Shown here: positions 1 to 64,000 of the stretch, one piece after another
Numbering within the stretch: position 1 is the stretch's first letter
Layout of the letters: every line of letters begins with the position of its first letter
From: an alpha proteobacterium U9-1i
GTDB taxonomy: Bacteria > Pseudomonadota > Alphaproteobacteria > Caulobacterales > Aquidulcibacteraceae
DNA: 64,000 nt
NCBI GenBank assembly: GCA_000974665.1
Contig: BBSY01000002.1
Span: 1,054,001-1,118,000, forward strand
Direction of reading: 5' to 3'
Notes under the pieces: generated by a model
Database searches by the model: none
Told to the model about the DNA's origin: nothing
The model's input: only the letters and a program-made list of their open reading frames with translations
Made by a program: the position numbers and the translations under genes

Positions 1-517
1 TGAGGCCAACGTTCGCCGTTGGCTCCGCCAATCCGCCGACGCCGGACGTGTTCACCGGTTCGATCGCAGAGAGCGATGTTGGGCTCGACGTGACGCTGCC
101 GTCGCTGCCCACCGGCCAGCCCTGCAGGAACAGGCCCTGCGCGTTGACCATGAAGCCGTCAGCGTCGATCGTGAACGAGCCCGCGCGCGTGAACAGCACG
201 TTGCCGCCTTGCGCCAACGGCTGGTTGTTCGTCGAGACGATGAAAAAGCCTTCGCCCGAAACCGCGAGATCGGTAGGGGAGCGCGATTGTTCGAGCGAGC
301 CTTGCAACGAGATCTGCTGGCGCGTCAGCGGCAGCACGCCGCCTGCATTGTAGGTGGTGTTTGAGTTCTGCGCATTGACCAACGCGCTGAAATCCACGCC
401 ACCGCGTTTGTAGCCAACCGTGTTGACGTTGGCGATGTTGTCCGAAATCACCGCCAGCGCGCTCGAATTGGCCGTCAAGCCCGACACGCCGGCCCGCAGG
501 GCGGTATAGATCGACAT
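1..517 (-). CDS. flgE: Flagellar hook protein FlgE, N-terminal part (cut by window edge)
   Basis: The reading frame starts at the ATG complementary to 515-517 and runs off the window at base 1, so only about 172 N-terminal residues are visible. They begin MSIYTALRAGVSGL and contain the rod/hook signature DNIANVNTVGYKR near residues 26-38, followed by a FlgE-like region with GEGFFIV and FTRAGSF. FlgE polymerises outside the cell as the hook joining rod and filament. It is the last visible gene of the fliK-flgD-flgE transcription unit. FlgF/FlgG share the N-terminal motif, but the position after flgD favours the hook protein. Confidence 0.88.
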   Translation of the reverse strand, partial: MSIYTALRAGVSGLTANSSALAVISDNIANVNTVGYKRGGVDFSALVNAQNSNTTYNAGGVLPLTRQQISLQGSLEQSRSPTDLAVSGEGFFIVSTNNQPLAQGGNVLFTRAGSFTIDADGFMVNAQGLFLQGWPVGSDGSVTSSPTSLSAIEPVNTSGVGGLAEPTANVGL

Positions 518-696
518 TGTACTCTCTCCATCACGGGGCTCGCGTGTGCGGGCGCCGTTGCATTGCGTTTCGTCCCGCGCCTTCAGGGAAAGTGTGAAGC
601 GGTTTCCCGCCCGGAAGGCGCGTATTCTGAGGCGAAGCGCTTCTGCGCGTGATGGGCGCTGGCGTTCAGCCGGCGCTGGAATTTCTGCTTCTGAGT

Positions 697-1359
697 TTAG
701 CCGTCGAGCACTGAACGCACCGTATCTAGCCCGCGCGTGCCGGTCGGTGTGATGATGAGCGGCGTGGTTCCCGAAAAGTCGACGCCCATGATCATCTCGC
801 GCACGGTGATCACCGACGACATTGCTTCAGCTTCGGCGTCCGTCGCTTCGACCACCATGCGATACTCGCCGGCCGGCGCCGTTTGCCCATTGGTCATCGT
901 ACCGTCCCACGCGAACAAATGCTCGCCCGCGGCGCGTGCGCCGTTGGTCTCGAACACAGTGGCGCCGGCGGCGTTCTTGATCTTGATGTTCACACTCGTG
1001 GCTGGATCGTCGAGACGATAAGCCCAGTTCGCCATGTCGTTCTCGCCGCCGCCGAACACAGTCTCGTTGCCTTCAACGATCGCGCTCTTGCCGATGTAGG
1101 AGAGCGCCGCACCGGCGGACGCTGCCTGATATTGTCCTACCAAGCCTTCAAGCTGCTCGTTGGTGCGGATTTGCTGTTCAACCTGGCTGAACTGCACCAA
1201 TTGCTGTGTGAACTGCGTCGAATCCATCGGCGCGAGCGGGTCTTGGTTCTGCAGCTGCGCTGTCAGCAGCACGAGAAACGTATCGTAATTGTCCGATAGC
1301 CGGCCGCGGTCGCTTCCCGCTTGGGATTGCGACGCCGCGCTGATTGGATCAATCGCCAT
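697..1359 (-). CDS. flgD: Flagellar hook assembly scaffold protein FlgD
   Basis: This 220-residue protein has the FlgD N-terminal signature around residues 24-60 (YDTFLVLLTAQLQNQDPLAP, then DSTQFTQQLVQFSQVEQQ). Its C-terminal half is the Ig/FlgD-tudor-like region (GEHLFAWDGTMTNGQ). FlgD caps the growing hook and lets FlgE subunits assemble, then is discarded. The gene lies 11 bp downstream of fliK and about 180 bp upstream of flgE on the same strand, as in a hook operon. The length is normal for alphaproteobacterial FlgD. No separate promoter was seen before it. Confidence 0.93.
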   Translation of the reverse strand: MAIDPISAASQSQAGSDRGRLSDNYDTFLVLLTAQLQNQDPLAPMDSTQFTQQLVQFSQVEQQIRTNEQLEGLVGQYQAASAGAALSYIGKSAIVEGNETVFGGGENDMANWAYRLDDPATSVNIKIKNAAGATVFETNGARAAGEHLFAWDGTMTNGQTAPAGEYRMVVEATDAEAEAMSSVITVREMIMGVDFSGTTPLIITPTGTRGLDTVRSVLDG

Positions 1360-1370
1360 CGTTCAGCTCC

Positions 1371-2708
1371 TCACGCCACCAGATCCACGCGCACGCCCCG
1401 CCAGCTTTCAAGGCCGATCGGTCGTGCGGAGGCAGGGGCGGGTGTTTGTGTTTCATCGTCACCGCGCGCGCCGCGGCCAAATCCTTCGCCGGAATCCGCA
1501 TCGGCGCGGCTCTCGCGTTGTTGTTTGAGGTCAAAACTCAAGCCGGTGTCGGACAGCTCAAGCCCTGCTGATTGCAGCGCTTGCTGCAAATCTCGCGCAT
1601 TGCGTGCAAGCTCGGCCAGAGCGGAAGGATTGTCCGCCGTCACGACGGCCGTCACCTTGTGATCGCGCGACACTTCAAGTCGCACTTCCACCTTGCCAAG
1701 CTCTGGCGGGTCGAGCCGCATCTCGAAATGCGTGCTCTCGCCACTGAAGCGGCGAATGATCTCGCGCCCGACCTGCGCCGCCGCCGGCGCCGCGCGTACG
1801 ATAGCGGTGTCGGCGGCTACTTGTGCGCTTTGCGGATTGAGTTGCGCGCTGCCGAGAGTGCTGGTCTGCATTTGCTGCGTCGGCGCCTGCTCGGGCCCAT
1901 CCTGCGCCGCGAGCGCGGCGAGCGCCGCGAAATGATCTTTTGTTCCTGACGTGGGCGCTGAGTTTGCCTTCGGCGCATCCGCGTGCGGCTGCGGTTCGGC
2001 TTTCGCCGGACGCAGGTCTTGGCCGGTATCGAGCTTGACGCCTTCAGGCTTCGCGTCGCTGCGCTTCTCGGTCGCGTCCGCTTCAGACGTTTGCGCTGTG
2101 CGTATGGCCGGCGCCACGTGCGCGACAGCTTGCGCCTGCGCCGGAGCGTTGGGCGTCGCGTGCTGAACAGGCGCCTCTTCCGGCGCGCCATCGACTATGG
2201 TCGGCGCGGCCTCAGGCGTTTCTGCCTTCGCCGGCGCCTGATTTTTTGCTGAGGGTTCGGCAATCGGAGCGACGGGCGCGACCGACCCCGCCTTCGGCGC
2301 GACGGGCGCTTCGTTCTTCGGCGTCTCTCCAGCTTTCACCGGCGCCGGCGCGTCGATCGGCGCCGCAGGCGCGACCTCTGGCGTCTCCGCTCCGCCTTCA
2401 ACAGGCGCCGCGTCCACCACAGGCGGCGCGTCGGCGATCAATTGAATCATCACCGGCGCTGGCGTCTCCGGCGGCGGGGCGGGAGTCGGTGCAACAACCG
2501 GCGCCTCAGGCGACGTTTCGGTCTTGTCCGTAGCCGACTTGTCCCTGGCTACGCTCTCAACCGGCTTTGTGTCCGCGTTCGTTTCGGTCGTCGCCTCGCC
2601 GAGATGGTCGTCGAAGCTCGGGCCCTCCGCGGCCGGCGCGCTGGGCTTGTCCGCGCGCACCGGTGGCGGCGCGGGCGCTCCCATGAAAGCGTCGACCTCG
2701 AAACTCAT
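1371..2708 (-). CDS. fliK: Flagellar hook-length control protein FliK
   Basis: The protein (445 residues from the ATG at 2708) is mostly a Pro/Ala-rich, low-complexity linker. It ends in a Flg_hook domain with the hallmark MRLDPPELGKVEVRLEV around residues 325-340. FliK is a secreted molecular ruler that switches the flagellar export gate from hook to filament substrates. I chose ATG 2708 over the in-frame start at 2747 because the -12 box of the sigma-54 promoter lies at 2757-2758, which puts the likely transcript start near 2745, and because GGGGGA precedes 2708. It is the first gene of fliK-flgD-flgE. Confidence 0.88.
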   Translation of the reverse strand: MSFEVDAFMGAPAPPPVRADKPSAPAAEGPSFDDHLGEATTETNADTKPVESVARDKSATDKTETSPEAPVVAPTPAPPPETPAPVMIQLIADAPPVVDAAPVEGGAETPEVAPAAPIDAPAPVKAGETPKNEAPVAPKAGSVAPVAPIAEPSAKNQAPAKAETPEAAPTIVDGAPEEAPVQHATPNAPAQAQAVAHVAPAIRTAQTSEADATEKRSDAKPEGVKLDTGQDLRPAKAEPQPHADAPKANSAPTSGTKDHFAALAALAAQDGPEQAPTQQMQTSTLGSAQLNPQSAQVAADTAIVRAAPAAAQVGREIIRRFSGESTHFEMRLDPPELGKVEVRLEVSRDHKVTAVVTADNPSALAELARNARDLQQALQSAGLELSDTGLSFDLKQQRESRADADSGEGFGRGARGDDETQTPAPASARPIGLESWRGVRVDLVA

Positions 2709-2755
2709 GCGTCCCCCGTAACCCAGCCCCGCACGCGAGACCGGCAAGAGACCTG

Positions 2756-2771
2756 AGCAAGCGCCGGGCCA
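2756..2771 (-). promoter_or_regulatory. Sigma-54 promoter of fliK-flgD-flgE
   Basis: On the minus strand this reads TGGCCC-N5-TTGCT, with GG and GC separated by exactly 10 bases, the canonical -24/-12 arrangement. It lies about 50 bp upstream of the fliK ATG at 2708. Hook genes in Caulobacter relatives are known to use sigma-54 with FlbD. The assignment is a motif match only. Confidence 0.65.
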
Positions 2772-2894
2772 CGGCGGTAACTATAAAAACCCAAGCAAAA
2801 ACAATCGTATTGCAGGGCATCACCGGGGCCGGGCGCCACCCCGTTAGGCAATTTCCGCCGGTTTACACGGCAGCTTTTGCCGCCGTTCACCATG

Positions 2895-2910
2895 TGGCCG
2901 GTTGCTTGCA
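2895..2910 (+). promoter_or_regulatory. Sigma-54 promoter of flgK-flgL
   Basis: TGGCCG-N5-TTGCA on the plus strand matches the -24/-12 consensus, with GG at 2896-2897 and GC at 2908-2909. It points toward flgK, whose ATG lies about 166 bp further on. Confidence 0.65.
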
Positions 2911-3076
2911 ATGGTGAATGAGGGCAGGGCCCGCGCCGCATTTCGCGCGTTGCCTTTGCCGGGGAGAATGCTGTGCGTTTTCAGTTGTTTGCACGCAGCC
3001 GTGGGCGCTCTGCGCCACACGCGCGCGCCCGGCAAATTTCGCCGCCCGCTAGGCGCTTTCTGCCGAGGGCCGCGTC

Positions 3077-5233
3077 ATGACCTCACTCAACTCCGTCCTG
3101 CTCACCGGCCTCTCCGCCATCCGCGCCAGCCAAGCGGGCCTGGGCGTTGCGTCGCAAAACATCGCCAACGCCAACACGCCCGGCTATGTGCGCACCGAGC
3201 TCACGCTCGCGCCCCGCACCCAGCAGGGGCCGGGCGCCGGCGTCGAAGTCACGTCGATCCGCCGCGCCGCCGATCGCTTCCTGGCGACAGCCGCCTACAT
3301 CTCCAACGCCACCTATGGCTCGGCCAATGTGCGCGCGGACCTTCTGGCGCGCGCCCAATCGAGCTTTGGCGATCCGAACTCCGACACCACCATGTTCGCG
3401 ACGCTCGACCAATTTTGGTCGGCGATGACCGAGATCGGCGTCGATCCCGCATCCACCTTGCGCCGCGACGAAGCCGTCAGCGCATTGCAATCGACGTATT
3501 CTGAAACGCGCCGCGTCGGTGAATCGATTCAATCGCTCATCGCCGAGGCCGACCAGCGCATTTCCGACACCGTATCTCAGGCGCAAAGCCTGATGAACCG
3601 CATCGCCGCGCTCAACAAAGAGATTCAGCTCACCAAACGCTCAGGCGCGGAATCAAGCGCTGCCGAGAACGCCCAATCGGCGATGATCGATGAGCTCTCT
3701 GAATTGATGGACGTGCGCGTCTCGCCGCTCATTGAAGGTGGTGTCCACGTGCGCACCAGCGGCGGCGCGTTGCTCGTCGGCGTCAACGCCGCGACCTTGA
3801 GCTATTCGCCCAACAGCGCGCCGTTCGCCACGCACGGCGTCATCACCTTCAACGAAGACCTCGGCACCCAATCCAACATCGAGCCATTCCTATTGAGCGG
3901 TCAGCTCAAAGGCTTGCTCGATGCGCGCGACAAGGATCTCGCCGGTCTCGCCGAAGCGCTTGGCGGTTTCTCCGGCGCTCTCGCCGACGCACTGAACCAG
4001 GTTCACAACGAAAACGCTTCTGCGCCCGCCGTCGATGAGATGATCGGCCGTCAAACCGGCTTGCTCGCGACCGACCAGCACAATTTCACCGGCCGCACGA
4101 CGATCGGCGTCGTCGATTCCGGCGGCAATCTGCGCCAGCGCCTCACCATCGATTTCACCGCTGGCACAATCACCGGCGAAGATCCCGCGGCCACCTATAA
4201 TTTCGGCGGTTCCACCATCGCCAACATGGTCGCAGCACTCGACGCAGCGCTCGGCGCCGCTAATCCCGCCGGCAATGCAAGCTTCACCGATGGCGTGCTC
4301 TCGCTCGATGTCGGCTCAAGTGGCGGCATCGTCATCCAGCAGCCCACGACCGGCGCCAGCGATCGCGCCGGCCGCGGCTTCTCACACTTCTTCGGCTTGA
4401 ATGATCTCGTCTCACGCCCCACGCCGCTCTTCTTCGAGAACGGCGTCGAAGGCGGCGATCTGCACGGCTTCCAGGCGGGCGGCGCGCTCACCTACCAAGT
4501 CACCGACGCAGCCGGCCGCAACATCGCCACGCGCACCATCTCCATCGCCGGCGCGCTGACGGGCGCGGCCTCCGATTGGGACGATCTGATCGCCGCGCTC
4601 AATGCCAACGGCACAGGCGTCGGCGAGTTCGGCGCCTTCGCGCTCGACGCGAACACTGGCCGCTTGGCGTTTACCGCGAACCCCGCCTTCAAGGTTGCGC
4701 TGGTCAGCGACACCACCGAACGCGGCGACACCGGTGTGTCGATGACGGCGCTGCACGGCATGTCGAAAGCCTCGACCGCCGGACGCGCCATCGAAGTCGA
4801 CGTCGATCCGCAAATCACCGACGATCCCTCACGGCTCGCCGTCGGCCGCCCAAATCTCGGCGCAACCATCGGCACGCGGATCATAGAACTGGGCGATAAT
4901 CGCGGCTCCTCCGCGCTCGCCGCCGCGCGCGACAGCATCCGCGATTTTCCCGCCGCCGGCTCACTTTCGCCGCAAGCCACGTCGCTTGCGGTCTATGCCG
5001 CGCGCTTGGGCGGCGAAGCAGGGCGCATCGCCAGCGATTCCAAGCGCGCCGCCGAAGGCGCCGAAGCCGTCGCCACCGCCGCCGCCGATCGACGCGCGCA
5101 GGTCGAAGGCGTCAATCTCGACGACGAACTCATGCGCATGACGACGTATCAGAATTCATACGCCGCCGCCGCGCGTGTCATCCAGGCTGCCCAGGACATG
5201 CTCGATATCCTCATGTCCATCGGCTATCGTTAG
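3077..5233 (+). CDS. flgK: Flagellar hook-associated protein 1 (FlgK)
   Basis: This 718-residue protein has the conserved N-terminal helix with SQNIANANTPGYVRTE (residues 27-42) and the FlgK C-terminus with VNLDDELMRMTTYQNSYAAA and VIQAAQDMLDILMSIGYR. FlgK forms the first hook-filament junction ring and is exported by the flagellar type III apparatus. It is longer than the enteric protein (~550 residues), with an extended variable middle of about 250 residues, as is common in alphaproteobacteria. flgL follows 13 bp later. Confidence 0.95.
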   Translation: MTSLNSVLLTGLSAIRASQAGLGVASQNIANANTPGYVRTELTLAPRTQQGPGAGVEVTSIRRAADRFLATAAYISNATYGSANVRADLLARAQSSFGDPNSDTTMFATLDQFWSAMTEIGVDPASTLRRDEAVSALQSTYSETRRVGESIQSLIAEADQRISDTVSQAQSLMNRIAALNKEIQLTKRSGAESSAAENAQSAMIDELSELMDVRVSPLIEGGVHVRTSGGALLVGVNAATLSYSPNSAPFATHGVITFNEDLGTQSNIEPFLLSGQLKGLLDARDKDLAGLAEALGGFSGALADALNQVHNENASAPAVDEMIGRQTGLLATDQHNFTGRTTIGVVDSGGNLRQRLTIDFTAGTITGEDPAATYNFGGSTIANMVAALDAALGAANPAGNASFTDGVLSLDVGSSGGIVIQQPTTGASDRAGRGFSHFFGLNDLVSRPTPLFFENGVEGGDLHGFQAGGALTYQVTDAAGRNIATRTISIAGALTGAASDWDDLIAALNANGTGVGEFGAFALDANTGRLAFTANPAFKVALVSDTTERGDTGVSMTALHGMSKASTAGRAIEVDVDPQITDDPSRLAVGRPNLGATIGTRIIELGDNRGSSALAAARDSIRDFPAAGSLSPQATSLAVYAARLGGEAGRIASDSKRAAEGAEAVATAAADRRAQVEGVNLDDELMRMTTYQNSYAAAARVIQAAQDMLDILMSIGYR

Positions 5234-5246
5234 AAGGTAGAACGCC

Positions 5247-6167
5247 ATGAACGGCGCACTCACGCTTCGCTTCACCGCCCAGGCACAATTGGATATTCGC
5301 CGCATGACGCGCGAATTGTCCGATCTGCAGCGCCAGGTCGCGTCTGGCGCCAAGGCCAACGATCTGCGCGGGCTGGGCGGCGCGGCGAGCCAAGTCCTGA
5401 ACGCGTCCACCATGCGCGCCGCCGCCGATGCACGCGCGTCTTCGCTCAACCAACTTGAAGCACGTTTCGGCGTTCAGGCGGCGGCTCTCAGCCAAGCCGC
5501 CACCGCCAACCAAAACCTCGCCGGCGCCATCCGTGACGCAATCAGCGCCAATGACGGGCGCGGCGTCGCCACCGAGCTGAACCTCGCCTTCATCAGCGCC
5601 ACCGCGGCGATGAACGAAACCTGGAACGGCCAGCCCATGTTCGCCGGCGAACGTCAAAGCGGCGCGCCCATCCGCATTAATTCGCTGGAAGCGCTCGAAA
5701 CCGCCACCGGCAATCAATTGTTCGACGAAGCCGAGCGCCCGCAGATCCTCGATCTCGGCGCCGGCTCGCCGATCCGCCTCGCCGACAAAGCGTCTGAGCT
5801 CTCGACCGAGATGTACGACGCGATGCGCGAGCTGCATTTGATGATCGAAGGCATGGGCGGCGAAGTCGGCCAACCCATCGACGGCGCCGTCACCGAGCAG
5901 CTGATTGCCTTCGCCGAACGCTTCGAAGCCGTGAGCAGCAGCTTCACCAATGCCGAAGGCCGCGCCGGCCAGTTGCAATCGCGCTTCACCGCCGAACGCA
6001 CGCGCCAAGTCGAGCGCTCGAATCTGCTGCTCAAGGAGATCGGCGAACGCGCCGACGCCGACATCGCCATGGTCTCGGTGCGCATCTCCTCGCTGCTGGT
6101 GCAGTACGAGGCCTCCGCCAAAACCTTCGGCGATCTATCCAAGCTCAGTCTGCTGGATTATATCTAG
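5247..6167 (+). CDS. flgL: Flagellar hook-associated protein 3 (FlgL)
   Basis: The 306-residue product has flagellin-like N- and C-terminal coiled-coil regions: an N-terminus with LTLRFTAQAQLDIRRMTREL and LSDLQRQVASGAKANDLRG, and a C-terminus with VSVRISSLLVQYEASAKTFGDLSKLSLLDYI. FlgL is the second junction protein between hook and filament. It directly follows flgK and shares its sigma-54 transcript. A perfect 15-bp stem hairpin starts 5 bases after the stop codon. Confidence 0.92.
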   Translation: MNGALTLRFTAQAQLDIRRMTRELSDLQRQVASGAKANDLRGLGGAASQVLNASTMRAAADARASSLNQLEARFGVQAAALSQAATANQNLAGAIRDAISANDGRGVATELNLAFISATAAMNETWNGQPMFAGERQSGAPIRINSLEALETATGNQLFDEAERPQILDLGAGSPIRLADKASELSTEMYDAMRELHLMIEGMGGEVGQPIDGAVTEQLIAFAERFEAVSSSFTNAEGRAGQLQSRFTAERTRQVERSNLLLKEIGERADADIAMVSVRISSLLVQYEASAKTFGDLSKLSLLDYI

Positions 6168-6172
6168 CACTC

Positions 6173-6205
6173 TCTCCGTCGTGCGCTGCGCGCACGACGG
6201 AGAGG
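6173..6205 (+). terminator. Perfect 15-bp hairpin after flgL
   Basis: The arms 6173-6187 and 6191-6205 are perfectly complementary with a 3-base loop. The hairpin directly follows the flgL stop. It lacks a following T-run, so it is either a weak or Rho-assisted terminator or one more palindromic repeat of the type seen just downstream. Confidence 0.55.
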
Positions 6206-6243
6206 GCGGTCAGCTCGACGTCGCAAAACGATGCGCAACCTCC

Positions 6244-6286
6244 CTCTCAGTCACGCTGCCGCGTGACAGCTCTCCCTCCGGGAGAG
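6244..6286 (+). repeat. Palindromic repeat R1, left copy
   Basis: This 43-base unit makes two adjacent hairpins: TCACGC/GCGTGA with a 4-base loop, then CTCTCCC/GGGAGAG with a 3-base loop. An inverted near-identical copy lies at 6773-6815 across the DUF559 gene. The two copies differ by a compensatory pair change in the first stem. Confidence 0.8.
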
Positions 6287-6289
6287 CGC

Positions 6290-6354
6290 GGCGCACCCCT
6301 TCCGTCCTCTCCCGGGAGGGAGAGGTGGCCGCGGAGCGGCCGGAGAGGGCGGCG
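6290..6354 (+). repeat. Palindromic repeat R2, left copy
   Basis: The unit contains CTCTCCCGGGAGGGAGAG followed by a second small stem (CCGCGGAGCGG) and GGAGAGGGCGGCG. An inverted copy at 6837-6907 shares both flanks but has a different inner stem. A related unit sits inside mnmA at about 8014-8060. Confidence 0.75.
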
Positions 6355-6405
6355 TCGCGACGCTTGACACTTCACCCGGATGCGCCCGCGTGTTTAGCTT
6401 CGGCG

Positions 6406-6759
6406 ATGTCGCTGCAACTCGCCCGCGCCATGCGCCGAAAAATGACTGACGCCGAAATGCGTCTGTGGTTTCGACTCCGCCCACTACGCCGCGACGGGCT
6501 CGCGTTTCGCAGGCAGGCGCCTGTTGGTCGCTACATTCTCGACTTCGAGTGTCGGCCCGCAAAGCTCGGAATCGAACTCGATGGCGTGCGTCACACAGAT
6601 GCTGACGCGCAGGCTTACGATGCCGAGCGAACCGCCTGGTTTGAAATGCGTGGCTACCAAATTTTGCGCTTCTGGAACCAAGACGTCTTGCAGCAAACCG
6701 ACAACGTCGTGGATCACATCATCAAAGTGGCCGCGTCGCGCCTGCCGTCGTCAACCTAG
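6406..6759 (+). CDS. DUF559 (Vsr/restriction-endonuclease-like fold) protein
   Basis: From the ATG at 6406 the product has 117 residues and matches the DUF559 pattern: MTDAEMRLWFRLR, FRRQAPVGRYILDFECR, LGIELDGVRH, then RTAWFEMRGYQILRFWNQDV. DUF559 proteins share the fold of Vsr-type very-short-patch endonucleases. The putative catalytic D (YILDFE), E and D (IELDG) are present. Their cellular role is unknown. The gene sits alone between inverted pairs of palindromic repeats R1 and R2, with no operon partner, which suggests that it travels with or acts on these repeats. A longer frame upstream is not supported. Confidence 0.8.
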   Translation: MSLQLARAMRRKMTDAEMRLWFRLRPLRRDGLAFRRQAPVGRYILDFECRPAKLGIELDGVRHTDADAQAYDAERTAWFEMRGYQILRFWNQDVLQQTDNVVDHIIKVAASRLPSST

Positions 6760-6772
6760 CGCGACCTCCGTG

Positions 6773-6815
6773 CTCTCCCGGAGGGAGAGCTGTCATGCGG
6801 CAGCATGACTGAGAG
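6773..6815 (-). repeat. Palindromic repeat R1, inverted right copy
   Basis: This is the reverse complement of the repeat at 6244-6286, with the same 43-base length. The first stem reads CAT..ATG where the left copy has CAC..GTG, so the pairing is kept. Confidence 0.8.
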
Positions 6816-6836
6816 GGGGCAGCGCCAACGTTGAGC

Positions 6837-6907
6837 CGCCGCCCTCTCCGTCTCGCACGTGCCGTGCGAGCCACCTCTCCCTCCCGGGAGAGGACGGAGG
6901 GTGCGCC
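6837..6907 (-). repeat. Palindromic repeat R2, inverted right copy
   Basis: Inverted copy of 6290-6354. The outer block with CTCTCCCGGGAGGGAGAG is conserved. The inner hairpin is replaced by CTCGCAC/GTGCGAG. Confidence 0.75.
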
Positions 6908-6960
6908 TTGTCAACCGAGCTAGCGCTCGGACTGCCGTTCGCCTATATCCCCACCCATCG

Positions 6961-6981
6961 CCCCGGGCCTTGAACCCGGGG
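6961..6981 (+). promoter_or_regulatory. Hairpin abutting the mnmA ribosome binding site
   Basis: CCCCGGG (6961-6967) and CCCGGGG (6975-6981) form a 7-bp GC stem. It is directly followed by GGAGAGG (6982-6988), the Shine-Dalgarno site of the mnmA ATG at 6991. It may shape translation start or be another decayed repeat. Confidence 0.4.
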
Positions 6982-6990
6982 GGAGAGGAC

Positions 6991-8187
6991 ATGATGAACA
7001 CGCTGACGAGCGCGCGCCCCGCGGCCGCGTACCCCTTAAACTCCCTCGGTTTTGCCAAGCCGCCGTCGCAAACCCGCGTCGTCGCGGCGATGTCGGGCGG
7101 CGTCGATTCCTCCGTCGTCGCGGCGATGCTGAAACGCGAGGGCTATGACGTCATCGGCGTCACGCTGCAGCTCTACGATCACGGCGCGGCGGTGAACAAG
7201 CCCGGCGCCTGCTGCGCGGGGCAGGACATCCACGACGCGCGCCGCGTGGCCGACAGCGCCGGCATTCCCCATTACGTGCTCGATTACGAAAGCCGATTCC
7301 GCGAAAAGGTTATGGAGGATTTCGCCGACACGTATCTCGCCGGCGCGACGCCGATTCCCTGCGTGCGCTGCAATCAAACCGTGAAGTTCGCGGATCTGAA
7401 GCGCGTCGCCGAAGATCTCGGCGCCGATTGCCTCGCCACCGGCCATTATGTGCGCCGCGTCGAAGGCGAAGCGGGCGCCGAATTGCATCGCGCCGCCGAT
7501 GCGAGCCGCGACCAAACCTATTTCCTGTTTGCGACCACGCGTGCGCAACTCGATTATCTGCGCTTCCCGCTTGGCGATTTGCCGAAGAGCCACGTCCGCG
7601 AACTCGCGGCCGAACTCGGCCTGCGCGTCGCGGAAAAGCCCGACAGCCAAGACATCTGCTTCGTGCCGAACGGCAAGTATCAAGACGTGGTCCAAAAGCT
7701 ACGTCCGCACGCGGTCGAGCCCGGCGAGATCGTGCACGTCGACGGCCAAACGCTTGGCGAGCATGCCGGCATCATCAATTACACCGTCGGCCAACGTCGG
7801 GGCCTCGGCATCGCTGCCGGCCAACCTCTGTTCGTGGTGAAGCTCGACGCCGGCAAGCGTCGCGTCATCGTCGGCCCGCGCGCCGCGCTCGGCGTCAGCC
7901 GCATCGCGCTGAAAGAGGTGAACTGGATCGGCGAAGGCGAAGCCCCCGCCGACGGCCGCGATATCCTCGTCCGCGTCCGCTCCACCCGCCCACCCGTGCC
8001 GGCGCGCCTCTTTTCCTCTCCCGCGCGCGGGGGAGGTGTCGCCGAAGGCGGCGGAGGTGGCGCGTACGTCGAGCTCGCATCTCCAGAAGAAGGCGTCGCG
8101 CCCGGCCAAGCCGCCGTGTTTTACGATCCACACACAACGCGCGTTCTCGGCGGCGGTTGGATCGCGGCGACGGAACAGGCGCCATGA
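6991..8187 (+). CDS. mnmA: tRNA-specific 2-thiouridylase MnmA
   Basis: The enzyme makes the 2-thio group of U34 in tRNA Glu, Gln and Lys, with ATP and sulfur from a relay. From ATG 6991 (strong GGAGAGG site) it has 398 residues. It shows the PP-loop [16 protein letters not shown] (about residues 31-46), GACCAGQD with the first catalytic cysteine region, [15 protein letters not shown], and [11 protein letters not shown] with the second cysteine. The C-terminal barrel carries an insertion ([16 protein letters not shown]) encoded by a palindromic repeat. It ends in [20 protein letters not shown]. The next gene overlaps by 4 bases. Confidence 0.95.
8014..8060 (+). repeat. R2-like palindromic repeat inside the mnmA coding region
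   Basis: CCTCTCCCGCGCGCGGGGGAGG followed by GCCGAAGGCGGCGGAGG resembles repeat R2. It sits in frame in mnmA, between PPVPARL and AYVELASP, where MnmA proteins normally have only a short loop. Confidence 0.65.
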
Positions 8188-8957
8188 GCGATGCGGAGGA
8201 CGATGCCGCCCGCATCATGCGCGTCGCGCGCACGCCGCGCCGCCGCAATCCGCCACGCCTCGCCGCCTGCTTTCGCAACATCGAGCAACACGACATCGCC
8301 GGCCCGCAAGGCAATGTCGCCGCCTGGCGGCTAGGCGAGGGGCCAGCCATTCTACTCGTGCACGGTTGGGAAGATGACCACACCGTCTGGACGCCGATGA
8401 TCGACGCGCTGCAAGCGCTCGGCTTCGCCATCGTCACACTCGACCTGCCCGCACACGGTTGGAGCGACGGCGACTTCGGCCTGCGCGGCGACTGCATCGA
8501 CGCGGTGAAAGCCGTCGCCGCTCAACTCGGCCCGATCGAAAGCGCCATCGGTCATTCCATGGGCGGCGGCATTTTAGGCCAAGCCATGCGCGAAGGCTTG
8601 CAGCTCGATCGCCTCGTCGTCATCGCCTCCGCATTCGGACGCGGCAGCCGTTGGCGCATCTTCGCCGAACGCGCCGGCATCGCCCCGGAAATCGCCGAAC
8701 GCGCGCGCGATCTCTACATCGCCGAAGTCGGCGAAGAGCGCGGCAGCGCCGACGTCGCCGAAATTCTAGCGTCGCTCAGCGCGAAAAAACTGCTTGTCCA
8801 TTCCTACGAAGACGAAGCCGTCCCCTACGCCCGCGCCCAAGCCGCAGCCGAAACCAGCAACGCGCCGTTACTGCTGTTTCCGCACCTCAAACACCGCGAA
8901 ACCGCGCAAGACCGCGACGTCGTCGCGCGCGTGCTGGAGTTTATGACCGGGGCGTAG
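8184..8957 (+). CDS. Alpha/beta-hydrolase family protein
   Basis: The 257-residue product shows an alpha/beta-hydrolase core: [13 protein letters not shown] (oxyanion region, about residue 57), [12 protein letters not shown], and the nucleophile elbow IGHSMGGG (about residue 123). A late acid ([11 protein letters not shown]) and a histidine (HLKHRE) complete the triad. The substrate cannot be told from sequence. It overlaps the mnmA stop by 4 bases (ATGA), so the two genes are probably co-transcribed, though no functional link is known. Confidence 0.85.
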
Positions 8958-8967
8958 CGCTCTCCCG

Positions 8968-9037
8968 AGTGACACACACTCTCCAGACGCAACCGCAAGC
9001 CAAGCTATCGCAACGCCAAGAGAGTGTGTGTCACTCC
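8968..9037. repeat. REP-like hairpin, TGACACACAC family, copy 1
   Basis: Perfect 17-bp inverted arms (8968-8984 and 9021-9037, GAGTGACACACACTCTC and its complement) flank a 36-base loop. This is the same family as 9222-9300 and 10579-10645, which borders the RAYT gene. Confidence 0.8.
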
Positions 9038-9484
9038 TGTCCACGGATGCATTGCTGGTGATCGTACCGGAGGGCACGACGTTTGTCGTCGAAGCACAGG
9101 TGCTCAATCGCGATGCAGGCTTCGTACGCGAAGGCCAAGATGTCCGCGTGAAGTTAGAGGCGTTTCCGTTCACGCGCTACGGCGTGCTCGACGGACGTTT
9201 GGTGTTTCTCTCTCGCGACGCTTGCTTGGTGACACACACGCACTCAATGCAGCCGAGCATAGCGCGACTCGATTGCGCGTGCGTGTGTGTCACCAAGCAA
9301 CGGACTTGTGTTTCCCGCGCGAGTTGAACTGTCGCAGTTTTCGCTTAACGTCGGTGAGCGGGACGTGCCGATCAGTGCGGGGATGTCGGTGACTGCGGAA
9401 ATCAAAACCGGAAGACGGCGGATCATCGAGTATCTGCTCTCGCCTTTGCAGCGGCGTGTGGAAGAGGCGGGGAGAGAGCGGTGA
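9038..9484 (+). pseudogene. HlyD-family membrane fusion protein, C-terminal remnant, interrupted
   Basis: Two pieces in different frames resemble the C-terminus of type I secretion periplasmic adaptors. The first has LLVIVPEGTTFVVEAQVLNR, DAGFVREGQDVRVKLEAF and FTRYGVLDGRLVFLSRDA. The second has GLVFPARVELSQFSLNVG and PISAGMSVTAEIKTGRRRIIEYLLSPL. The hairpin repeat at 9222-9300 lies exactly between them and replaces roughly ten codons. The N-terminal two thirds and the partner ABC exporter are absent, and another repeat bounds the left edge. The fragment is a dead relic. Confidence 0.8.
9222..9300. repeat. REP-like hairpin, TGACACACAC family, copy 2
   Basis: Perfect 22-bp arms at 9222-9243 and 9279-9300 (core GGTGACACACACGCAC) flank a 35-base loop. 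The element interrupts the HlyD remnant. Confidence 0.85.
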
Positions 9485-9530
9485 TGTCCATTGTTCGCGG
9501 GTGATATTGCTTTGGGCGATGAGGATTAGG

Positions 9531-9862
9531 ATGTTTGTAGCGACGAAAGCACCTTTTCGGGTCGCCGACGATGACCTTGGGTGGGAACTGTCCGCTCAGC
9601 CGGCAATGGACACGGTTTTTTTCGGCTGAGCCACATTGATGGCGATGCCATCGTTTTCAACGGCCAGAACATTCCGTTGGCAGTCGATACTGAGCGCGAA
9701 TTTAGAACTGAATGGAAGATATCGTCGGTGGGCTACAAGCCCTCAGATCGCGCGGTGCGTCTGACGACGACACAGCAGAAGGACTTAATTCGGGAAGCAA
9801 TGTCCGCCTACGGTTTTTTCTGGGGCGAGGACGCAGGTCCGGCACTTCTTCATTTCGTTTGA
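9531..9862 (+). pseudogene. Small hypothetical gene, probably frameshifted
   Basis: An ATG at 9531 opens a frame (FVATKAPFRVADDDLGWELS, AQPAMDTVFFG) that stops near 9629. A second frame takes over at the run of seven T (9616-9622) and continues with LSHIDGDAIVFNGQNIPLAV to ALLHFV at 9862. Together they give one plausible protein of about 110 residues with a single-base indel in the T-run. I do not recognise the family. It could also be a sequencing error at the homopolymer. Confidence 0.4.
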
Positions 9863-9864
9863 GC

Positions 9865-9894
9865 GAGCGGAAAGGGTGAGAGCGGAAAGGGTGA
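9865..9894 (+). repeat. Tandem 15-base repeat upstream of the RAYT gene
   Basis: GAGCGGAAAGGGTGA occurs twice head to tail (9865-9879 and 9880-9894). The second copy runs into GTGACATACAC, a degenerate version of the hairpin-repeat arm. It may be a transposase recognition or regulatory site. Confidence 0.5.
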
Positions 9895-9960
9895 CATACA
9901 CTTTTCTATCGTTTACAGGACGGAACAAAGCGTGTACATTGCGCGTGGGAGGGTTCGGCA

Positions 9961-10611
9961 ATGCCACGTGCGTCTCGCATTGTTGCACCGCATACGCCGC
10001 ATCACGTCACGCAGCGCGGCAATCGCCGGCAGCAGACGTTCTTCAGCGACGCGGATTATCTTCGCTATCTGCAACTCGCGGCCGAATGGTGCTCGAAAGC
10101 GGGCGTCGAGTGCTGGGGCTACTGCCTAATGCCCAATCACGTCCACCTCATCCTCACGCCAAAAACCGAAGCCGGCTTGCGCTCTGCACTCGCGCCGCTG
10201 CATTGGCGCTACACGTTTGAGGTCAACAAGCGCGAGCGTTGGACCGGCTATTTGTGGCAGGGCCGCTTCGCGTCCTATCCGATGGATGATGCGTATTTCG
10301 TCGAAGCGAGCCGCTATGTCGGCCTCAATCCGGTGCGCGCCGGACTCACCGCGCGGGCGGAGGATTGGCCATGGTCCAGCGTGCGGGCGCACTTGAATGC
10401 GAAAGACGATTGCCTCGTGCGCACGGCGCCGCTGCTTGAGCGTATGCGCGGCGATGTCACGCATTTCTTCCAAGCCGATGTGGCCGAGGAAGCAAAGCGA
10501 AAACTCCGCCGTGCCGCCTCGTCAGGCCGCCCGCTCGGCGGCGCCGAATGGTTGAAGGCGCTGCAACGTGCGCAACCAGGTGACACACACGCACACGCGA
10601 CGGCGAGTTAG
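9961..10611 (+). CDS. REP-associated tyrosine transposase (RAYT, Y1_Tnp/HUH family)
   Basis: The 216-residue protein begins PRASRIVAPHTPHHVTQRGN, typical of the family. It carries the HUH metal motif MPNHVHLIL (about residues 56-64), and a tyrosine in FVEASRYVGLNPVRAGL that is the expected nicking residue. RAYTs are single-copy domesticated relatives of IS200/IS605 transposases that bind and spread REP hairpins. Its last residues (GDTHAHATAS) are encoded by the left arm of the hairpin at 10579-10645, so the gene physically ends in its presumed substrate. Three related hairpins lie within 1.7 kb. Confidence 0.9.
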   Translation: MPRASRIVAPHTPHHVTQRGNRRQQTFFSDADYLRYLQLAAEWCSKAGVECWGYCLMPNHVHLILTPKTEAGLRSALAPLHWRYTFEVNKRERWTGYLWQGRFASYPMDDAYFVEASRYVGLNPVRAGLTARAEDWPWSSVRAHLNAKDDCLVRTAPLLERMRGDVTHFFQADVAEEAKRKLRRAASSGRPLGGAEWLKALQRAQPGDTHAHATAS

Positions 10612-10645
10612 TTCTGCAAGACGCGCGACGTGCGTGTGTGTCACC
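10579..10645. repeat. REP-like hairpin, TGACACACAC family, copy 3
   Basis: Arms 10579-10594 and 10630-10645 (GGTGACACACACGCAC) are perfect over 16 bp. The left arm overlaps the 3' end of the RAYT gene. The right arm contains the stop codon of the convergent MarR gene. Confidence 0.85.
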
Positions 10646-11105
10646 CAGGGAGTCGCGCCGTAGCGCCCATCAGCGCGTCCACCAGCTTCGGCGGCACGAT
10701 CTCCTCCGCCTCCGCTTGCGCCTGCGCCCACGCCGCGCCGGCGCGCTTCAATTTCTTGCGGCCCTCCGCCGACAGCTTCACGCGCCGCACACGCCGGTTA
10801 CGATCGTCGGCCGCCATCTCGAGCAACTTCAAATCCTCCAGCGGCCGCAATGTCCGCGTCAGCGTCGACGGGCTGAGCTCGAGCCGCGCCGCCAGCCGCG
10901 TCATTGTCATGTCCGGCTCCGCCGCCACGGACGCCATAATGCCGAACTGCGAAATGTTGAGCCCGCTCGCCGCCAGGCGCGCCTCATAAAGCGCCACCAG
11001 CCGCCGCGTCGCCAGGCGCATGTTCATGCACAGGCATTTCGGCATTGCCGCAGCGGCGAACGCCTGCAGCGGATCGGGCTTGGCGTTTGACTTCCGAATG
11101 CTCAT
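10641..11105 (-). CDS. MarR-family transcriptional regulator
   Basis: The 154-residue protein has a winged-helix MarR fold: FGIMASVAAEPDMTMTRLAARLELSPSTLTRTLRPLEDLKLLE carries the recognition helix and DDRNRRVRRVKLSAEGRKKL the wing. It is divergent from a thioesterase-thiolase operon, and two TTGTA-N2-TACAA sites lie between them. It most likely represses that operon and itself in response to a small ligand, perhaps a CoA or fatty/aromatic acid. The ATG at 11105 is preferred to the GTG at 11123. Its stop lies in a REP hairpin. Confidence 0.85.
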   Translation of the reverse strand: MSIRKSNAKPDPLQAFAAAAMPKCLCMNMRLATRRLVALYEARLAASGLNISQFGIMASVAAEPDMTMTRLAARLELSPSTLTRTLRPLEDLKLLEMAADDRNRRVRRVKLSAEGRKKLKRAGAAWAQAQAEAEEIVPPKLVDALMGATARLPG

Positions 11106-11132
11106 CTTGACTCTGTGCTGCACTGCATATAA

Positions 11133-11159
11133 TTGTACCTACAATACTTGTATATACAA
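11133..11159. promoter_or_regulatory. Twin palindromic operator of the MarR regulator
   Basis: TTGTACCTACAA (11133-11144) and TTGTATATACAA (11148-11159) are two TTGTA-N2-TACAA palindromes spaced 15 bases centre to centre, in the short divergent region. The second is a perfect 12-base palindrome, extendable to 14. They are the obvious binding sites for the adjacent MarR protein. Confidence 0.7.
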
Positions 11160-11173
11160 GGAGGGCAAGCGCG

Positions 11174-11653
11174 ATGCGCGATCATGTGGCCGTCGCCCGC
11201 GAGCTCACCAAACTCCCGGGCATCGAAGCGCTCCGCGCCATGATCGCCGGCCAGTTTCCGCCGCCCTCCATCTCCACCACGCTCGGCTTTCGGTTGAGCG
11301 AAGTGTCGGACGGTCGGGCGATCTTCCTGGGCGAACCGTCGGACCGGATTATGAACCCGCTCGGCATCGTCCACGGCGGCTGGGCGCTCACCTTGATCGA
11401 TAGCTGCACCGGCTGCGCCGCGCACACCACGCTGCCAGCGGGCGTTGGCTACACCAGCGTCGAGACGAAAGTGAATTTCGTCCGCGCCATCTCGCCCGAC
11501 ACCGGTCAAGTGCGCGCCGAGGGCCTCGTTGTTGCGCGCGGCCGCACCATTATCACCACCGAGGGCAAGCTCACCGATTCACGTGGGCGCCTGTTGGCGC
11601 ACGGCACCTCGACCATTATGGTGTTGCGCAACGAAGGAAAGGCATCAGCATGA
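11174..11653 (+). CDS. PaaI-type hotdog thioesterase
   Basis: The 159-residue product has the hotdog thioesterase signature NPLGIVHGGWALTLIDSCTGCAA (about residues 61-83), where the HGG precedes the central helix, and VETKVNFVRAISPDTGQV. These enzymes cleave acyl- or aryl-CoA thioesters in the cytosol. It is the first gene of a block with a thiolase (ATGA overlap) and a DUF2332 protein. It starts 15 bases after the MarR operator, so repressor binding would block transcription. Confidence 0.85.
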   Translation: MRDHVAVARELTKLPGIEALRAMIAGQFPPPSISTTLGFRLSEVSDGRAIFLGEPSDRIMNPLGIVHGGWALTLIDSCTGCAAHTTLPAGVGYTSVETKVNFVRAISPDTGQVRAEGLVVARGRTIITTEGKLTDSRGRLLAHGTSTIMVLRNEGKASA

Positions 11654-12810
11654 GCGAAGAGATTGTCATCGTCGGCATGGCACGCACCGCCATGGGCGGC
11701 CTGCAGGGCGATCTTGCGAATTACAGCGCGCCGGAGCTTGGCGCCGTGGCCGTAAAAGCCGCAATCGCTGAAGCCGGCACGAACGGCGCTGATCAGATTT
11801 ACATGGGCAACGTGCTGAGCGCAGGCCTCGGCCAAGCGCCCGCGCGCCAAGCCGCGTTGAAAGCCGGCCTCGCAAAAAGCACCGAAGCGGTCACGCTCAA
11901 CAAGATGTGCGGCTCTGGCCTGCAAGCCGTCGCCATGGCGCGCCAAGCTTTGCTCGCCAACGAAGCCAACGTCGTCATCGCCGGCGGCATGGAGAGCATG
12001 ACGAAAGCGCCGTTCCTGATGTCGACGCATCGCGGCGGGAAGAAATACGGCCACGACAAGATGTTCGACCACATGGCGCTGGACGGCCTGGAAGATGCTT
12101 ACGAAGGCCTCGCCATGGGCGTTTACGCCGATCAAACGGCGAAGGAATACCAATTCTCGCGCGAAGCGCAGGATTCCTACGCGCTCGAAACGTTACGCCG
12201 CGCGCAAAGCGCCACCGCCGAAGGCCGCTTCAAGCGCGAGATCGCCGCTATCGACGCGAAGACCGGCGCCATCGACACCGACGAACTGCCGCGCAAAGCG
12301 CGTCCGGACAAAATCCCCTCGCTCAAGCCCGCCTTCACGCAAGACGGCACCGTCACAGCCGCCAATGCGTCGGCGATTTCGGACGGCGCCGCAGCCCTCG
12401 TGCTGATGCGCCGCTCCGACGCGGAGAAGCAGGGCAAGACGATCATCGCCCGCATCGTCGCGCAAAGCTCGCACGCGCAAGAGCCGCAGAAATTCACCAC
12501 CGCGCCGGTGCCGGCAATCCAGAAAGCGCTCGCCCGCGCCAATTGGAAGGCGAGCGACGTCGATCTCTGGGAGATCAATGAAGCTTTCGCCATCGTGCCG
12601 ATGATCGCGATGAAGGATCTCAATATCAGCCACGACATCATCAACGTGAACGGCGGCGCCTGCGCGCTCGGTCACCCGATCGGCGCTTCCGGTGCGCGCG
12701 TGCTGGTCACGCTGCTCGCGGCGATGGAAGCGCGCAACGCCAAACGCGGCATGGCCTCGCTCTGCATCGGCGGCGGCGAAGGCATCGCGCTCGCGGTGGA
12801 ACGGGCGTGA
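11650..12810 (+). CDS. Acetyl-CoA acetyltransferase (thiolase)
   Basis: The 386-residue enzyme has the full thiolase set: NKMCGSGLQAV with the acyl-accepting cysteine (about residue 85), VIAGGMESM, NEAFA, NVNGGACALGHPIGASGAR with the catalytic histidine, and CIGGGEG with the second cysteine. It condenses two acetyl-CoA or cleaves 3-ketoacyl-CoA. Close similarity to biosynthetic AtoB/PhaA-type thiolases is suggested by the NKMCGSG and GHPIGASG forms. It overlaps the thioesterase by 4 bases and the next gene by 4 bases (GTGA). Confidence 0.93.
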   Translation: MSEEIVIVGMARTAMGGLQGDLANYSAPELGAVAVKAAIAEAGTNGADQIYMGNVLSAGLGQAPARQAALKAGLAKSTEAVTLNKMCGSGLQAVAMARQALLANEANVVIAGGMESMTKAPFLMSTHRGGKKYGHDKMFDHMALDGLEDAYEGLAMGVYADQTAKEYQFSREAQDSYALETLRRAQSATAEGRFKREIAAIDAKTGAIDTDELPRKARPDKIPSLKPAFTQDGTVTAANASAISDGAAALVLMRRSDAEKQGKTIIARIVAQSSHAQEPQKFTTAPVPAIQKALARANWKASDVDLWEINEAFAIVPMIAMKDLNISHDIINVNGGACALGHPIGASGARVLVTLLAAMEARNAKRGMASLCIGGGEGIALAVERA

Positions 12811-13862
12811 CCCTCGAACGCATCCTCGCTCACTTCCGTGAGCAGGGGATGTTCTGCACTGCGTACGGCTCGCCGTTTACCGGCGAGCTGCTGGCGTGCA
12901 TGGCGGACGACATCGAAGCCAAAGGGCCAACGCACGCGCTCGTCGGCCAATGGCCGACGAACCCGCGTGCCGATGCGCTCGCGCTGCGGCTCGCCGGCGC
13001 ATTGCACGACGCAGTGTTGACCAACCGCGATCCGCAGCTCGCATCGCTCTATCCCGCGCAGAATCCAACCTGGCGCATGGACGATGTCTGGCCCACCGCG
13101 CGCGCGTTTCTCGAACGCGAGCGTGCCTGGGTCGCGGATTTTATTCGCTCGCCGCCGCAAACCAATGAAACCCGCCGCGCCATCGCTTTGCTTGCGGGCT
13201 TTCTCACGTTCGCGAATGAATGGCGCGGGCCGATCGACACGCTCGAACTCGGCGCCAGCGCCGGCCTCAATCTGAATTGGGATCGCTTTTTCTATCGTAC
13301 CGCGCACTGGAGCTGGGGCGATGCGAGCCCGGTGACGATTGACACGGATTGGACTGGCGCAGCGCCGCCCAACGTGAAGCCAAACATTCGCCATCGCGCC
13401 GCCTGCGATCAGAACCCGCTCGACATTCGCGACGCCACGCAGCGTCTCAGGCTCAAATCCTATGTTTGGGCCGATCAGCCCGATCGCCTCGCGCGCTTCG
13501 ACGGCGCCGTCGAGCTCGCGATCGCCAACGACACGCGTGTAGATCGCGCCGACGCAGGCGTTTGGCTTACGCAGAAGCTCGCGTCACGCGCGCCAGACGC
13601 AGCGACTTTGATCTATCATTCGGTGTTCCTGCAATATCCGCCGCGCGAAACGCGCGAGCTTATCATCGACGCCATCCGCAACGCCGGCGCTGAAGCCAGC
13701 GCCGCGGCGCCAATCGCCTGGCTCCGGCTCGAACCGGAGCCGCTCACGGATGGCGTGATGGACAGCCCACGCTTCGTCGTCGATCTCCATGTCTGGCCTG
13801 GTGGCGCTCGCCGCGTGCTCGCGTTCACCGACGGCCACGTGCGTAGCGTGCGGGCCGACTAA
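12807..13862 (+). CDS. DUF2332 family protein
   Basis: The GTG at 12807 overlaps the thiolase stop. The 351-residue protein matches DUF2332 in length and pattern: LLAGFLTFANEWRGPIDTLELGASAGLNLNWDRF has a methyltransferase-like glycine-rich turn (LELGASAGLNL), and SVFLQYPPRETR follows later. The family has no assigned reaction. The glycine motif hints at a Rossmann-like fold, but I would not name an activity. Translational coupling to the thiolase suggests co-expression. Confidence 0.75.
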   Translation: MTLERILAHFREQGMFCTAYGSPFTGELLACMADDIEAKGPTHALVGQWPTNPRADALALRLAGALHDAVLTNRDPQLASLYPAQNPTWRMDDVWPTARAFLERERAWVADFIRSPPQTNETRRAIALLAGFLTFANEWRGPIDTLELGASAGLNLNWDRFFYRTAHWSWGDASPVTIDTDWTGAAPPNVKPNIRHRAACDQNPLDIRDATQRLRLKSYVWADQPDRLARFDGAVELAIANDTRVDRADAGVWLTQKLASRAPDAATLIYHSVFLQYPPRETRELIIDAIRNAGAEASAAAPIAWLRLEPEPLTDGVMDSPRFVVDLHVWPGGARRVLAFTDGHVRSVRAD

Positions 13863-13909
13863 GCCGTTGACATATTGAGGGCGCGTGGTGCACGCGCACA
13901 GCGGCGGCG

Positions 13910-15181
13910 CTAGCGCCGCGCCGAAAAATTGAACAACGCGTCCCACGCTGCGTCGAGCTTCAGCAAAGCTTCCCCCGGCGGGGTGGCGCTATACGCATCG
14001 CCATCACGCGTAACCAAGCCCAGGTGCTCAAGCTTTTCGAGCGCGTCTTGAATCTCGAAATCCACCTCTTGGCCGAGATGTTCGCGCAGAAATTCTTCGG
14101 CGAAATTGTCGATCTCGCCTTTAGCCAAAGCACGGCCCGCGCGCCGCAAGGTGCAGTACGCGAGATAAGCTTCCTTGGTGTCCTGCTCTTCGCCTTGGCC
14201 GATGACGAGATCGATTACGCCGGCATTGTTGGCGAGGTTGCGAAAGTACACGGTGTCGGCGAGGCGCTTTTGATAACGCAGCGTCGTTGCTTCCAACTTC
14301 ATGCGCTGGCGCATCACGAAGGCGCCCACCGCGACCAAGCCGCCCAGTGCGCCTACCGCGCGCGTCAGCCGTTCATTGTCGATCACCTGCCCAGCGGTGA
14401 AATACGCCGCCGCCACTGCGCCCAGCACCGTGAGCGCCGGCCACAAATTGAGCAGCACCGGCACACCGCCCGCCAAAGCAGGTGCGGCCAGGAACACCTG
14501 ATCGCGTCCGCGCATCGAAGGCTTGGCGCCCGGATGCAACGTCACCAATTCCGGCGCAGCGACATTGCGGAAATGCTTCACGAGCGCGGCGCCCGGGCGT
14601 ATGCCGCGCCGCATCTGCGCGAACGCGCCGCGATCGCTTTTCCCGATTTCGCCCGCCGCCTTGAAGCCCACCAACACGACCACATCGTTCATCACTTCGG
14701 CGTCGATAAGGCGCTTGCGCAACCCAAACCATTCCTTGAGCTCGATCGTCTCGTGGCGTTGCCCACGCGCGAAAAAGCGAATGCGCCGGATGCCGGAGAG
14801 AGACGCCTTGATCGAAAGGCCGGTGAGCTGCTTTGTCGTTTCGCGCGTCTGCACCGTCTCGGCTTCGATCTCACGAAAATTGGCGCGCTCCAATGCATCG
14901 GTGAATGCGGCCTCAAACAATGCGAATGCTTCAGGCGTCGAGTCGCGCCGAGCGGGCGGCGCATCCGGGTCGAGCGGATCGTAGAGGGACTTGAGCTGCT
15001 CAAGCTCTGTGTGCGCGCCGTGATGCAACAGCGCGCCCAGCAGGCGCAGCACTTCGTTCATCGTCGCCGCATCTGGGTCGGGACCCGCTTGGGTCGCGAT
15101 CGCCGCGGCCAGATCGGCCTTGCGGCCGGGGATGTAGCCATCGGACCGGGCGGGCGGCGCTACAATGATGTCATCGGTCAT
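13910..15181 (-). CDS. DUF3754 (TMEM143-like) membrane protein
   Basis: From ATG 15181 the protein has 423 residues. An N-terminal cytosolic part (IRRIRFFARGQRHETIELKE) matches DUF3754, the TMEM143-like family. Two membrane stretches follow around residues 240-290 (PVLLNLWPALTVLGAVAAAY and VGALGGLVAVGAFV). A C-terminal winged-helix-like region contains LEKLEHLGLVTRDGDAYSATPPGEALLKLD. The function is unknown. The frame extends upstream to 15484, but that part is Pro/Ala/Gly-rich and overlaps the divergent gene, so 15181 is preferred. Confidence 0.75.
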   Translation of the reverse strand: MTDDIIVAPPARSDGYIPGRKADLAAAIATQAGPDPDAATMNEVLRLLGALLHHGAHTELEQLKSLYDPLDPDAPPARRDSTPEAFALFEAAFTDALERANFREIEAETVQTRETTKQLTGLSIKASLSGIRRIRFFARGQRHETIELKEWFGLRKRLIDAEVMNDVVVLVGFKAAGEIGKSDRGAFAQMRRGIRPGAALVKHFRNVAAPELVTLHPGAKPSMRGRDQVFLAAPALAGGVPVLLNLWPALTVLGAVAAAYFTAGQVIDNERLTRAVGALGGLVAVGAFVMRQRMKLEATTLRYQKRLADTVYFRNLANNAGVIDLVIGQGEEQDTKEAYLAYCTLRRAGRALAKGEIDNFAEEFLREHLGQEVDFEIQDALEKLEHLGLVTRDGDAYSATPPGEALLKLDAAWDALFNFSARR

Positions 15182-15293
15182 GCCCCTTGCTAGCCCAGCA
15201 GACGGGCCGAGACCACGAGGGACAACCACGCGTGCGGCCCGCAGTTGCGCCCGCGCCCCAGCCGGGCCAGATACGACGTTCGGAGGCTGATGA

Positions 15294-16187
15294 ATGGGGA
15301 AAGCTTGGGGGCTCGCGCTGGCGTTGATGGCCGCGTGCTTGGCGGGGCCGTCGGGTGCGCAACCCGCCGCGCGTCCGCCGCAGCCGCAAGACCCGTTCAA
15401 CGGTCGCTTCGGCGTGTTCGAGATCGCCCCGCCGCCCGGCGAAGCAGCGCAATTGGCGATGCTGATGGGAGATTCACTCCGCAATTTGCAATCGCAGCGG
15501 CCGGGTCAGGTCGACACCTACCTGGTCGTCGCCTCGCTTTGGAATGATCCGGTGTTCGAGCGCGAAGCGTCTCAGGCCGAAGCAATCCTGCGCCAGCATT
15601 TCGCCGCCGACGGGCGCTCGATCCTGCTCAGCGCCGGCGGGCAAGGCGGGCGCCGCTATCCCGCGGCGACGCCGAACAACATCTCCGCGGCGTTAGGGCG
15701 CGTGGGGCAGATCATCGACCCGAACGAGGATTTGGTGGTGGTCTTCATCACCTCGCATGGTTCGCCCGATGGCGCCGTCGCGCTTCGCGAATCTGATCGG
15801 ATGGGCGCGGCGCTCCGCCCGGTGCACATGCGCGACGCGCTGGCGCAAGCCGGCATCCGCAATCGCGTCGTCATCGTTTCCGCATGTTTTTCGGGCGCTT
15901 TCATCGCGCCTTTGATGGACGAGCGCACCGTTGTGCTCACCGCTGCCGCGCCGGATCGCTCCTCGTTCGGCTGCCAGCCGGAGCGCGATTGGACCTATTT
16001 CGGCGACGCTTATTTCAATCAATCGCTCCGCAACGGCGGCACGCTGTTGACAGCGTTTGACCAAGCAAAATCTCTGGTCGATCGCTGGGAGCGCGAGCGC
16101 AACCTCACGCCGCCCTCGAACCCGCAAAAATATGTGGGCGCTCGCGCCGCCGAATTGCTGGCCGCCGCGGAACGTGCGTCCCGCTAG
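15294..16187 (+). CDS. C13-family (legumain-like) cysteine peptidase, secreted
   Basis: The 297-residue protein has a signal peptide (LALALMAACLAGPSGAQP, cleavage near residue 23). It has the C13/caspase-clan pattern: DLVVVFITSHGSPDGA with the catalytic histidine (about residue 155) and RVVIVSACFSGAFI with the catalytic cysteine (about residue 200). It is likely periplasmic or outer-membrane facing. Family members cleave after Asn/Asp or act as transamidases, but the substrate here is unknown. It ends in a 4-base overlap with the convergent Lrp gene. Confidence 0.88.
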   Translation: MGKAWGLALALMAACLAGPSGAQPAARPPQPQDPFNGRFGVFEIAPPPGEAAQLAMLMGDSLRNLQSQRPGQVDTYLVVASLWNDPVFEREASQAEAILRQHFAADGRSILLSAGGQGGRRYPAATPNNISAALGRVGQIIDPNEDLVVVFITSHGSPDGAVALRESDRMGAALRPVHMRDALAQAGIRNRVVIVSACFSGAFIAPLMDERTVVLTAAAPDRSSFGCQPERDWTYFGDAYFNQSLRNGGTLLTAFDQAKSLVDRWERERNLTPPSNPQKYVGARAAELLAAAERASR

Positions 16188-16702
16188 CTCGCGGCCTGAA
16201 GCCGATCCTGGATCAACACCAAAGGCGCCGCGGTTGTCCGCTTTGGTACGCGCATGACAATGCGAGATTGGACGTCTGACACCAGCCCCAGCGCCAGCAT
16301 CTTGTCACGCAGGAAATCGTCGTAAGCGTGCATGTCGCGGTTGACGATGCGGAGCATATAGTCGACCGCGCCCGTCACGGTGGCGCACTCGACCACTTCC
16401 GGCCAGCCGGCGATCGCGGTCTCGAACTTGTCGAGGTTCTCCCGCGTCGGCATCTGCAGCTTTACTGTGGCGAAGACCTCGAAGGTCAGGCCCAGCTTTT
16501 CGTGATCCAGCAGGGTCACTTGGCGAATAATCACTCCCGCCTTTTTGAGGCGTTCGATCCGCCGCCAGCACGGCGAGGACGAGAGGCCCACCCGGTCAGC
16601 GATCTCGGCGATTGAAAGCCCCGCGTTGTCTTGCACCAATTCCAGGATCTTGGCGTCGATGGCGTCGAGTTCCTCGGACAAAGTTTCCTCCCTTGCCGCC
16701 AA
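16184..16702 (-). CDS. Lrp/AsnC-family transcriptional regulator
   Basis: The 172-residue protein starts with the AsnC helix-turn-helix LDAIDAKILELVQDNAGLSI..LSSSPCWRRIERLKKAGVI. It continues with the RAM/ligand-binding domain (FATVKLQM, WPEVVECATVTGAVDYMLRI). Such regulators sense amino acids and control their metabolism. No amino-acid operon is adjacent, so the target is unclear. The gene is convergent with the C13 peptidase. Confidence 0.9.
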   Translation of the reverse strand: MAAREETLSEELDAIDAKILELVQDNAGLSIAEIADRVGLSSSPCWRRIERLKKAGVIIRQVTLLDHEKLGLTFEVFATVKLQMPTRENLDKFETAIAGWPEVVECATVTGAVDYMLRIVNRDMHAYDDFLRDKMLALGLVSDVQSRIVMRVPKRTTAAPLVLIQDRLQAAS

Positions 16703-16830
16703 AGGCGGTCAATTTGTCCTAACGCTGCGGCAGGAACCAAGGGAAATCAAGCGAACGGCGGCGGGCGCACGAAAAGGCGTTCCGGCCGGCAATCTGAGAG
16801 GGAGGTTGATCGCTCCAGGGCCAAAAACAA

Positions 16831-16872
16831 ACGCGGACCTCGCGGGCGGGGGGAGCTTGGCGAGGTCCGCGT
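16831..16872. terminator. Bidirectional intrinsic terminator
   Basis: A 13-bp stem (16831-16843 with 16860-16872, ACGCGGACCTCGC) is followed by CGTTTTTC on the plus strand. On the minus strand it is followed by GTTTGTTTTTGG. It lies downstream of the hybrid kinase operon ending at 16988 and upstream of the Lrp gene, so it most likely ends the kinase operon. Confidence 0.75.
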
Positions 16873-16987
16873 CGTTTTTCTTCAAGGCGGCCCGCTGGAG
16901 CGGGGGCGGCGGGTGGGGCCGCACTCGAAGCTCGTACTTACGGTCAACACCACTGGGGCCTCGTGGTTCCGCGTCGTTCGAAAAATT

Positions 16988-18709
16988 TCAGGGGTGCGCG
17001 GAGCGGCGCATGAGGTCAGCGATTGCGGCTTGAAGTTCGTGGATCTGGTAGGGTTTGCGCAGCACAGGGTAACGCTGGTCGATGTCCTGGTTGCCGCTGT
17101 AGCCGGTGGTGAGCAGTACCGGCAGTGTCGGCTTCGTCCGCGCCAAATCTTGCGCTAGCTCGACGCCGCTTTTGCCGCCTGGCATCACGATATCCGAGAA
17201 CACAAAATCGTAGCCGCCGTCTCTGGATAGGAATTGCAGCGCTTCATCGGCGGATCGCGCGCGCGTCACCTTGTGCCCGAGTTCATCAAGCATGGACTGA
17301 ACCGTATCGGCGACGCCGTCATCATCCTCGACAACCAACACTGCACGGGGGCGCTGGGCGGTCTCGATCGCCGGGGCGGGGGCGGGCGCCGGGAGTGGCT
17401 CATCCGAGGCCGGCAGTGACAAGATCACGCTCGCGCCGTGTCCAACCTCACTCTCAATGCGGACATCGCCGCCGGATTGCTGCACGAAGCCGTACACTTG
17501 AGAGAGCCCAAGACCGGTGCCCTCGCCAATCTGCTTGGTCGTGAAGTACGGCTCGAAGATGCGCTCCAAAATTTCCGGAGCGATACCGGTGCCCGTATCC
17601 TTGACAATAACCTCGACCGTCCGGCCGCCGTGGGCTGCGTTCGCCGTTATGGTGAGCAGTCCGCCTTTTTGCATTGCGTCGCGCGCATTGACAGCAAGGT
17701 TCAGCACCGCAAGCTCAAACTGTCCCGGATCGGTTTTGATGGGCGGCAGCCCCGGTGCAATCGCCATATCGAGCAGAATGTCGGCGCGGAGCGAGCGCTC
17801 AAGCATCTCACGCATGCCGGTGAGCTGACGCCCTGCGTCGATGGTTTCCATGCGCAAAGTCTGCCGCCGCGCGAACGCCAATAATTGGCGCGTAAGGCCA
17901 GCGCCGCGATCAACCGCCTGCTTCATCGCTTCCATCGCCTTTGCGCGGCGCTCTTCGTTTTGCTTCTCGAGCATGCGCAAGCCGCCGGCGATCACCATCA
18001 GCAGATTGTTGAAGTCGTGCGCGACGCCACCGGTAAGTTGGCCAATCGCCTCCATTTTTCGGCTCTGAAGCAGGGCTTCTTCGGCCTCCTGGCGCTGCTC
18101 GATCTCCTTGTTGAGTTGCGCGTTTGTATCGGCCAGCGCATTGGCTTTCGCGAGCAGCTCCTCGTTGGCTCTCGCCAGCGCACCTTGCGCGGCGCCCGCA
18201 ACGATCAGCACCAACGCCGCCATGATCACCAGCAAGCCGATCGCAGCATAGCGGGCAAGGCGCGCCACAACGCTATCGCGATCGAAGCGCAAATACACGA
18301 AGCCCTGCGTTTGACCATCGCGCAGAGCCGGGCGCGTGATCTCGGCGAACGCGCTTTGGAAGCGCGGTTCGGAGATTTCAGGTCGCGTTGGCAGCGCCGT
18401 ATCGTCGCCAATGCGGCGGTATGCGGCGGCAAGCACGCCATCTGCGCCATAAATCGATACGGCGCGAACCTGAGGATTTGCCGCGAGCGCGTTGGCGAGA
18501 TCCTGCGCCGCGGCCGTGTCGTTAAACATGAGCGGCGCTGTCACGCTCTCGGCGACAATCGCCGCTTGAATCTCAATCTCGCGCAGCTTCTGCGCGCGAT
18601 AAGCCTGCTCGCTCAACGTGCCAATGAGAACACCCGCGGCGAGCAAAATCAGCGCTGCCCCGAATGCAAAAGTGCGATTGAATCGCAGCGCCGGCAGCTT
18701 GAGGCTCAT
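16988..18709 (-). CDS. Hybrid sensor histidine kinase with CHASE8-like sensor domain
   Basis: 573 residues. Membrane segment at 13-32, periplasmic CHASE8-like region 35-150, second membrane segment about 154-176, coiled coil, HisKA with TGGVAHDFNN (His231), an HATPase with NLAVNARDAM, KDTGTGIAPE and GEGTGLGLS, and a C-terminal receiver with VVEDDDG and FVFSDIVMPG (phospho-Asp). No DNA-binding output is present. It overlaps the yfiR-like gene by 4 bases. In Pseudomonas the CHASE8 protein controlled by YfiR is the diguanylate cyclase YfiN; here a kinase takes that place, so YfiR probably gates phosphorelay signalling. Confidence 0.85.
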   Translation of the reverse strand: MSLKLPALRFNRTFAFGAALILLAAGVLIGTLSEQAYRAQKLREIEIQAAIVAESVTAPLMFNDTAAAQDLANALAANPQVRAVSIYGADGVLAAAYRRIGDDTALPTRPEISEPRFQSAFAEITRPALRDGQTQGFVYLRFDRDSVVARLARYAAIGLLVIMAALVLIVAGAAQGALARANEELLAKANALADTNAQLNKEIEQRQEAEEALLQSRKMEAIGQLTGGVAHDFNNLLMVIAGGLRMLEKQNEERRAKAMEAMKQAVDRGAGLTRQLLAFARRQTLRMETIDAGRQLTGMREMLERSLRADILLDMAIAPGLPPIKTDPGQFELAVLNLAVNARDAMQKGGLLTITANAAHGGRTVEVIVKDTGTGIAPEILERIFEPYFTTKQIGEGTGLGLSQVYGFVQQSGGDVRIESEVGHGASVILSLPASDEPLPAPAPAPAIETAQRPRAVLVVEDDDGVADTVQSMLDELGHKVTRARSADEALQFLSRDGGYDFVFSDIVMPGGKSGVELAQDLARTKPTLPVLLTTGYSGNQDIDQRYPVLRKPYQIHELQAAIADLMRRSAHP

Positions 18710-19251
18710 GACCGCTGCCGCCGCACGGAAAGCGCCAAAGAGAGCAGACGCGAGCTGATTGCGAGGCGGCTCTCGGCGGCGCCAGCTTCGTCAATGTGAA
18801 AGCGCACGCGGTCGTCGATGACAACGAAGTGGATCATACCGCGTTCGCCGCGCCCAGCCGCGGCGTCTGTGATGGTAAGCACAGGCAAACGCCGCACGGC
18901 GCGCAACGTTTCGTCCGAAAGCGCTCCTGCGACATAGACGATATGACATTGCGGTGCGTTGAGGGCATTTCCCAAGCGCCGAACTTCAAGCGGGCGACCG
19001 CTGATGCGTTGGCCACGCACATTGTTCTCGATCAAGGAGCGGAACGGCTCTGCCCCGGCGACGCAAATACGAATCGGCGCATCAGGCGCGGAGAAGGCGC
19101 CGGCGGGCCACTCGATGAAAGACGCAAATCGGTAGAGGAAGGTCGCCTTGACTGTGTCCTCGGCGGAAGTGCTTTGCTGCGCGCGCAGTTCTTCGACATT
19201 GGCGGCGAAAATGGCGCCAAGCGCGATCAGGAAGGCCCGCCACCGCCCCAA
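18706..19251 (-). CDS. YfiR family (DUF4154) periplasmic protein
   Basis: The 181-residue protein has a signal peptide and the DUF4154/YfiR pattern: TVKATFLYRFASFIEWP, IRICVAGAEPF, CHIVYV, GRGERGMIHFVVIDDRVRF. It ends with AISSRLLSLAL. YfiR-type proteins sit in the periplasm and inhibit a CHASE-domain inner-membrane partner until released. Two cysteines fit a redox-sensitive fold. It lies 4 bases downstream of the TonB receptor gene and overlaps the kinase gene, so the three are one operon. Confidence 0.85.
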   Translation of the reverse strand: MGRWRAFLIALGAIFAANVEELRAQQSTSAEDTVKATFLYRFASFIEWPAGAFSAPDAPIRICVAGAEPFRSLIENNVRGQRISGRPLEVRRLGNALNAPQCHIVYVAGALSDETLRAVRRLPVLTITDAAAGRGERGMIHFVVIDDRVRFHIDEAGAAESRLAISSRLLSLALSVRRQRS

Positions 19252-19255
19252 AGCT

Positions 19256-21202
19256 TCAGTACCTCCAGCGCGCGCTTACAAAAAACGACCGCGGCGACGA
19301 ACTCGGCGGCAGCGAAGGGTTGATGAATTCGACGTGCCCGTCGTCGGTCAAATTATATCCGGCAATCGAAAGTTCGACGTCATCGGTCAATTGGTAACCG
19401 ACCCGCGCATCGACCGCGATGTAGGCCGGCACGACCGGACTCTCCAGTTCGTCGATCGCGCGCATTGCGACGTCTAGTTCGGTCCGGCTGCCAACGTCCA
19501 TCAGCGAACGCAGTGTCATTTGATAGCTCGGGTCATTGCCGGCAAACTGAACGCCGAAAACGTCGGCGCTGCCCGGTTCGATCTCCAGCTCTTTTTCAAG
19601 CCAAGATGCGCCCCAATTCAGGCGCCACCAGTCGGTGAGCGCGAACGCCCCCCAGGCTTCGACGCCATAGGTTTCGCCCTCCATGCCGTTGCGAATCTCG
19701 AGGGGAAAGACAAACGGCGTCGTGGCTTCAAGCGTACGGAGGTCGTCATAGACATTGTAGAACGTCGACACAGAGAACCAGAACGCGCCGTTCGGCTGCG
19801 CGCGATAGCCAGCCTCGTAGGCAACCACATCTTCGGAGGTAAAATTCGGTCCGCCCGTCAACACGCCGGGGTTCATCAAGTCACGATCGAAGCGTGAAGG
19901 CGTACGCACCGCGCGCGACGCTAACGCCCAGACCAGTGAGTTGGCCGAGGGCCGCCACGCGATCCGTGCGTTCGGCAGGTATTCGACGCCGGTGTAGGAA
20001 TTATCTTCGACTTTCAACCCGAGGATCAACGAGAGGTTAGGCCGGAGTGCGATGGTATCCTGTGCATAGACACTGAGATACTGAAGCGTGCGTTCGTTCG
20101 GATCGAGGGACACCGTACCTGCGCCCGCTTTGAACGCGTCATTGGTGACGCGGGCGCCACCACCAACGACGATCTCATGCGCTTCGGAAAGGTCGAAATT
20201 GTACTGCGCGTCGACGGATGCAGTGTTCACCTCCGCACGGATGCCGCTCGAAACCTCGCGCGACGTTCGGTCGACATAGGCTTGCACTTGTAGCGAATCC
20301 GCACCGAAGCGCCGCGACCACCGTCCCAAAACATTGCCGCCATCGATGGACGGATCGGCGACGCCGCCAGCTGGTCTGTCCGAGCCGCCCGCATAGACGT
20401 CGCCCTGCAACGTCAGCGTATCGCGGTCGTCGCCCCAATCGCTGCGGAAGCCGGCTTGATAGGAGCGCCACGGCGTCGCGGTTTGATTGCCGCGCGAAAG
20501 GCCGGTGCCGTAAACACGCCAAGCGCCGGAATTGCCGAATTGTCCGCCGTAGCGGAGGCCAAGCGAACCGGTGTTTTCGCTGCCGCCGCCGGTGACGAGC
20601 CCGCCTTGAGTCTCGTGCGCGTTGCGCGAGACGATGTTAATCACGCCGTTGACGGCGTTTGCGCCCCACAACGCGCCGCCTGGACCACCAACCACCTCAA
20701 TCCGTTCGAGATCTTCCATCAAAGGGTTTTGTTCGTCCCAGAACACGCCCGAGAAAAGCGGTGTGTAAAGGATGCGCCCGTCGAGCAGCACCAGCAGCTT
20801 GTTGGCGGTGCCGCTGTTTTGGTTGAAGCCGCGCGCCGTGATCGCGAAATCAGACGCGGCGATGCGCGCGACTTGGAGGTTAGGCGCAAGCCGCAACGCG
20901 GTTGGAATGCTGCGTACGCCAGCGCGTTCAATGTCATCGGCGGTAATCACGAATACCGATGCCGGCGCTTCGCCAATGGGCTGTGCGCGGCGTGAAACCG
21001 ATGTCACTTCAAGGTTGGACAGTTCTTCGAGCGAAAGATCGCCCAGGCGGTCATTGCTCTCGGTGGACTCGATTTGGGCCGCCTCGCCGCCATCGTCAGT
21101 CTGAGCCGCTGACGGCGCAACGCAACAAAATGACGCCAGAACCACGCCTGACAACAATTGACGGGCAAATTCGCCTCGCCCTCGCTTGGGTAAGCCGCTC
21201 AT
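19256..21202 (-). CDS. TonB-dependent outer-membrane receptor
   Basis: The 648-residue protein has a signal peptide, a plug domain (SLEELSNLEVTSVSRRAQPI, SVFVITADDIERAGVRSIP, KLLVLLDGRILYTPLF, LERIEVVGGPGGALWGANAVNGVINI) and a C-terminal barrel ending in aromatic Tyr (SARWRY). It should import or sense a bulky ligand at the outer membrane. Plug form and size resemble the receptors paired with YfiR/diguanylate cyclase operons rather than siderophore receptors, but the ligand cannot be told. First gene of the three-gene signalling operon. Confidence 0.9.
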   Translation of the reverse strand: MSGLPKRGRGEFARQLLSGVVLASFCCVAPSAAQTDDGGEAAQIESTESNDRLGDLSLEELSNLEVTSVSRRAQPIGEAPASVFVITADDIERAGVRSIPTALRLAPNLQVARIAASDFAITARGFNQNSGTANKLLVLLDGRILYTPLFSGVFWDEQNPLMEDLERIEVVGGPGGALWGANAVNGVINIVSRNAHETQGGLVTGGGSENTGSLGLRYGGQFGNSGAWRVYGTGLSRGNQTATPWRSYQAGFRSDWGDDRDTLTLQGDVYAGGSDRPAGGVADPSIDGGNVLGRWSRRFGADSLQVQAYVDRTSREVSSGIRAEVNTASVDAQYNFDLSEAHEIVVGGGARVTNDAFKAGAGTVSLDPNERTLQYLSVYAQDTIALRPNLSLILGLKVEDNSYTGVEYLPNARIAWRPSANSLVWALASRAVRTPSRFDRDLMNPGVLTGGPNFTSEDVVAYEAGYRAQPNGAFWFSVSTFYNVYDDLRTLEATTPFVFPLEIRNGMEGETYGVEAWGAFALTDWWRLNWGASWLEKELEIEPGSADVFGVQFAGNDPSYQMTLRSLMDVGSRTELDVAMRAIDELESPVVPAYIAVDARVGYQLTDDVELSIAGYNLTDDGHVEFINPSLPPSSSPRSFFVSARWRY

Positions 21203-21466
21203 CAGGTTCCCCGCAACACCACTCGACGTTTAACCCGCTCGATGGGCGCCGGTTCCATGTGGATTACATTTTTTTTGACCGACAACGTGCGTGGGATGGA
21301 ATTCGGGGGAGGGAAATGCGGCGGCCGCCACCCCAGCGCCACCGATAGGCGTAATGGTGGGCGGAAATCGCCGTGCGCAGGCATGGCGCCAGATCTCTGG
21401 CAACCAAGTTCGCTCCGGAGCGTTGGCCCAGAGGTTCCCGTACACCGCTCGCAGACAGGATGAATT

Positions 21467-23758
21467 GTGTTCGATTCGACGATCATCAATCAGGCAACGC
21501 GCGCGCCATCGTTTCCGTTGGCGATTTCTCGACTGGGTAAAATTGCTTTCGTCGGTAGCTTCCCGCCACGTCGCTGCGGTGTCGCAACGTTCACGGCGGA
21601 CCTATCCACCGCCGTTGGAGGTGCGGCGAGAGATGTAGCGTGTGAAATCGTCGCGCTGAATGATCGCCCTACAGGTCACGCATATGATGACCAGGTCACC
21701 GTTGAAATCGCGCAAAACGACCCCGCAGACTATATTGCCGCCGCGCACGCATTGAACGCGGCTGATGTCGACATCGTTTCGCTTCAGCACGAGTTTGGCA
21801 TTTTCGGCGGCGCGGCCGGCGAACACATTCTGCGCTTCTGCGCCGAATTGCGCTGCCCGATCGTGACGACATTGCACACGGTGCTTGAGCGGCCGAGCGC
21901 CGATCAACGCAGGGTCATGGACCGCCTGATCGCGTTGTCGGCTAAATTAGTCGTGATGTCGCAGAAGGGCCGCGAGGTGTTGCTGCGCGTGTTTCCCGCG
22001 GCGAGTTCAAAAGTTTGCGTCATTGCTCACGGTGCGCCTGACCGGCCATTGTCGGACGGGGTGGCTGCAAAGCGGCGACTGGACCTGGCGGGCCGAGAGG
22101 TTGCGTTGACGTTCGGTTTGCTCTCGCCCAACAAGGGCATCGAGAGTGTGATCGAAGCGCTTCCCGCTATCGCGGCGGCGCGGCCGAACGTCATGTACGT
22201 GGTGCTGGGCGCCACGCATCCGCATCTGGTGGAGCACGAGGGCGAAGCCTATCGCGCTCGCTTGGCGGGTTTGGCGGCCGAACTCGGCGTGGCGAAAAAC
22301 ATTCGGTTTGTCGATGCTTTCGTCGATTCCGATCTGCTGATCGAATATCTCACGGCAGCCGACATCTACGTGACGCCCTATCTGCATGAAGCTCAGGTGA
22401 CTTCAGGGACTCTGGCTTATGCGCTGGCATTGGGCAAACCGGTTGTATCGACGCCCTATTGGCACGCGCAGGAAGCCTTGGCGAACGGCGTCGGCGTGCT
22501 GGTGGATTTCGGCGCCTCCAAACGCTTCGGCGAAGCGATTACACGCTTGTTGAGCGATCATGAAGTGCGCCAAGCCTTGGCGCGCCGGGCGCATCACGCC
22601 TCCCGCGACGCGACCTGGCCGCGGATCGGCGAGCGTTATCTGGAACTCATGAATAAGGTTATTGCCGAGCCGCCGGAGCGCGCGCTGGAGACCAAGCGCG
22701 CCCGCGCTTTGCCTGCCGTTACCTTGCGTTGGCTTGAACGCATGACGGATGATTGCGGCATTCTGCAGCATACGCGGTTCAACGTGCCGGATCGCAACCA
22801 TGGCTATTGCGTGGACGACAATGCACGTGCGCTGATCGCCACTGTGCGGTTAGCGATGCTGCAGCCCGCGAACACGCGGCTTGCCGATCTTGCATCACGA
22901 TACGCGGCGTTCGTCGAGCATGCGTGGAATCCGGACCGCTGGGCGTTTCGAAATTTCATGGGTTATGACCGCCGCTGGCTGGAGGACGTTGGTTCGCAAG
23001 ACAGCGTCGGACGCACGCTCTGGTCGATCGGCGAGACCGCGCGATTTGCGCTTGATCCTGAATTGCGTGGCTGGGCGCTGGATCTGTGGGGTCGCGCCGC
23101 GCCTGCCGCCCAAGCGCTCACATCGTCCCGCGCGCTGGCGTTCACCGCACTCGGTCAGCACGCATTGTTGATGGCGGGTCACGCTGACGCACGCCATGAA
23201 CTGGACCGCGTGGCGCGCGAGCTGTTGCGCCGCTTCAACGAGGGTTGCTGCGACACGTGGAACTGGTTTGAGGATGTGCTGGGATACGACAATGCTCGTG
23301 TTCCCGAAGCGATGTTGCGCGCGGGTGAAGCGTTGCGTGACCAGGGCTTGATCGATGCGGGTTTGAGCGCGTTGGATTGGCTCCGCAGCATACAAACCCA
23401 TTCGGGCGGGCGCTTCGCGCCTGTGGGCGCGGAAAGTTTTGGCCGAACGCGAACACGCCCAGCATTGTTCGATCAACAGCCTATCGAAGTCTGCGCCACG
23501 GTTGACGCTTGTTGGGCGGCCTTCGATGTAAGCGGCGATCGCGCTTGGGCGGAGGAGGCCGAGCGCGCGTTTGCCTGGTTCTTTGGTGGAAATGTTTTGA
23601 GCATGCCGGTTGCGCTGCCCGAGACCGGCGGCAGTTTCGATGGCCTCACCCGCACCGGTGTGAATCGAAATCAGGGCGCGGAATCGGGATTGTCCTATCT
23701 GATGGCGCTCTGCGCGATGCATGCGCGACAGCGCGTGTCGGGTCAGACGCTTGGTTGA
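21467..23758 (+). CDS. GT4 glycosyltransferase fused to an (alpha/alpha)6-like C-terminal domain
   Basis: This 763-residue protein has two parts. Residues about 25-410 are a GT-B glycosyltransferase: SFPPRRCGVATFTADLS, SLQHEFGIFGG, TFGLLSPNKGIESVIEALP and TPYLHEAQVTSGTLAYALALGKPVVST. Residues about 420-760 look like a helical-hairpin barrel (CVDDNARALIATVRLAM, WSIGETARF, FDQQPIEVCATVDACWAAFD). It is followed 28 bp later by a GH130 gene and then a convergent AGE epimerase, so a mannose-containing glycan is the likely product or substrate. The fusion and the sugar are inferred from context. Confidence 0.82.
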   Translation: MFDSTIINQATRAPSFPLAISRLGKIAFVGSFPPRRCGVATFTADLSTAVGGAARDVACEIVALNDRPTGHAYDDQVTVEIAQNDPADYIAAAHALNAADVDIVSLQHEFGIFGGAAGEHILRFCAELRCPIVTTLHTVLERPSADQRRVMDRLIALSAKLVVMSQKGREVLLRVFPAASSKVCVIAHGAPDRPLSDGVAAKRRLDLAGREVALTFGLLSPNKGIESVIEALPAIAAARPNVMYVVLGATHPHLVEHEGEAYRARLAGLAAELGVAKNIRFVDAFVDSDLLIEYLTAADIYVTPYLHEAQVTSGTLAYALALGKPVVSTPYWHAQEALANGVGVLVDFGASKRFGEAITRLLSDHEVRQALARRAHHASRDATWPRIGERYLELMNKVIAEPPERALETKRARALPAVTLRWLERMTDDCGILQHTRFNVPDRNHGYCVDDNARALIATVRLAMLQPANTRLADLASRYAAFVEHAWNPDRWAFRNFMGYDRRWLEDVGSQDSVGRTLWSIGETARFALDPELRGWALDLWGRAAPAAQALTSSRALAFTALGQHALLMAGHADARHELDRVARELLRRFNEGCCDTWNWFEDVLGYDNARVPEAMLRAGEALRDQGLIDAGLSALDWLRSIQTHSGGRFAPVGAESFGRTRTRPALFDQQPIEVCATVDACWAAFDVSGDRAWAEEAERAFAWFFGGNVLSMPVALPETGGSFDGLTRTGVNRNQGAESGLSYLMALCAMHARQRVSGQTLG

Positions 23759-23786
23759 CGAAAGCTTGCATCGTATTGGGGCCGCC

Positions 23787-25070
23787 ATGGTGGATGTGAA
23801 GCATATCGATGGCCGCCTGACGCCTGACCCGTCGCGAGTCGTCATTCGCCCCTTTCACATTGCGCCCGAGCCGCGCGATATGCATCCCGTGCAAGCCGGG
23901 CGCGCGCAACGCATTGTCGACGCTGTGCTGGCGATGTCCGAGGCCGAGTGTCAGCGCGAGTTCGCGAAGGTGGATGCCGATTTCGACGATCGGCACTGGC
24001 AAACCGAGGACGTGTACGCCCGCCGATGCCAGCAGGTGCTTGATGATCTCGGGATCAAGCGTGGCGATTTGCAACCTGAGCAGCGTGAGTTGATCGGCGC
24101 GTATTTCTGCCATGAATATTCGTACGCCGCTGCGGCCATCATGAACCCCAGCATCGTCCCGCATCCCAACCAGGCTGGCTTGGGAGAAGGGGATCAGCGC
24201 TTCGTGATGTCGCTGCGCACGGTCGGGGAGGGGCACATTTCCTCGATCGCGTTTCGCGAAGGGATTCTCGCACAAGACGGCACATTGAACCTTTGGCCGT
24301 CGCCGCCATTCTCGATGGCCGCCGAAGCCGATGCGCCGGTGTTGGAGGGCGAAGTGCTCGCACGCCGCTCGCCCACCACGGCGATATCCGGCGCTGTGAT
24401 CTTTCCGTTCACCCGCGCACAACGCAACGGCCTGGAGGATCTTCGTCTGGTGCGTTTCACCGAGGATGATGGCGCCAAGCGCTATTTCGGCACCTACACC
24501 GCCTATTCCGGGTCAGGCATCGCGTCGGAAATGTTGGAGACGCGCGACTTCGACACCTTCAAATTTTCACCGATGCGCGGCGAGGCCGCCAAGAACAAGG
24601 GCATGGGCTTGTTTCCGAAGCGCGTCGGCGGCGCGTACGCGATGATCGGGCGTCAGGACGGAGAAAGCTTGTTCTTCATGCAGTCCGACGATGTATTGCA
24701 TTGGCGTGGCGGGGAGAAATTACTCGCGCCTCGATTCCCCTGGGAGCTTGTGCAGATAGGCAATTGCGGATCGCCGATTGAACTCGATGAGGGTTGGCTG
24801 ATCCTCACGCACGGTGTCGGCGCAATGCGCAAGTACGCCATCGGGGCGGCGCTGCTGGATAAGGCCAATCCGCGCAAGGTCTTGGGCAGGCTCGCCGAAC
24901 CGTTGATTTCACCATCCGACGAGAATCGCGAAGGATACGTGCCGAACGTTTGCTACACTTGCGGCGCGCTGAAGCACGGAGATCAATTGTTCTTGCCGTA
25001 CGCGGTCGCCGATTCATCGGTGCTGTTCGCGCTGGTTGGGTTGAAGTCGCTTGTCGCCGCCATGAAATGA
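23787..25070 (+). CDS. GH130-type mannoside phosphorylase-like enzyme
   Basis: From ATG 23787 the product has 427 residues. It shows the five-bladed propeller pattern of family GH130 (formerly DUF377): FNPSIV-like MNPSIVPHP, NGLEDLRLVRF, YFGTYTAYSG, GAYAMIGRQDG, PWELVQIGNCGSPIELDEGWLILTHGVG, and NVCYTCGAL. Known members phosphorolyse beta-mannosides to mannose-1-phosphate, or hydrolyse them. It is probably cytosolic, as no signal peptide is seen. It follows the glycosyltransferase closely, and its 3' end overlaps the convergent AGE gene by 57 bp. Confidence 0.82.
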   Translation: MVDVKHIDGRLTPDPSRVVIRPFHIAPEPRDMHPVQAGRAQRIVDAVLAMSEAECQREFAKVDADFDDRHWQTEDVYARRCQQVLDDLGIKRGDLQPEQRELIGAYFCHEYSYAAAAIMNPSIVPHPNQAGLGEGDQRFVMSLRTVGEGHISSIAFREGILAQDGTLNLWPSPPFSMAAEADAPVLEGEVLARRSPTTAISGAVIFPFTRAQRNGLEDLRLVRFTEDDGAKRYFGTYTAYSGSGIASEMLETRDFDTFKFSPMRGEAAKNKGMGLFPKRVGGAYAMIGRQDGESLFFMQSDDVLHWRGGEKLLAPRFPWELVQIGNCGSPIELDEGWLILTHGVGAMRKYAIGAALLDKANPRKVLGRLAEPLISPSDENREGYVPNVCYTCGALKHGDQLFLPYAVADSSVLFALVGLKSLVAAMK

Positions 25071-26195
25071 CCGCGCCTCAAGACGCGGCTCGAGCCGTAA
25101 TAGCTCCGCGAACGCCAGGAAGACGTGATAGAATGTCGATGCTGGAACGATCGAGGCGGCTGGTGCGCCGCCTTCGTCAAACCGATCGATCCACAAGCCA
25201 CGCGGCTTGGTGACCAGATATCGATCGAGCAGCAGGCGCGTCGATTGCTCAATGGCGCCATTGAATTCTGCGCCCGTATGTTCGAACAACGCCAAATGCG
25301 CTTTTAGCCGTTCAGTGTTCGGCCATGTGCGCGATGTCGCTTGAAGAATGCGGCCGGATGCGTCGACGGCGTCATAGACAAAGCCGTTGGAATTGACGCC
25401 ATGGCGCTCGCCAAAGGCTATCAGCTGACGCATCGCCGGCAACGGATCGGCAGTGCCGCCGCGCGCGGCCAGCGCATTCAGGAGCCACGCCCACTCAAAT
25501 TGATGCCCCGGCTCGACGGTCTGGTTCGGCAAACGCTCCCAATCATCGCCGAAGGTTTCGCCCAGGGTTCGAGCGTCGAAGAACACGTCGTAGAACATCG
25601 CGCCGATCTGTTCGGCCGTGCGCAAATACCGATCGTCCTCGGTGGCGTCAAAGCATGCGAGGCACGCTTCCAGGAGATGCATATGCGGGTTTTGGAGGCG
25701 CGGTCCGGTTGGCGGAAGCCAATGCCAATAGCCGTGTGGCGCCTTGAGCTGTGTTTCAACAAAGCTCATCGTTTCGTCGAGCAGCCTCAGTGCTTGTTCG
25801 TCCGCACTGCTGCGAACGCGCCAGGCTAAGCCATGCAAGATGAAGGCGATATCGTAAAGGTCGGAGGTGGCGTCGACAATGTCGCCCTCCCGCGTCAAAA
25901 GCCGCGCCCAACCGCCGCCGGGCGTTCGCGCATGATGTCGAAGATATTCAACCCCCATCGCCGCGAGATCAGCGCCCCGGTTCCAACCCAGAAGTTGAGC
26001 ATGTGAGAACACATAGATGTGTCTGGCGATGACGCGGACGCGCTTGAGTGTCGCGGGCCCTGGATCGCCTTCGGCGGTCAACTCTTCCAGGAAGCCGCCA
26101 TGCGCACGGTCCACTCCACGCTCCGCCCAAAGCGGCAGCGCGCTATCAAACATCCAGGCGCGAACCTCGCGGAAGGGGAGATCGTGTTCTGGCAA
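25014..26195 (-). CDS. AGE-family sugar 2-epimerase/isomerase
   Basis: The 393-residue protein fits the N-acylglucosamine 2-epimerase / mannose isomerase / cellobiose 2-epimerase superfamily: ALPLWAERGVDRAHGGFLEEL, RVIARHIYVFSHA, PHMHLLEACLACFDATED and VEPGHQFEWAWLLNAL with conserved His and Glu of the (alpha/alpha)6 barrel. The start is TTG at 26195. An internal ATG near FDSALPLW is possible. With GH130 next door, mannose or mannobiose interconversion is the best guess. The 57-bp antisense overlap with the GH130 gene is unusual. Confidence 0.85.
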   Translation of the reverse strand: MPEHDLPFREVRAWMFDSALPLWAERGVDRAHGGFLEELTAEGDPGPATLKRVRVIARHIYVFSHAQLLGWNRGADLAAMGVEYLRHHARTPGGGWARLLTREGDIVDATSDLYDIAFILHGLAWRVRSSADEQALRLLDETMSFVETQLKAPHGYWHWLPPTGPRLQNPHMHLLEACLACFDATEDDRYLRTAEQIGAMFYDVFFDARTLGETFGDDWERLPNQTVEPGHQFEWAWLLNALAARGGTADPLPAMRQLIAFGERHGVNSNGFVYDAVDASGRILQATSRTWPNTERLKAHLALFEHTGAEFNGAIEQSTRLLLDRYLVTKPRGLWIDRFDEGGAPAASIVPASTFYHVFLAFAELLRLEPRLEARSFHGGDKRLQPNQREQHR

Positions 26196-26245
26196 GTGCT
26201 AACCCCGCTTGGAGGGGCGCGCATCGTGCGCACCCCTCCTTCCTT

Positions 26246-27058
26246 TCAGTGAACTTTGCTTTCGATGGCGCTAGCACCGCGTTCGGCGAGGTCCGCCGCG
26301 CGCCGCGCTGCTTCATCAGCTACGCCGCCAAGGTTTTCGCGTTCTGCGTTGGAAAGCGGGGTCGCGCCGCCGAGTGCTGCGCCAAGCGCGAACAGAGCGG
26401 CGCCGACAGCAAGCGGGTTATGCTCGTAGAAATCTTCCGCTTGGTGCCTGGCGTGGGAGGCGCGTTCGCCGAGTTTCACGCCTTGGTCTTGCACGAAATG
26501 CTTGGCATTGGCGACCGCGTGTTGCGCGCTCTCACCAGCGTTCGAGAAAGCTTGGCCGATGCGGTCGCGGGTCTTGGCGGCGGCTTTCTCGACACCTTCC
26601 ACGGCGTGAGCGACACGTTGCTTGAAGTCGTGAATTGCTTCGCCGGCCTGCTGCTTCAAGTCGAGCGCCTTGGCGTAAGCCGCGTGTACGCGCTCGTTAT
26701 AGGCGTCATCGGATTCACTGGTGTTGCGTGGCGTGGCCCAGCGCGCTTCTTCGATGGAACGATAGCGCCGCTCGGAATGCCAATCGTCGGCGTTCATCGC
26801 CACAGATCGCGGCCGATGCTGTTGGTTCTGCGATGCCATGAGCCACGCGACGCCAATCGCAATCAAAGCCGCCGGCAGTGGGTTGTCCTTCACTTGAGTT
26901 CCCAGCTTTCCGGCGAACTGCCCCAGCTGGCCTTGCGCCAAACCCAAAGCCTCATCCACCATTTGCCCGGGTGAGATCTTGCGTCCAAGCTGCTCGAGAG
27001 TGTCGTTGAGGCGATGGCGGGATTGATCGAGATCACGCTCGATGCGGTCAGTTTCCAT
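26246..27058 (-). CDS. DUF3618 domain protein, membrane-associated
   Basis: 270 residues from the ATG at 27058 (a GTG at 27064 overlaps the upstream stop). The N-terminus TDRIERDLDQSRHRLNDTLEQLGRKISPGQMVDEAL is a DUF3618 signature. A first hydrophobic segment follows (PLPAALIAIGVAWLMAS), then a long charged helical region and a second hydrophobic stretch (PLAVGAALFALGAALGG). The family is linked to envelope stress and is often found with phage-holin-like and helical small proteins, as here. It is the third gene of an operon with an EcfG-type promoter. Confidence 0.8.
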   Translation of the reverse strand: METDRIERDLDQSRHRLNDTLEQLGRKISPGQMVDEALGLAQGQLGQFAGKLGTQVKDNPLPAALIAIGVAWLMASQNQQHRPRSVAMNADDWHSERRYRSIEEARWATPRNTSESDDAYNERVHAAYAKALDLKQQAGEAIHDFKQRVAHAVEGVEKAAAKTRDRIGQAFSNAGESAQHAVANAKHFVQDQGVKLGERASHARHQAEDFYEHNPLAVGAALFALGAALGGATPLSNAERENLGGVADEAARRAADLAERGASAIESKVH

Positions 27059-27060
27059 GC

Positions 27061-27444
27061 TCACGAGATATTCTCCTTGATCAAATTGAGGTCGCGCGAG
27101 ATTTGGCGCGAGGTTTTGGGAAGGCTGATCTTCTCTGTGGAAAGCGCCTTGAGTCCGCTGCGCAGGATCAGTTGCGAGCTCACGCCGCCAACCACGGCCA
27201 TGATCAATGCGGCTGCCCAGAGCGGTAGAACGAGCCCGATGAGATATGCGCCGCCGAACAATCCGAGCGTGACCGAACTGCCAGCGAGGGCTACGCCGAA
27301 GGCGGTGCGCAACATCCCGTCGCCCATCTCGCGCACGTTCTCCATGGCTTCCGCGCGCGCGAGGCGGATCTCGTTGCGCATGAGGTCGCCAGCTTGAGCT
27401 GCGACGTCGCTCGCCAACTCGGCCAGAGTGCGTTCAGCGGACAT
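27061..27444 (-). CDS. Phage holin superfamily III-like membrane protein
   Basis: The 127-residue protein has an N-terminal amphipathic region (LAELASDVAAQAGDLMRNEIRLARAEAMENV). Two closely spaced membrane helices follow (AFGVALAGSSVTLGLFGGAYLI and PLWAAALIMAVVGGVSSQLI), then a basic C-terminus. This is the Actinobact_holin_X/DUF1469-like pattern found in many non-phage genomes. It is the middle gene of the stress operon, 3 bases after its upstream neighbour. Confidence 0.78.
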   Translation of the reverse strand: MSAERTLAELASDVAAQAGDLMRNEIRLARAEAMENVREMGDGMLRTAFGVALAGSSVTLGLFGGAYLIGLVLPLWAAALIMAVVGGVSSQLILRSGLKALSTEKISLPKTSRQISRDLNLIKENIS

Positions 27445-27447
27445 GGC

Positions 27448-27933
27448 TCAGATCGCTCCGAATGAATCGGAGCGCGTGAGTGGATCGCTGTGCTCAGCGT
27501 TCGCGCGCTCAATCGCAGTTTTTCCGACGCGTGCCGCGGCAAAGCCGAGGGCGAGGCTGACGCCGAGGAACAATGCAGGTTGCCGGCGCGCGAAGCTGTT
27601 GACGTCGTCAAACACACCACGCATGTCGCCACCCGACAGGGCGCTCGACGCGCGATCAAGGCCGTCCGCTGACTTGCGCAGCGCGGTTCCGATCCATGCG
27701 TGCTCGTCCTGGCACTCCTGAGATGCGCGCCGCAGTGCGGAGGCTGCGCTTTGCGTGGTGCGCTCGACTTGTTCCGCACCTTTGCCGAGGGCGTCGCTCG
27801 CTACGTTTTTCGCGGTATTTACCGCGCCTGAGGCTGCTTGCTTGATCCGTTGCGCTGCATCCGCCGCGCTTACATCGGAATTGGTCGCGCCGAGATGATC
27901 GCCGCGTGTGTTGTCGCCGCGTGGGGTGTCCAT
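27448..27933 (-). CDS. Small helical membrane-anchored stress protein
   Basis: The 161-residue protein is mostly Ala/Ser/Asp-rich amphipathic helix (AADAAQRIKQAASGAVNTAKNVASDALGKGAEQVERTTQSAAS), with one C-terminal membrane segment (PALFLGVSLALGFAAARVG). It resembles LEA-like/CsbD-like or DUF883-type stress proteins, but I cannot place it firmly. Its Shine-Dalgarno site lies in the loop of a 10-bp hairpin, and an EcfG-type promoter lies just upstream. First gene of the operon with the holin-like and DUF3618 genes. Confidence 0.7.
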   Translation of the reverse strand: MDTPRGDNTRGDHLGATNSDVSAADAAQRIKQAASGAVNTAKNVASDALGKGAEQVERTTQSAASALRRASQECQDEHAWIGTALRKSADGLDRASSALSGGDMRGVFDDVNSFARRQPALFLGVSLALGFAAARVGKTAIERANAEHSDPLTRSDSFGAI

Positions 27934-27957
27934 GAACTTCTCCTTGTGAAGTTCATG
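27931..27957 (-). promoter_or_regulatory. Hairpin enclosing the start region of the 27933 gene
   Basis: CATGAACTTC and its exact complement (27931-27940 and 27948-27957) pair around a 7-base loop. In the mRNA the loop holds the core of the Shine-Dalgarno site (ACAAGGA), and the 3' arm contains the ATG. This could throttle translation or act as a thermosensitive switch. Confidence 0.55.
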
Positions 27958-27960
27958 AGC

Positions 27961-27985
27961 AACGCGAGTTTTATGGGAGTGTTCC
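27961..27985 (-). promoter_or_regulatory. EcfG-type promoter of the 27933-26246 operon
   Basis: On the minus strand: GGAAC (27985-27981), a 16-base spacer, then CGTT (27964-27961). This matches the alphaproteobacterial general stress sigma factor consensus. The first gene starts 28 bases on. Confidence 0.8.
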
Positions 27986-28007
27986 TCGCGCGCTGCAGCG
28001 CGCGAGG
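27984..28007. terminator. 24-base perfect palindrome between phyR and the stress operon
   Basis: CCTCGCGCGCTG and its complement form a perfect palindrome. It lies downstream of phyR (stop at 28062) and touches the GGAAC box of the next promoter. No clear T-run follows on the minus strand, so termination is tentative. Confidence 0.5.
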
Positions 28008-28061
28008 CGTTTTAAACGAGAAATAACAAATGCAACGCCGCGTGCGGTGCGCGGTTGCGCT

Positions 28062-28844
28062 TTATGCGACTTCGCGCGTGCTTTCGAAGAACAAAGCTTG
28101 GCTCACGGCGGCCTGCACTGTCTCTTCGAGATACGGCTTGGTAATAAGGAAGGTCGGCTCCGGACGCTCGCCGGTGAGCAGGCGATCTGGGAAGGCGGTG
28201 ATAAAGATCACCGGCACTTGCATTTGACCCAGTATGTCAGCGACGGCGTCGATGCCGGATGACCCATCTGCAAGCTGCACATCCGCCAGCACTAGATCGG
28301 GCTTGTGTTGGGCGGCGGCGACCACGGCCTTGCTCGCGGTGTCGGCGGTGGCGACGACGCTATGGCCGAGCTTCGACACGATGTCTGACAGGTCCATCGC
28401 GATCAGCGTTTCGTCCTCGATGATGAGGATGCGTGCGCGCGTCTGGCGATCGATGTCGTCGCGGGCTTGCTCGACGAGTTTGGACACGTCGCGCCAAGTG
28501 GCGTTCATGATGCGCGCGGCTTCGTCCGTGGTGAAACCCTCGATTGTCGTAAGCAGCAGCGCCTGGCGGTTTGCCGGAGCCAGAGTTTGTAAGCGCTCTT
28601 GGGCTTTGCCGGCCAGACCACGCTCTTGCGCGGCGCCCCCAGCGTCCTTTGGCAAAACCGAGTGGAAAACTCGGTAAAGGGCGATGCGCGGCGGCAAGGA
28701 TTTCTCAAATTTTGACGCGTCGGCCACCAAGGCCCTCAGCGTATCGGCAACTTTTTCGTCACCGGCGCGTTGTGACCCTGTAAGCGCCCGCGCGTAGCGG
28801 CGCAGATAGGGAACATGGGGGGCAATGATGGTTGATAGCGACAT
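28062..28844 (-). CDS. phyR: General stress response regulator PhyR (anti-anti-sigma)
   Basis: 260 residues. The N-terminal two thirds of a sigma-like domain (residues 1-130: LSTIIAPHVPYLRRYARALTG, LQTLAPANRQALLLTTIEGF, EAARIMNATWRDV) is fused to a receiver (ILIIEDETLIAMDL, VLADVQLADG with phospho-acceptor Asp188, ITAFPD, TKPYLE). Phosphorylated PhyR exposes the sigma mimic, binds NepR and frees EcfG. It is divergent from nepR-ecfG, the usual layout, and has its own EcfG-type promoter, giving positive feedback. Confidence 0.97.
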   Translation of the reverse strand: MSLSTIIAPHVPYLRRYARALTGSQRAGDEKVADTLRALVADASKFEKSLPPRIALYRVFHSVLPKDAGGAAQERGLAGKAQERLQTLAPANRQALLLTTIEGFTTDEAARIMNATWRDVSKLVEQARDDIDRQTRARILIIEDETLIAMDLSDIVSKLGHSVVATADTASKAVVAAAQHKPDLVLADVQLADGSSGIDAVADILGQMQVPVIFITAFPDRLLTGERPEPTFLITKPYLEETVQAAVSQALFFESTREVA

Positions 28845-28891
28845 TCGAATTGGTCCTCGCCTGTCGGATGCGCAGGGCTCCGCGTATCCAA

Positions 28892-28916
28892 AACGTCGTA
28901 TCGCGACGTTGGTTCC
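28892..28916 (-). promoter_or_regulatory. EcfG-type promoter of phyR
   Basis: On the minus strand GGAAC (28916-28912), 16-base spacer, CGTT (28895-28892), about 47 bases before the phyR ATG. It is one of a divergent pair. Confidence 0.8.
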
Positions 28917-28939
28917 CTGTCCAAAGGCCAGATCGCCAG

Positions 28940-28964
28940 GGAACCGCCCGGGGAGTTGGACGTT
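28940..28964 (+). promoter_or_regulatory. EcfG-type promoter of nepR-ecfG
   Basis: GGAAC (28940-28944), 16-base spacer, CGTT (28961-28964), upstream of nepR. It forms a divergent pair with the phyR promoter and supports autoregulation. Confidence 0.8.
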
Positions 28965-29002
28965 GGCGGCTGGATTGGGTTCCCGTATCGTGAGAATAGG
29001 AA

Positions 29003-29248
29003 ATGTCCGACGAATTTGCGGTGAGAGAGGACCAGCGGATGTCCGAGCCGCCTAAAAAAGACGAGAATGAGCGGAAACCCCGGCGGCCGAAGGAGTTTTC
29101 CTCATCGGGCTCGAGGGGCGATGACTTCATTACCCGGAATCTGAAGAAGGCGTTCGAGGAGGTGGCCGCCGAGCCGCTCCCGGATGATATCATGGCGCTG
29201 CTGAACCAGCTCGATGCCCCGCCTGAAGGGGGCAACAAGGATGGCTGA
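29003..29248 (+). CDS. nepR: Anti-sigma factor NepR
   Basis: The small protein (81 residues from 29003, or 69 from the ATG at 29039, which has a better GAGAGAGG site) contains the NepR core RNLKKAFEEVAAEPLPDDIMALLNQL. NepR holds the sigma factor EcfG inactive until phospho-PhyR titrates it away. It overlaps ecfG by 8 bases and is co-transcribed from the EcfG promoter at 28940. The identity rests on the core motif plus position between phyR and ecfG. Confidence 0.93.
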   Translation: MSDEFAVREDQRMSEPPKKDENERKPRRPKEFSSSGSRGDDFITRNLKKAFEEVAAEPLPDDIMALLNQLDAPPEGGNKDG

Positions 29249-29807
29249 AGCCGCTTCTTCGCACCCGGACTTCCGCACGGAGCTTGTCCGGCTCATGCCG
29301 AACCTGCGCGCGTTCGCACGTTCGTTGTGCCCCAATCCGGCCCGCGCCGATGACTTGGTCCAGGATACATTGGTGAAGGCGCTCGCGAACAAAGACCGCT
29401 TTCAGCCGGGCACCAACATGGGCGCGTGGTTGTTCACCATCCTCCGCAACACGTATTATTCCGACCTGCGCCGCACACGGCGCGAAGTTGAGGATGCGGA
29501 AGGCGAACACGCTGCATCGCTCGCGGATTTGCCGAACCAGAACGGCGCTGCCGACTTGCAAGATTTCAAGCGCGCGTTCGCGCAACTGAACGACGACCAT
29601 CGCGAAATTCTCACGCTCGTTGGCGCGTTTGGGATGCCCTATGAGGAGGCTGCCGAGATTTGCGGGTGCGCCGTGGGCACCGTAAAGAGCCGTGTGAGCC
29701 GCGCGCGTAAGCGTTTGGCCGAGATTCTCGAGATTGATGAAGCCGACGGCGCGGACATGGATGAGGCCAGCAAATTGCCTCACGGCGTCATCGCGGGATC
29801 TTGGTGA
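29241..29807 (+). CDS. ecfG: General stress sigma factor EcfG
   Basis: From ATG 29241 the protein has 188 residues with ECF region 2 (LMPNLRAFARSLCPNPARADDLVQDTLVKALANKDRFQPGTNMGAWLFTILRNTYYSDLRR). Region 4 is FAQLNDDHREILTLVGAFGMPYEEAAEICGCAVGTVKSRVSRARKRLAEIL. This is the EcfG (SigT-like) type. It directs transcription from GGAAC-N16/17-CGTT promoters, of which several are visible nearby. It overlaps nepR and is followed by an overlapping kinase gene. Confidence 0.96.
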   Translation: MAEAASSHPDFRTELVRLMPNLRAFARSLCPNPARADDLVQDTLVKALANKDRFQPGTNMGAWLFTILRNTYYSDLRRTRREVEDAEGEHAASLADLPNQNGAADLQDFKRAFAQLNDDHREILTLVGAFGMPYEEAAEICGCAVGTVKSRVSRARKRLAEILEIDEADGADMDEASKLPHGVIAGSW

Positions 29808-31519
29808 AGTGGAAATGGTCAAACTTGGCTTGGCCGGTAGAGCTATCGTTTAAATCGCTACGGGGGCGGTTGGCGGCGCTGCTAGGGCTGGCGTTCCTGC
29901 CTGCGGGCGTCATCGCCATGCAGGCGGGTTTGTCCGCCGTCAGCGAACGCCAAGCCGGTTTCCAGCAAAGCGTTGGCGCACAAGAGGCGCTGGTGGTGGG
30001 TGAGCTCCGCGAGGAGCTCATCCAGCTGCGCGAAATGGCGCGCACTTTGGCGGCCAACGCTTCGCTCTTCGTCGATGACGCACGCGTTTGCAACGATACT
30101 TTGGTCGATCTGGGCGAACGCTTCCCCAACATCGCCAACATCGTCGTGATCGACGCCTCGGCTCGCGTTCGGTGCGCAAATCACGCCGCGGCCGTCGGGC
30201 AGCATATCGAGTCTCCGCTGGTTGAAACCGCAACAAGCGCGGGGCGCTCGGCGGTTGGGTTCGTGCGCTCTCCAGTCTTGAGCGCAATGCCGGTTTTTGC
30301 CGCCGTGGCGCCAACTTCAGTGGGGCCACGCTCATGGAATGTGGGCGTGTCTCGCGCCGCGCAGCCGCTCATGGAGAGGGTCGCGCAAGTTTCCTCGCAA
30401 CGAGACACCTACAGCATATTGGTTGATGGCCAAGGCCAGGTGCTGGTTCGCTTCGGCATGCCATTGAGCAGGGGCGATGAGCGAGAACTGACAGAGTTCC
30501 TTAGGGAGGGCGCCACGACCTGGAGCGGTGGTGCGTTTGCGATTGGATCGAGTTGGGCTGTGATCGCTCCAGTGCAGGAGAATGCACTGTATCTCCTGCG
30601 GGGTTGGCGTCCCGCGCCTTTGACGTGGTCAGAGCGGGGCGAGATTGCGCTCGCATTGGCGTTACCCTTGTTGCTTTGGCTGATCGCTGTCGCCGCCGCC
30701 TGGTGGGCGGTCGAGGTATACGTGGCGCGTCCGCTGTCAGTGCTTGAGGATTTGGCGCGCGCCTACGCGCGCGGGCAGACCACATACGGGGAAGAAATGC
30801 TGCTGCGCGGAGCGCCGATGGAATTGGCGAGCTTGCGGCGGACGATGGCGGCGATGGCGAAGACGCTGAGCGGACGCGAGCTGCGCTTGGCAGAAGCCCT
30901 GCGCGAAGAGCGTACTTTGCTGCGCGAAGTGCACCATCGGGTGAAGAACAACCTGCAAATGATGGCGAGCATCCTCTCGATCCAGTCCCGCTCTGCCGAG
31001 GACGAGGCGGAGGCGCGTGGTCTCGCCCGCGCAAATGAACGCGTCCATGTGTTGGCGATCGCCCACACTCACATCTACGCGTCTGGCGAAGTACACGAGA
31101 TCGCCCTGGACGAGCTGGCCGCAGAGATCGCACGTACGTTGGTGGGATCGCGCGGCAGCGATGTGCGCTTGAAGAGCGAGCTAGAACCGGTCCGCGCCGA
31201 GGTGGACGAGGCGGTGGCGTTCGCGTTCCTCATTGGCGAAGCCGTCTGTATCGCGCTTGACGCGACGCCCGCTGGGAAGGGCGCGATCATCAATCTGGCG
31301 CTGAAGGGTGTGTCGGAAGGCGCGATTTTCCTCGGTGTCACGTCGCCAGACGCAGACACGGTGGCGCCAACCGCGTCTTCCGCACTTCGCCTGATTCAGG
31401 CGTTCGCGCGCCAACTCAACGCAAACGTGACGTCTTGCCAGGCGACGCCCACCCTGATCGAGATCACGATCCCGCCGGCGGCCGCGCCTGCGCCCGCACC
31501 GGCGCCCGCCGAAGCGTAG
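29804..31519 (+). CDS. HisKA_2 sensor kinase of the general stress locus, degenerate ATPase domain (PhyK/PhyP-like)
   Basis: 571 residues from the GTG that overlaps the ecfG stop. Membrane segment about 23-43, periplasmic sensor 45-280, second segment about 282-305, HAMP-like linker, then HisKA_2 with [20 protein letters not shown] (phospho-His about 378). The catalytic domain looks broken: the N-box ELVTNAxKH is replaced by [18 protein letters not shown], and no DxGxG is visible. It may therefore act as a PhyR phosphatase or phosphotransfer protein rather than a kinase. PhyP in sphingomonads is a precedent from memory. The Pro/Ala-rich tail is unusual. Confidence 0.82.
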
Positions 31520-31521
31520 CG

Positions 31522-31547
31522 GGAACAACAGCCTCGCCCTTCGCGTT
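31522..31547 (+). promoter_or_regulatory. EcfG-type promoter of the DUF1328 gene
   Basis: GGAAC (31522-31526), 17-base spacer, CGTT (31544-31547), about 32 bases before the ATG at 31579. Confidence 0.8.
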
Positions 31548-31578
31548 CTTCGAGCATGTGTTCAACCGGAGAAAAGCC

Positions 31579-31758
31579 ATGTTGAGATGGGCGCTTATAT
31601 TCTTCGTCGTTGCGATCATCGCCGGCCTGTTCGGGTTCGGCGGCATAGCTTCGGCCTCTGCTGGTATCGCGCAGATTCTGTTCTTCGTGTTCTTGGTGCT
31701 CTTCGCGATCAGTCTGGTCATGAGTCTCACACGAGGGCGCGCGCCACCAGTGGCATAG
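31579..31758 (+). CDS. DUF1328 (YtjA-type) small membrane protein
   Basis: The 59-residue peptide is almost entirely two membrane helices: [50 protein letters not shown]. That is the DUF1328 signature. The start is fixed by a GGAG-type site (ACCGGAGAAAAGCC). An EcfG-type promoter upstream puts it in the general stress regulon, where small membrane proteins of this kind are common. The function is unknown. Confidence 0.88.
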
Positions 31759-31791
31759 CTGACCTTGTGGCCGGTTCAACAGCGGTTCGCC

Positions 31792-32514
31792 TCAAGCGAG
31801 CCGCTGTTTCTTATCGGTGTGAAGGTATGATGGATCGAATTGAGCGAGCTCGGCCAAGCGCTTCGGGGCCAATATCTGAACCGAGGAATCACTGGTGCGG
31901 ATGAGCGCTTCGCGGCGCAGCGCGCTCATGGAGCGCGAGACGTGGACTGGAGAAAGCCCCAGCATATCTGCAATCACGTCGCGGGAGAGTGGCATCGCAA
32001 TCGTGTCGCTTTCGGAAACACCGGCCAGATGCAAGCGACGCTGCAGCTCCAGCAACAGGTGCGCCAAACGCTCAACGCCGGAGCGCCGACCGAGACGAAC
32101 AATATGCTCGCGAAGGATTGATTCCTCTTGTACCGACGCCCACCAGAATGCAGTGGCCAAGCGTCCGTTCGCGCGGATCGCGTTCAGAAAATCATCGCGC
32201 CGCGCCCGTAGCATCTCAACCGCGGAGATTGAATCCACGGAATGATCCGCTTTTGTGTCAATCAGCGCTTGAAGGTCGAAGCAATCGCCGGGGAGCATGA
32301 CATTGACGATCTGACGGCTGCCGTCATTCAATGTTCGGTACCGGATGGCCCAGCCACGAGACACCACGAACACGTGCGTCAGCGTATCGCCGACATTGAT
32401 GATCTTGGCGTTCGCGCGCAACGTTACGCGCGCCACAGGCGCTGCGAGCAGGGTTTCGAAATCCGCGTCAGTCAAATCGGAATACGCGTTGATGCGGGCG
32501 ATGAGGGGCTTCAT
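31792..32514 (-). CDS. Crp/Fnr-family transcriptional regulator
   Basis: The 240-residue protein has a cyclic-nucleotide-binding-like barrel (VTLRANAKIINVGDTLTHVFVVSRGWAIRYR, QIVNVMLPGDCFDLQ) and a C-terminal HTH_Crp (IAMPLSRDVIADMLGLSPVHVSRSMSALRREALI). It has no N-terminal cysteine cluster, so it is not a classical Fnr oxygen sensor. An EcfG-type promoter lies immediately upstream, making it a second-tier regulator of the stress response. Its targets are unknown. Confidence 0.9.
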   Translation of the reverse strand: MKPLIARINAYSDLTDADFETLLAAPVARVTLRANAKIINVGDTLTHVFVVSRGWAIRYRTLNDGSRQIVNVMLPGDCFDLQALIDTKADHSVDSISAVEMLRARRDDFLNAIRANGRLATAFWWASVQEESILREHIVRLGRRSGVERLAHLLLELQRRLHLAGVSESDTIAMPLSRDVIADMLGLSPVHVSRSMSALRREALIRTSDSSVQILAPKRLAELAQFDPSYLHTDKKQRLA

Positions 32515-32522
32515 GAGGGGAA

Positions 32523-32548
32523 AACGCAGTGCGCAACCGCCAAGTTCC
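32523..32548 (-). promoter_or_regulatory. EcfG-type promoter of the Crp/Fnr gene
   Basis: Minus strand: GGAAC (32548-32544), 17-base spacer, CGTT (32526-32523). The CGTT box ends only 8 bases before the ATG at 32514, so the transcript would be nearly leaderless or a downstream start is used. Confidence 0.65.
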
Positions 32549-32559
32549 TGATTAGACGT

Positions 32560-32934
32560 TCATGCGCTTTTGCGGCGTCCGACGCGCTGCGCCAGCGCCA
32601 CGATGTCGCCGTAAACGATTGGCTCGATGAGTAGCTCGCCGATCGGTGCGGACGCCGCAGACGGCGCTGTCCACGCGATCACCGTTTCGGGATTTGTGGC
32701 GCGCGCGAAGTCGGCCAGCGGCCAAAAGGCCGGTGCGGCCTTCAGGATAACCAGATCAAATCCTTTCGTCGCAATGATTTGAGCGGCATCTGCGGAACTC
32801 GCCGACATTACTGCCGGCATTGTGGGCGAGAACGCCTTGCGCACCATGGTCTCAAGCTGTAGCGCGCGGACCGGCGACGGTTCGGCGATGAGAATCGCTA
32901 TTGCAGAATGATCTGAAATTGTTTGCCCGCCCAT
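32560..32934 (-). CDS. Receiver-like protein lacking the phospho-acceptor aspartate
   Basis: The 124-residue product (ATG 32934; GTG at 32958 possible) looks like a CheY-type alpha/beta fold. It has AIAILIAEPSPVRALQLETMV where receivers have paired acidic residues, FDLVILKAAPAF where the phospho-Asp should be (Lys here), and LLIEPIVYGDIVALAQRV where Lys-Pro is expected. It would be a pseudo-receiver. It sits between the stress-controlled Crp/Fnr gene and the HWE kinase. The fold assignment is by pattern only. Confidence 0.5.
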   Translation of the reverse strand: MGGQTISDHSAIAILIAEPSPVRALQLETMVRKAFSPTMPAVMSASSADAAQIIATKGFDLVILKAAPAFWPLADFARATNPETVIAWTAPSAASAPIGELLIEPIVYGDIVALAQRVGRRKSA

Positions 32935-33150
32935 GCCCCGCCATCCGGTTGAGCACACTAACGGTCGCGCGGCGCCGCTGAGTGATCATTTGATACAGGA
33001 GCGGGATTTGGAGGCGGTGTACGCCGGGCCCCGAGCGGGGGGGCGGATGAAGGAGCCCGGCGCTTACCTCGTTCTTGCGAACGTGCAGGGTCAACAACGA
33101 TTGCGGGCATTGGTTCCGGCCATTTCGACTGCCCAGAGAATTTTTTGATG

Positions 33151-33175
33151 GGAACTCTGGTTCCGTCTGGAAGTT
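33151..33175 (+). promoter_or_regulatory. Possible EcfG-type promoter of the HWE kinase gene
   Basis: GGAAC (33151-33155), 16-base spacer, AGTT (33172-33175), one mismatch from CGTT. It lies 27 bases before the ATG at 33202 and argues against a start further upstream. Confidence 0.45.
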
Positions 33176-33201
33176 GTCGGAGGTTAGCGAGAGCGGAACC
33201 T

Positions 33202-35046
33202 ATGAATACTGGGCGGACGAGCGGCGAACGCGCCGAATCGCACGCGGATCTGGAGCGCCTTCTGACGGCGCTTCCAGCGGCGATCTACACAACGGACGCG
33301 GAAGGCTACGTGACCTTCTACAACGAGGCCGCCGAAGCGCTCGCAGGGCGTCGCCCAGAGATTGGCCGTGACCGCTGGTGCGTATCCTGGCGCCTCTGGC
33401 GCCCGGATGGGTCCGAGTTGCCGCACGATTCTTGCCCCATGGCGCAAGCGCTTAAGACCGGTGAGGCTGTGCGCGGCGTGGAATTGGTGGCGGAGCGACC
33501 CAATGGAGAGCGGGTGCGCGTTATGCCGTTTCCGAGCCCGTTGCGAGACGATGCCGGCCGGCTCATTGGGGCGGTAAATATGCTGGTCGACATGGGCCCG
33601 CTCAAATCCGCCGAGGCCGCGGCTGGGCGTCGCGCCAGCCAGCAAGCTGCGCTTTTCCGATTTACCGACAGGCTCTATCGCGCTGACGCCATCGACGACG
33701 TGTACGAAGCAGCGCTTGATGCAATCACCAGCGCTCTGAATTGCCGTCGCGCGAGCATCCTTCTGTTTGATGATTTCGGCGTGATGCGCTTCGTGGCCAG
33801 CCGCGGGCTCTCCGAGGGCTATCAACGGGCCGTCGACGGACATTCGCCTTGGACATTAGGAACCATCGATCCGCAGCCCATTTGCATTGAAGAAGCCGCC
33901 ACCGACGCAAGCCTCGGCGCCGCCAAGCACGCGATCGCCGCGGAGGGCATTCGCGCATTGACATTCATTCCGATCGTCGAGCAGGGCGCCGTCATCGGCA
34001 AGTTCATGGCGTATTACGACAACCCCCACGCGTTCGGCGCCGAAGAAATCGAAATCGCCGTGACCATCGGTCGTCAGCTTGGCTTTGCCGTCGAGCGTTC
34101 ACGCGCCAAGGAGCGGTTCGGACTCGTGTTCGATCGTGCCGGCGTTGGCATGGTGCTGATGCGTGAAGATTGCAGCATCGTCCGAGCCAACCCCGCATTC
34201 GCGATCATCGTCGATCGTCCGATTGATGATGTGATTGGCGCACGCTGCACGGATTTTACGCACAAGGATGACGTCAACGCGAACGCTGCGGCCGTCGACG
34301 CCCTTCGGCTGAGCGGCGGGCCGGTGACATTCGAGAAGCGCTATATTCGTACATCCGGTGAGGTCGTGTGGGCGCGGGTCACGTTGTCGCTCGTCGCCGA
34401 CCGGCAAATCTTGGCGGTGGTCGAGGACGTCACAGGTCCGGTCCAAGCGCAACGCCAGCGTTTGCTGCTGATCCACGAGCTTAACCATCGGGTCAAAAAC
34501 ACCCTCGCCACCGTACAATCCTTGGCGGACCAGACGTTGCGCAACACCGTCCGCAGCGATGATGCGCGCGCCCTGTTCAACTCGCGCCTCGCCGCACTTT
34601 CGCGGGCGCACGATCTGCTGACACGCCGGAGCTGGGAAAGCGCGGGCATGCGCGAAATGGTGGAAGCCGCGCTCGCACCCTTTATGCCGCTCGGGCGCGT
34701 GAGACTGAATGGCGTGGATTTCGAGATCACACCGAAGCAATCGCTCGCGTTCGCCATTGCCTTGCATGAATTGGCCACCAACGCTTCGAAGTATGGTTCG
34801 CTCTCGAACGAGGGCGGAGCCGTTGAGGTGTCGTGGGCCAAGCACGGCAACGCGATTTCGCTCAATTGGACCGAACGCGGCGGGCCCCCTGTGGCAGAGC
34901 CCGAGCGAAATGGGTTTGGGTTGCGTCTGTTGCGGCGTAACCTCGCGCATGATCTAGGCGGCGAGACGCGGGTTGATTTTGCGCCAAGCGGCGTCGTTGC
35001 GCACATCACCAGCGCCGCCCAAGCGCAGGTAGGGGAGACTGTTTGA
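33202..35046 (+). CDS. Soluble PAS-GAF-PAS HWE-family histidine kinase
   Basis: 614 residues from ATG 33202, no membrane segments. PAS domain about 15-135 (LPAAIYTTDAEGYVTFYNEAAEAL), GAF about 150-310 (RRASILLFDDFGVMRFVAS, ALTFIPIVEQGAVIGKFMAYY), second PAS about 315-425. The HWE kinase core has HELNHRVKNTLATVQSLADQTLR, with the ATPase N-box LHELATNASKYGSLS and NGFGLRLL. It is cytosolic and may sense light, redox or small ligands. It is followed by a single receiver gene (TGATG overlap). HWE kinases commonly feed the PhyR pathway, and the location beside it supports this. Confidence 0.88.
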   Translation: MNTGRTSGERAESHADLERLLTALPAAIYTTDAEGYVTFYNEAAEALAGRRPEIGRDRWCVSWRLWRPDGSELPHDSCPMAQALKTGEAVRGVELVAERPNGERVRVMPFPSPLRDDAGRLIGAVNMLVDMGPLKSAEAAAGRRASQQAALFRFTDRLYRADAIDDVYEAALDAITSALNCRRASILLFDDFGVMRFVASRGLSEGYQRAVDGHSPWTLGTIDPQPICIEEAATDASLGAAKHAIAAEGIRALTFIPIVEQGAVIGKFMAYYDNPHAFGAEEIEIAVTIGRQLGFAVERSRAKERFGLVFDRAGVGMVLMREDCSIVRANPAFAIIVDRPIDDVIGARCTDFTHKDDVNANAAAVDALRLSGGPVTFEKRYIRTSGEVVWARVTLSLVADRQILAVVEDVTGPVQAQRQRLLLIHELNHRVKNTLATVQSLADQTLRNTVRSDDARALFNSRLAALSRAHDLLTRRSWESAGMREMVEAALAPFMPLGRVRLNGVDFEITPKQSLAFAIALHELATNASKYGSLSNEGGAVEVSWAKHGNAISLNWTERGGPPVAEPERNGFGLRLLRRNLAHDLGGETRVDFAPSGVVAHITSAAQAQVGETV

Positions 35047-35411
35047 TGCAAACCGTGCCGCGCCAGCGTGTGCTGGTCGTTGAAGACGAAGCCGTCGTGG
35101 CCATGCTGATTGAGGATATGCTGGCGGATCTCGGCCATGAGGTGGCGGCAATCGCCGGCAAACTCGATCACGCCCTCACCGCGTCGCGCGATCTGCCGCT
35201 CGATTTGGCTATCTTGGACGTGAACCTCAATGGTCAGCGCACCTACGAAGTGGCGGAGGTTCTGCGTTCACGCGGCGTGCCGGTGATTTTCGCCACCGGC
35301 TATGGCGCCGGCGGCATAGACGCGGCTTGGCGCGATGCGGAAGTGCTTCAAAAGCCGTTTCAGATCGAGGCTCTGTCGAGCGCGATCGCCACAGTGGTTC
35401 GCCCCGCGTGA
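35046..35411 (+). CDS. Single-domain response regulator
   Basis: 121 residues: RVLVVEDEAVVAMLIEDML, DLAILDVNLNGQ with the phospho-Asp, PVIFATGYG and LQKPFQIEAL. There is no output domain. The ATG overlaps the stop of the HWE kinase (TGATG), so the pair is co-translated. Its likely role is to receive or drain phosphate from the kinase. Related single receivers (MrrA/SdrG type) act in general stress signalling. Confidence 0.9.
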   Translation: MQTVPRQRVLVVEDEAVVAMLIEDMLADLGHEVAAIAGKLDHALTASRDLPLDLAILDVNLNGQRTYEVAEVLRSRGVPVIFATGYGAGGIDAAWRDAEVLQKPFQIEALSSAIATVVRPA

Positions 35412-35427
35412 CCAGGCGCGCTGTGCG

Positions 35428-37269
35428 TTACGCTGCGTCGAGCACTTCGCGCACCTTCGAGGCCAATTGCTCAAGCGTGAACGGTTTCGGCAAATAGGCC
35501 GTGCCCGGATCGAGAATGCCGTGATGCACGACGGCGTTGCGTGTGTAGCCGGTGGTATAGAGCACCTTGAGTTCCGGCCGGCGGCGCACGGCCTCTTCTG
35601 CCAAAACCCTTCCACCCATTTCCGGCATAACGACGTCGGTGAACAGCAGAGCAATGTGCTCGTTCGCATCAAGCAGGCGCAACGCCTCCGCACCGCCGGA
35701 GGCTTCGAGCACGGAATATCCAAGCTCCCGCAGCGCGCTCACCGAAACCTCGCGAACGCCTGCATCATCCTCGACGACAAGAATGCGTTCAGACGCGCTT
35801 CCAACGCGAGGCTCGGACGCGGCCGCCCGTTGCTCCACTGCTTGTTCGGCCCCCGTGTAGCGCGGGAGATAAACGCGCACCGTCGTCCCTTCGCCGACCT
35901 CGGAATAAATCTTTACGTGGCCGCCGGATTGTTTGACGAAACCAAACAATTGGCTGAGGCCGAGTCCGGTGCCCTTGCCCACTTGCTTGGTGGTGAAGAA
36001 GGGGTCGAATGCGCGCGCCACGACATCCGGCGCCATACCCACTCCTGTGTCCGTGATGGACACCATCACATACTGGCCGGCCGTGACCTCCGCGTGGGCG
36101 CGGGCGTAGCGTTCGTCGAGATCGGTGTTCGCGGTTTCGATGGTGAGTTTGCCGCCGTTGGGCATGGCGTCGCGTGCGTTGACCGCGAGGTTGACGATCG
36201 AGCTCTCGATCTGCCCCACATCGGCGTGCACGCGCCACAAACCGCCGGAAAGAACGGTCTCGATCTCCACACGTTCACCCAAAGTCCGGCGCAGCAATTC
36301 CGACGTGCTGATCACCAGCTTGTTGATATCGAGCACCTGCGGAGACAGTGTCTGCCGGCGAGAAAAAGCAAGTAGTCGTGCCGTCAATTCAGCCGCGCGC
36401 CGTGCGCCCTCTTGCGCGGAATCCAGGAATTTATCGATCTTGCCGTCGCCCTGCGATAAGCGCCGCTGCGCCATGTTGAGCGAGCCGATAATGATCGCCA
36501 GCATGTTGTTAAAGTCGTGCGCGATACCGCCCGTGAGCTGGCCGACAGCCTCGACCTTCTGCAGGTGGGTCACCTGGTCCTGCGCCGCGGCGCGTTCAGC
36601 GGCCTCGTCGCGAAGCCGAGCCGCCATTTGCTCAAGCGAAGCGATGCGATTGGCGCTTTCGCGCAAAGTGAAGAAGGCAAGCAAGGTGACGACAGCGACG
36701 CTCAAAATGAGCAACCAGCGCGCATTGCGCGTAGCGTTCTGGGTCTCGCGCGTTCGCGCCGCCAGAAGCCGTCGCTCCTCCGCACGCATAATATCGATCT
36801 GGCCGCGTATTTCGGTCATCAGCCGAATGCCGCGGCCGTCGCCCACGATATCCATCGCCGCCCGCGTGCGTCCGTCGCGCCGCATCGCAACCGTTTGCTC
36901 CAAGATCCCGACGCGCTCGCTGATGAGAGGGCGAAGCCGCGCGAGCGCGGCTTGCTGCAGGGGGTTATCCGCGGTGCGCCGCTGCACGTCGTCCAGCGCG
37001 GCCCCGATCCGCCCGACCGCCCGTGTGTGGGGTTCAAGATAGTCTTCTCGGCCGGTGATGATGTAGCCGCGCTGGCCAGTCTCGGCGTCGCTGATCAGGT
37101 TTAGGAGTGCGTTGAGCGCCCCCTCCGCTTCGAGCGTGTGGCGCACCCAATAGGCCGACGTTTCCTGCCTGACCGAAAGCCAAACCGAACTGGCGGTGGC
37201 GAGCAGCAGAAGCAGAAATCCAAGCGCGAGCGGCGCAACCGCCCGCGTCAATTCTGGCAGCCGAACCAT
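35428..37269 (-). CDS. CHASE3-domain hybrid sensor histidine kinase
   Basis: 613 residues from ATG 37269. First membrane helix (APLALGFLLLLLATASSVWL), periplasmic CHASE3 helical region (LISDAETGQRGYIITGREDYLEPH, typical), second helix (WLLILSVAVVTLLAFFTL), HisKA with GQLTGGIAHDFNNMLAIIIG, HATPase (NLAVNARDAMPNGG, TDTGVGMAPDV, GKGTGLGLSQLFGF), and a C-terminal receiver (ILVVEDDAGVREV, LLFTDVVMPEMGG). It is convergent with the HWE/receiver pair and lies just outside the left island end. The signal is unknown. Confidence 0.9.
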   Translation of the reverse strand: MVRLPELTRAVAPLALGFLLLLLATASSVWLSVRQETSAYWVRHTLEAEGALNALLNLISDAETGQRGYIITGREDYLEPHTRAVGRIGAALDDVQRRTADNPLQQAALARLRPLISERVGILEQTVAMRRDGRTRAAMDIVGDGRGIRLMTEIRGQIDIMRAEERRLLAARTRETQNATRNARWLLILSVAVVTLLAFFTLRESANRIASLEQMAARLRDEAAERAAAQDQVTHLQKVEAVGQLTGGIAHDFNNMLAIIIGSLNMAQRRLSQGDGKIDKFLDSAQEGARRAAELTARLLAFSRRQTLSPQVLDINKLVISTSELLRRTLGERVEIETVLSGGLWRVHADVGQIESSIVNLAVNARDAMPNGGKLTIETANTDLDERYARAHAEVTAGQYVMVSITDTGVGMAPDVVARAFDPFFTTKQVGKGTGLGLSQLFGFVKQSGGHVKIYSEVGEGTTVRVYLPRYTGAEQAVEQRAAASEPRVGSASERILVVEDDAGVREVSVSALRELGYSVLEASGGAEALRLLDANEHIALLFTDVVMPEMGGRVLAEEAVRRRPELKVLYTTGYTRNAVVHHGILDPGTAYLPKPFTLEQLASKVREVLDAA

Positions 37270-37423
37270 GTCGCCCCACGAAGCACGAAGCGACACGATA
37301 GCGAAGCGGACAGTTGAAGCAACGAATGCCGCGTTGCCGGGTCTTGACGGCGCTCCGCTCAAGAGCTGCGGCCCTCAGGCTTACCCTGGGCGGCGTATAT
37401 ATTATTGAAAATACTAAGAAAAA

Positions 37424-37468
37424 TGGTGGTGGCGGGTGGACTTGAACCACCTACCTTGGGGTTATGAA
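37424..37468. repeat. Left attachment repeat: 45-bp copy of the tRNA-Met 3' end
   Basis: It is identical over 45 bases to 58433-58477. It covers CCA, acceptor 3' strand, T arm, variable loop and the anticodon loop up to TTCATAA. The remaining 5' tRNA half is absent, so this is the displaced 3' tRNA fragment left after integration. Confidence 0.9.
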
Positions 37469-37638
37469 CTCCGCGGACGATTGGTTTGTGGCGCTACCGC
37501 GGATAACGATCGGCCTACTAAACCCCATGCAAATAGAGCGCAAACCGTAGAATCCGGTAGTTGTCGGTAGGCTGTGGGTGATTGGCTAAATACCGCGATC
37601 GTTGTACCTATGATGTACCTACGAGCTGCAGGGTGCCA

Positions 37639-38901
37639 ATGACCCGGAAGAAACTGACTAAGGCAGTCGTGATGGCACTACCGGCGCCGAGCGAGGGCTT
37701 CGCCGATTATTTTGATGTGGGTCTGCGCGGTTTCCACGTGCGTGTCTTCGCCTCTGGAAAGCGGAGCTACCGGCTCAAGTACACTGCTGGGGGCCGTCAG
37801 CGTGTGGCAACGATTGGGGAGCACGGACCTAGCTGGACAACCGAGCAGGCCCGCACTGAGGCTGAAGACCTGCGGATGGTTGCGGACCGAGGGCGTGATC
37901 CCATCGCCGAACGGATGGCGGCGGCGCACGCGGCGGCTGAGAAGGAGCGGCGCACGATTACGGTTGAGCAGTTGGTAGAAAAGTGGCTTGCGGAGGGGCG
38001 AGCCGCGAACCCATCGAAGCGTGAGAGTTCTTGGAGTACGGACGCACGCAAGCTTCGCCGCCACATCGTTCCTTTGATTGGCCCAATCTCGGTTCAAGTG
38101 CTTACCAAGGGGGATATCGAGAGCGCCCAAGCCCGCATTGTGGCGGGTGATACAAAACTCGATGAAAAGACCAAGCCACGCGGGAGGGCGATCGTACGAG
38201 GCGGACGCGGTGCCGCGCGCGGTGCGGTGATGAGCTTGTCCGCATGTCTGAGTTGGGCGGTAGACCAGGAAATCATCGCCTCAAATCCTGCGATCAGGGT
38301 GCGCAAGGAAAAGCCGCGTCGACGGGAACGGTTTCTCTCTGAACAAGAGGCAGGTCGGTTTCTCGACACGCTCACCGCCATGGAGCGTGAAAAGAAGCTT
38401 AACTCATGTTTTGCAGACATGCTTCGCGTTCTGCTTCTGACGGGCGCGCGAAAGTCGGAAATCCAAGCGCTGCATTGGTCTGAGGTGGATTTGGCGCGTC
38501 TCAATATCGTCCTCCCTCGGGAGCGGTCGAAAACTGGCGAGAAAGTTATTCCGATCAACGCTGCCACCGCCGCAATCCTCACGAAACGGAAGTCGAGGAA
38601 GGATTTCGTTTTTCCATCGCCCTTCGATGCCAAGCGTCCAGCCGAAGGACTTCAAAAAGCGTGGGAGCGCGTTCGCGTGCGCGCAAAGCTCACAGGGGTT
38701 CGCATCCATGATCTGCGCCACAGCTTTGCGTCGTTCGCTGTGGCGAGCGGCGCGAGCCTACCGCTGATCGCGAAGGCGCTCGGACACACTCAGACATCCA
38801 TGACAGAGCGCTACGCGCACCTGGGAGACGACCCAGTCCGAACCTTATCTGAGAGAGTTTCCAAGAGGCTCGTAGGTCTGCGGAGGCAAAGAAAAGTATG
38901 A
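37639..38901 (+). CDS. Tyrosine integrase (P4/DUF4102-like)
   Basis: 420 residues from ATG 37639. The N-terminal arm-binding region (DYFDVGLRGFHVRVFASGKRSY..YTAGGRQRVATIG) resembles DUF4102. A core-binding domain and the catalytic domain follow: TGARKSEI (Arg about 271), HDLRH (His357, Arg360), GHT (His383), MTERYAHLG (Tyr392). P4-type integrases use tRNA 3' ends as attB, which fits the adjacent tRNA-Met repeat. The next gene overlaps by 4 bases. Confidence 0.93.
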   Translation: MTRKKLTKAVVMALPAPSEGFADYFDVGLRGFHVRVFASGKRSYRLKYTAGGRQRVATIGEHGPSWTTEQARTEAEDLRMVADRGRDPIAERMAAAHAAAEKERRTITVEQLVEKWLAEGRAANPSKRESSWSTDARKLRRHIVPLIGPISVQVLTKGDIESAQARIVAGDTKLDEKTKPRGRAIVRGGRGAARGAVMSLSACLSWAVDQEIIASNPAIRVRKEKPRRRERFLSEQEAGRFLDTLTAMEREKKLNSCFADMLRVLLLTGARKSEIQALHWSEVDLARLNIVLPRERSKTGEKVIPINAATAAILTKRKSRKDFVFPSPFDAKRPAEGLQKAWERVRVRAKLTGVRIHDLRHSFASFAVASGASLPLIAKALGHTQTSMTERYAHLGDDPVRTLSERVSKRLVGLRRQRKV

Positions 38902-39725
38902 CCAAGGCGAAGCAGAATATCGTAGAGCCGGCGCCGTTTTGCATCGGCGCGACAACAAAGGACATCCTGGCAGTCCCCACGATCGCACGTGTGGCGAAGA
39001 TGATCGAGGACTCCGGCTTTTCAAGGAGCGCGGCCCGTGCGCTTGCTCGAAGAATACTCCGAAAACCCGGTCGGGAGGTGGCGTCCAACGACAGCTATTG
39101 GTCAACGCTCTCGAAGCACATTGACGAGACGATGGATCGAGATGAGCAGGGTAATCCGTCCGGCTGGGGTTTGTTTTGGATGCATGTTCAACTTAGCGAG
39201 GGAGGTGCTCGCTATTTCCTCGCGCAGCGTGGCGTTCCCCTTGAACCTGGGAGGTACAAGAAAGATTCCTCCGGTGGTTGGCAGAAGGAAAGCGAGCACG
39301 CTTGGCGCCTGGAGCTTCGAGGCGTCTGTAACTCATCTGACGAGCACCTTGCCGCGGAGTTAGTGAGCGCTGCACTATGGATACGCCACTTGATCAAGAA
39401 CCGGGATTACGGTGCCGCACTGCATCTCTGCTTCCACTTGGCGGAGCTGAACTATGAACTGACCCTCAGACTCTCCGGCATCAGCGATCTCGTGGATATT
39501 GGATTGGCTGTTTCGGAAAAGCGTGCGTTCGATGATGAGTTAGACCCGGCTGCGCGCAAGCGCGAGCAGTTTTGGGAAGCGTACGAACTCCAGTACGTCG
39601 GTGAACGCAAAGAGCAACCTCTGCGGCCTACACCGTTCGCCAGAGAACATTGGCGCAGGTTTGGTTTTCCCTCTTCGGGCTCGGCTCAGAAATTTCTTTC
39701 TCGGCGCTTGAGCGGGCTGCGATAG
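38898..39725 (+). CDS. Hypothetical island protein
   Basis: The 275-residue protein overlaps the integrase stop (ATGA), so it is co-translated with it. It begins TKAKQNIVEPAPFCIGATTK and has no membrane segment or recognised motif. The central part (HAWRLELRGVCNSSDEHLAAELVSAALWIRHLIKNRDYGAALHLCFHLAELNYEL) is helical and appears well folded. The same position after integrase is often taken by small host-takeover or directionality proteins, but no function can be given. Confidence 0.6.
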   Translation: MTKAKQNIVEPAPFCIGATTKDILAVPTIARVAKMIEDSGFSRSAARALARRILRKPGREVASNDSYWSTLSKHIDETMDRDEQGNPSGWGLFWMHVQLSEGGARYFLAQRGVPLEPGRYKKDSSGGWQKESEHAWRLELRGVCNSSDEHLAAELVSAALWIRHLIKNRDYGAALHLCFHLAELNYELTLRLSGISDLVDIGLAVSEKRAFDDELDPAARKREQFWEAYELQYVGERKEQPLRPTPFAREHWRRFGFPSSGSAQKFLSRRLSGLR

Positions 39726-39815
39726 CCGATTTAGACACCCCGGTGCGTCTAAAGTGATACCGTGCGATTTCTCCCGTAGGCGCGAGCTACGCGCAGCGTT
39801 GGTGGAGATGGTCGG

Positions 39816-40157
39816 TTGTCGAATGACACTTTTCGGACCACGGAAGAGGTCGTCGCCTGGCTTGGTGCGAAGGGTTTGAGGGTTCGGTCTCAGACGCTAG
39901 TCAACTGGCGGCACATCGGCGGCGGGCCCCTTTTTCATCGGTTCGGACATCGCGTTGTGTACGCAGAGGCGAACCTTGCGCAGTGGCTAAGCGAGCGATT
40001 GGGCGAGCCGCATACCAGCACATCCGACTGTGCAGCTTCGAAGCATCAATCAAACGCGCTGCGTCGCAACTCCGCCAAACGCAGACCGGCGTCCGTCGTT
40101 GGGAAAACCAGCAGGGCGGCGTCCGGAGAGAGAGCTACTGTTGGGACCCGGCCATAG
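39816..40157 (+). CDS. Excisionase-like helix-turn-helix protein
   Basis: It starts at a TTG after GGTGGAGATGG. The first 60 of 113 residues match the MerR-like HTH_17/excisionase pattern (TFRTTEEVVAWLGAKGLRVRSQTLVNWRHIGGGPLFHRFGHRVVYAEANLAQWLSERL). The Ser/Arg-rich tail may be non-functional. Such AlpA/Xis-type proteins direct integrase toward excision and regulate it. The position two genes after the integrase fits. Confidence 0.65.
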   Translation: MSNDTFRTTEEVVAWLGAKGLRVRSQTLVNWRHIGGGPLFHRFGHRVVYAEANLAQWLSERLGEPHTSTSDCAASKHQSNALRRNSAKRRPASVVGKTSRAASGERATVGTRP

Positions 40158-40379
40158 CTCAAGCGCAGTCCGAAGGGAGAAAGCGCGGCCGGCGGCGGGG
40201 GCGATACCGTCGCAAGTAGTCACCCAGGCTCAACGCTACGCCCGGCCGTTGAGCGCCCTCATGCGGGGCCGGCTCCGAGGAGCGGAAGTATGCATGGGCG
40301 GCGCGGGACCGCTCCGACTTTCGTCGGGGACGGTCGTCCCGCGCCCCCTTCAAAGCCTCACCAAGGATCGGTGGACAAG

Positions 40380-40667
40380 ATGACGTCTCGGAAACTCCCA
40401 GCCCTAACCCACCAAGAGCGTTCCGACGCCATCGCATCAGCGGCGCCAGAGCACATCGAAGCAATCCGACGAAAGTCCAGAAGCTACGCGGTTTTCGGGG
40501 GACGCCGGTTCGAAGCGGAAGACCTTTTTCAAACCGCGTTGCTGAACGCCTATGAGGGCCGGCCAGCGTGGCAACCAGGCCGATCATTTGTTGACTACTG
40601 CGATGAAGTCATGGCGAGGCGAGTTCGCTTTATCTGCGCAACACCGGAGCGGAAGACCGCGTCATGA
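40380..40667 (+). CDS. Small mobile-element protein with sigma-70 region 2-like pattern
   Basis: 95 residues. FEAEDLFQTALLNAYEGRPAWQPGRSFVDYCDEVMARRVRF resembles the region 2 helix pair of ECF factors (AEDLxQxxLLxA), but region 4 is missing. Similar truncated sigma-like proteins occur in integrated elements. The ATG of the next gene overlaps its stop. Confidence 0.5.
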   Translation: MTSRKLPALTHQERSDAIASAAPEHIEAIRRKSRSYAVFGGRRFEAEDLFQTALLNAYEGRPAWQPGRSFVDYCDEVMARRVRFICATPERKTAS

Positions 40668-41296
40668 CTATGCAAGCCATTGCCGAGTGTGATGCGCTAG
40701 CGCCCCTCTCGCGGATGCCGCGGCTAGAGCTTTCCTGCGCGTCGGATGGGTCGTTGACGGCGACCTTAGAGGCGGGTAGCCCCGAGGAATTCGCGTCGTT
40801 GTTTGGCGCTTCGGGGCGAGAGTTCGCAGACCAAGCGGTACACGACCTTTTGAACGTCGCGCTGACGGCCGCACCGAAACCGGGTGCCGTGAACACTTCA
40901 CCGGTGAATGCCATGCTGCAGGCCGTGCGAGCGGTTCGACCGGTAGACGAGCTTGAGGCAATGCTCGCTGTGCAGATGGCCGCGTTCCACCACGTTACAT
41001 TGTGTTGTCTTCGAAGGTCGCAGCAATCGACGGCGACGATGGAAGGCAGGACGCTCAACCTAAGCCAAGCCAATAAGTGCGCTCGCAGCTTCATCGCCTT
41101 GCTAGACATGCTGAATCGACATCGCGGTAAGTGCACAACCCAGCGCGTGATCGTGGAGAACGTCACCGTCGAGGCCGGCGGCCAGGCGGTGGTCGGCGCC
41201 GTGGGGGGAGGGGCGCCGACCAATCCCGGAGGTTCAACCCCATGCGACGGCAAAGACCGATCAAGATCGCAGCAGACGCGGCGCCGCGCTGCCTAG
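40664..41296 (+). CDS. Hypothetical mobile-element protein
   Basis: 210 residues, overlapping the upstream gene by 4 bases. Most of it is a helical region (LLNVALTAAPKPGAVNTSPVNAMLQAVRAVRPVDELEAMLAVQMAAFHHV). A beta-rich tail VIVENVTVEAGGQAVVGAVGG is followed by a disordered end. The tail form is recurrent in alphaproteobacterial prophage-like islands, upstream of HGG-repeat proteins as here. Function unknown. Confidence 0.6.
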   Translation: MTMQAIAECDALAPLSRMPRLELSCASDGSLTATLEAGSPEEFASLFGASGREFADQAVHDLLNVALTAAPKPGAVNTSPVNAMLQAVRAVRPVDELEAMLAVQMAAFHHVTLCCLRRSQQSTATMEGRTLNLSQANKCARSFIALLDMLNRHRGKCTTQRVIVENVTVEAGGQAVVGAVGGGAPTNPGGSTPCDGKDRSRSQQTRRRAA

Positions 41297-41505
41297 CGCG
41301 GACAAGGTCAGGCGGCGCTTGCATGCAGGCTGCGGTCGCTGGCAAGAAGCGGTGCCGCATGCATGGGGGAGCAACAGGCAGCGGCGCACCGCTTGGCAAC
41401 AAGAACCGATACATTCATGGCCACTACGGCGCTTCAGCGCGCGCCCTCGGGCGCTTGGTTCGGGACATGCTGGACACCGCCGCAGAGCTAACCGACCGCG
41501 ACTGA
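41242..41505 (+). CDS. HGG-motif mobile-element protein
   Basis: 87 residues from ATG 41242, overlapping the upstream gene in another frame. APRCLARTRSGGACMQAAVAGKKRCRMHGGATGSGAPLGNKNRYIHGHYG contains spaced cysteines and the MHGGxxGSG...GNxNxxxHGxY signature of a small family common in phages and islands (a small zinc-binding fold is possible). Last gene before the terminator at 41682. Confidence 0.7.
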   Translation: MRRQRPIKIAADAAPRCLARTRSGGACMQAAVAGKKRCRMHGGATGSGAPLGNKNRYIHGHYGASARALGRLVRDMLDTAAELTDRD

Positions 41506-41862
41506 AAACCGGTCAGGCCCGTACCGGTGCGATGTCCGCAACGGGGCATTTTCGGAAGTCGGCGTCAGTTCGCGCGAAGCCGATAACGGACGCTGGCGGA
41601 GACCTTTGAAGGTAACTTCGTGAGCGCCGCCGTCCTCTAGTCGGCGAGAAGGACCGAGGGCCGGCAGCCCCTCAAGGCTGAGCCGCGGCCGAACTAACGG
41701 CCGCGGCCAGTCTTTTTTACTTTTCATCAACACCTCTGAAGAAAATTAACCAGCGCGCGCGTGGGCAACCGCGCGCGCCATCAACGCATCGAAGGAGAGC
41801 CCCGTGACCAACTCGACCCGCCGTCCGAGACGTCTTCGTTCACCTTTTCAGGATCAGCCAGC
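41506..41862. other. Intergenic stretch of the island
   Basis: About 360 bp with no convincing gene. It holds a strong intrinsic terminator (41682-41718) for the integrase-side genes and presumably the promoter of the gene at 41863. Confidence 0.5.
41682..41718 (+). terminator. Intrinsic terminator of the integrase-side gene set
   Basis: GCCGCGGCCG (41682-41691), 6-base loop, CGGCCGCGGC (41698-41707), then CAGTCTTTTTTAC. This is a 10-bp GC stem with a T-run, about 180 bases after the last gene. Confidence 0.85.
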
Positions 41863-42618
41863 ATGCGCTTTCCCAACCTTCTCGCATTTCTAAGCCTCAC
41901 CTTCACGAACCAACCGGCGCTCACGCCGGAGATCACCACTTACGACATCGTTCGCCGCCACGATTACGGCGACCGCAACCAAGCACTCATCGATGAGTGG
42001 AACGCCATGCGGGCGGTGGCTAACGCCGCCGCCGACTTCTACCGTCGCATGGACAAGCCATCCGCCAAGACGCCGCGCGCCGGCGATCCGAGGCAGTCTC
42101 AATTCTACGACGAGCCCTTCATCAAGGCCGCCGCGTTCTTCCGGCGCGCAGGTAGCGACATCGCGACCGGGGAGGCCGATCCGGCGCGGCTCTCCGTTAT
42201 CAGCGGCGACGCCAGTCTCTGGCTTCGCGTGCTGCACGATCAGGAGCGCAGCCGCTGGGACAGCGAGCGGAAGCTAATGTTCGCACAGGCGGCGGAAGCG
42301 CTTCGCATCATCACCGACGAACCCCGCGCCGTCCGCAGCAGCTGCTATTGGGACCCGTTGGAGATCGAGGGCTATACGACGGTCGATAAGCGCGACCACG
42401 TCATCGTCGAAGTGCGCGTCTTCAATCCCAACGATACCGACGCGCCAGTCGCCGCTCTCTTGCTGCAATACTTGCTGACCGGGCTCGCCCGGATTGTGTG
42501 GCCGCCGCGCAAATCCATCCCAGCACGCAAGAGCACCAAGATCAGGTTCAAGCTACGGCGCGAAGCGAATGGCGCGATAGACGTGAAGTTCGCCCTTTCA
42601 CGCCAATTCCACGGCTAG
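41863..42618 (+). CDS. Hypothetical island protein
   Basis: 251 residues from ATG 41863 (a longer frame starts at 41761). It begins MRFPNLLAFLSLTFTNQPAL, then soluble helical sequence (NQALIDEWNAMRAVANAAADFYRRMD, FFRRAGSDIATGEADPARLSV). The C-terminal half could be a beta sandwich (DHVIVEVRVFNPNDTDAPVAALLLQYLLTG, STKIRFKLRREANGAIDVKFALSRQFHG). No family recognised. Confidence 0.55.
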   Translation: MRFPNLLAFLSLTFTNQPALTPEITTYDIVRRHDYGDRNQALIDEWNAMRAVANAAADFYRRMDKPSAKTPRAGDPRQSQFYDEPFIKAAAFFRRAGSDIATGEADPARLSVISGDASLWLRVLHDQERSRWDSERKLMFAQAAEALRIITDEPRAVRSSCYWDPLEIEGYTTVDKRDHVIVEVRVFNPNDTDAPVAALLLQYLLTGLARIVWPPRKSIPARKSTKIRFKLRREANGAIDVKFALSRQFHG

Positions 42619-42652
42619 ATCGGCGAGCCGCGCGAGATCGCAGAATGCGGTC

Positions 42653-44168
42653 TCAGCGGCAGCTCAGTTGAATCGCCTCGGCGGACGGTCCATTAGAATA
42701 GGCATAGAGCTCGCAGAGCGAATGCTGGTTTCCGTCGGGATGCTCGCGAATGTATCGGGCGAGATCGCGCGCGAGCGCTGCGTCGTCGACATTCGATCCG
42801 GCCGGAACGACTGTTCCTGCGAGCAACGCGATGCTCGGACCTTCGTGGTTGGGGCTCGCAAAGGGCGAGGTCTCGATGCCGCGGCTGAGCACGAATATCC
42901 GCGCGCGTCGATCACCTCGCTCGGCCTGTGCGGCGAGGACACCAGCCAGCGTCCACCCACGCTGCAACGCGCGCGAATGCTCGGTGTTCGGTCCGCCTCG
43001 CGACGTCGCGCTCCCGACGGCTATCAAGAAATCTGCTTCACGGTAGACGCCGCAGTTTCCAACGGGGAGCAGTGATCCGGTCGGTCTCGCCGTATTCCCA
43101 ACGGAAGCCCGAGCACGCGATGTCTACGGCTCGGATAGAGATGCTCGCAGCCGCTGGTGGTCCGTCCCCCTCGCTACCCGCTGCACCGCCATTGCGCGTG
43201 AGTAGTATCGGAAGTAGCACGAGTGCGAGTGCTGCGCCGATCCAGACCCAGCGTGGCGGCGCGTGCAGCGATTGAGCTTTGGCCACCACCCATCGCACCC
43301 CGGCGATCAGCCCGAACAGGACGACCGCCGCAACCGTCGCGATTAGAACAACGTCTCCGACCACGAGCAATGTGGCGAACAGGGGGCCCGCCAATCCCGC
43401 GAGCCACAGACAGACCCCGATCAAACCGACGACGATGAGCACAATCGCAAGTGCCGCCGCTATGCTCAATGCGACGGGTATGATGGTCTTAGCGCTTTGT
43501 TGCGCCGCGCGAACGGCGGCTTGGGCGATACGCACCCGATGGATAACGAAGGCGTAGGCAAGCGAGAGAAGAACGACGAACGAAGCCTGCCGTCCGGCGA
43601 TCTCGACGAGCTCGTGCTGCGGAAGCGCTGCGCCATCGATCCACGGCACGAGAAAGAGAGAGCCGCCGACCAGCAGCAGCATTGAGAAGAAATACGCGGG
43701 ACCACCCCCGTCGCTGTGGCGGTTACGTGCATCGTGAGCGCTGGCGAACGCCAGCAGAAAACTCAGAAGACCCCACGTTACGAGAACCGAGAAATAGGCG
43801 CTTACTGCCCCGTTCCGAAAAGCGGCGTGCATCAACGCGCCGATTATCGAGGCATCGCTTACATCGAGTCCCGCGTCGCCAGATCGCAGCACGACCCACA
43901 ACGCATGCGTTCCGAGCGGACCTATGGTGCCGAACGCCAACGCGGCGATCTCGACGCGCGGATCGACTTCGCTTTCCTTGGAGTTGATCGCATAGTCCGA
44001 CAGGAAAACGGCGAACAGCGCGAGCAGAAGGTCGAAGGACAGCAGCGCTAGCCAGCCCCAGATCGCGCCACGGAGCCCGAGGTCTGACAGCATGACCCCC
44101 GCCGGGGCAACGACGCCGCCGACCAAGAGCAGCGCCAGCGCCGCGTAGAAAACTCTATCACCAATCAT
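42653..44168 (-). pseudogene. Polytopic membrane protein gene split by a frameshift
   Basis: The frame from ATG 44168 gives a protein with about eight membrane helices (VFYAALALLLVGGVVAPAGV, LLSFDLLLALFAVFLSDYAI, AALAIVLIVVGLIGVCLWLA, WVWIGAALALVLLPILL). It ends abnormally near 43038. The next frame continues directly with GNCGVYREADFLIAVGSATS and RARIFVLSRGIE to 42653. That looks like a soluble, OmpA-like or periplasmic C-domain with several cysteines. One single-base indel near 43080 would join the two parts. It is either a mutated gene, a sequencing error, or two overlapping genes. Confidence 0.55.
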
Positions 44169-44404
44169 CCCGCCGCATTGATAGCAGAAGAATCGGCCGC
44201 GAAACGCCGTCCTGAAGACGGTCGCGCGGAGAGGCGATAGTGCCCGCTCTCGCTGCAACGAAAGGCAGGGTGTCTTTTCAACTGTAGGCGAGCGCGAAGG
44301 TCTGAAAATGAGATCGACCCGCGTTACCCGAGCGAGTTGAATTGATTTGATGCTCCGCGCCGATCGGCGTCGCTCTTCCAGTCCTCCAGTGAAGGAGGAC
44401 AATC

Positions 44405-45037
44405 ATGGAGACGCAATCGTTCAACCCAACTCCAAAAACATTCGTGCCGTGGAATAAGGGCAGGGTGACGGGGCAGAAACCGCCGCTCAAGCCAAGGGAG
44501 GTCTGGGCCATTCGCGTCAGGCTTCAAATCTCGGATCGCGTGCGCGATTTGGCGCTCTTCAATCTCGCAATCGATAGCAAGCTTCGTGGATGTGACTTAA
44601 CTCACCTTCGCGTAGAAGATGTCATGCAGAGCGACCAGGTCCGCACGCGTGCTTTGGTTTCGCAACGCAAGACCGGCGCTCCTGTACAGTTTGAGATCAC
44701 CGAACAAGCGCGGGCCGCGGTGGCGCGCTGGGTCAATGGCAAAGGTCTCAAGAGTTCAGACTGGCTGTTTCCCAGTAGGGTGGACAGGACCAAACCGATG
44801 ACCACGCGCCAGTACGGACGCTTGGTTGACGAGTGGATCGCCGAGATCGGTTTGTCGCCCGCAGCATACGGCACGCACTCGCTCCGCCGCACCAAGGCGG
44901 CGTTGATCTACAGGAAAACTGGCAACATTCGTGCGGTCCAGCTGCTTTTGGGGCACACGAAACTCGACAGCACAGTGCGTTACCTTGGCGTGGAGGTCGA
45001 AGACGCATTGGCCATCGCCGAAGGCATTGACGTCTAG
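44405..45037 (+). CDS. Compact tyrosine recombinase (second recombinase of the island)
   Basis: The 210-residue protein is essentially a catalytic domain alone: SKLRGCDLTHLRVEDV (first Arg), VSQRKTGAPVQFEI (Lys), THSLRRTKAALIYRK (His, Arg), LLGHTKLDSTVRYLGVE (His, Tyr). No separate N-terminal core-binding domain is present. This short form is common on plasmids and islands of alphaproteobacteria. It may resolve or move a sub-element, perhaps the chaperone cargo. Confidence 0.88.
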   Translation: METQSFNPTPKTFVPWNKGRVTGQKPPLKPREVWAIRVRLQISDRVRDLALFNLAIDSKLRGCDLTHLRVEDVMQSDQVRTRALVSQRKTGAPVQFEITEQARAAVARWVNGKGLKSSDWLFPSRVDRTKPMTTRQYGRLVDEWIAEIGLSPAAYGTHSLRRTKAALIYRKTGNIRAVQLLLGHTKLDSTVRYLGVEVEDALAIAEGIDV

Positions 45038-45175
45038 AGCAGCAAAATTGGGGTGAACCCATTCGGCTGGGACGTGCTAACGCCCAAGCGTGTTCTTCTC
45101 GATTGCCGCCAAACACGTCCCAGACACAGGCGCAGCTTGGCGCTATCGCAAAACGCGCTTTCCTCCCATGGTGAG

Positions 45176-45469
45176 TCAGGCGTCGGTAACGCGATCCGGC
45201 AGACGCAGACTTTCCGCAAGCGAGCGCAACGCGACCTGCATCGCCGCGTGATGGGCGGGATCGCGCTCGGGCGGGGCGCTGTCCGCGGCCTTCTCTAGAG
45301 CCGCGGCCAGCGCATGGCGCACATCTTTGCCCTTAGTAACAGCAAGAGCCGCGAGCGCCGTCTCAAGCGCTGCTATGCGCGCATCGACCGAGAGCCGCCA
45401 GGCTTCATGGTCAATCAGCTCTCGGCCGGCGAAGCGTCGTGCTCGGTGGTGTTTGCTTGCGCTGACTGG
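45176..45469 (-). other. Possible coding stretch without a standard start codon
   Basis: An open frame on the minus strand, from after a stop at 45470-45472 down to the TGA at 45176-45178, has coding-like composition: HEAWRLSVDARIAALETALA, ALAVTKGKDVRHALAAALEK, HHAAMQVALRSLAESLRLPD. The only ATG, GTG or TTG in frame is a GTG well inside it. It may be a gene truncated at its 5' end, or read by CTG or frameshift from the neighbour it overlaps (45415-45705). Confidence 0.35.
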
Positions 45470-45705
45470 TCAGGCTTCGGCCCGGCGGTTGCGTCCGTCT
45501 GAGTGGCCGTTTGCGCGGTCGGCTTTTTCGTGTCTGCCGCCGTGGGCTCCGCGCTGGGCGTGGACGCTGCTTGGCTCTCACTCAATTGAACAGCGCCCGT
45601 TTCGGGTTTGGTTTGCTCAGACGCCGTGCTTTGCGTGGATGTACCGGCGTGCACCGGCGAAACTGTAAGCGCCATGACGGCGAGCGCAGTGGCCAGAATT
45701 CGCAT
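45415..45705 (-). CDS. Small secreted Ser/Thr/Pro/Ala-rich protein
   Basis: 96 residues with a clear signal peptide (RILATALAVMALTVSPVHAG, cleavage after HAG). A low-complexity Gln/Thr/Ala/Pro tail follows (STQSTASEQTKPETGAVQ, KKPTAQTATQTDATAGPKP). It should be a disordered periplasmic protein. It lies downstream of groEL on the same strand, about 100 bases away, and could be a read-through member of the chaperone operon. No function assigned. Confidence 0.55.
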   Translation of the reverse strand: MRILATALAVMALTVSPVHAGTSTQSTASEQTKPETGAVQLSESQAASTPSAEPTAADTKKPTAQTATQTDATAGPKPDQSAQANTTEHDASPAES

Positions 45706-45808
45706 TTGTCTTCCTCCTTTCGCTTTGGGACACGCTCTCTAGCCGAGGTGGTGCGGACAATTGCTTGCCCGCACCTTTGCCCCCGGCCTCGGACCTCTGA
45801 ACGGTGGC

Positions 45809-47476
<1,668 letters not shown>

Positions 47477-47794
47477 TTAGGCAGCCTTGCGGCTCGTTGA
47501 GCTGTCGCGCTCAACGACGCCCAGGATGTCGGATTCCTTCATGATCAGGAGATCCTCGCTGTCGATTTTGACCTCGGTCCCCGACCATTTGCCGAACAGC
47601 ACACGTTCGCCGGGCTTCACGTCGAGCGGCGTCAGCTTGCCGTCCTCGTCGCGATGACCAGGGCCGACAGCGACCACTTCACCTTCCTGCGGCTTTTCCT
47701 TCGCCGTGTCGGGAATGATGATGCCGCCCTTGGTCTTTTCTTCCTCCTCAACGCGGCGCACCAGAACGCGATCGCCAAGGGGTCTGAACTGCAT
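47477..47794 (-). CDS. groES: Co-chaperonin GroES
   Basis: 105 residues from ATG 47794: [77 protein letters not shown]. It has an extended C-terminal tail ([10 protein letters not shown]) beyond the usual ~95 residues. It caps GroEL. No CIRCE element was seen upstream, so HrcA control is unlikely; sigma-32 or another heat-shock control is probable but not proven. Confidence 0.95.
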
Positions 47795-48220
47795 GAGCCT
47801 TGATCTCCTCTTCGTAAGTGCAAACGGAAACAGGGCCAGCCGCCTGGGCTTCTTGAATGGAAGCAACATCTGCCTGCCTCTCCTGTCCAAGACAGTTCGG
47901 CAGCCGCCGGGCAAATTAGCATCCGTCGCCCGCGACTGCTAAATTGTCGGGGCACGATTTGGGCGCGTCTAGATCGGCTTCAAGAGGGCCCTACAGAAAA
48001 TTTTTCGACGCCGTGGTGGCTATTTTCGAGGGTGTAACGGCCTCGCTTGCGGCGCCCGTCGCCGTGTCTTTAACCCCGAAAAAATTCGCGCGAAGGGTGT
48101 TGAAGGACAAAATTGCCCTCCTAGCTTTTTTCCGCCGGGCGCCGGAGAGGGCTTGGCCACGGGCGCCGGCGACGTCCGGCGTTCCTCGTGACCCATGTTG
48201 CTTTGCAAGAGGATATGGAG
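47795..48220. other. Divergent region between groES and hsp20
   Basis: About 426 bp without a gene. No inverted GCACTC (CIRCE) repeat is visible. Near the hsp20 start, TTGCT (48198-48202) lies 5 bases before the Shine-Dalgarno AGAGGA (48208-48213), as in ROSE-type RNA thermometers. TTGAAGGAC...CCTCCTAG around 48100-48123 could be a heat-shock sigma promoter, weakly. Confidence 0.45.
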
Positions 48221-48700
48221 ATGAGGACCTACGATTTTTCACCGTATTACCGGTCATCCGTTGGCTTTGACCGGATGCTCAATCTTTTGGGCGCGCCGCA
48301 GCGCCCGGAAGCTGACGAATCCTGGCCGCCTTATGACATCGAGCGTCAGGATGAGGATCGCTACTCGATCACCATGGCGGTGGCGGGCTTTGACCAAGAC
48401 GAAATCTCGATCATGGCCGAAGCCAACGCTCTCCTGGTCGAGGGGCGCAGAAGCGAGGACGACAGCGGACGCAATTTCCTGCACCGTGGCATCGCCCAGC
48501 GCGCCTTCCGCCGTCAGTTCGACCTGGCCGACTTCGTCAAAGTGACGGGCGCATCTTTGGAGCACGGTCTCCTGCGCATCGAACTTGAGCGCGAGATACC
48601 CGAGGCGATGAAGCCGCGCCGGATCGAGATCGGCACAAGCAAGGCGCGCGGGATCAAGGCGGCGCGCGAAGGCGACGCCCCGGTCGAGCGCGCGGCCTAA
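48221..48700 (+). CDS. Hsp20/IbpA-type small heat shock protein
   Basis: 159 residues from ATG 48221. MRTYDFSPYYRSSVGFDRML is the class A (IbpA/HspA) start. The alpha-crystallin domain (WPPYDIERQDEDRYSITMAVAGFDQDEISI to HGLLRIELEREIPEAMKPRRIEI) contains the conserved L-I-E-L strand. It holds unfolding proteins in the cytosol. ROSE-like sequence before the start suggests thermosensor control. The second Hsp20 gene follows 23 bases later. Confidence 0.93.
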   Translation: MRTYDFSPYYRSSVGFDRMLNLLGAPQRPEADESWPPYDIERQDEDRYSITMAVAGFDQDEISIMAEANALLVEGRRSEDDSGRNFLHRGIAQRAFRRQFDLADFVKVTGASLEHGLLRIELEREIPEAMKPRRIEIGTSKARGIKAAREGDAPVERAA

Positions 48701-48723
48701 AGCCTCGCCGAAAGGAGGATGCG

Positions 48724-49215
48724 ATGAGAGACCTGATCCCGTGGGGCCGCTCGCGCGCGCCTGCGCGCCAAAGCGAGCCTCATCATGATGCGGCTTTGAG
48801 CCCGTTCTTGAGCTTGCGCCGTGAGATGGACCGCGTGTTCGACGACGCCTTCCGAGGTTTCGGCCTTTCGGCCTTCGGCCCGGGCGCCTTCAACTGGCCT
48901 CAAGTCGAGGTCGCCGACCGCGACAAAGAGGTGCGCGTCACCGCTGAACTTCCAGGGCTTGACGAAAAGGATGTGGAATTGCGCGTTGAAGACAACGTGC
49001 TCATCCTTCGCGGTGAGAAGCGCACCGAGTTCGACGACGCGGAGCGTCAATACAGCGAGCGCAGTTACGGACGCTTCGAGCGTCGCCTCGCTTTGCCGGC
49101 GGAAGTCGATGAAGAACGGGCGAGCGCCACGTTCCGCAATGGCGTTTTGACCGTCACGTTGCCGAAGACGGAGCGCGCACGCCAACAGACCAAGCGCATT
49201 CCTATCTCGCACTAA
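48724..49215 (+). CDS. Hsp20/alpha-crystallin family chaperone, class distinct from IbpA
   Basis: 163 residues, strong AAAGGAGG site. MRDLIPWGRSR, then PFLSLRREMDRVFDDAFRGF, then the alpha-crystallin domain (FNWPQVEVADRDKEVRVTAELPGLDEKDVELRVEDNVLILRGEK, ATFRNGVLTVTLPKTE) and the C-terminal IPI-type motif KRIPIS. This resembles Hsp20 proteins carried on transmissible stress-tolerance islands. It is co-transcribed with the preceding hsp20. Confidence 0.93.
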   Translation: MRDLIPWGRSRAPARQSEPHHDAALSPFLSLRREMDRVFDDAFRGFGLSAFGPGAFNWPQVEVADRDKEVRVTAELPGLDEKDVELRVEDNVLILRGEKRTEFDDAERQYSERSYGRFERRLALPAEVDEERASATFRNGVLTVTLPKTERARQQTKRIPISH

Positions 49216-49293
49216 CGCCCAGGTGCTGCTTGGGACTGAAACCCGAGCAGCGCCAACTTTCTGAGGAGAATAAGGAGAGTTGGGAGAACGCCC

Positions 49294-50181
49294 ATGACGT
49301 TTTCAGCTGATCCGATCCGGCTTCATCCACGCTTGTTGCCGCGCCGTTGGGGACGTGAAGCCGTGCCCGCCTGGTGCGAAGGTGCGCCGCGTCCGCCAGT
49401 GCCAATCGGTGAAATTTGGATTGCCCACGCTCATAACATGACGAGCGCTGGCGTTCACTTCGGCGCGCTCTTGGCGGAAGCGCCCCAATCCATGCTGGGC
49501 GAATTGGGCCGCGCCCCGCCAACGTTGCGGCTCATCACCACGGCTGAGCCGAGCGACCCTATACCTGCCGAGGGGGCTCTAGGCCTTTGGCGCGTCCTTG
49601 AAGCGCCGCTCGACGCCAGAGTGAATATCTATGCTGGGGAAGGCGCGCCGCCGCGTGCGATGCGTTGCCGGCGCGGCGATCTTGTTCGCGTTGGTGCTGG
49701 CGCGCGTCTTGTTTTTCCAGCTAACGTCACCGCGCTTGAAGCGCGGGCCAATTTCACACCGACTAACGCGCCAAGCGCTGCGCGCGCGCAAAAGCTGCTC
49801 GCCGCAAGCGAGAAACGCCACCGCGCCGCGTGGCTGCGCGACCCCGCGATGAGCGTCGAACTTTGGACATTGCCCAAGCTGAGTTACCTCGAACCCGACG
49901 GTGAGACTTGTCACGTGCTGATGGCACTGACGCCCGGCGTCACCGTCGGTGGTCATGTCTTGAATCGTGGCGACGCGATCTTCCTTCCTGCGGAAGGCCG
50001 GCGCGTCAGCATGACCGGAGAGGGGGCTCAGGTTTTGGCTGCTTATCCCGATCTGGTCCCGACCGATATCTGGAAACATCCGCAGCCGCCAAGGCCTGCG
50101 GCGCTGGCGCTCGATCCGGCGACCGTGATGCGCACGCCAACCAATCTTGAAGCAACGATGGCGCTGCGCCCGGCCGCGTGA
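49294..50181 (+). CDS. Class I phosphomannose isomerase-like protein
   Basis: 295 residues, AAGGAG site. It starts with DPIRLHPRLLPRRWGREAVP and GEIWIAHAHN, like ManA/YvyI-type cupin isomerases. A second cupin-like part follows (GDLVRVGAGARLVFPANVTAL, VTVGGHVLNRGDAIFLPAEGR). The metal-binding His/Gln/Glu set is only partly apparent, so activity is uncertain. It follows hsp20 by 78 bases and may be in that operon. It could supply mannose-6-phosphate or be a degenerate paralogue. Confidence 0.65.
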   Translation: MTFSADPIRLHPRLLPRRWGREAVPAWCEGAPRPPVPIGEIWIAHAHNMTSAGVHFGALLAEAPQSMLGELGRAPPTLRLITTAEPSDPIPAEGALGLWRVLEAPLDARVNIYAGEGAPPRAMRCRRGDLVRVGAGARLVFPANVTALEARANFTPTNAPSAARAQKLLAASEKRHRAAWLRDPAMSVELWTLPKLSYLEPDGETCHVLMALTPGVTVGGHVLNRGDAIFLPAEGRRVSMTGEGAQVLAAYPDLVPTDIWKHPQPPRPAALALDPATVMRTPTNLEATMALRPAA

Positions 50182-50224
50182 GCTGATGCCAGGACTCGCT
50201 CTCTTCATCGCTTGGAATCAAGTC

Positions 50225-50262
50225 GCGACAAGCGCCGCGCTTCTCGGCATGGCGCTTGTCGC
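50225..50262 (+). terminator. Hairpin after the PMI-like gene
   Basis: GCGACAAGCGCC (50225-50236) and GGCGCTTGTCGC (50251-50262) form a perfect 12-bp stem with a 14-base loop, followed by GCACCTTTATAATGG. It plausibly terminates the hsp20 operon, though the T-run is weak. Confidence 0.5.
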
Positions 50263-50482
50263 GCACCTTTATAATGGAACGTCGAAATCCTTACTGCCGC
50301 GAACGTCGGCCATGGGCGAACAACGGAAGCCGGATGTCTGCAAACGGGCGGGCGGCCGCTAGAGTCCGGAACTGGGATCATCCGGCCGGGATACGCCCGT
50401 CTCCGGTCGCTTGTATTTCTTTGGCCGGGGGCAGAGATTGGCCCTTTCGAGCCGGTCGCCCTTGGTTGCGTTCGCTACGGCG

Positions 50483-51580
50483 CTACGCAGCGGATGCCGG
50501 TTCGAGACTAGTCTCGGTTGTGACACGATCTCGGCCGGCCCGCTTGGATTGGTAAAGGCAAGCGTCCGCGCGGCTGATGAAGCTGGAGGCGCTTTCTTTA
50601 GGAGCGCGGCGCGCAACACCCAGCGAGATGGTCACTCGGCCAAGGATTTCACCGGTCGACTTCCTCGAAAGCGTTTTCGCCTTAATCGTTGCCCGGATGA
50701 GTTCGGCGACTTTGGCTGCAGTCGCGAGTTCCGTTCGCGGCATGATCAGGGCGAATTCCTCGCCGCCGTATCGCGCTGCCAGAAAATCTCCTCCCGCCTG
50801 CGCGTGTAGAACGCTGGCAACGTAGCGTATCACCTGGTCGCCGATCTGATGGCCCCATGTGTCGTTGACGCGCTTGAAGCTGTCGATATCGCACATCAGC
50901 AGGCAAAGCCCGGCGTGAGTGGATTCCGCTTCAGCGAGCCGCGCGCGCAGGACTTCGTCAAAGTGCTTGCGATTGGCAAGGCCAGTCAAACCATCGGTCA
51001 GGGCTTCAACTCGCACGTTCTGCAAGGCGGTTTGTAGGGTCTCTACTTGGCGTGACGACGCTTCCATGCGTTGTTCGAGGCTGCGATTGTAGACAACCAT
51101 CTCACGCGTCGTGGCGGCAAGGCGCGCCAAGATTGTCCTGACGGCGGCAGGATCGGCGCCGCTTTCCATGTCTTGAGCCGCAGCGTGCAATTCACCTGCA
51201 TAATTTCCAGCTTGCGCGCCGGCACCACGTAAGCTTGTGATCACGTCGGTGAGTTGTCGTGCAATGCTGGCGCTTGCTTCCACCATCTGCGCCGACAGTC
51301 GCGTCTTGGCGAAATAACGCTCAAACAATTCTTCGCTGACACCGTCCGTAAAGGGCTCGCCGCGCAGCAGTCGGGTCTCGATCTCGCGGTTGAGTTCCGG
51401 ATTCGCGCCTGCAAGATAGGACGTCCAAATCTCGTAGTTCGTCGGGCTAGTGGCTGCAGAATGTCGCGCGAGTTCGTCAATAGCGGCGCGCGCCAGCGCC
51501 AGACCCGCTTCACCGCGAAACTGCGTCAACAAATCGACCATTGAAACTGCCCAAGGAATACACGCGAGGCGATTTGCCAT
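50483..51580 (-). CDS. Diguanylate cyclase (GGDEF)
   Basis: 365 residues from ATG 51580 (ATG 51541 is also possible; the frame extends to 51844). The N-terminal helical region (LARAAIDELARHSAATSPTNYEIWTSYLAG to ASIARQLTDVI) is a widespread but unnamed sensory domain. The GGDEF domain has DGLTGLANRKHFDEVL, DIDSFKRVNDTWGHQIGDQVIRYVA, and ARYGGEEFALIMP with an intact active site. The RxxD inhibitory site is absent. It makes c-di-GMP in the cytosol. Confidence 0.88.
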   Translation of the reverse strand: MANRLACIPWAVSMVDLLTQFRGEAGLALARAAIDELARHSAATSPTNYEIWTSYLAGANPELNREIETRLLRGEPFTDGVSEELFERYFAKTRLSAQMVEASASIARQLTDVITSLRGAGAQAGNYAGELHAAAQDMESGADPAAVRTILARLAATTREMVVYNRSLEQRMEASSRQVETLQTALQNVRVEALTDGLTGLANRKHFDEVLRARLAEAESTHAGLCLLMCDIDSFKRVNDTWGHQIGDQVIRYVASVLHAQAGGDFLAARYGGEEFALIMPRTELATAAKVAELIRATIKAKTLSRKSTGEILGRVTISLGVARRAPKESASSFISRADACLYQSKRAGRDRVTTETSLEPASAA

Positions 51581-51686
51581 TGGGGGGTTAACTTCGGATA
51601 TCCGAAGTCCCGTTCGGTCGTGCTGGTGCGACCCAAGATGGGTCGGCGCCAAATCGCTAGACTGCGCATAGACCGCGACGCGCGGC

Positions 51687-52190
51687 TCAGTTTGAAAATT
51701 TGTCAACGACGACATGCGGATCGAGCCCAAACTGGCGAAGCCGATCAAGATACCGCAAGACGGCCTTATGCCCATGCTCAACAGCGAGCCAGCCGCGGGC
51801 GTCGGCCAGTCCGTACGAGATGCGAACCCGGTCATCGGCGTCAACCGTCAAGTGCCCGGCGCGCGCTAGTTCAGAAGTCTTTCTGCGCACAGTCTCCCGC
51901 GGCAATCCCGTCTTATCGGCGATCACACGGCGCGAAATTGATCCTCTGACTTCTTCCGGCGGTTTGGGACTTTGCATGACCTTTTCCGCACTCTCTGTAT
52001 CGAGCATGAACGATCGCATCGTCGCGTCCGAGACGCAAAGTAGGATCAGCAAGGATTCCAAATCAATATTGGCGTAGAATGTTCGCGCGCAGTGAAGTAG
52101 GTCGAGCAATAGCTCTATTCCCGCGAAATTTATCGGTCGTACGTGCTCGGGGATTTGCGCGGGGCTATTGAGGTCGTGCGGATGATTCAT
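51687..52190 (-). CDS. Winged-helix transcriptional regulator, family uncertain
   Basis: 167 residues. The middle has a helix-turn-helix pattern RRVIADKTGLPRETVRRKTSELARAGHLTVDADDRVRISY, close to MarR/Crp-type wings. The N-terminal half (INFAGIELLLDLLHCARTFYANIDLESLLILLCVSDATMRSF) has no known ligand site. It lies 106 bases upstream of the diguanylate cyclase start on the same strand and may be its partner. Family not identified. Confidence 0.65.
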   Translation of the reverse strand: MNHPHDLNSPAQIPEHVRPINFAGIELLLDLLHCARTFYANIDLESLLILLCVSDATMRSFMLDTESAEKVMQSPKPPEEVRGSISRRVIADKTGLPRETVRRKTSELARAGHLTVDADDRVRISYGLADARGWLAVEHGHKAVLRYLDRLRQFGLDPHVVVDKFSN

Positions 52191-52415
52191 GAAGCTTGCC
52201 TTGTGTTCCGGATGTCGGCGCGCAGATACAGGGCGTCCTAGAAATGGGCAAAATCGCGTCGAACTCGGCGCCTACGGCCGCTTTCGGCGATGGCCGGACT
52301 TAGCTCAAACAACCTTACCGATGGCAGAGTCAGATCGACCAAGCCCATCGCTCACGGCCGACGCTCAAGCTTCGGCCGATGACCAGTCAAGGTAGGTCCA
52401 TGCGGTGGCGCTAGG

Positions 52416-52883
52416 TCATCGCTGCTGGAGTTCCAGCACCGCCGCCCGTTCTAGGCACGCGTCGACCGGAATGCGCAAGGTGTTGTTTCTAAAATCGGCG
52501 CGGGCCGTCTCTGCGTAAGCGACTGTGAGGCTTGCCCAGTTGTCCAGGTCAGTGACGCCTTCTCTTGTCAGCATCGCTACACCGGATGCCTCCAGACGAC
52601 GCTGTGCCGAGATAAGGCGGTCTGCTTCGTTCGGCGCAAAATGATCTCTGTCGTCGAAGTACGCGCCGAGCACCGCCCAGCAATAAAGATCATCCTTCGC
52701 CTCGTCCGAGCCCGGCATTGATACAACTGGTTCGCGTGATTGTTCTGTCTCAGAAACGGCTTCCGGCGAGAGAAGAGGAGGTGCTGCGGTCACCGTCGGC
52801 GTCGTTGGGCTCCGCGTGCCGCCTGCGAGCTGAGCGCAGCCAAGCAAGGTCAGACTCAAAATGAAGGCGGCTGCGCGATCCAT
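52416..52883 (-). CDS. Putative lipoprotein
   Basis: 155 residues from ATG 52883, with a lipobox after a signal sequence (AAFILSLTLLGCAQLAGG; Cys near residue 15). A Pro/Thr-rich linker follows, then a helical domain (DDLYCWAVLGAYFDDRDHFAPNEADRLISAQRRLEASG, RIPVDACLERAAVLE) with a second cysteine pair. It should be anchored in the envelope facing the periplasm. No homologue recognised. Confidence 0.65.
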   Translation of the reverse strand: MDRAAAFILSLTLLGCAQLAGGTRSPTTPTVTAAPPLLSPEAVSETEQSREPVVSMPGSDEAKDDLYCWAVLGAYFDDRDHFAPNEADRLISAQRRLEASGVAMLTREGVTDLDNWASLTVAYAETARADFRNNTLRIPVDACLERAAVLELQQR

Positions 52884-53162
52884 GATTCCTCTGAGGACCA
52901 TCCTAGTCCTGCATGATAGCCAGCTGAGAGCTCAGCGTCTCCAATCGGCGAGATCACGCCGCATCGCGGCACTGAGCGCGAATGGCTGAACTGGAGCGAG
53001 CAAGTCACTCGCTGAAATCGGCGTTATGTCTCTCGTTGGCCCATTGCGGCCGTTTGTCGGATGGCGCGGTGCAAGGACGCCTTCGTGGATTGGGAAGTGG
53101 CAACCGAGCACGGAGGGCGGAGCCAGCTCTCGGCCCCGCCCAAGCGCTTGTCGCCCGTATTG

Positions 53163-53969
53163 TCAGTCGTTCGACGGGCGCCACGTGAAACGGATGCCGG
53201 TGGCGTAATCGGGGCTGCCGTCGGATAGTCCGCCCGACGCGTTAACCGAAACGCGAACATTACTCGTAAGCTGTTGGGTCACGAAGACGCCAACTTGAGC
53301 GGGATCGTCGCGGCCGACGATAGCCGCTTCGCGCCAAGACCCGAAGGCGCCGAGTTGTGTGTGCTCACCTGTTCGCATCCACGTGTTGGCTGAGAGCTGC
53401 CAACCATCTTCGCGCTGTACGCCCGCGCGATCGCCGAGGAAGCGCCGCGCAAGTTCGATTGATCCACCACCACCACGCTTGTTGACGCCAACCTCACCGG
53501 CGAGCTGGTAGTCCGTCGCGCCAACACCGAGCCCCGCGTCTTCGTCGCCGGTGGGCAAACGCACGCGCGCCGTTGTTTCAAAGTATGCGTCAGTGCCACC
53601 GACACGGCGGAATGTGCGGCTGACCGACAAGTTGGTGTCGCCAATACCACGCTCCGTACCGCTTCGAATGGGCGTGCCACTGCTGCCGCCGGCGCCGCCG
53701 GTGCCATCGCCGGCGCCGGCATCGACGTCAGCAACGTCAGCTGGCCCGTCGATTTGCAAGTAGGACGTTGATGCACGGAAGGCCCACTTGCCGTTTGTTA
53801 CTCGAACCACAAGCGGGAGCGACACCACTTCCGTGTCGGTTGCGCCACCGTAATCGCCTGACGAAAAATCGATACCGCTGGCGACGCTATACGTCGTCTC
53901 GGCATGTGCGACGCCGACGCTCATCGCCACAGCGGCGGAGGCGAGCAGCACTTTGTAAATTCCCCTCAT
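53163..53969 (-). CDS. Outer-membrane beta-barrel protein
   Basis: 268 residues, signal peptide (KVLLASAAVAMSVGVAHAET). Alternating polar/hydrophobic strands follow (TYSVASGIDFSSGDYGG, WAFRASTSYLQI, YFETTARVRLPTGDEDAGLGVGATDYQLAGEVG, DYATGIRFTWRPSND). This suits a transporter- or autotransporter-like barrel of the MetA-pathway/phenol degradation (DUF) type. It has a Gly/Asp-rich extracellular loop (VDAGAGDGTGGAGGSSGT). It lies just downstream of the acidic repeat protein gene. The exact family is not clear. Confidence 0.7.
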   Translation of the reverse strand: MRGIYKVLLASAAVAMSVGVAHAETTYSVASGIDFSSGDYGGATDTEVVSLPLVVRVTNGKWAFRASTSYLQIDGPADVADVDAGAGDGTGGAGGSSGTPIRSGTERGIGDTNLSVSRTFRRVGGTDAYFETTARVRLPTGDEDAGLGVGATDYQLAGEVGVNKRGGGGSIELARRFLGDRAGVQREDGWQLSANTWMRTGEHTQLGAFGSWREAAIVGRDDPAQVGVFVTQQLTSNVRVSVNASGGLSDGSPDYATGIRFTWRPSND

Positions 53970-54048
53970 ATGGTCCCCCTGAAAAAAGAACGAGCCCGAG
54001 GATTGGTTCCCCGGGCTCGCATGTCACCTCATTTCAACCCTTTGGTTT

Positions 54049-54822
54049 TTAGCCTGGACCACTGTGGCCGCCATGATCGTCGCCAACATCTTCATTGTCG
54101 GTCGCGTCATCAACGCCGCCACCGATGTCTTCGTTGTCGGTCGCATCATCAACGCCGCCGCCGATGTCTTCGTTGTCGGTCGCATCGTCAACGCCGCCGC
54201 CGATGTCTTCATTGTCGGTCGCATCGTCAACGCCGCCACCGATGTCTTCATTGTCGGTCGCGTCATCAACGCCGCCGCCGATGTCTTCGTTGTCGGTCGC
54301 ATCATCGACACCACCGCCAATATCTTCATCGGTGTCTGGCGCATCATCTGCGCCGTGACCGCCGTGGTCGTCGTTCATGTCGTGGTCGGCCCCGTCGTCG
54401 CTATCGTCGTTCGCGCCGCCGTGATCGTCGTTGGCATCATGATCGGGGCCGTCGTCGGCGCCATGACCGCCACTGCCATGGTCGTCATTCGCATCGTGGC
54501 CGGGGCCATCGTCAGCGCCATGGCCGCCATTGCCGCGATCGTCGTTGGCGTCGTGGCCCGGGCTATCGTCAGCGCCACGACCCCGTCCACTATTGTCGTC
54601 ATTGCTGTTGTCATCGTTGCCGTCGCGTTGACCGCGACCGCGTTGATGATCGACGCTGTTGTCGTCCACCGTCCCGTCGCCGCGCAGTTTCACGCCGTTG
54701 ACGATGTCATCCGAACTCTGCGCCGCCGCGATATCGGCAAGCGAGATATTCAGCGCCATGCCGCCGGCCGAAAGGCCGATCACGTGCGCCAGAACGGCGA
54801 GAACAAAATTCTTGTGCTTCAT
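54049..54822 (-). CDS. Secreted acidic repeat protein (13-residue tandem repeats)
   Basis: 257 residues. Signal-like N-terminus (VLAVLAHVIGLSAGGMALNI). Then an extremely Asp/Gly/His-rich region with NDDHGGHGADDGPGHDA-type units and six tandem copies of DNEDIGGGVDDAT near the C-terminus. It has no globular core and is likely to bind Ca2+ or other cations. It sits between the barrel protein and the anti-sigma gene. The neighbouring S8 protease has a similar acidic Gly/Asp/His-rich linker, so the proteins may work together. Confidence 0.75.
   Translation of the reverse strand: MKHKNFVLAVLAHVIGLSAGGMALNISLADIAAAQSSDDIVNGVKLRGDGTVDDNSVDHQRGRGQRDGNDDNSNDDNSGRGRGADDSPGHDANDDRGNGGHGADDGPGHDANDDHGSGGHGADDGPDHDANDDHGGANDDSDDGADHDMNDDHGGHGADDAPDTDEDIGGGVDDATDNEDIGGGVDDATDNEDIGGGVDDATDNEDIGGGVDDATDNEDIGGGVDDATDNEDIGGGVDDATDNEDVGDDHGGHSGPG
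54091..54324 (-). repeat. Six 39-bp tandem repeats
   Basis: Six units of 39 bases start at 54091, 54130, 54169, 54208, 54247 and 54286. They differ mostly at third positions (catt/cgtt, gtc/atc) and encode DNEDIGGGVDDAT. Copy number should vary between strains. Confidence 0.9.
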
Positions 54823-54904
54823 AGCATTCCCCTAGCAGGCGAACCCTGACAGATTGCGCGAACCAAGCGCGCGGACTGGTTCGAAATACTGCCAGTGCCG
54901 AAAT

Positions 54905-55615
54905 TTATTCCCGGGGCCGTGCGTCTATTTCAGCGGCGCGCCAATGATTGCGCAGCAGCGCATCTTCCTGCGCCTCATCGACCACGGAGCCGCCGCCCAA
55001 GGCGATCAGCGCAGCGTCAACAGCGCCCTGAACGCTCCCGGCCAAATGATAGGCATTGTTGTTCGCGTGAGGCGCCGCCGCCGCAACCACCACATTCCAG
55101 TTCGCTTGGTCGCGACAAGCAAGGGCATCCGTCGTCTCCTGCGTCGTGGATAAACGGAATTGGCGGCAAAACGCGCCGGACTCGGTCTGGACGGTCAGAG
55201 CGAGCGTTACCCGCCCTCCGGCGACTTCCCGCGATTCTCCGCTGCGTACAGCTTCCAGCGCGCCGCCAATGTCTCCGTTCAACTGGGTCAGCGAAAAACG
55301 TGGCGATCTGTCCACACTGATCGAGCCTAGGACTACGCCAAGCAAGCAAGCTGCCGCCAACGGCGCCGCGCGACGCAGGAGATGCAGAGACCCAGGCATC
55401 CGAATGGACTCAGCGCTAAGAATGCGCTGCGATAAGGCGTGGTCACTTGCTGAAGCGGACGCGGGCACGGCCCGGCGCAGCAATTCGTCGGCCTTCTTGA
55501 AAATACGCAATCGCATAGTTCCGCCCGCGCTCGCATCGAGGGCCTTGGCCAGCTCCGCGCGCGCGGCTTCGTCGCTCTCTCGATCGATGAAGGCGCCGAT
55601 CTTCTCGTCGTTCAT
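54905..55615 (-). CDS. Membrane anti-sigma factor
   Basis: 236 residues. The N-terminus MNDEKIGAFIDRESDEAARAELAKAL fits the cytosolic anti-sigma domain. One membrane helix lies around 82-102 (PLAAACLLGVVLGSISVD) and a periplasmic domain has a cysteine pair (GAFCRQFRLSTTQETTDALACRDQ). The stop/start overlap with the upstream sigma gene (ATGA) is typical. It should hold the ECF sigma at the membrane until a periplasmic signal or proteolysis frees it. Confidence 0.85.
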   Translation of the reverse strand: MNDEKIGAFIDRESDEAARAELAKALDASAGGTMRLRIFKKADELLRRAVPASASASDHALSQRILSAESIRMPGSLHLLRRAAPLAAACLLGVVLGSISVDRSPRFSLTQLNGDIGGALEAVRSGESREVAGGRVTLALTVQTESGAFCRQFRLSTTQETTDALACRDQANWNVVVAAAAPHANNNAYHLAGSVQGAVDAALIALGGGSVVDEAQEDALLRNHWRAAEIDARPRE

Positions 55616-56139
55616 TGTGGCGTCTCCCGAATTTCGCTCAGAGGGTCATCGACGCGCACGATGGCGGCGATCGCAGCGCGTCCTCTGGCCAATCTACTCA
55701 TGATCGTTCCGATCGGAACGTCGAGCGTTTCCGCCGCGTCCCTGTATGAAAATCCTTCAAGCACCACCAAAGTCAGCACGGCGCGCTGCTCCTCGGGTAG
55801 GCCATGGAAGACCTTGGCCGTCCGGCGCAATTCGTCGCGCGCCTCTATACCCACGCGCAGATCCTCGAAGGGCGCATGGGCGTCGATGAGCTCAACGTGT
55901 CTGCGCTTGGCCATGTCCTTGCGCAGGTCGAGCCAAGCGTTCTGCATGATCTTGAACAACCAGCTGTCGAGCCGGCGGGTCTTGTCGTACGCGCCAGCGC
56001 TGCGGATCGCCTTTTCGATCGCGGTTTGCAACAGATCGTCGGCCGCATCTGCCGAGCCCGACAGGGCCACGGCAAAGCGGCGCAACCTCGGCAGCAAGGC
56101 CACGAGGTCTTTCCTAAATTCCCTCTCGGCGGGCGTCAT
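55612..56139 (-). CDS. ECF-type RNA polymerase sigma factor
   Basis: 175 residues. Region 2: LVALLPRLRRFAVALSGSADAADDLLQTAIEKAIRSAGAYDKTRRLDSWLFKIMQNAWLDLRKDM. Region 4: GLPEEQRAVLTLVVLEGFSYRDAAETLDVPIGTIMSRLARGRAAI. It is distinct from the EcfG at 29241. It is co-transcribed with its anti-sigma factor and divergent from an S8 protease gene. A GGGA-N4-TCCC palindrome (56167-56178) in the divergent region may be part of the control site. Confidence 0.92.
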   Translation of the reverse strand: MTPAEREFRKDLVALLPRLRRFAVALSGSADAADDLLQTAIEKAIRSAGAYDKTRRLDSWLFKIMQNAWLDLRKDMAKRRHVELIDAHAPFEDLRVGIEARDELRRTAKVFHGLPEEQRAVLTLVVLEGFSYRDAAETLDVPIGTIMSRLARGRAAIAAIVRVDDPLSEIRETPQ

Positions 56140-56232
56140 GACTAAGTAGCAATACCTAAAAGCCGCGGGATTATTCCCACGGGGAGGCGCGGGGTGCTAC
56201 GTTTTGCACCCGGTCAGTCTTTGGAGGCGCCA

Positions 56233-57825
56233 ATGCGGGCGCTGTTTCGTGCGGTCACCTTGTGTGCGTCATTGCTTGCGGTGAGCGCGGGCGGCGATGC
56301 CTTGGCGAGCGCCACTCCCGGTGATGACGAAATCGCTGAGCCCGAAGATGTGGCGGTTGACGATCCCATCGACGTTGAGGCGCCTGACGCGGCAGAAATC
56401 GACACACCAGAAATCGACACGCCAGAGGTAGATGCCCCGGAGGTAGATGCCCCGGAGGTAGATGTCGACGATGCGGCGGCGCCCGACACGCCCGAAGTCG
56501 AAGCGCCGGCCGATGATAGTTCGGGCACTGGTTCGGGTGGCGATGGGGATCTGTTGGATTCTGCTGAAGACAATGGCGGCGGTTCTGACGGTGGTGACGA
56601 TAGCGGCGGCTCAGGCCACGGCAGCGGCCACGACGACGGCGGCGGCGACGATCGAGGGTCGCGGTCTGGTTCGCATGGCGGCGGAGACCACGGCTCGAAC
56701 GCTGAGTCGAGCGGTTCGGGAAATTCAGGCCACGGCTCGTCTGGAGGTTCTGAGAACGCTTCAGAGCGCGGCGCGGAAGTTGTACAGCAGCACTTAAACG
56801 GCCCGATCGAGCTCGCTCGCGACGATTTGGGTCGAGAATACGTTGCAGGCGAAGTGCTTATGGCAGGCGTTGCCGCCGACGTCATACGCGCGACCGAGGC
56901 GGGCTATCGCATCATTTCGGAGCAGGCCCTCGGGCCCGACAATCGCGTCCTGGCGCGCCTGCTGGTTCCGGAAACGATAAGCGTGACCCGTGCGATCGAC
57001 GAATTGCGCGTAATCGCACCGGCGGCGCTCGTGACCATCAACACAGCCTACCGCACCACGCAGGCGACACGTTTTGCCGTGGCCTCCGCGCCGGGCGCTG
57101 GGCGGCGGCTTGGGCAGGGCCTTCTGGGCGTTATTGATACCGGAGCAGATCCCGCTGCACTGGCGACCACCGAGGCCATGGTCGCATCGCGCGGCTTTGG
57201 CTCGGCCGGTTATCTGGCGCGCGAGCACGGCTCTGCTGTGGCTTCAATCGCAACCAGGCTGGGCGTCCGGGTCAGCGTGGCCGATGTCTTCGGTCCCAGT
57301 ACGACCGGTGCGCCCATCGCTTCAGCCAGCGCGATTGCGGCGGCGTTGCAGTGGATGGTGGATGCGGGCGTGCCGGTCATCAATATCAGCATCGAGGGAC
57401 CACAGAACCAAGTGCTTGAGCGTCTCATCGGCGAGGCGGCGCGGAACGGACACGTCATTGTCGCGGCCGCCGGCAACGGAGGGCCGCTTGCGGGGCCTGC
57501 CTTTCCTGGCGCCTATGAGGGAGTTCTGGCGATAACAGCCGTTGACCGAACGGGACATCCCTATCTACGAGCCAATCGCGGAGATTATATTGATTTCGCA
57601 GCGCTGGGCGTCGACGTTCCGGTTCGCGTGCGCGAGGGATACGCCACTGTATCGGGAACCTCGTTCGCGTCGCCCATGGTCGCTGCTCAAATTGCGGCGC
57701 GCTTTCATCGTCCATCAGCAACCGAAGCAGCTCGGGTCATTGCCGACCTGCGCCAGAGCGTGCTCGATCGCGGCCGACCAGGACGCGACCCGGTTTATGG
57801 CTGGGGCGAAGTGCGTCCCGATTGA
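56233..57825 (+). CDS. Secreted S8 (subtilisin-like) serine peptidase with acidic linker
   Basis: 530 residues from ATG 56233. Signal peptide (LFRAVTLCASLLAVSAGGDALA). A 160-residue disordered linker has EIDTPEVDAPEVD units, then Gly/Ser/Asp/His-rich runs. The S8 domain has LLGVIDTGAD (Asp), LAREHGSAVASI (His), VAAAGNGG (Asn) and GTSFASPMVAAQIA (Ser), so the triad is complete. It faces the divergent ECF sigma/anti-sigma pair and may be either its target gene or the protease that cuts the anti-sigma. The long linker resembles the composition of the acidic repeat protein. Confidence 0.9.
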   Translation: MRALFRAVTLCASLLAVSAGGDALASATPGDDEIAEPEDVAVDDPIDVEAPDAAEIDTPEIDTPEVDAPEVDAPEVDVDDAAAPDTPEVEAPADDSSGTGSGGDGDLLDSAEDNGGGSDGGDDSGGSGHGSGHDDGGGDDRGSRSGSHGGGDHGSNAESSGSGNSGHGSSGGSENASERGAEVVQQHLNGPIELARDDLGREYVAGEVLMAGVAADVIRATEAGYRIISEQALGPDNRVLARLLVPETISVTRAIDELRVIAPAALVTINTAYRTTQATRFAVASAPGAGRRLGQGLLGVIDTGADPAALATTEAMVASRGFGSAGYLAREHGSAVASIATRLGVRVSVADVFGPSTTGAPIASASAIAAALQWMVDAGVPVINISIEGPQNQVLERLIGEAARNGHVIVAAAGNGGPLAGPAFPGAYEGVLAITAVDRTGHPYLRANRGDYIDFAALGVDVPVRVREGYATVSGTSFASPMVAAQIAARFHRPSATEAARVIADLRQSVLDRGRPGRDPVYGWGEVRPD

Positions 57826-58432
57826 GTTTCTTGACGATGAAGACGGTCAGGCCCACCAAGCCCCTCCCAAGGGGCCCAACAGGGTAGCGAATACGCGCCG
57901 AACATGACGGGCACTGACCTTTCGCTACTACCGCAATTGTCGGTAGTTATTCCGCCACCCGCAAACGTGGTGGTCGGGATAGCAAGTCTGCGGCTATCTG
58001 ATCGAGGTAGTGCGATTCGCGATCACCGACCCATACCATCGTTGGGATGTTTGAGAGACGGCGGCGCGCGGCTCTTTCGTCCGGACAGCACCGGAATGCG
58101 GACGCTGGCAGATGATGGCGCAACGGCCGTGATCGGCGATCGTGAGCCGAATTGACGGGCAGGCTGCCAGCGGCCGCATTGGAGCGCGCCGGCCACTCGA
58201 AAAAAAAGTTACGATCGGCGCGCGACTGGCCCTCTCGAGGCGCTTGATTTTGGAGACGCCTGTGTGAGGTTCACACGAGCCGAGCGGCGGGAGTGCAGGC
58301 AATGGAATCTGGACTAGATCTCGACGCTAGCGCTCAGTTCGGCGTTGGCCCGTCCTGTCCCTATGGCGGACCTACGACACAGCGCTGACAGCGGTACGGA
58401 TGGTGCGAGACCAAGAAAATCGAATAAAATCT
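57826..58432. other. Gene-poor end of the island
   Basis: The 607 bp before the tRNA contain no convincing gene. They hold CTACCG-N7-CGGTAG (57928-57946) around a TTGTCGGTAG (57937-57946) that also occurs near the left end (37561-37570). These could be recombinase arm sites; this is a guess. Confidence 0.45.
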
Positions 58433-58509
58433 TGGTGGTGGCGGGTGGACTTGAACCACCTACCTTGGGGTTATGAATCCCACGCTCTAACCAGATGAGC
58501 TACGCCACC
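58433..58509 (-). tRNA. tRNA-Met (CAT)
   Basis: The 77-base gene reads on the minus strand from 58509 (GGTGGCG acceptor) to an encoded CCA (58435-58433). Acceptor CGCCACC, T arm GGTGGTTCAAGTCCACC, anticodon loop TTCATAA. Pair 31-39 is A-C, not a Watson-Crick pair. Elongator Met is likeliest; a tRNA-Ile with modified C34 cannot be excluded. The 3' 45 bases are duplicated at 37424 as an attachment site. Confidence 0.88.
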
Positions 58510-58553
58510 GAAGCGCGGGTAGATACGCGCGCCGGCCGCCGCGCGCAAGCCAG

Positions 58554-59636
58554 CTAGCGCCGCCAAGTGAAGACAGAGCTGGCGGCGTAATTCCAGACCG
58601 CGCCCACAAGGATGCCGGCAATCCCGGCGAGCCACCAGGAATAGTGCTGCCCAAACAGGAAAATCGCGATGCCCACATTCGCGACCGCGCCCACCGAACA
58701 AACCGCGTAAAAGCTCAGCAGCCCGCCGACCAGCCCCCACCCGCGCAATCGCCGATCCCTATAGGTGAGGAGGTTGTTGAGAAAGAAATTGAACGTCATG
58801 GCCGCCAGGGTGGCGATGCTTTGGCTGACGAGGAAGGAAGCTTCCAGCACGTTTGCGCCAAACCCCAGCACGCCGAGATGGACGCCCACGCCTATCGTGC
58901 CAACCGCGACGAAGAGGACGAAGCGGCCAGGGATGAAGCGGCCGATGGTCTTGTCGACCAGGAGCGCGAGATAGTCCCATGCGACCGCGCTATCGAGTTT
59001 GCTCTTGCCGTGCGCGCGGACCCGGAAGGTGTAGGGCAGTTCCACCACCCGCAATCCGCCGCCGCCGGATGCGACGATGTCGAGCAAGATCTTGAAGCCC
59101 TGCGAGGACAGTTTGCGCACGACGCTGTCGAACGCTGAGCGTGTGATCATGAAGAAGCCCGAAAGCGGATCGCTGAGCGGAGTTGGCGCGACGATGCGCG
59201 CCGCCATCGAGCCAAGCCGGCTCATGCGAGCACGTTTGACGGACCAATCGCCAACGCCGCCGCCGTCGGCATAGCGCGAGCCGATAACGAGATCGGCGCT
59301 GCCATCGCGCAAGCGGCGCAGCATTGTCGGCAGCAGGGCCTCATCATGTTGGAGATCAGAATCCATCACGGCGATGTAGGGCGCGCTGCTGGATTGAATG
59401 CCTTCCACGACCGCTGTTGCGAGGCCGCGTCGGCCGATGCGGTGGAGGGCGCGCACGCGCGGGTCGGCGCGCGCCAGCGTGCGGAGCGCCTCGATCGTAC
59501 CATCGCTTGAATCGTCATCAACGAACACGATCTCCCAGCGTATACCTTCGAGCACCGTATCGAGCCGCGTGACCATGGCTTCGACATTGCCGCGTTCGTT
59601 GAACGTCGGTGCGACAATCGTGAGCTCCGGGCTCAC
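58554..59636 (-). CDS. GT2 polyprenyl-phosphate glycosyltransferase fused to GtrA
   Basis: 360 residues, GTG start overlapping the upstream stop. N-terminal GT2 domain (LTIVAPTFNERGNVEAMV, VFVDDDSSDGTIEALR, VMDSDLQHDEAL, DLVIGSRYADGG) of the dolichol-phosphate-mannose synthase type. A GtrA domain with four helices begins about residue 240 (GRFVLFVAVGTIGVGVHLGV, FNFFLNNLLTYRDRRLRG). It should load a sugar onto undecaprenyl phosphate and help flip it. Last gene of the minus-strand aromatic operon, with no obvious metabolic link. Confidence 0.9.
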   Translation of the reverse strand: MSPELTIVAPTFNERGNVEAMVTRLDTVLEGIRWEIVFVDDDSSDGTIEALRTLARADPRVRALHRIGRRGLATAVVEGIQSSSAPYIAVMDSDLQHDEALLPTMLRRLRDGSADLVIGSRYADGGGVGDWSVKRARMSRLGSMAARIVAPTPLSDPLSGFFMITRSAFDSVVRKLSSQGFKILLDIVASGGGGLRVVELPYTFRVRAHGKSKLDSAVAWDYLALLVDKTIGRFIPGRFVLFVAVGTIGVGVHLGVLGFGANVLEASFLVSQSIATLAAMTFNFFLNNLLTYRDRRLRGWGLVGGLLSFYAVCSVGAVANVGIAIFLFGQHYSWWLAGIAGILVGAVWNYAASSVFTWRR

Positions 59637-60424
59637 GGCTTCGCCAATGCGATGAGTTCAGCGATCCGCGCGCACATTGCGCTGTCGGCGTGCGCCATGG
59701 GCTCGATGACCGTGAAGTGGTTCGCGCCGGCGATCGCCTCGTAGCGCGTCTCGACGCCGTACTCACCCCACGTTTCCGCCATGGCTTGGCTCTGGCGCAG
59801 GAATTCGGCGCTTTCGTTCCCGCCGACGACTGCATCTAGTACGCGCCCCTCAGGCGCGGGCCAGTGGATCGGGCTCAACGCGTCCGCTTCGTCCGCCTCG
59901 AGCTGCAGTGCTGTGTTGAGGCTGGTTGAGAGGAGGGGCGCAAGGTCGAATACGCCGGAAATTGAATACCCAGCGGAGACGTGCGCTTCGGTGGCGAGCA
60001 GGCAGGCCGCGAGGTGGCCGCCGGCGGAGTGACCGGCGACGACGATCGGAGCGCCGGTGATTTTATGCATCGTCAGCGCGGCGATGCGTGCCTGCTCGAC
60101 GATGTCGCCAAGCCGAACATCGGGGCAAAGATCGTATCCCATCACGCCAACGGACACGCCGCGTTCGTTTAAGCCGCGCGCGAGATGGCTGAAGAAGCTT
60201 GGGTCTAGCGCCTGCCAATAGCCGCCATGGATGAAGAGCAGCGAGGCGCCCGCGCTCGCTTCGAAGAGATCTATCGTCGTGCGTGGGCTTGCGCCGTAAC
60301 GCAGCAGGCGAGGCGGCGTCTTTGCGCGATAAGCCTCTGCGTCGCGCGACCAGCTGGCGATGATCGCGGGGTGCTCCGGCACGCGCGCGCGATTGTTGTA
60401 CTCCGCTTCGTAGTCGATACTCAT
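59633..60424 (-). CDS. Arylformamidase-like alpha/beta hydrolase
   Basis: 263 residues from ATG 60424. YEAEYNNRARVPEHPAIIASW is typical of kynurenine formamidases of the BD-FAE/esterase type. The core has LLFIHGGYWQALD (HGGYW oxyanion motif), VVAGHSAGGHLAACLL (Ser), and FTVIEP with GANHF (His). It would release formate from N-formylkynurenine or a related amide. Next to a 2-aminobenzoate-CoA ligase-like gene, a kynurenine-to-anthranilate link is reasonable but not proven. Confidence 0.78.
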   Translation of the reverse strand: MSIDYEAEYNNRARVPEHPAIIASWSRDAEAYRAKTPPRLLRYGASPRTTIDLFEASAGASLLFIHGGYWQALDPSFFSHLARGLNERGVSVGVMGYDLCPDVRLGDIVEQARIAALTMHKITGAPIVVAGHSAGGHLAACLLATEAHVSAGYSISGVFDLAPLLSTSLNTALQLEADEADALSPIHWPAPEGRVLDAVVGGNESAEFLRQSQAMAETWGEYGVETRYEAIAGANHFTVIEPMAHADSAMCARIAELIALAKP

Positions 60425-60705
60425 TCCGTGTCGGGATAGTCGAAGCCCGGCCATTTCGAGCCGTAAATCTGGTAGCCAAGAATGGTGTAGGTCTGCGCGA
60501 CGTTCGCGTTGGATCGAATCTTCTCGGTCACGACCTTCTGGATGGTGTTGAGATCGGGATGTTCAATGCGAACCAGGAGGTCGTATTCGCCCATGATCGA
60601 ATAGATATCGAGGATCTCCTCGATCCCATCGCGCAGCGCATCGCCAACGCTCTCCGGCGTTGCGCCTTGGACGCGTACAAAAACGAACAAGCTGTGATCG
60701 GCCAT
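60421..60705 (-). CDS. Lrp/AsnC ligand-binding domain protein without DNA-binding domain
   Basis: 94 residues from ATG 60705: ADHSLFVFVRVQGATPESVGDALRDGIEEILDIYSIMGEYDLLVRIEHPDLNTIQKVVTEKI, then NVAQTYTILGYQIY. This is a stand-alone RAM domain; the Lrp helix-turn-helix is missing. It would bind small ligands and oligomerise. It overlaps the hydrolase start by 4 bases. It is common in aromatic acid operons of this type. Confidence 0.8.
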   Translation of the reverse strand: MADHSLFVFVRVQGATPESVGDALRDGIEEILDIYSIMGEYDLLVRIEHPDLNTIQKVVTEKIRSNANVAQTYTILGYQIYGSKWPGFDYPDTE

Positions 60706-60742
60706 CTGTCTGCCCTTCTTGAACGTTCTTAGAGCCGCGGGC

Positions 60743-61135
60743 CTAGTGCGGCAACACCGCCGTGGTTTCGATCTCAATCAAGGCAGCGTCCTCGATCAGA
60801 GCAATCACGACGACCACAGCCATGGCCGGATAAATGCGGCCCATTTTCTCACGCCAGATCGCGCCAATTTGCGAAAGCGCGCCCACATAAGCGGCCTTAT
60901 CGGTGATATACCACGTCATCCGCACGATGTGCTCCGGGCGCGCGCCGGCGGCAGAAAGCACGGCGAGCGTGTTGTCCAAGGTGCGCGCGAATTGCCCGGC
61001 CAGGTCGAGCGCTTCGAACACGCCGTCCGGGGTCCAGCCTATTTGGCCAGCGACAAACACGAGTTTTCCTTCGGCGAGGATGCCGTTGGAATAGCCTTTC
61101 GGGCGCGGCCAACCGTCCGGCAGCAGGATCTTCAT
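60743..61135 (-). CDS. RidA/YjgF family protein
   Basis: 130 residues: GWPRPKGYSNGILAEGKLVFVAGQIGWTPDGVF, LAGQFARTLDNTLAVLSAAGARPEHIVRMTWYITDKAAYV, YPAMAVVVVIALIEDAALIEIETTAVLP. RidA-type enzymes deaminate reactive imines/enamines; in aromatic operons they act on ring-cleavage or amino-adduct intermediates. The conserved C-terminal Glu is in IEIETTAV. The catalytic Arg of RidA proper is replaced (AMAVVVVIAL), so this is a Rid2/3-like subgroup. Overlaps the ligase stop by 4 bases. Confidence 0.87.
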   Translation of the reverse strand: MKILLPDGWPRPKGYSNGILAEGKLVFVAGQIGWTPDGVFEALDLAGQFARTLDNTLAVLSAAGARPEHIVRMTWYITDKAAYVGALSQIGAIWREKMGRIYPAMAVVVVIALIEDAALIEIETTAVLPH

Positions 61136-62727
61136 GGGCTTGCTTTCAGCTTGAAGCGTTGCAGCTTGCCGGTATGGGTTTTCGGCAGCGCGTGCACAAA
61201 CTCGATGGCGCGTGGATACTTATACGGCGCGATCGTGCGCTTGACGTGATCTTGCAGCTCCGTCCGCAGAACCTCGTTTGGCCGGATGTCGGCGTGTAGC
61301 ACGACGAACGCCTTCACGATCTGGCCGCGCTCTTCGTCCGGCGCGCCCACCACCGCAGTCTCGGCGACGCTTGCATGTTGAAGCAATGCGTTCTCGACCT
61401 CAGGCGCCGCGATATTGTAACCGGCCGATATGATCATATCGTCCGCGCGTGAGACGAACCAAAAGTAGCCGTCTTCATCCATGCGATAGAGATCGCCTGT
61501 GATGTTCCAGCCGCCACGCACGTACTTTTCTTGGCGGGCGTCATCAAGATAGCGACAGCCCGTCGGGCCCTTCACGGCGAGACGACCGACCTCACCCGCA
61601 GGCAGCGGCGCGCCGTCGTCGCCGAGCACGCAGGCCTGATAGCCTGGTACAGGCTTTCCAGTTGATCCCGGACGGATGTCGTCCCCCCGCGCGGAAATGA
61701 AAATGTGGATCATTTCCGTCGCGCCGATGCCGTCGATCAAGCGAATGCCCGTCGCGTCACGCCAGGCGTCTGATGTAGCGGCCGGCAGATGCTCTCCGGC
61801 CGAGACGCACGTGTGCAGCGACGCGAGCCGAGCGTCCACGCCCTTTGCCATCGCACGGTACCCGGTCGGCGCTGTGAACAAGGTTGTAACTTTGTGACGT
61901 GCGATCGTGTCCATCAGCGCCTCGAAGCCAGGCGCGTTGGGCAACGCGGTCGCTGCGCCACACGCAGCGGGGAAGACAACCGATGCGCCTAAGCCGAACG
62001 TGAACGCAAATGGCGGCGTCCCGCAAAAAACGTCGCTCGCCCGAGGTTGAACGATGTGACGCGAGAACGTCTCCGCCATCGCCGCGACATCACGATGGAA
62101 GTGGACACAGCCTTTCGGCTGGCCGGTCGTGCCGGAGGTGAATGCAATCAGTGCGGGATCGTCGCTTGACGTATCGACAGCGGCAAATGATGGAGGCGCG
62201 TCTCGAAGCGCCTGATCAAAATCGCCCCCACCAAAGTACGTCACTCTGAGTGGCGCGCCGCCGGCCAAGGCGCGCGCCACTTCGAATTCGCTTTCGAGGC
62301 TCGCCGCAACGAGAGCGTGACTGACGCGCGCCTTGCCGATCAATGTCGCCAACTCCGTTGCGCGCAACATCGGCATCGACGTGACGGCTACCCCGCCAGC
62401 CCGCAGCACGCCCCACCAGATTGCAAGTGTCATCGCCGAATTGGGGGCGTGAAGCATTACGCGATTGCCGCTCTGCAGGCTCATGTCGTGCGTGAGCACG
62501 TGAGCGACTCGGTTCGCTTGCGCCAGCAGCTCGGAATAGCTCCAACGCCCCTCTGCCCAAAGAACCGCGTCCTTGTCGGCGCGCCCGTTTGCGATTGCGG
62601 CGTCCAACATCGACGACGCATTGTAGCGTGCCGGAAACCGTAGTTTTGGAAGGTCGAACAAAAAGTCCGGCAGCGCGTCCTGCGCCGGTAAATGATCGCG
62701 AACGAACGTATCGACTTGGCCGCTCAT
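61132..62727 (-). CDS. Benzoate/2-aminobenzoate-CoA ligase
   Basis: 531 residues with the ANL adenylation motifs: LIAFTSGTTGQPKGCVH (A3), GIGATEMIHIF (A5), NITGDLYRMDEDGYFWFVSRADDMI with the hinge (A7/A8), and PKTHTGKLQRFKLK (A10 Lys). The family form with FARYNASS-like N-terminus and HCVHFHRD pattern is that of benzoate/anthranilate CoA ligases. It makes an aryl-CoA from the acid and ATP. Neighbours (RidA, enoyl-CoA hydratase, arylformamidase) make 2-aminobenzoate the likeliest substrate, but benzoate cannot be excluded. Confidence 0.85.
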   Translation of the reverse strand: MSGQVDTFVRDHLPAQDALPDFLFDLPKLRFPARYNASSMLDAAIANGRADKDAVLWAEGRWSYSELLAQANRVAHVLTHDMSLQSGNRVMLHAPNSAMTLAIWWGVLRAGGVAVTSMPMLRATELATLIGKARVSHALVAASLESEFEVARALAGGAPLRVTYFGGGDFDQALRDAPPSFAAVDTSSDDPALIAFTSGTTGQPKGCVHFHRDVAAMAETFSRHIVQPRASDVFCGTPPFAFTFGLGASVVFPAACGAATALPNAPGFEALMDTIARHKVTTLFTAPTGYRAMAKGVDARLASLHTCVSAGEHLPAATSDAWRDATGIRLIDGIGATEMIHIFISARGDDIRPGSTGKPVPGYQACVLGDDGAPLPAGEVGRLAVKGPTGCRYLDDARQEKYVRGGWNITGDLYRMDEDGYFWFVSRADDMIISAGYNIAAPEVENALLQHASVAETAVVGAPDEERGQIVKAFVVLHADIRPNEVLRTELQDHVKRTIAPYKYPRAIEFVHALPKTHTGKLQRFKLKASP

Positions 62728-62730
62728 GGC

Positions 62731-63555
62731 TCAATCGCCTTCGAAAACGGGTTTGCCTTTTGCCGCGAACGCCTCATAGGCGCGGGCGAAATCCTTGGTC
62801 TGCATGCAGATCGCTTGTGCCTGCGCCTCGGCCTCAATCGCCAGATCGATACTCATCGACCATTCCATGTTGAGCTGGTTCTTGGTCATGGCGTGCGCGA
62901 AGGTTGGCCCATGCGCCAAGGCGTGCGCAAACGCGTGCGCCTCTGCGTGCAAAGCGTCGGCGGCGAAGATGCGATTGAAAAACCCCCAGCGTTCGCCTTC
63001 CTCCGCGCTCATGGAGCGGCCGCTGAACAATAATTCGCTCGCGCGGCCTTGGCCGATGATGCGTGGCAGGATCGCACAGGCGCCCATGTCGCAGCCGGCT
63101 AGACCGACGCGTGTAAACAAAAACGCCGTCTTGGCGTCGGGTGCGGCGTAGCGGATGTCGCTTGCCATCGCCATGATGGCGCCGGCGCCGGCGCACACGC
63201 CGTCCACTGCGGCGATGATCGGTTGCGGGCAGGCGCGCATCGCCTTCACCAGATCGCCCGTCATGCGCGTGAAGCGCATCAGGCCTGGCATGTCGAGCTT
63301 GGTCAGCGGGCCGATGATGTCGTGAACATCGCCACCTGAGCAGAAATTGCCCCCGGCGCCTTTCACGACGATGGCTTTGCAATCTTTCGCGTACACAAGA
63401 TCGCGAAACAGGTTTCGCAGCTCAGCGTACGATTCGAACGTCAGCGGATTTTTTCGCTCCGGCCGGTTCAAGATCACCGTGCCGACGCGATCGGAATAGT
63501 CCCAAAGGAAATGCGTGGCGCGATAATCCTGCGCCTTCCATGCGTCCGCGATCAT
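62731..63555 (-). CDS. Enoyl-CoA hydratase/isomerase family protein
   Basis: 274 residues with crotonase motifs: [43 protein letters not shown] (oxyanion), [43 protein letters not shown]. It hydrates or isomerises an acyl/aryl-CoA intermediate. Three bases separate it from the ligase. It overlaps the MarR stop by 4 bases. It is consistent with processing of the ring-opened or ring-reduced CoA product. Confidence 0.88.
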
Positions 63556-64000
63556 GCCGCGACCTCCCGTTCGAGCTTGCGGCGAATGGAGGCTTTGGCG
63601 CCGTCCAATAACCGCATGAGCCTTTGTCTGTCAGCTTGCGCGAGATCGCCGAGCAGACGATCCACACATGCCGCGTGCGCCTTGGCCATCTTCTTGAATA
63701 CGCTTTCGCCGCTCGTCGTCAATCGCACCGTTTGCACGCGGCGATCGTTCGTGTCTTCCCGCGTTTCGATCAGCCCTTCGGCCTTCAAGCGAGTCACCAA
63801 GCCAGTCACGTTTCCGTTGGAAACCAGCAATTGGCGCGAAACTTCGCCGAGCGTCAGCGACCCGTGACGATCAAGCGCCGACATCAGATCGAAGCGGGCG
63901 ATCGTCGATCCAAAGTCCGCGCGCATCATGGCGTCGATCTCGCGTTCGATGAGCCGACTTGTTGTCAACATGCGCAAAGAAAGGCGAACGGTTTCGTTCA
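63552..64000 (-). CDS. MarR-family regulator (5' end beyond window)
   Basis: 149 residues are visible, ending at 63552; the reading frame is still open at base 64000 with MarR-like sequence ([77 protein letters not shown], wing [13 protein letters not shown]). The true start is outside. It lies directly before the aromatic CoA genes and very likely controls them in response to an aryl-CoA. Confidence 0.85.

Follow-up and report, generated by a model that had tools for sequence, protein, structure and literature searches.

How did a second set of heat-shock genes come to lie between a tRNA-Met gene and a detached copy of its 3′ half in the alphaproteobacterium U9-1i? Islands in tRNA genes are common, and GroESL usually counts among the core genes. 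In this case, an integrase-bounded block encloses a second GroESL together with hsp20 genes preceded by a predicted RNA thermometer, and a congener has a related GroESL next to another tRNA with a CAT anticodon. We analyzed the locus within a 64,000-nucleotide stretch of the chromosome (the window) and compared this genome, G000, with relatives designated by other G numbers. Very probably, the locus is a 21.0-kb integrative island that was inserted into the 3′ half of tRNA-Met by its integrase and whose cargo is centred on a heat-shock module. The island is real and ordinary in its insertion type; the cargo is the unusual part (Table 1).

The two attachment repeats are exactly 45 bp long, with both ends stopping there and not one base further, and their shared core stretches from the tRNA's anticodon loop through its encoded CCA. 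The original prediction of an exact 45-bp repeat of the tRNA-Met 3′ half at both places was thus confirmed. ARAGORN found a single tRNA within the window, tRNA-Met (CAT). At up to three mismatches, the 45-mer occurs twice in the window, 0 times in 100 dinucleotide-preserving shuffles, and twice in the whole 4.05-Mb genome (i.e., only at the two island ends). The integrase ORF, uninterrupted over its 420 aa, adjoins the repeat at the island end away from the rebuilt tRNA; 170 bp separate its ATG (37639) from the repeat, in agreement with a predicted start 171 bp inside. Its nearest relative found (84% identity) likewise adjoins a tRNA-Met 3′ half. With the expected parts present and the same architecture recurring in relatives, both the proposed insertion by a tyrosine recombinase into the tRNA 3′ half and a repeat-bounded cargo region of about 21 kb are supported. 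The integrase would recombine the 45-bp island core with the identical 45 bp in the tRNA-Met 3′ half; the island's own copy of the 3′ half would rebuild the tRNA on one side, leaving an orphan 3′ half on the other. P4-type islands insert into tRNA 3′ halves, carry a border integrase and direct repeats, and can occur as several elements per tRNA (tandem accretion). These class features are common to the present island, and no mechanistic difference was found among those tested; it differs in that the integrase is distal to the rebuilt tRNA and in a partner gene restricted to this integrase clade among 60 genomes.

Table 1. Features of the tRNA-Met island, in window coordinates
Feature	Position	Strand	Basis or remark
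Outer attachment repeat	37424–37468	+	Exact copy of tRNA-Met 3′ half; 5′ half absent
P4-type tyrosine integrase (420 aa)	37639–38901	+	Pfam PF00589 (Phage_integrase), PF13356 (Arm-DNA-bind_3); PHROG 1
Integrase-partner gene (275 aa), no assigned function	38898–39725	+	Start overlaps integrase stop (ATGA)
Excisionase-like helix-turn-helix protein	39816–40157	+	PHROG 66 "excisionase and transcriptional regulator," E 4e-5; HTH_17 below cut-off
Sigma-70 region-2-like protein	40290–40667	+	Pfam PF04542, E 1.3e-4, below cut-off
Conserved island protein	40664–41296	+	Homologue near tRNA-borne integrase of G043, 58% over 133 aa
HGGxSTG-domain protein	41131–41505	+	NCBIfam NF041373; homologue near same tRNA-borne G043 integrase
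Second, short tyrosine recombinase (210 aa)	44405–45037	+	Pfam PF00589
Accessory GroEL	45809–47437	−	PF00118, TIGR02348
Accessory GroES	47477–47794	−	PF00166; read on longer ORF 47477–47914
CIRCE-like inverted repeat upstream of groES	47916–47942		3 mismatches to CIRCE consensus
Predicted ROSE RNA thermometer, running into first hsp20 start	48135–48227	+	Rfam RF00435, 47.8 bits
Small heat-shock protein Hsp20 no. 1	48221–48700	+	PF00011; read on longer ORF 48188–48700
Small heat-shock protein Hsp20 no. 2	48724–49215	+	PF00011
Rare cargo gene (295 aa)	49294–50181	+	No Pfam hit
Diguanylate cyclase (GGDEF)	50483–51541	−	PF00990
Crp-like winged-helix protein	51687–52190	−	PF13545, E 3e-5, below cut-off
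Asp/Gly-rich repeat protein, 39-bp tandem repeats, putatively secreted (by eye)	54049–54822	−	No Pfam hit
Putative anti-sigma factor	54905–55615	−	Role inferred from position alone; no Pfam hit
ECF sigma factor	55612–56139	−	PF08281/PF04542
Subtilisin-like serine protease, acidic N-terminal region	56194–57825	+	PF00082
Inner attachment repeat	58433–58477	+	tRNA-Met 3′ half
Intact tRNA-Met (CAT), rebuilt at island border	58433–58509	−	ARAGORN; Rfam RF00005

The integrase end would constitute a recombination module comprising the integrase, its partner gene, the excisionase-like gene, and the sigma-like gene, the remainder being cargo. Among 60 family genomes, three (G000 counted) have the partner gene, which each time lies beside a tRNA-Met integrase and was met only together with this integrase clade; the structure model of its product is of low confidence (mean pLDDT 59). 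An excisionase-like gene, predicted to follow the integrase, is indeed present on weak matches, as the third gene and not the second, and its product has a homologue (57%) in the G010 island. The cargo half was searched with Pfam, and PHROGs were applied to 10 ORFs of the integrase half, yielding integrases, excisionase-like and sigma-like matches, matches of unknown function, and one weak small-terminase match (E 0.005). We rejected a prophage or phage satellite, as PHROGs returned nothing structural in the integrase half bar that small-terminase match. Integrase relatives in phage records were all <60% identical, and none were found in viral contigs by a search sensitive to close relatives only. 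Genes for a relaxase, type IV secretion, or conjugation were absent from the 24 island ORFs searched with Pfam, and any transfer would therefore need help.

The rest of the island has more varied connections. DNA of the second recombinase is 74–77% identical in five relatives, where it lies elsewhere in the genus, and G043, G023, and G018 contain, at other places, DNA that partly matches portions of the distal cargo (outer-membrane protein, sigma factor, and subtilase). The stretches of the G010 island that we examined share the integrase module with G000 and none of the cargo. A defence role for the subtilase was considered and rejected, the defence models giving only weak IetS-like matches. 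A recombinase in mid-island (44.4–45.0 kb), scattered relatives of the distal cargo, and a module found with no common cargo would suit a composite in which the integrase module (∼37.4–45.1 kb) and the chaperone/sigma/protease cargo (45.1–58.4 kb) arrived separately and later came to share one repeat pair. However, the window search found no copy of the 45-bp repeat internal to the island, and a common module with different cargo is also the outcome of ordinary cargo exchange; we regard a composite origin as possible but doubtful.

Composition gave a mixed picture of the island borders. GC content is 61.5% in the island, 63.1% to its left, and 62.2% to its right, with no visible border, whereas tetranucleotide distance averages 0.249 inside vs. 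0.192 outside (sd 0.024), as measured against the outside of the same window, a reference that favours the contrast. This shift is sharp at the left border and more gradual at the right; the composition change expected at the borders was thus seen in tetranucleotides, with that favourable reference, and not in GC. Inside the island, an ∼100-bp repeat at 58133–58232 is unexplained; we rejected it as an integron attC site, since its outer boxes deviate from the attC consensus.

An empty tRNA-Met site, which relatives had been expected to show, was not found with G000's own flanks (right flank searched in 41 genomes, left in 61), so the state before insertion is a reconstruction. We compared 20 flanks, including that of G000, dropping tblastn hits <50% query coverage and above E 1e-20. 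The left flank of G000 has no gene in common with any of the 19 others and is not found beside tRNA-Met in the relatives compared, and what lies 3′ of the tRNA varies across most genomes compared. On the 5′ side, the usual neighbour of the tRNA, an AsnC-family gene retained there in 13 relatives, is displaced by 41.7 kb in G000; by this gene order, the host chromosome is rearranged on that side. A single simple inversion is insufficient as the cause, because other conserved genes (window 28–32 kb) have not changed direction with respect to the tRNA. G041 and G021 have a common neighbourhood around the tRNA, with a difference of ∼3.5 kb next to it; the far end of that difference has no 3′-half copy, and we rejected them as a candidate empty/occupied pair.

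A rearranged chromosome beside the tRNA is compatible with a fixed relic, i.e., an element that entered with its integrase, has since lost excision, and has had its cargo kept by selection or drift. Against this stand the intact 420-aa integrase ORF, repeats identical over all 45 bp, and the presence of an excisionase-like gene, which make such a relic unlikely. Judged from its sequence, the integrative island is probably excisable.

In the heat-shock module, groES-groEL faces a pair of hsp20 genes preceded by ROSE. The ROSE match scores 47.8 bits against a gathering score of 45 for RF00435, a margin of 2.8 bits, with hsp20 directly downstream. The predicted thermometer would keep the hsp20 pair off at low temperature, and the likely gain for the host would be more capacity for protein folding when heat or protein stress sets in. 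A search of 200 order genomes, under stricter filters with which weak matches can be lost, found ROSE in nine and gave no match for the 16 further genus members sampled. A closer look at these loci, which omitted one of the nine genomes (G194, a weak match), showed a ROSE-hsp20 unit facing groESL also in G161, G097, and G166, all of one genus in another family; there was no tRNA or integrase hit in the 15–20 kb examined around those modules (L223, L225, and L230). At one ROSE stretch, C24 of the relative G054, no hsp20 was detected.

The island GroEL grouped with a copy from G018 at 100/100, separate from 12 housekeeping GroELs, and G018 supplied the one other member of this clade among the GroELs compared. 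Identity to the island GroEL is 88% for the G018 copy vs. ≤76% for plasmid GroELs, and it is 73–78% for the other GroELs listed in 385 class genomes (G018 not included). In G018, 0.6 kb separate the groES that goes with this GroEL from a different tRNA with a CAT anticodon, where there is a likely integrase remnant. A wider tree, which omitted four genus housekeeping GroELs present in the first, placed the island GroEL with genus housekeeping copies and two order sequences (99/98), and it may therefore stem from an old duplication within the order. The rare cargo gene beyond the hsp20 pair, which may be sugar-isomerase-like to judge by an N-terminal motif, adjoins groEL in G018. Three of 200 order genomes have it, G000 among them and one by a weak match, and it had no match among 72,556 plasmid records or in viral contigs; the structure model of its product is poor (mean pLDDT 36).

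These data bear on whether the 45–58-kb stretch could be ancestral chromosome trapped between the tRNA and the attachment copy of another element. The distance of the AsnC-family neighbour indicates that segments have moved here, and the island GroEL could go back to an ancient duplication, but an accessory clade with a single other member, a cargo gene so rare in the order, and a tetranucleotide distance raised throughout render this account highly improbable. We therefore return to the integrative island, the heat-shock module of which was probably acquired. No relative that we examined, with or without an integrase, holds the same 21 kb, an occurrence that would have told against the original prediction; a small portion of the cargo adjoins a different tRNA in G018, accompanied only by the likely integrase remnant.

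We compared the island with known systems. For tLST, the core genes are dna-hsp20-clpG, reported in beta- and gamma-proteobacteria (PMC8290217); the tLST of Pseudomonas aeruginosa clone C is inserted at the 3′ end of tRNA-Gly, one variant has a GGDEF-EAL gene, and sHsp20GI is produced from 20 to 42 °C (PMC7685784). The island is alike in being a protein-quality-control island with a small heat-shock protein, a large share of whose genes have foreign origin and a counterpart in the core genome, and in its tRNA 3′-end insertion; it has a GGDEF gene where one tLST variant has GGDEF-EAL. It differs from tLST/LHR in that ClpG, FtsH, DegP, thioredoxin, and Kef are absent from its Pfam hits, in that its chaperonin is GroESL, and in that its hsp20 lies behind ROSE, whereas sHsp20GI is described at 20 to 42 °C. 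Of the tLST core, hsp20 is present and a Clp ATPase is absent from the Pfam hits; the island resembles tLST/LHR in its presumed function and is not a member by gene content. In Mesorhizobium loti, ROSE reportedly precedes class A hsp genes, groEL is strongly heat-induced, and CIRCE lies upstream of groESL; a ROSE-bearing hsp gene and a heat-induced groEL have close locus numbers (e.g., mll2387 and mlr2394), which suggest adjacency (PMC3989490). The island module has corresponding elements (a predicted ROSE before hsp20, groESL, and a CIRCE-like repeat), and its divergent layout is common to G161, G097, and G166, but here, unlike the chromosomal alphaproteobacterial modules, it is enclosed in an integrase-bounded island. 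Among titles and abstract openings of the literature on groESL/chaperonin, genomic islands, integrase, tRNA, and heat shock, we found no description of a groESL island.

Tentatively, and with rather less than even confidence, we propose a class of mobile heat-shock islands in this group, consisting of accessory groESL and a rare partner gene, sometimes with ROSE-hsp20, and moving between CAT-anticodon tRNA genes by means of tyrosine recombinases. If so, a single acquisition would equip a species with a complete folding system already gated by temperature; in alphaproteobacteria, this would be the counterpart of tLST, made of different genes and having an RNA thermometer of its own. We infer excision, transfer, thermometer activity, and stress tolerance alike; were the island active, heat tolerance would be seen to move as one package that includes a temperature switch, beyond the tLST family as known.

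The attachment site itself is used throughout the genus. In 30 genus genomes (G000 included), the 45-mer has 32 copies, 21 in intact tRNAs and 11 partial; 10 of the latter are exact, border several types of island DNA, and in 9 cases have an integrase-like gene within ∼310 bp. A partial copy without an adjoining integrase, in G006, counts against our main reading. A chance or dispersed repeat unrelated to integration has practically no probability, for although 32 copies in 30 genomes might suggest one, most of them belong to the tRNA gene, the partial ones are mostly island ends, nearly all exact partial copies adjoin an integrase-like gene, and the shuffles gave none, which contradicts the common dispersed repeat that the original prediction had allowed for. 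Since 9 of the 10 exact partial copies lie near an integrase-like gene, the genome comparison marks the tRNA-Met site as a genus-wide integration hotspot. Among 27 of the 30 related integrase loci, 18 have an upstream motif resembling a tRNA 3′ end (this 45-mer in 5, others in 13), and 9 have no such motif. One relative holds three insertions at this 45-bp site, and three integrase lineages share it within one tRNA, a natural experiment on site choice.

The 21-kb island is very probably an integrase-inserted tRNA-Met island with heat-shock cargo, which makes it an island of a known kind whose cargo is uncommon. The original prediction held that its 45-bp boundary repeats are exact and that the inner one is the 3′ half of the tRNA gene. 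Both points held: neither side of the two copies can be extended by one base, and the tRNA-Met is the sole tRNA in the window. Allowing up to three mismatches, we found two copies of the repeat in the window vs. zero in 100 shuffles, and the whole source genome (4.05 Mb, five contigs, 100% complete) also holds two. The P4-like integrase proposed just inside the left repeat was borne out by catalytic and P4-type arm-binding domains in the protein.

Coordinates of the island and associated features in the window
Feature	Position	Remarks
Low-GC segment	9001-10000	GC falls to 56.4%, positive GC skew; no gene called 8958-9960
AsnC-family gene	16184-16681	41.7 kb from the tRNA
Island	37424-58477
Left 45-bp repeat	37424-37468
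P4-like integrase	starts at 37639
Gene after integrase	38898-39725	overlaps the integrase stop codon
Short tyrosine recombinase	44405-45037	210 aa; 74-77% identical DNA in five relatives
groESL	45809-47794
ROSE (Rfam RF00435)	48135-48227	47.8 bits (gathering 45); extends into first hsp20 start
hsp20 genes	48221-49215
Rare gene	49294-50181
Asp/Gly-rich protein	54049-54822	from 39-bp tandem repeats; adjoins ECF sigma factor and subtilase
~100-bp repeat	58133-58232	near the island's tRNA end; forms arrays in relatives
Right 45-bp repeat	58433-58477
tRNA-Met (CAT)	58433-58509	minus strand; terminates in CCA

A composition change at the borders had also been anticipated. GC content showed no such contrast, but the tetranucleotide distance, taken with the same window as reference, was higher inside than outside, with an abrupt rise at the left border and a slower change at the right one. 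An empty tRNA-Met site with the flanks of the source genome was not found among the relatives compared. An AsnC-family gene lies 5′ of the tRNA at every one of the 12 other full-tRNA loci examined, as it does on the tRNA contig of genome G009. In the source genome this gene is displaced; within 58510-58560, the bases upstream of the tRNA are kept to ∼58550 and are followed by a GT2/GtrA gene. This region outside the island is rearranged, and the left flank is therefore not established as the original neighbor. A single simple inversion does not account for the arrangement.

We searched for the 45-mer in 30 genomes of the genus, including the source; 22 of them yielded 32 matches in total, of which 31 are exact and one has three mismatches. 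The adjoining bases were inspected for all 32, including two in the congener G008 and the three-mismatch one: the 5′ half of the tRNA follows in 21 matches and is missing in 11. Ten of these 11 partial copies are exact, and each partial copy leaves the tRNA sequence within ∼8 bases of one common point in the anticodon loop. The DNA that follows is of several types, being similar among the source genome, G010, and G008 C4:143799 and likewise between G008 C4:112362 and G006. An integrase-like gene starts within ∼310 bp of the repeat in nine of the 10 exact partial copies. Seven of these genes (one each in the source genome, G010, G009, and G044 and three in G008) are homologous to the island integrase; the remaining genes, one in G024 and one in G020, belong to a divergent type that has a PHROG integrase match and no Pfam match at 1e-3, and the G020 gene is apparently cut short. 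No integrase was found beside the partial copy in G006 or the three-mismatch copy in G001. The two divergent integrases (L097 7590-8789 and L114 12136-13620, stretches from G020 and G024) share 49% identity and adjoin the same 45-bp site. G020 consists of one contig, on which 211 kb separate the partial copy from the intact tRNA (C1:482411 and 693469), both facing the same way; this spacing may reflect an unusually large island, stacked elements, or rearranged DNA.

In the integrase tree, the island enzyme groups with those of G010 (84% identical to it) and one G008 locus (support 100/98) and next with G009 and G043 (100/99). The same 45 bp are also used by a distinct clade (97/97) comprising the G044 enzyme and the remaining two of G008. 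A tRNA-3′-like motif lies ∼200-300 bp upstream at 18 of 27 integrase loci, and in five of the 18 it is the 45-mer; one of the nine loci without such a motif, in G043, adjoins tRNA-like sequence by eye. The gene overlapping the integrase occurs in three of 60 family genomes, including the source, always after an integrase of the same clade. The excisionase-like and sigma-like genes also have homologues in G010, and the two genes after the latter have homologues near the G043 integrase. None of the 24 island ORFs tested against Pfam matched a relaxase or conjugation gene.

In G008 the only full tRNA lies on contig C6, 50.8 kb from one of the genome's three partial copies; the other two are 31.4 kb apart on contig C4. 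A sequence of 72-77 bp just outside the C4:143799 copy is also present, at 87-93% identity, next to the full tRNA of G001, G006, and G011; this would be expected if it marked the right end of some element abutting the tRNA elsewhere. A helicase and a DUF7665/JAB/ThiF-like cluster lie between the C4 copies, and type I restriction genes lie on the outer side of the C6 copy; these genes, between or beside other partial copies (L099 and L100), are likely defense cargo.

The island GroEL shares 78% identity with the second GroEL of the source genome (C2:1744536) and 88% with a second copy in the congener G018. In a tree of 14 GroELs, the clade of the island and G018 copies (100/100) excludes the 12 housekeeping ones, from which the island chaperonin module is thus distinct. 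When 15 further sequences were added (10 of the class, five of the order), the pair was kept (100/100) and grouped (99/98) with two sequences from the order and the housekeeping copies of the genus. Because of this grouping, an origin of the module outside the order is not shown; the island groEL could possibly be an old duplicate turned mobile. At the G018 locus (C2; L146 8868-12718), groES lies 0.6 kb from a different CAT-anticodon tRNA, and the DNA separating the two holds a likely integrase remnant, an integrase-like match over 41 aa (39% identity, E 3e-4). A 49% homologue of the island's rare gene, found in three of 200 order genomes including the source (one match weak), adjoins the G018 groEL. 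A CIRCE-like repeat precedes island groES weakly (three mismatches) and 10 of 12 housekeeping groESL loci at two to three mismatches; it is absent before the G018 accessory copy. A class of mobile heat-shock islands moving between CAT-anticodon tRNA genes in this bacterial group is conceivable, and we lean somewhat against it; the wider GroEL tree, showing no outside origin, slightly lowered our confidence in both this and the tRNA-Met insertion.

Predicted ROSE thermometers were found in nine of 200 order genomes, eight of them over the cut-off; the 16 other genus members listed had none, in a search whose stricter filters can lose weak matches. Among 11 ROSE stretches from seven genomes besides the source, 10 had an hsp20 match; the exception, G054 C24, has groESL and no hsp20 match. 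The divergent hsp20/groESL layout also occurs in G161, G097, and G166, whose GroELs are 74% identical to the island's; the layout is thus shared, and the genes are not recent copies. The module resembles a rhizobial heat-shock module as described in PMC3989490. In function, the island is similar to the tLST/LHR islands as portrayed in PMC7685784 and PMC8290217; it lacks the dna-hsp20-clpG core given in the latter and so is not a member. Among the papers listed on groESL/chaperonin genomic islands, no title or abstract opening described a groESL island.

Elsewhere in the cargo, G043 and G023 contain DNA that partly matches genes neighboring the Asp/Gly-rich protein in the ECF sigma/subtilase cluster. 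The ∼100-bp repeat scored 40 matches in G023, and 27 of those listed lie on one strand within 151 kb (C1:3633760-3784669), surrounded by mostly small genes.
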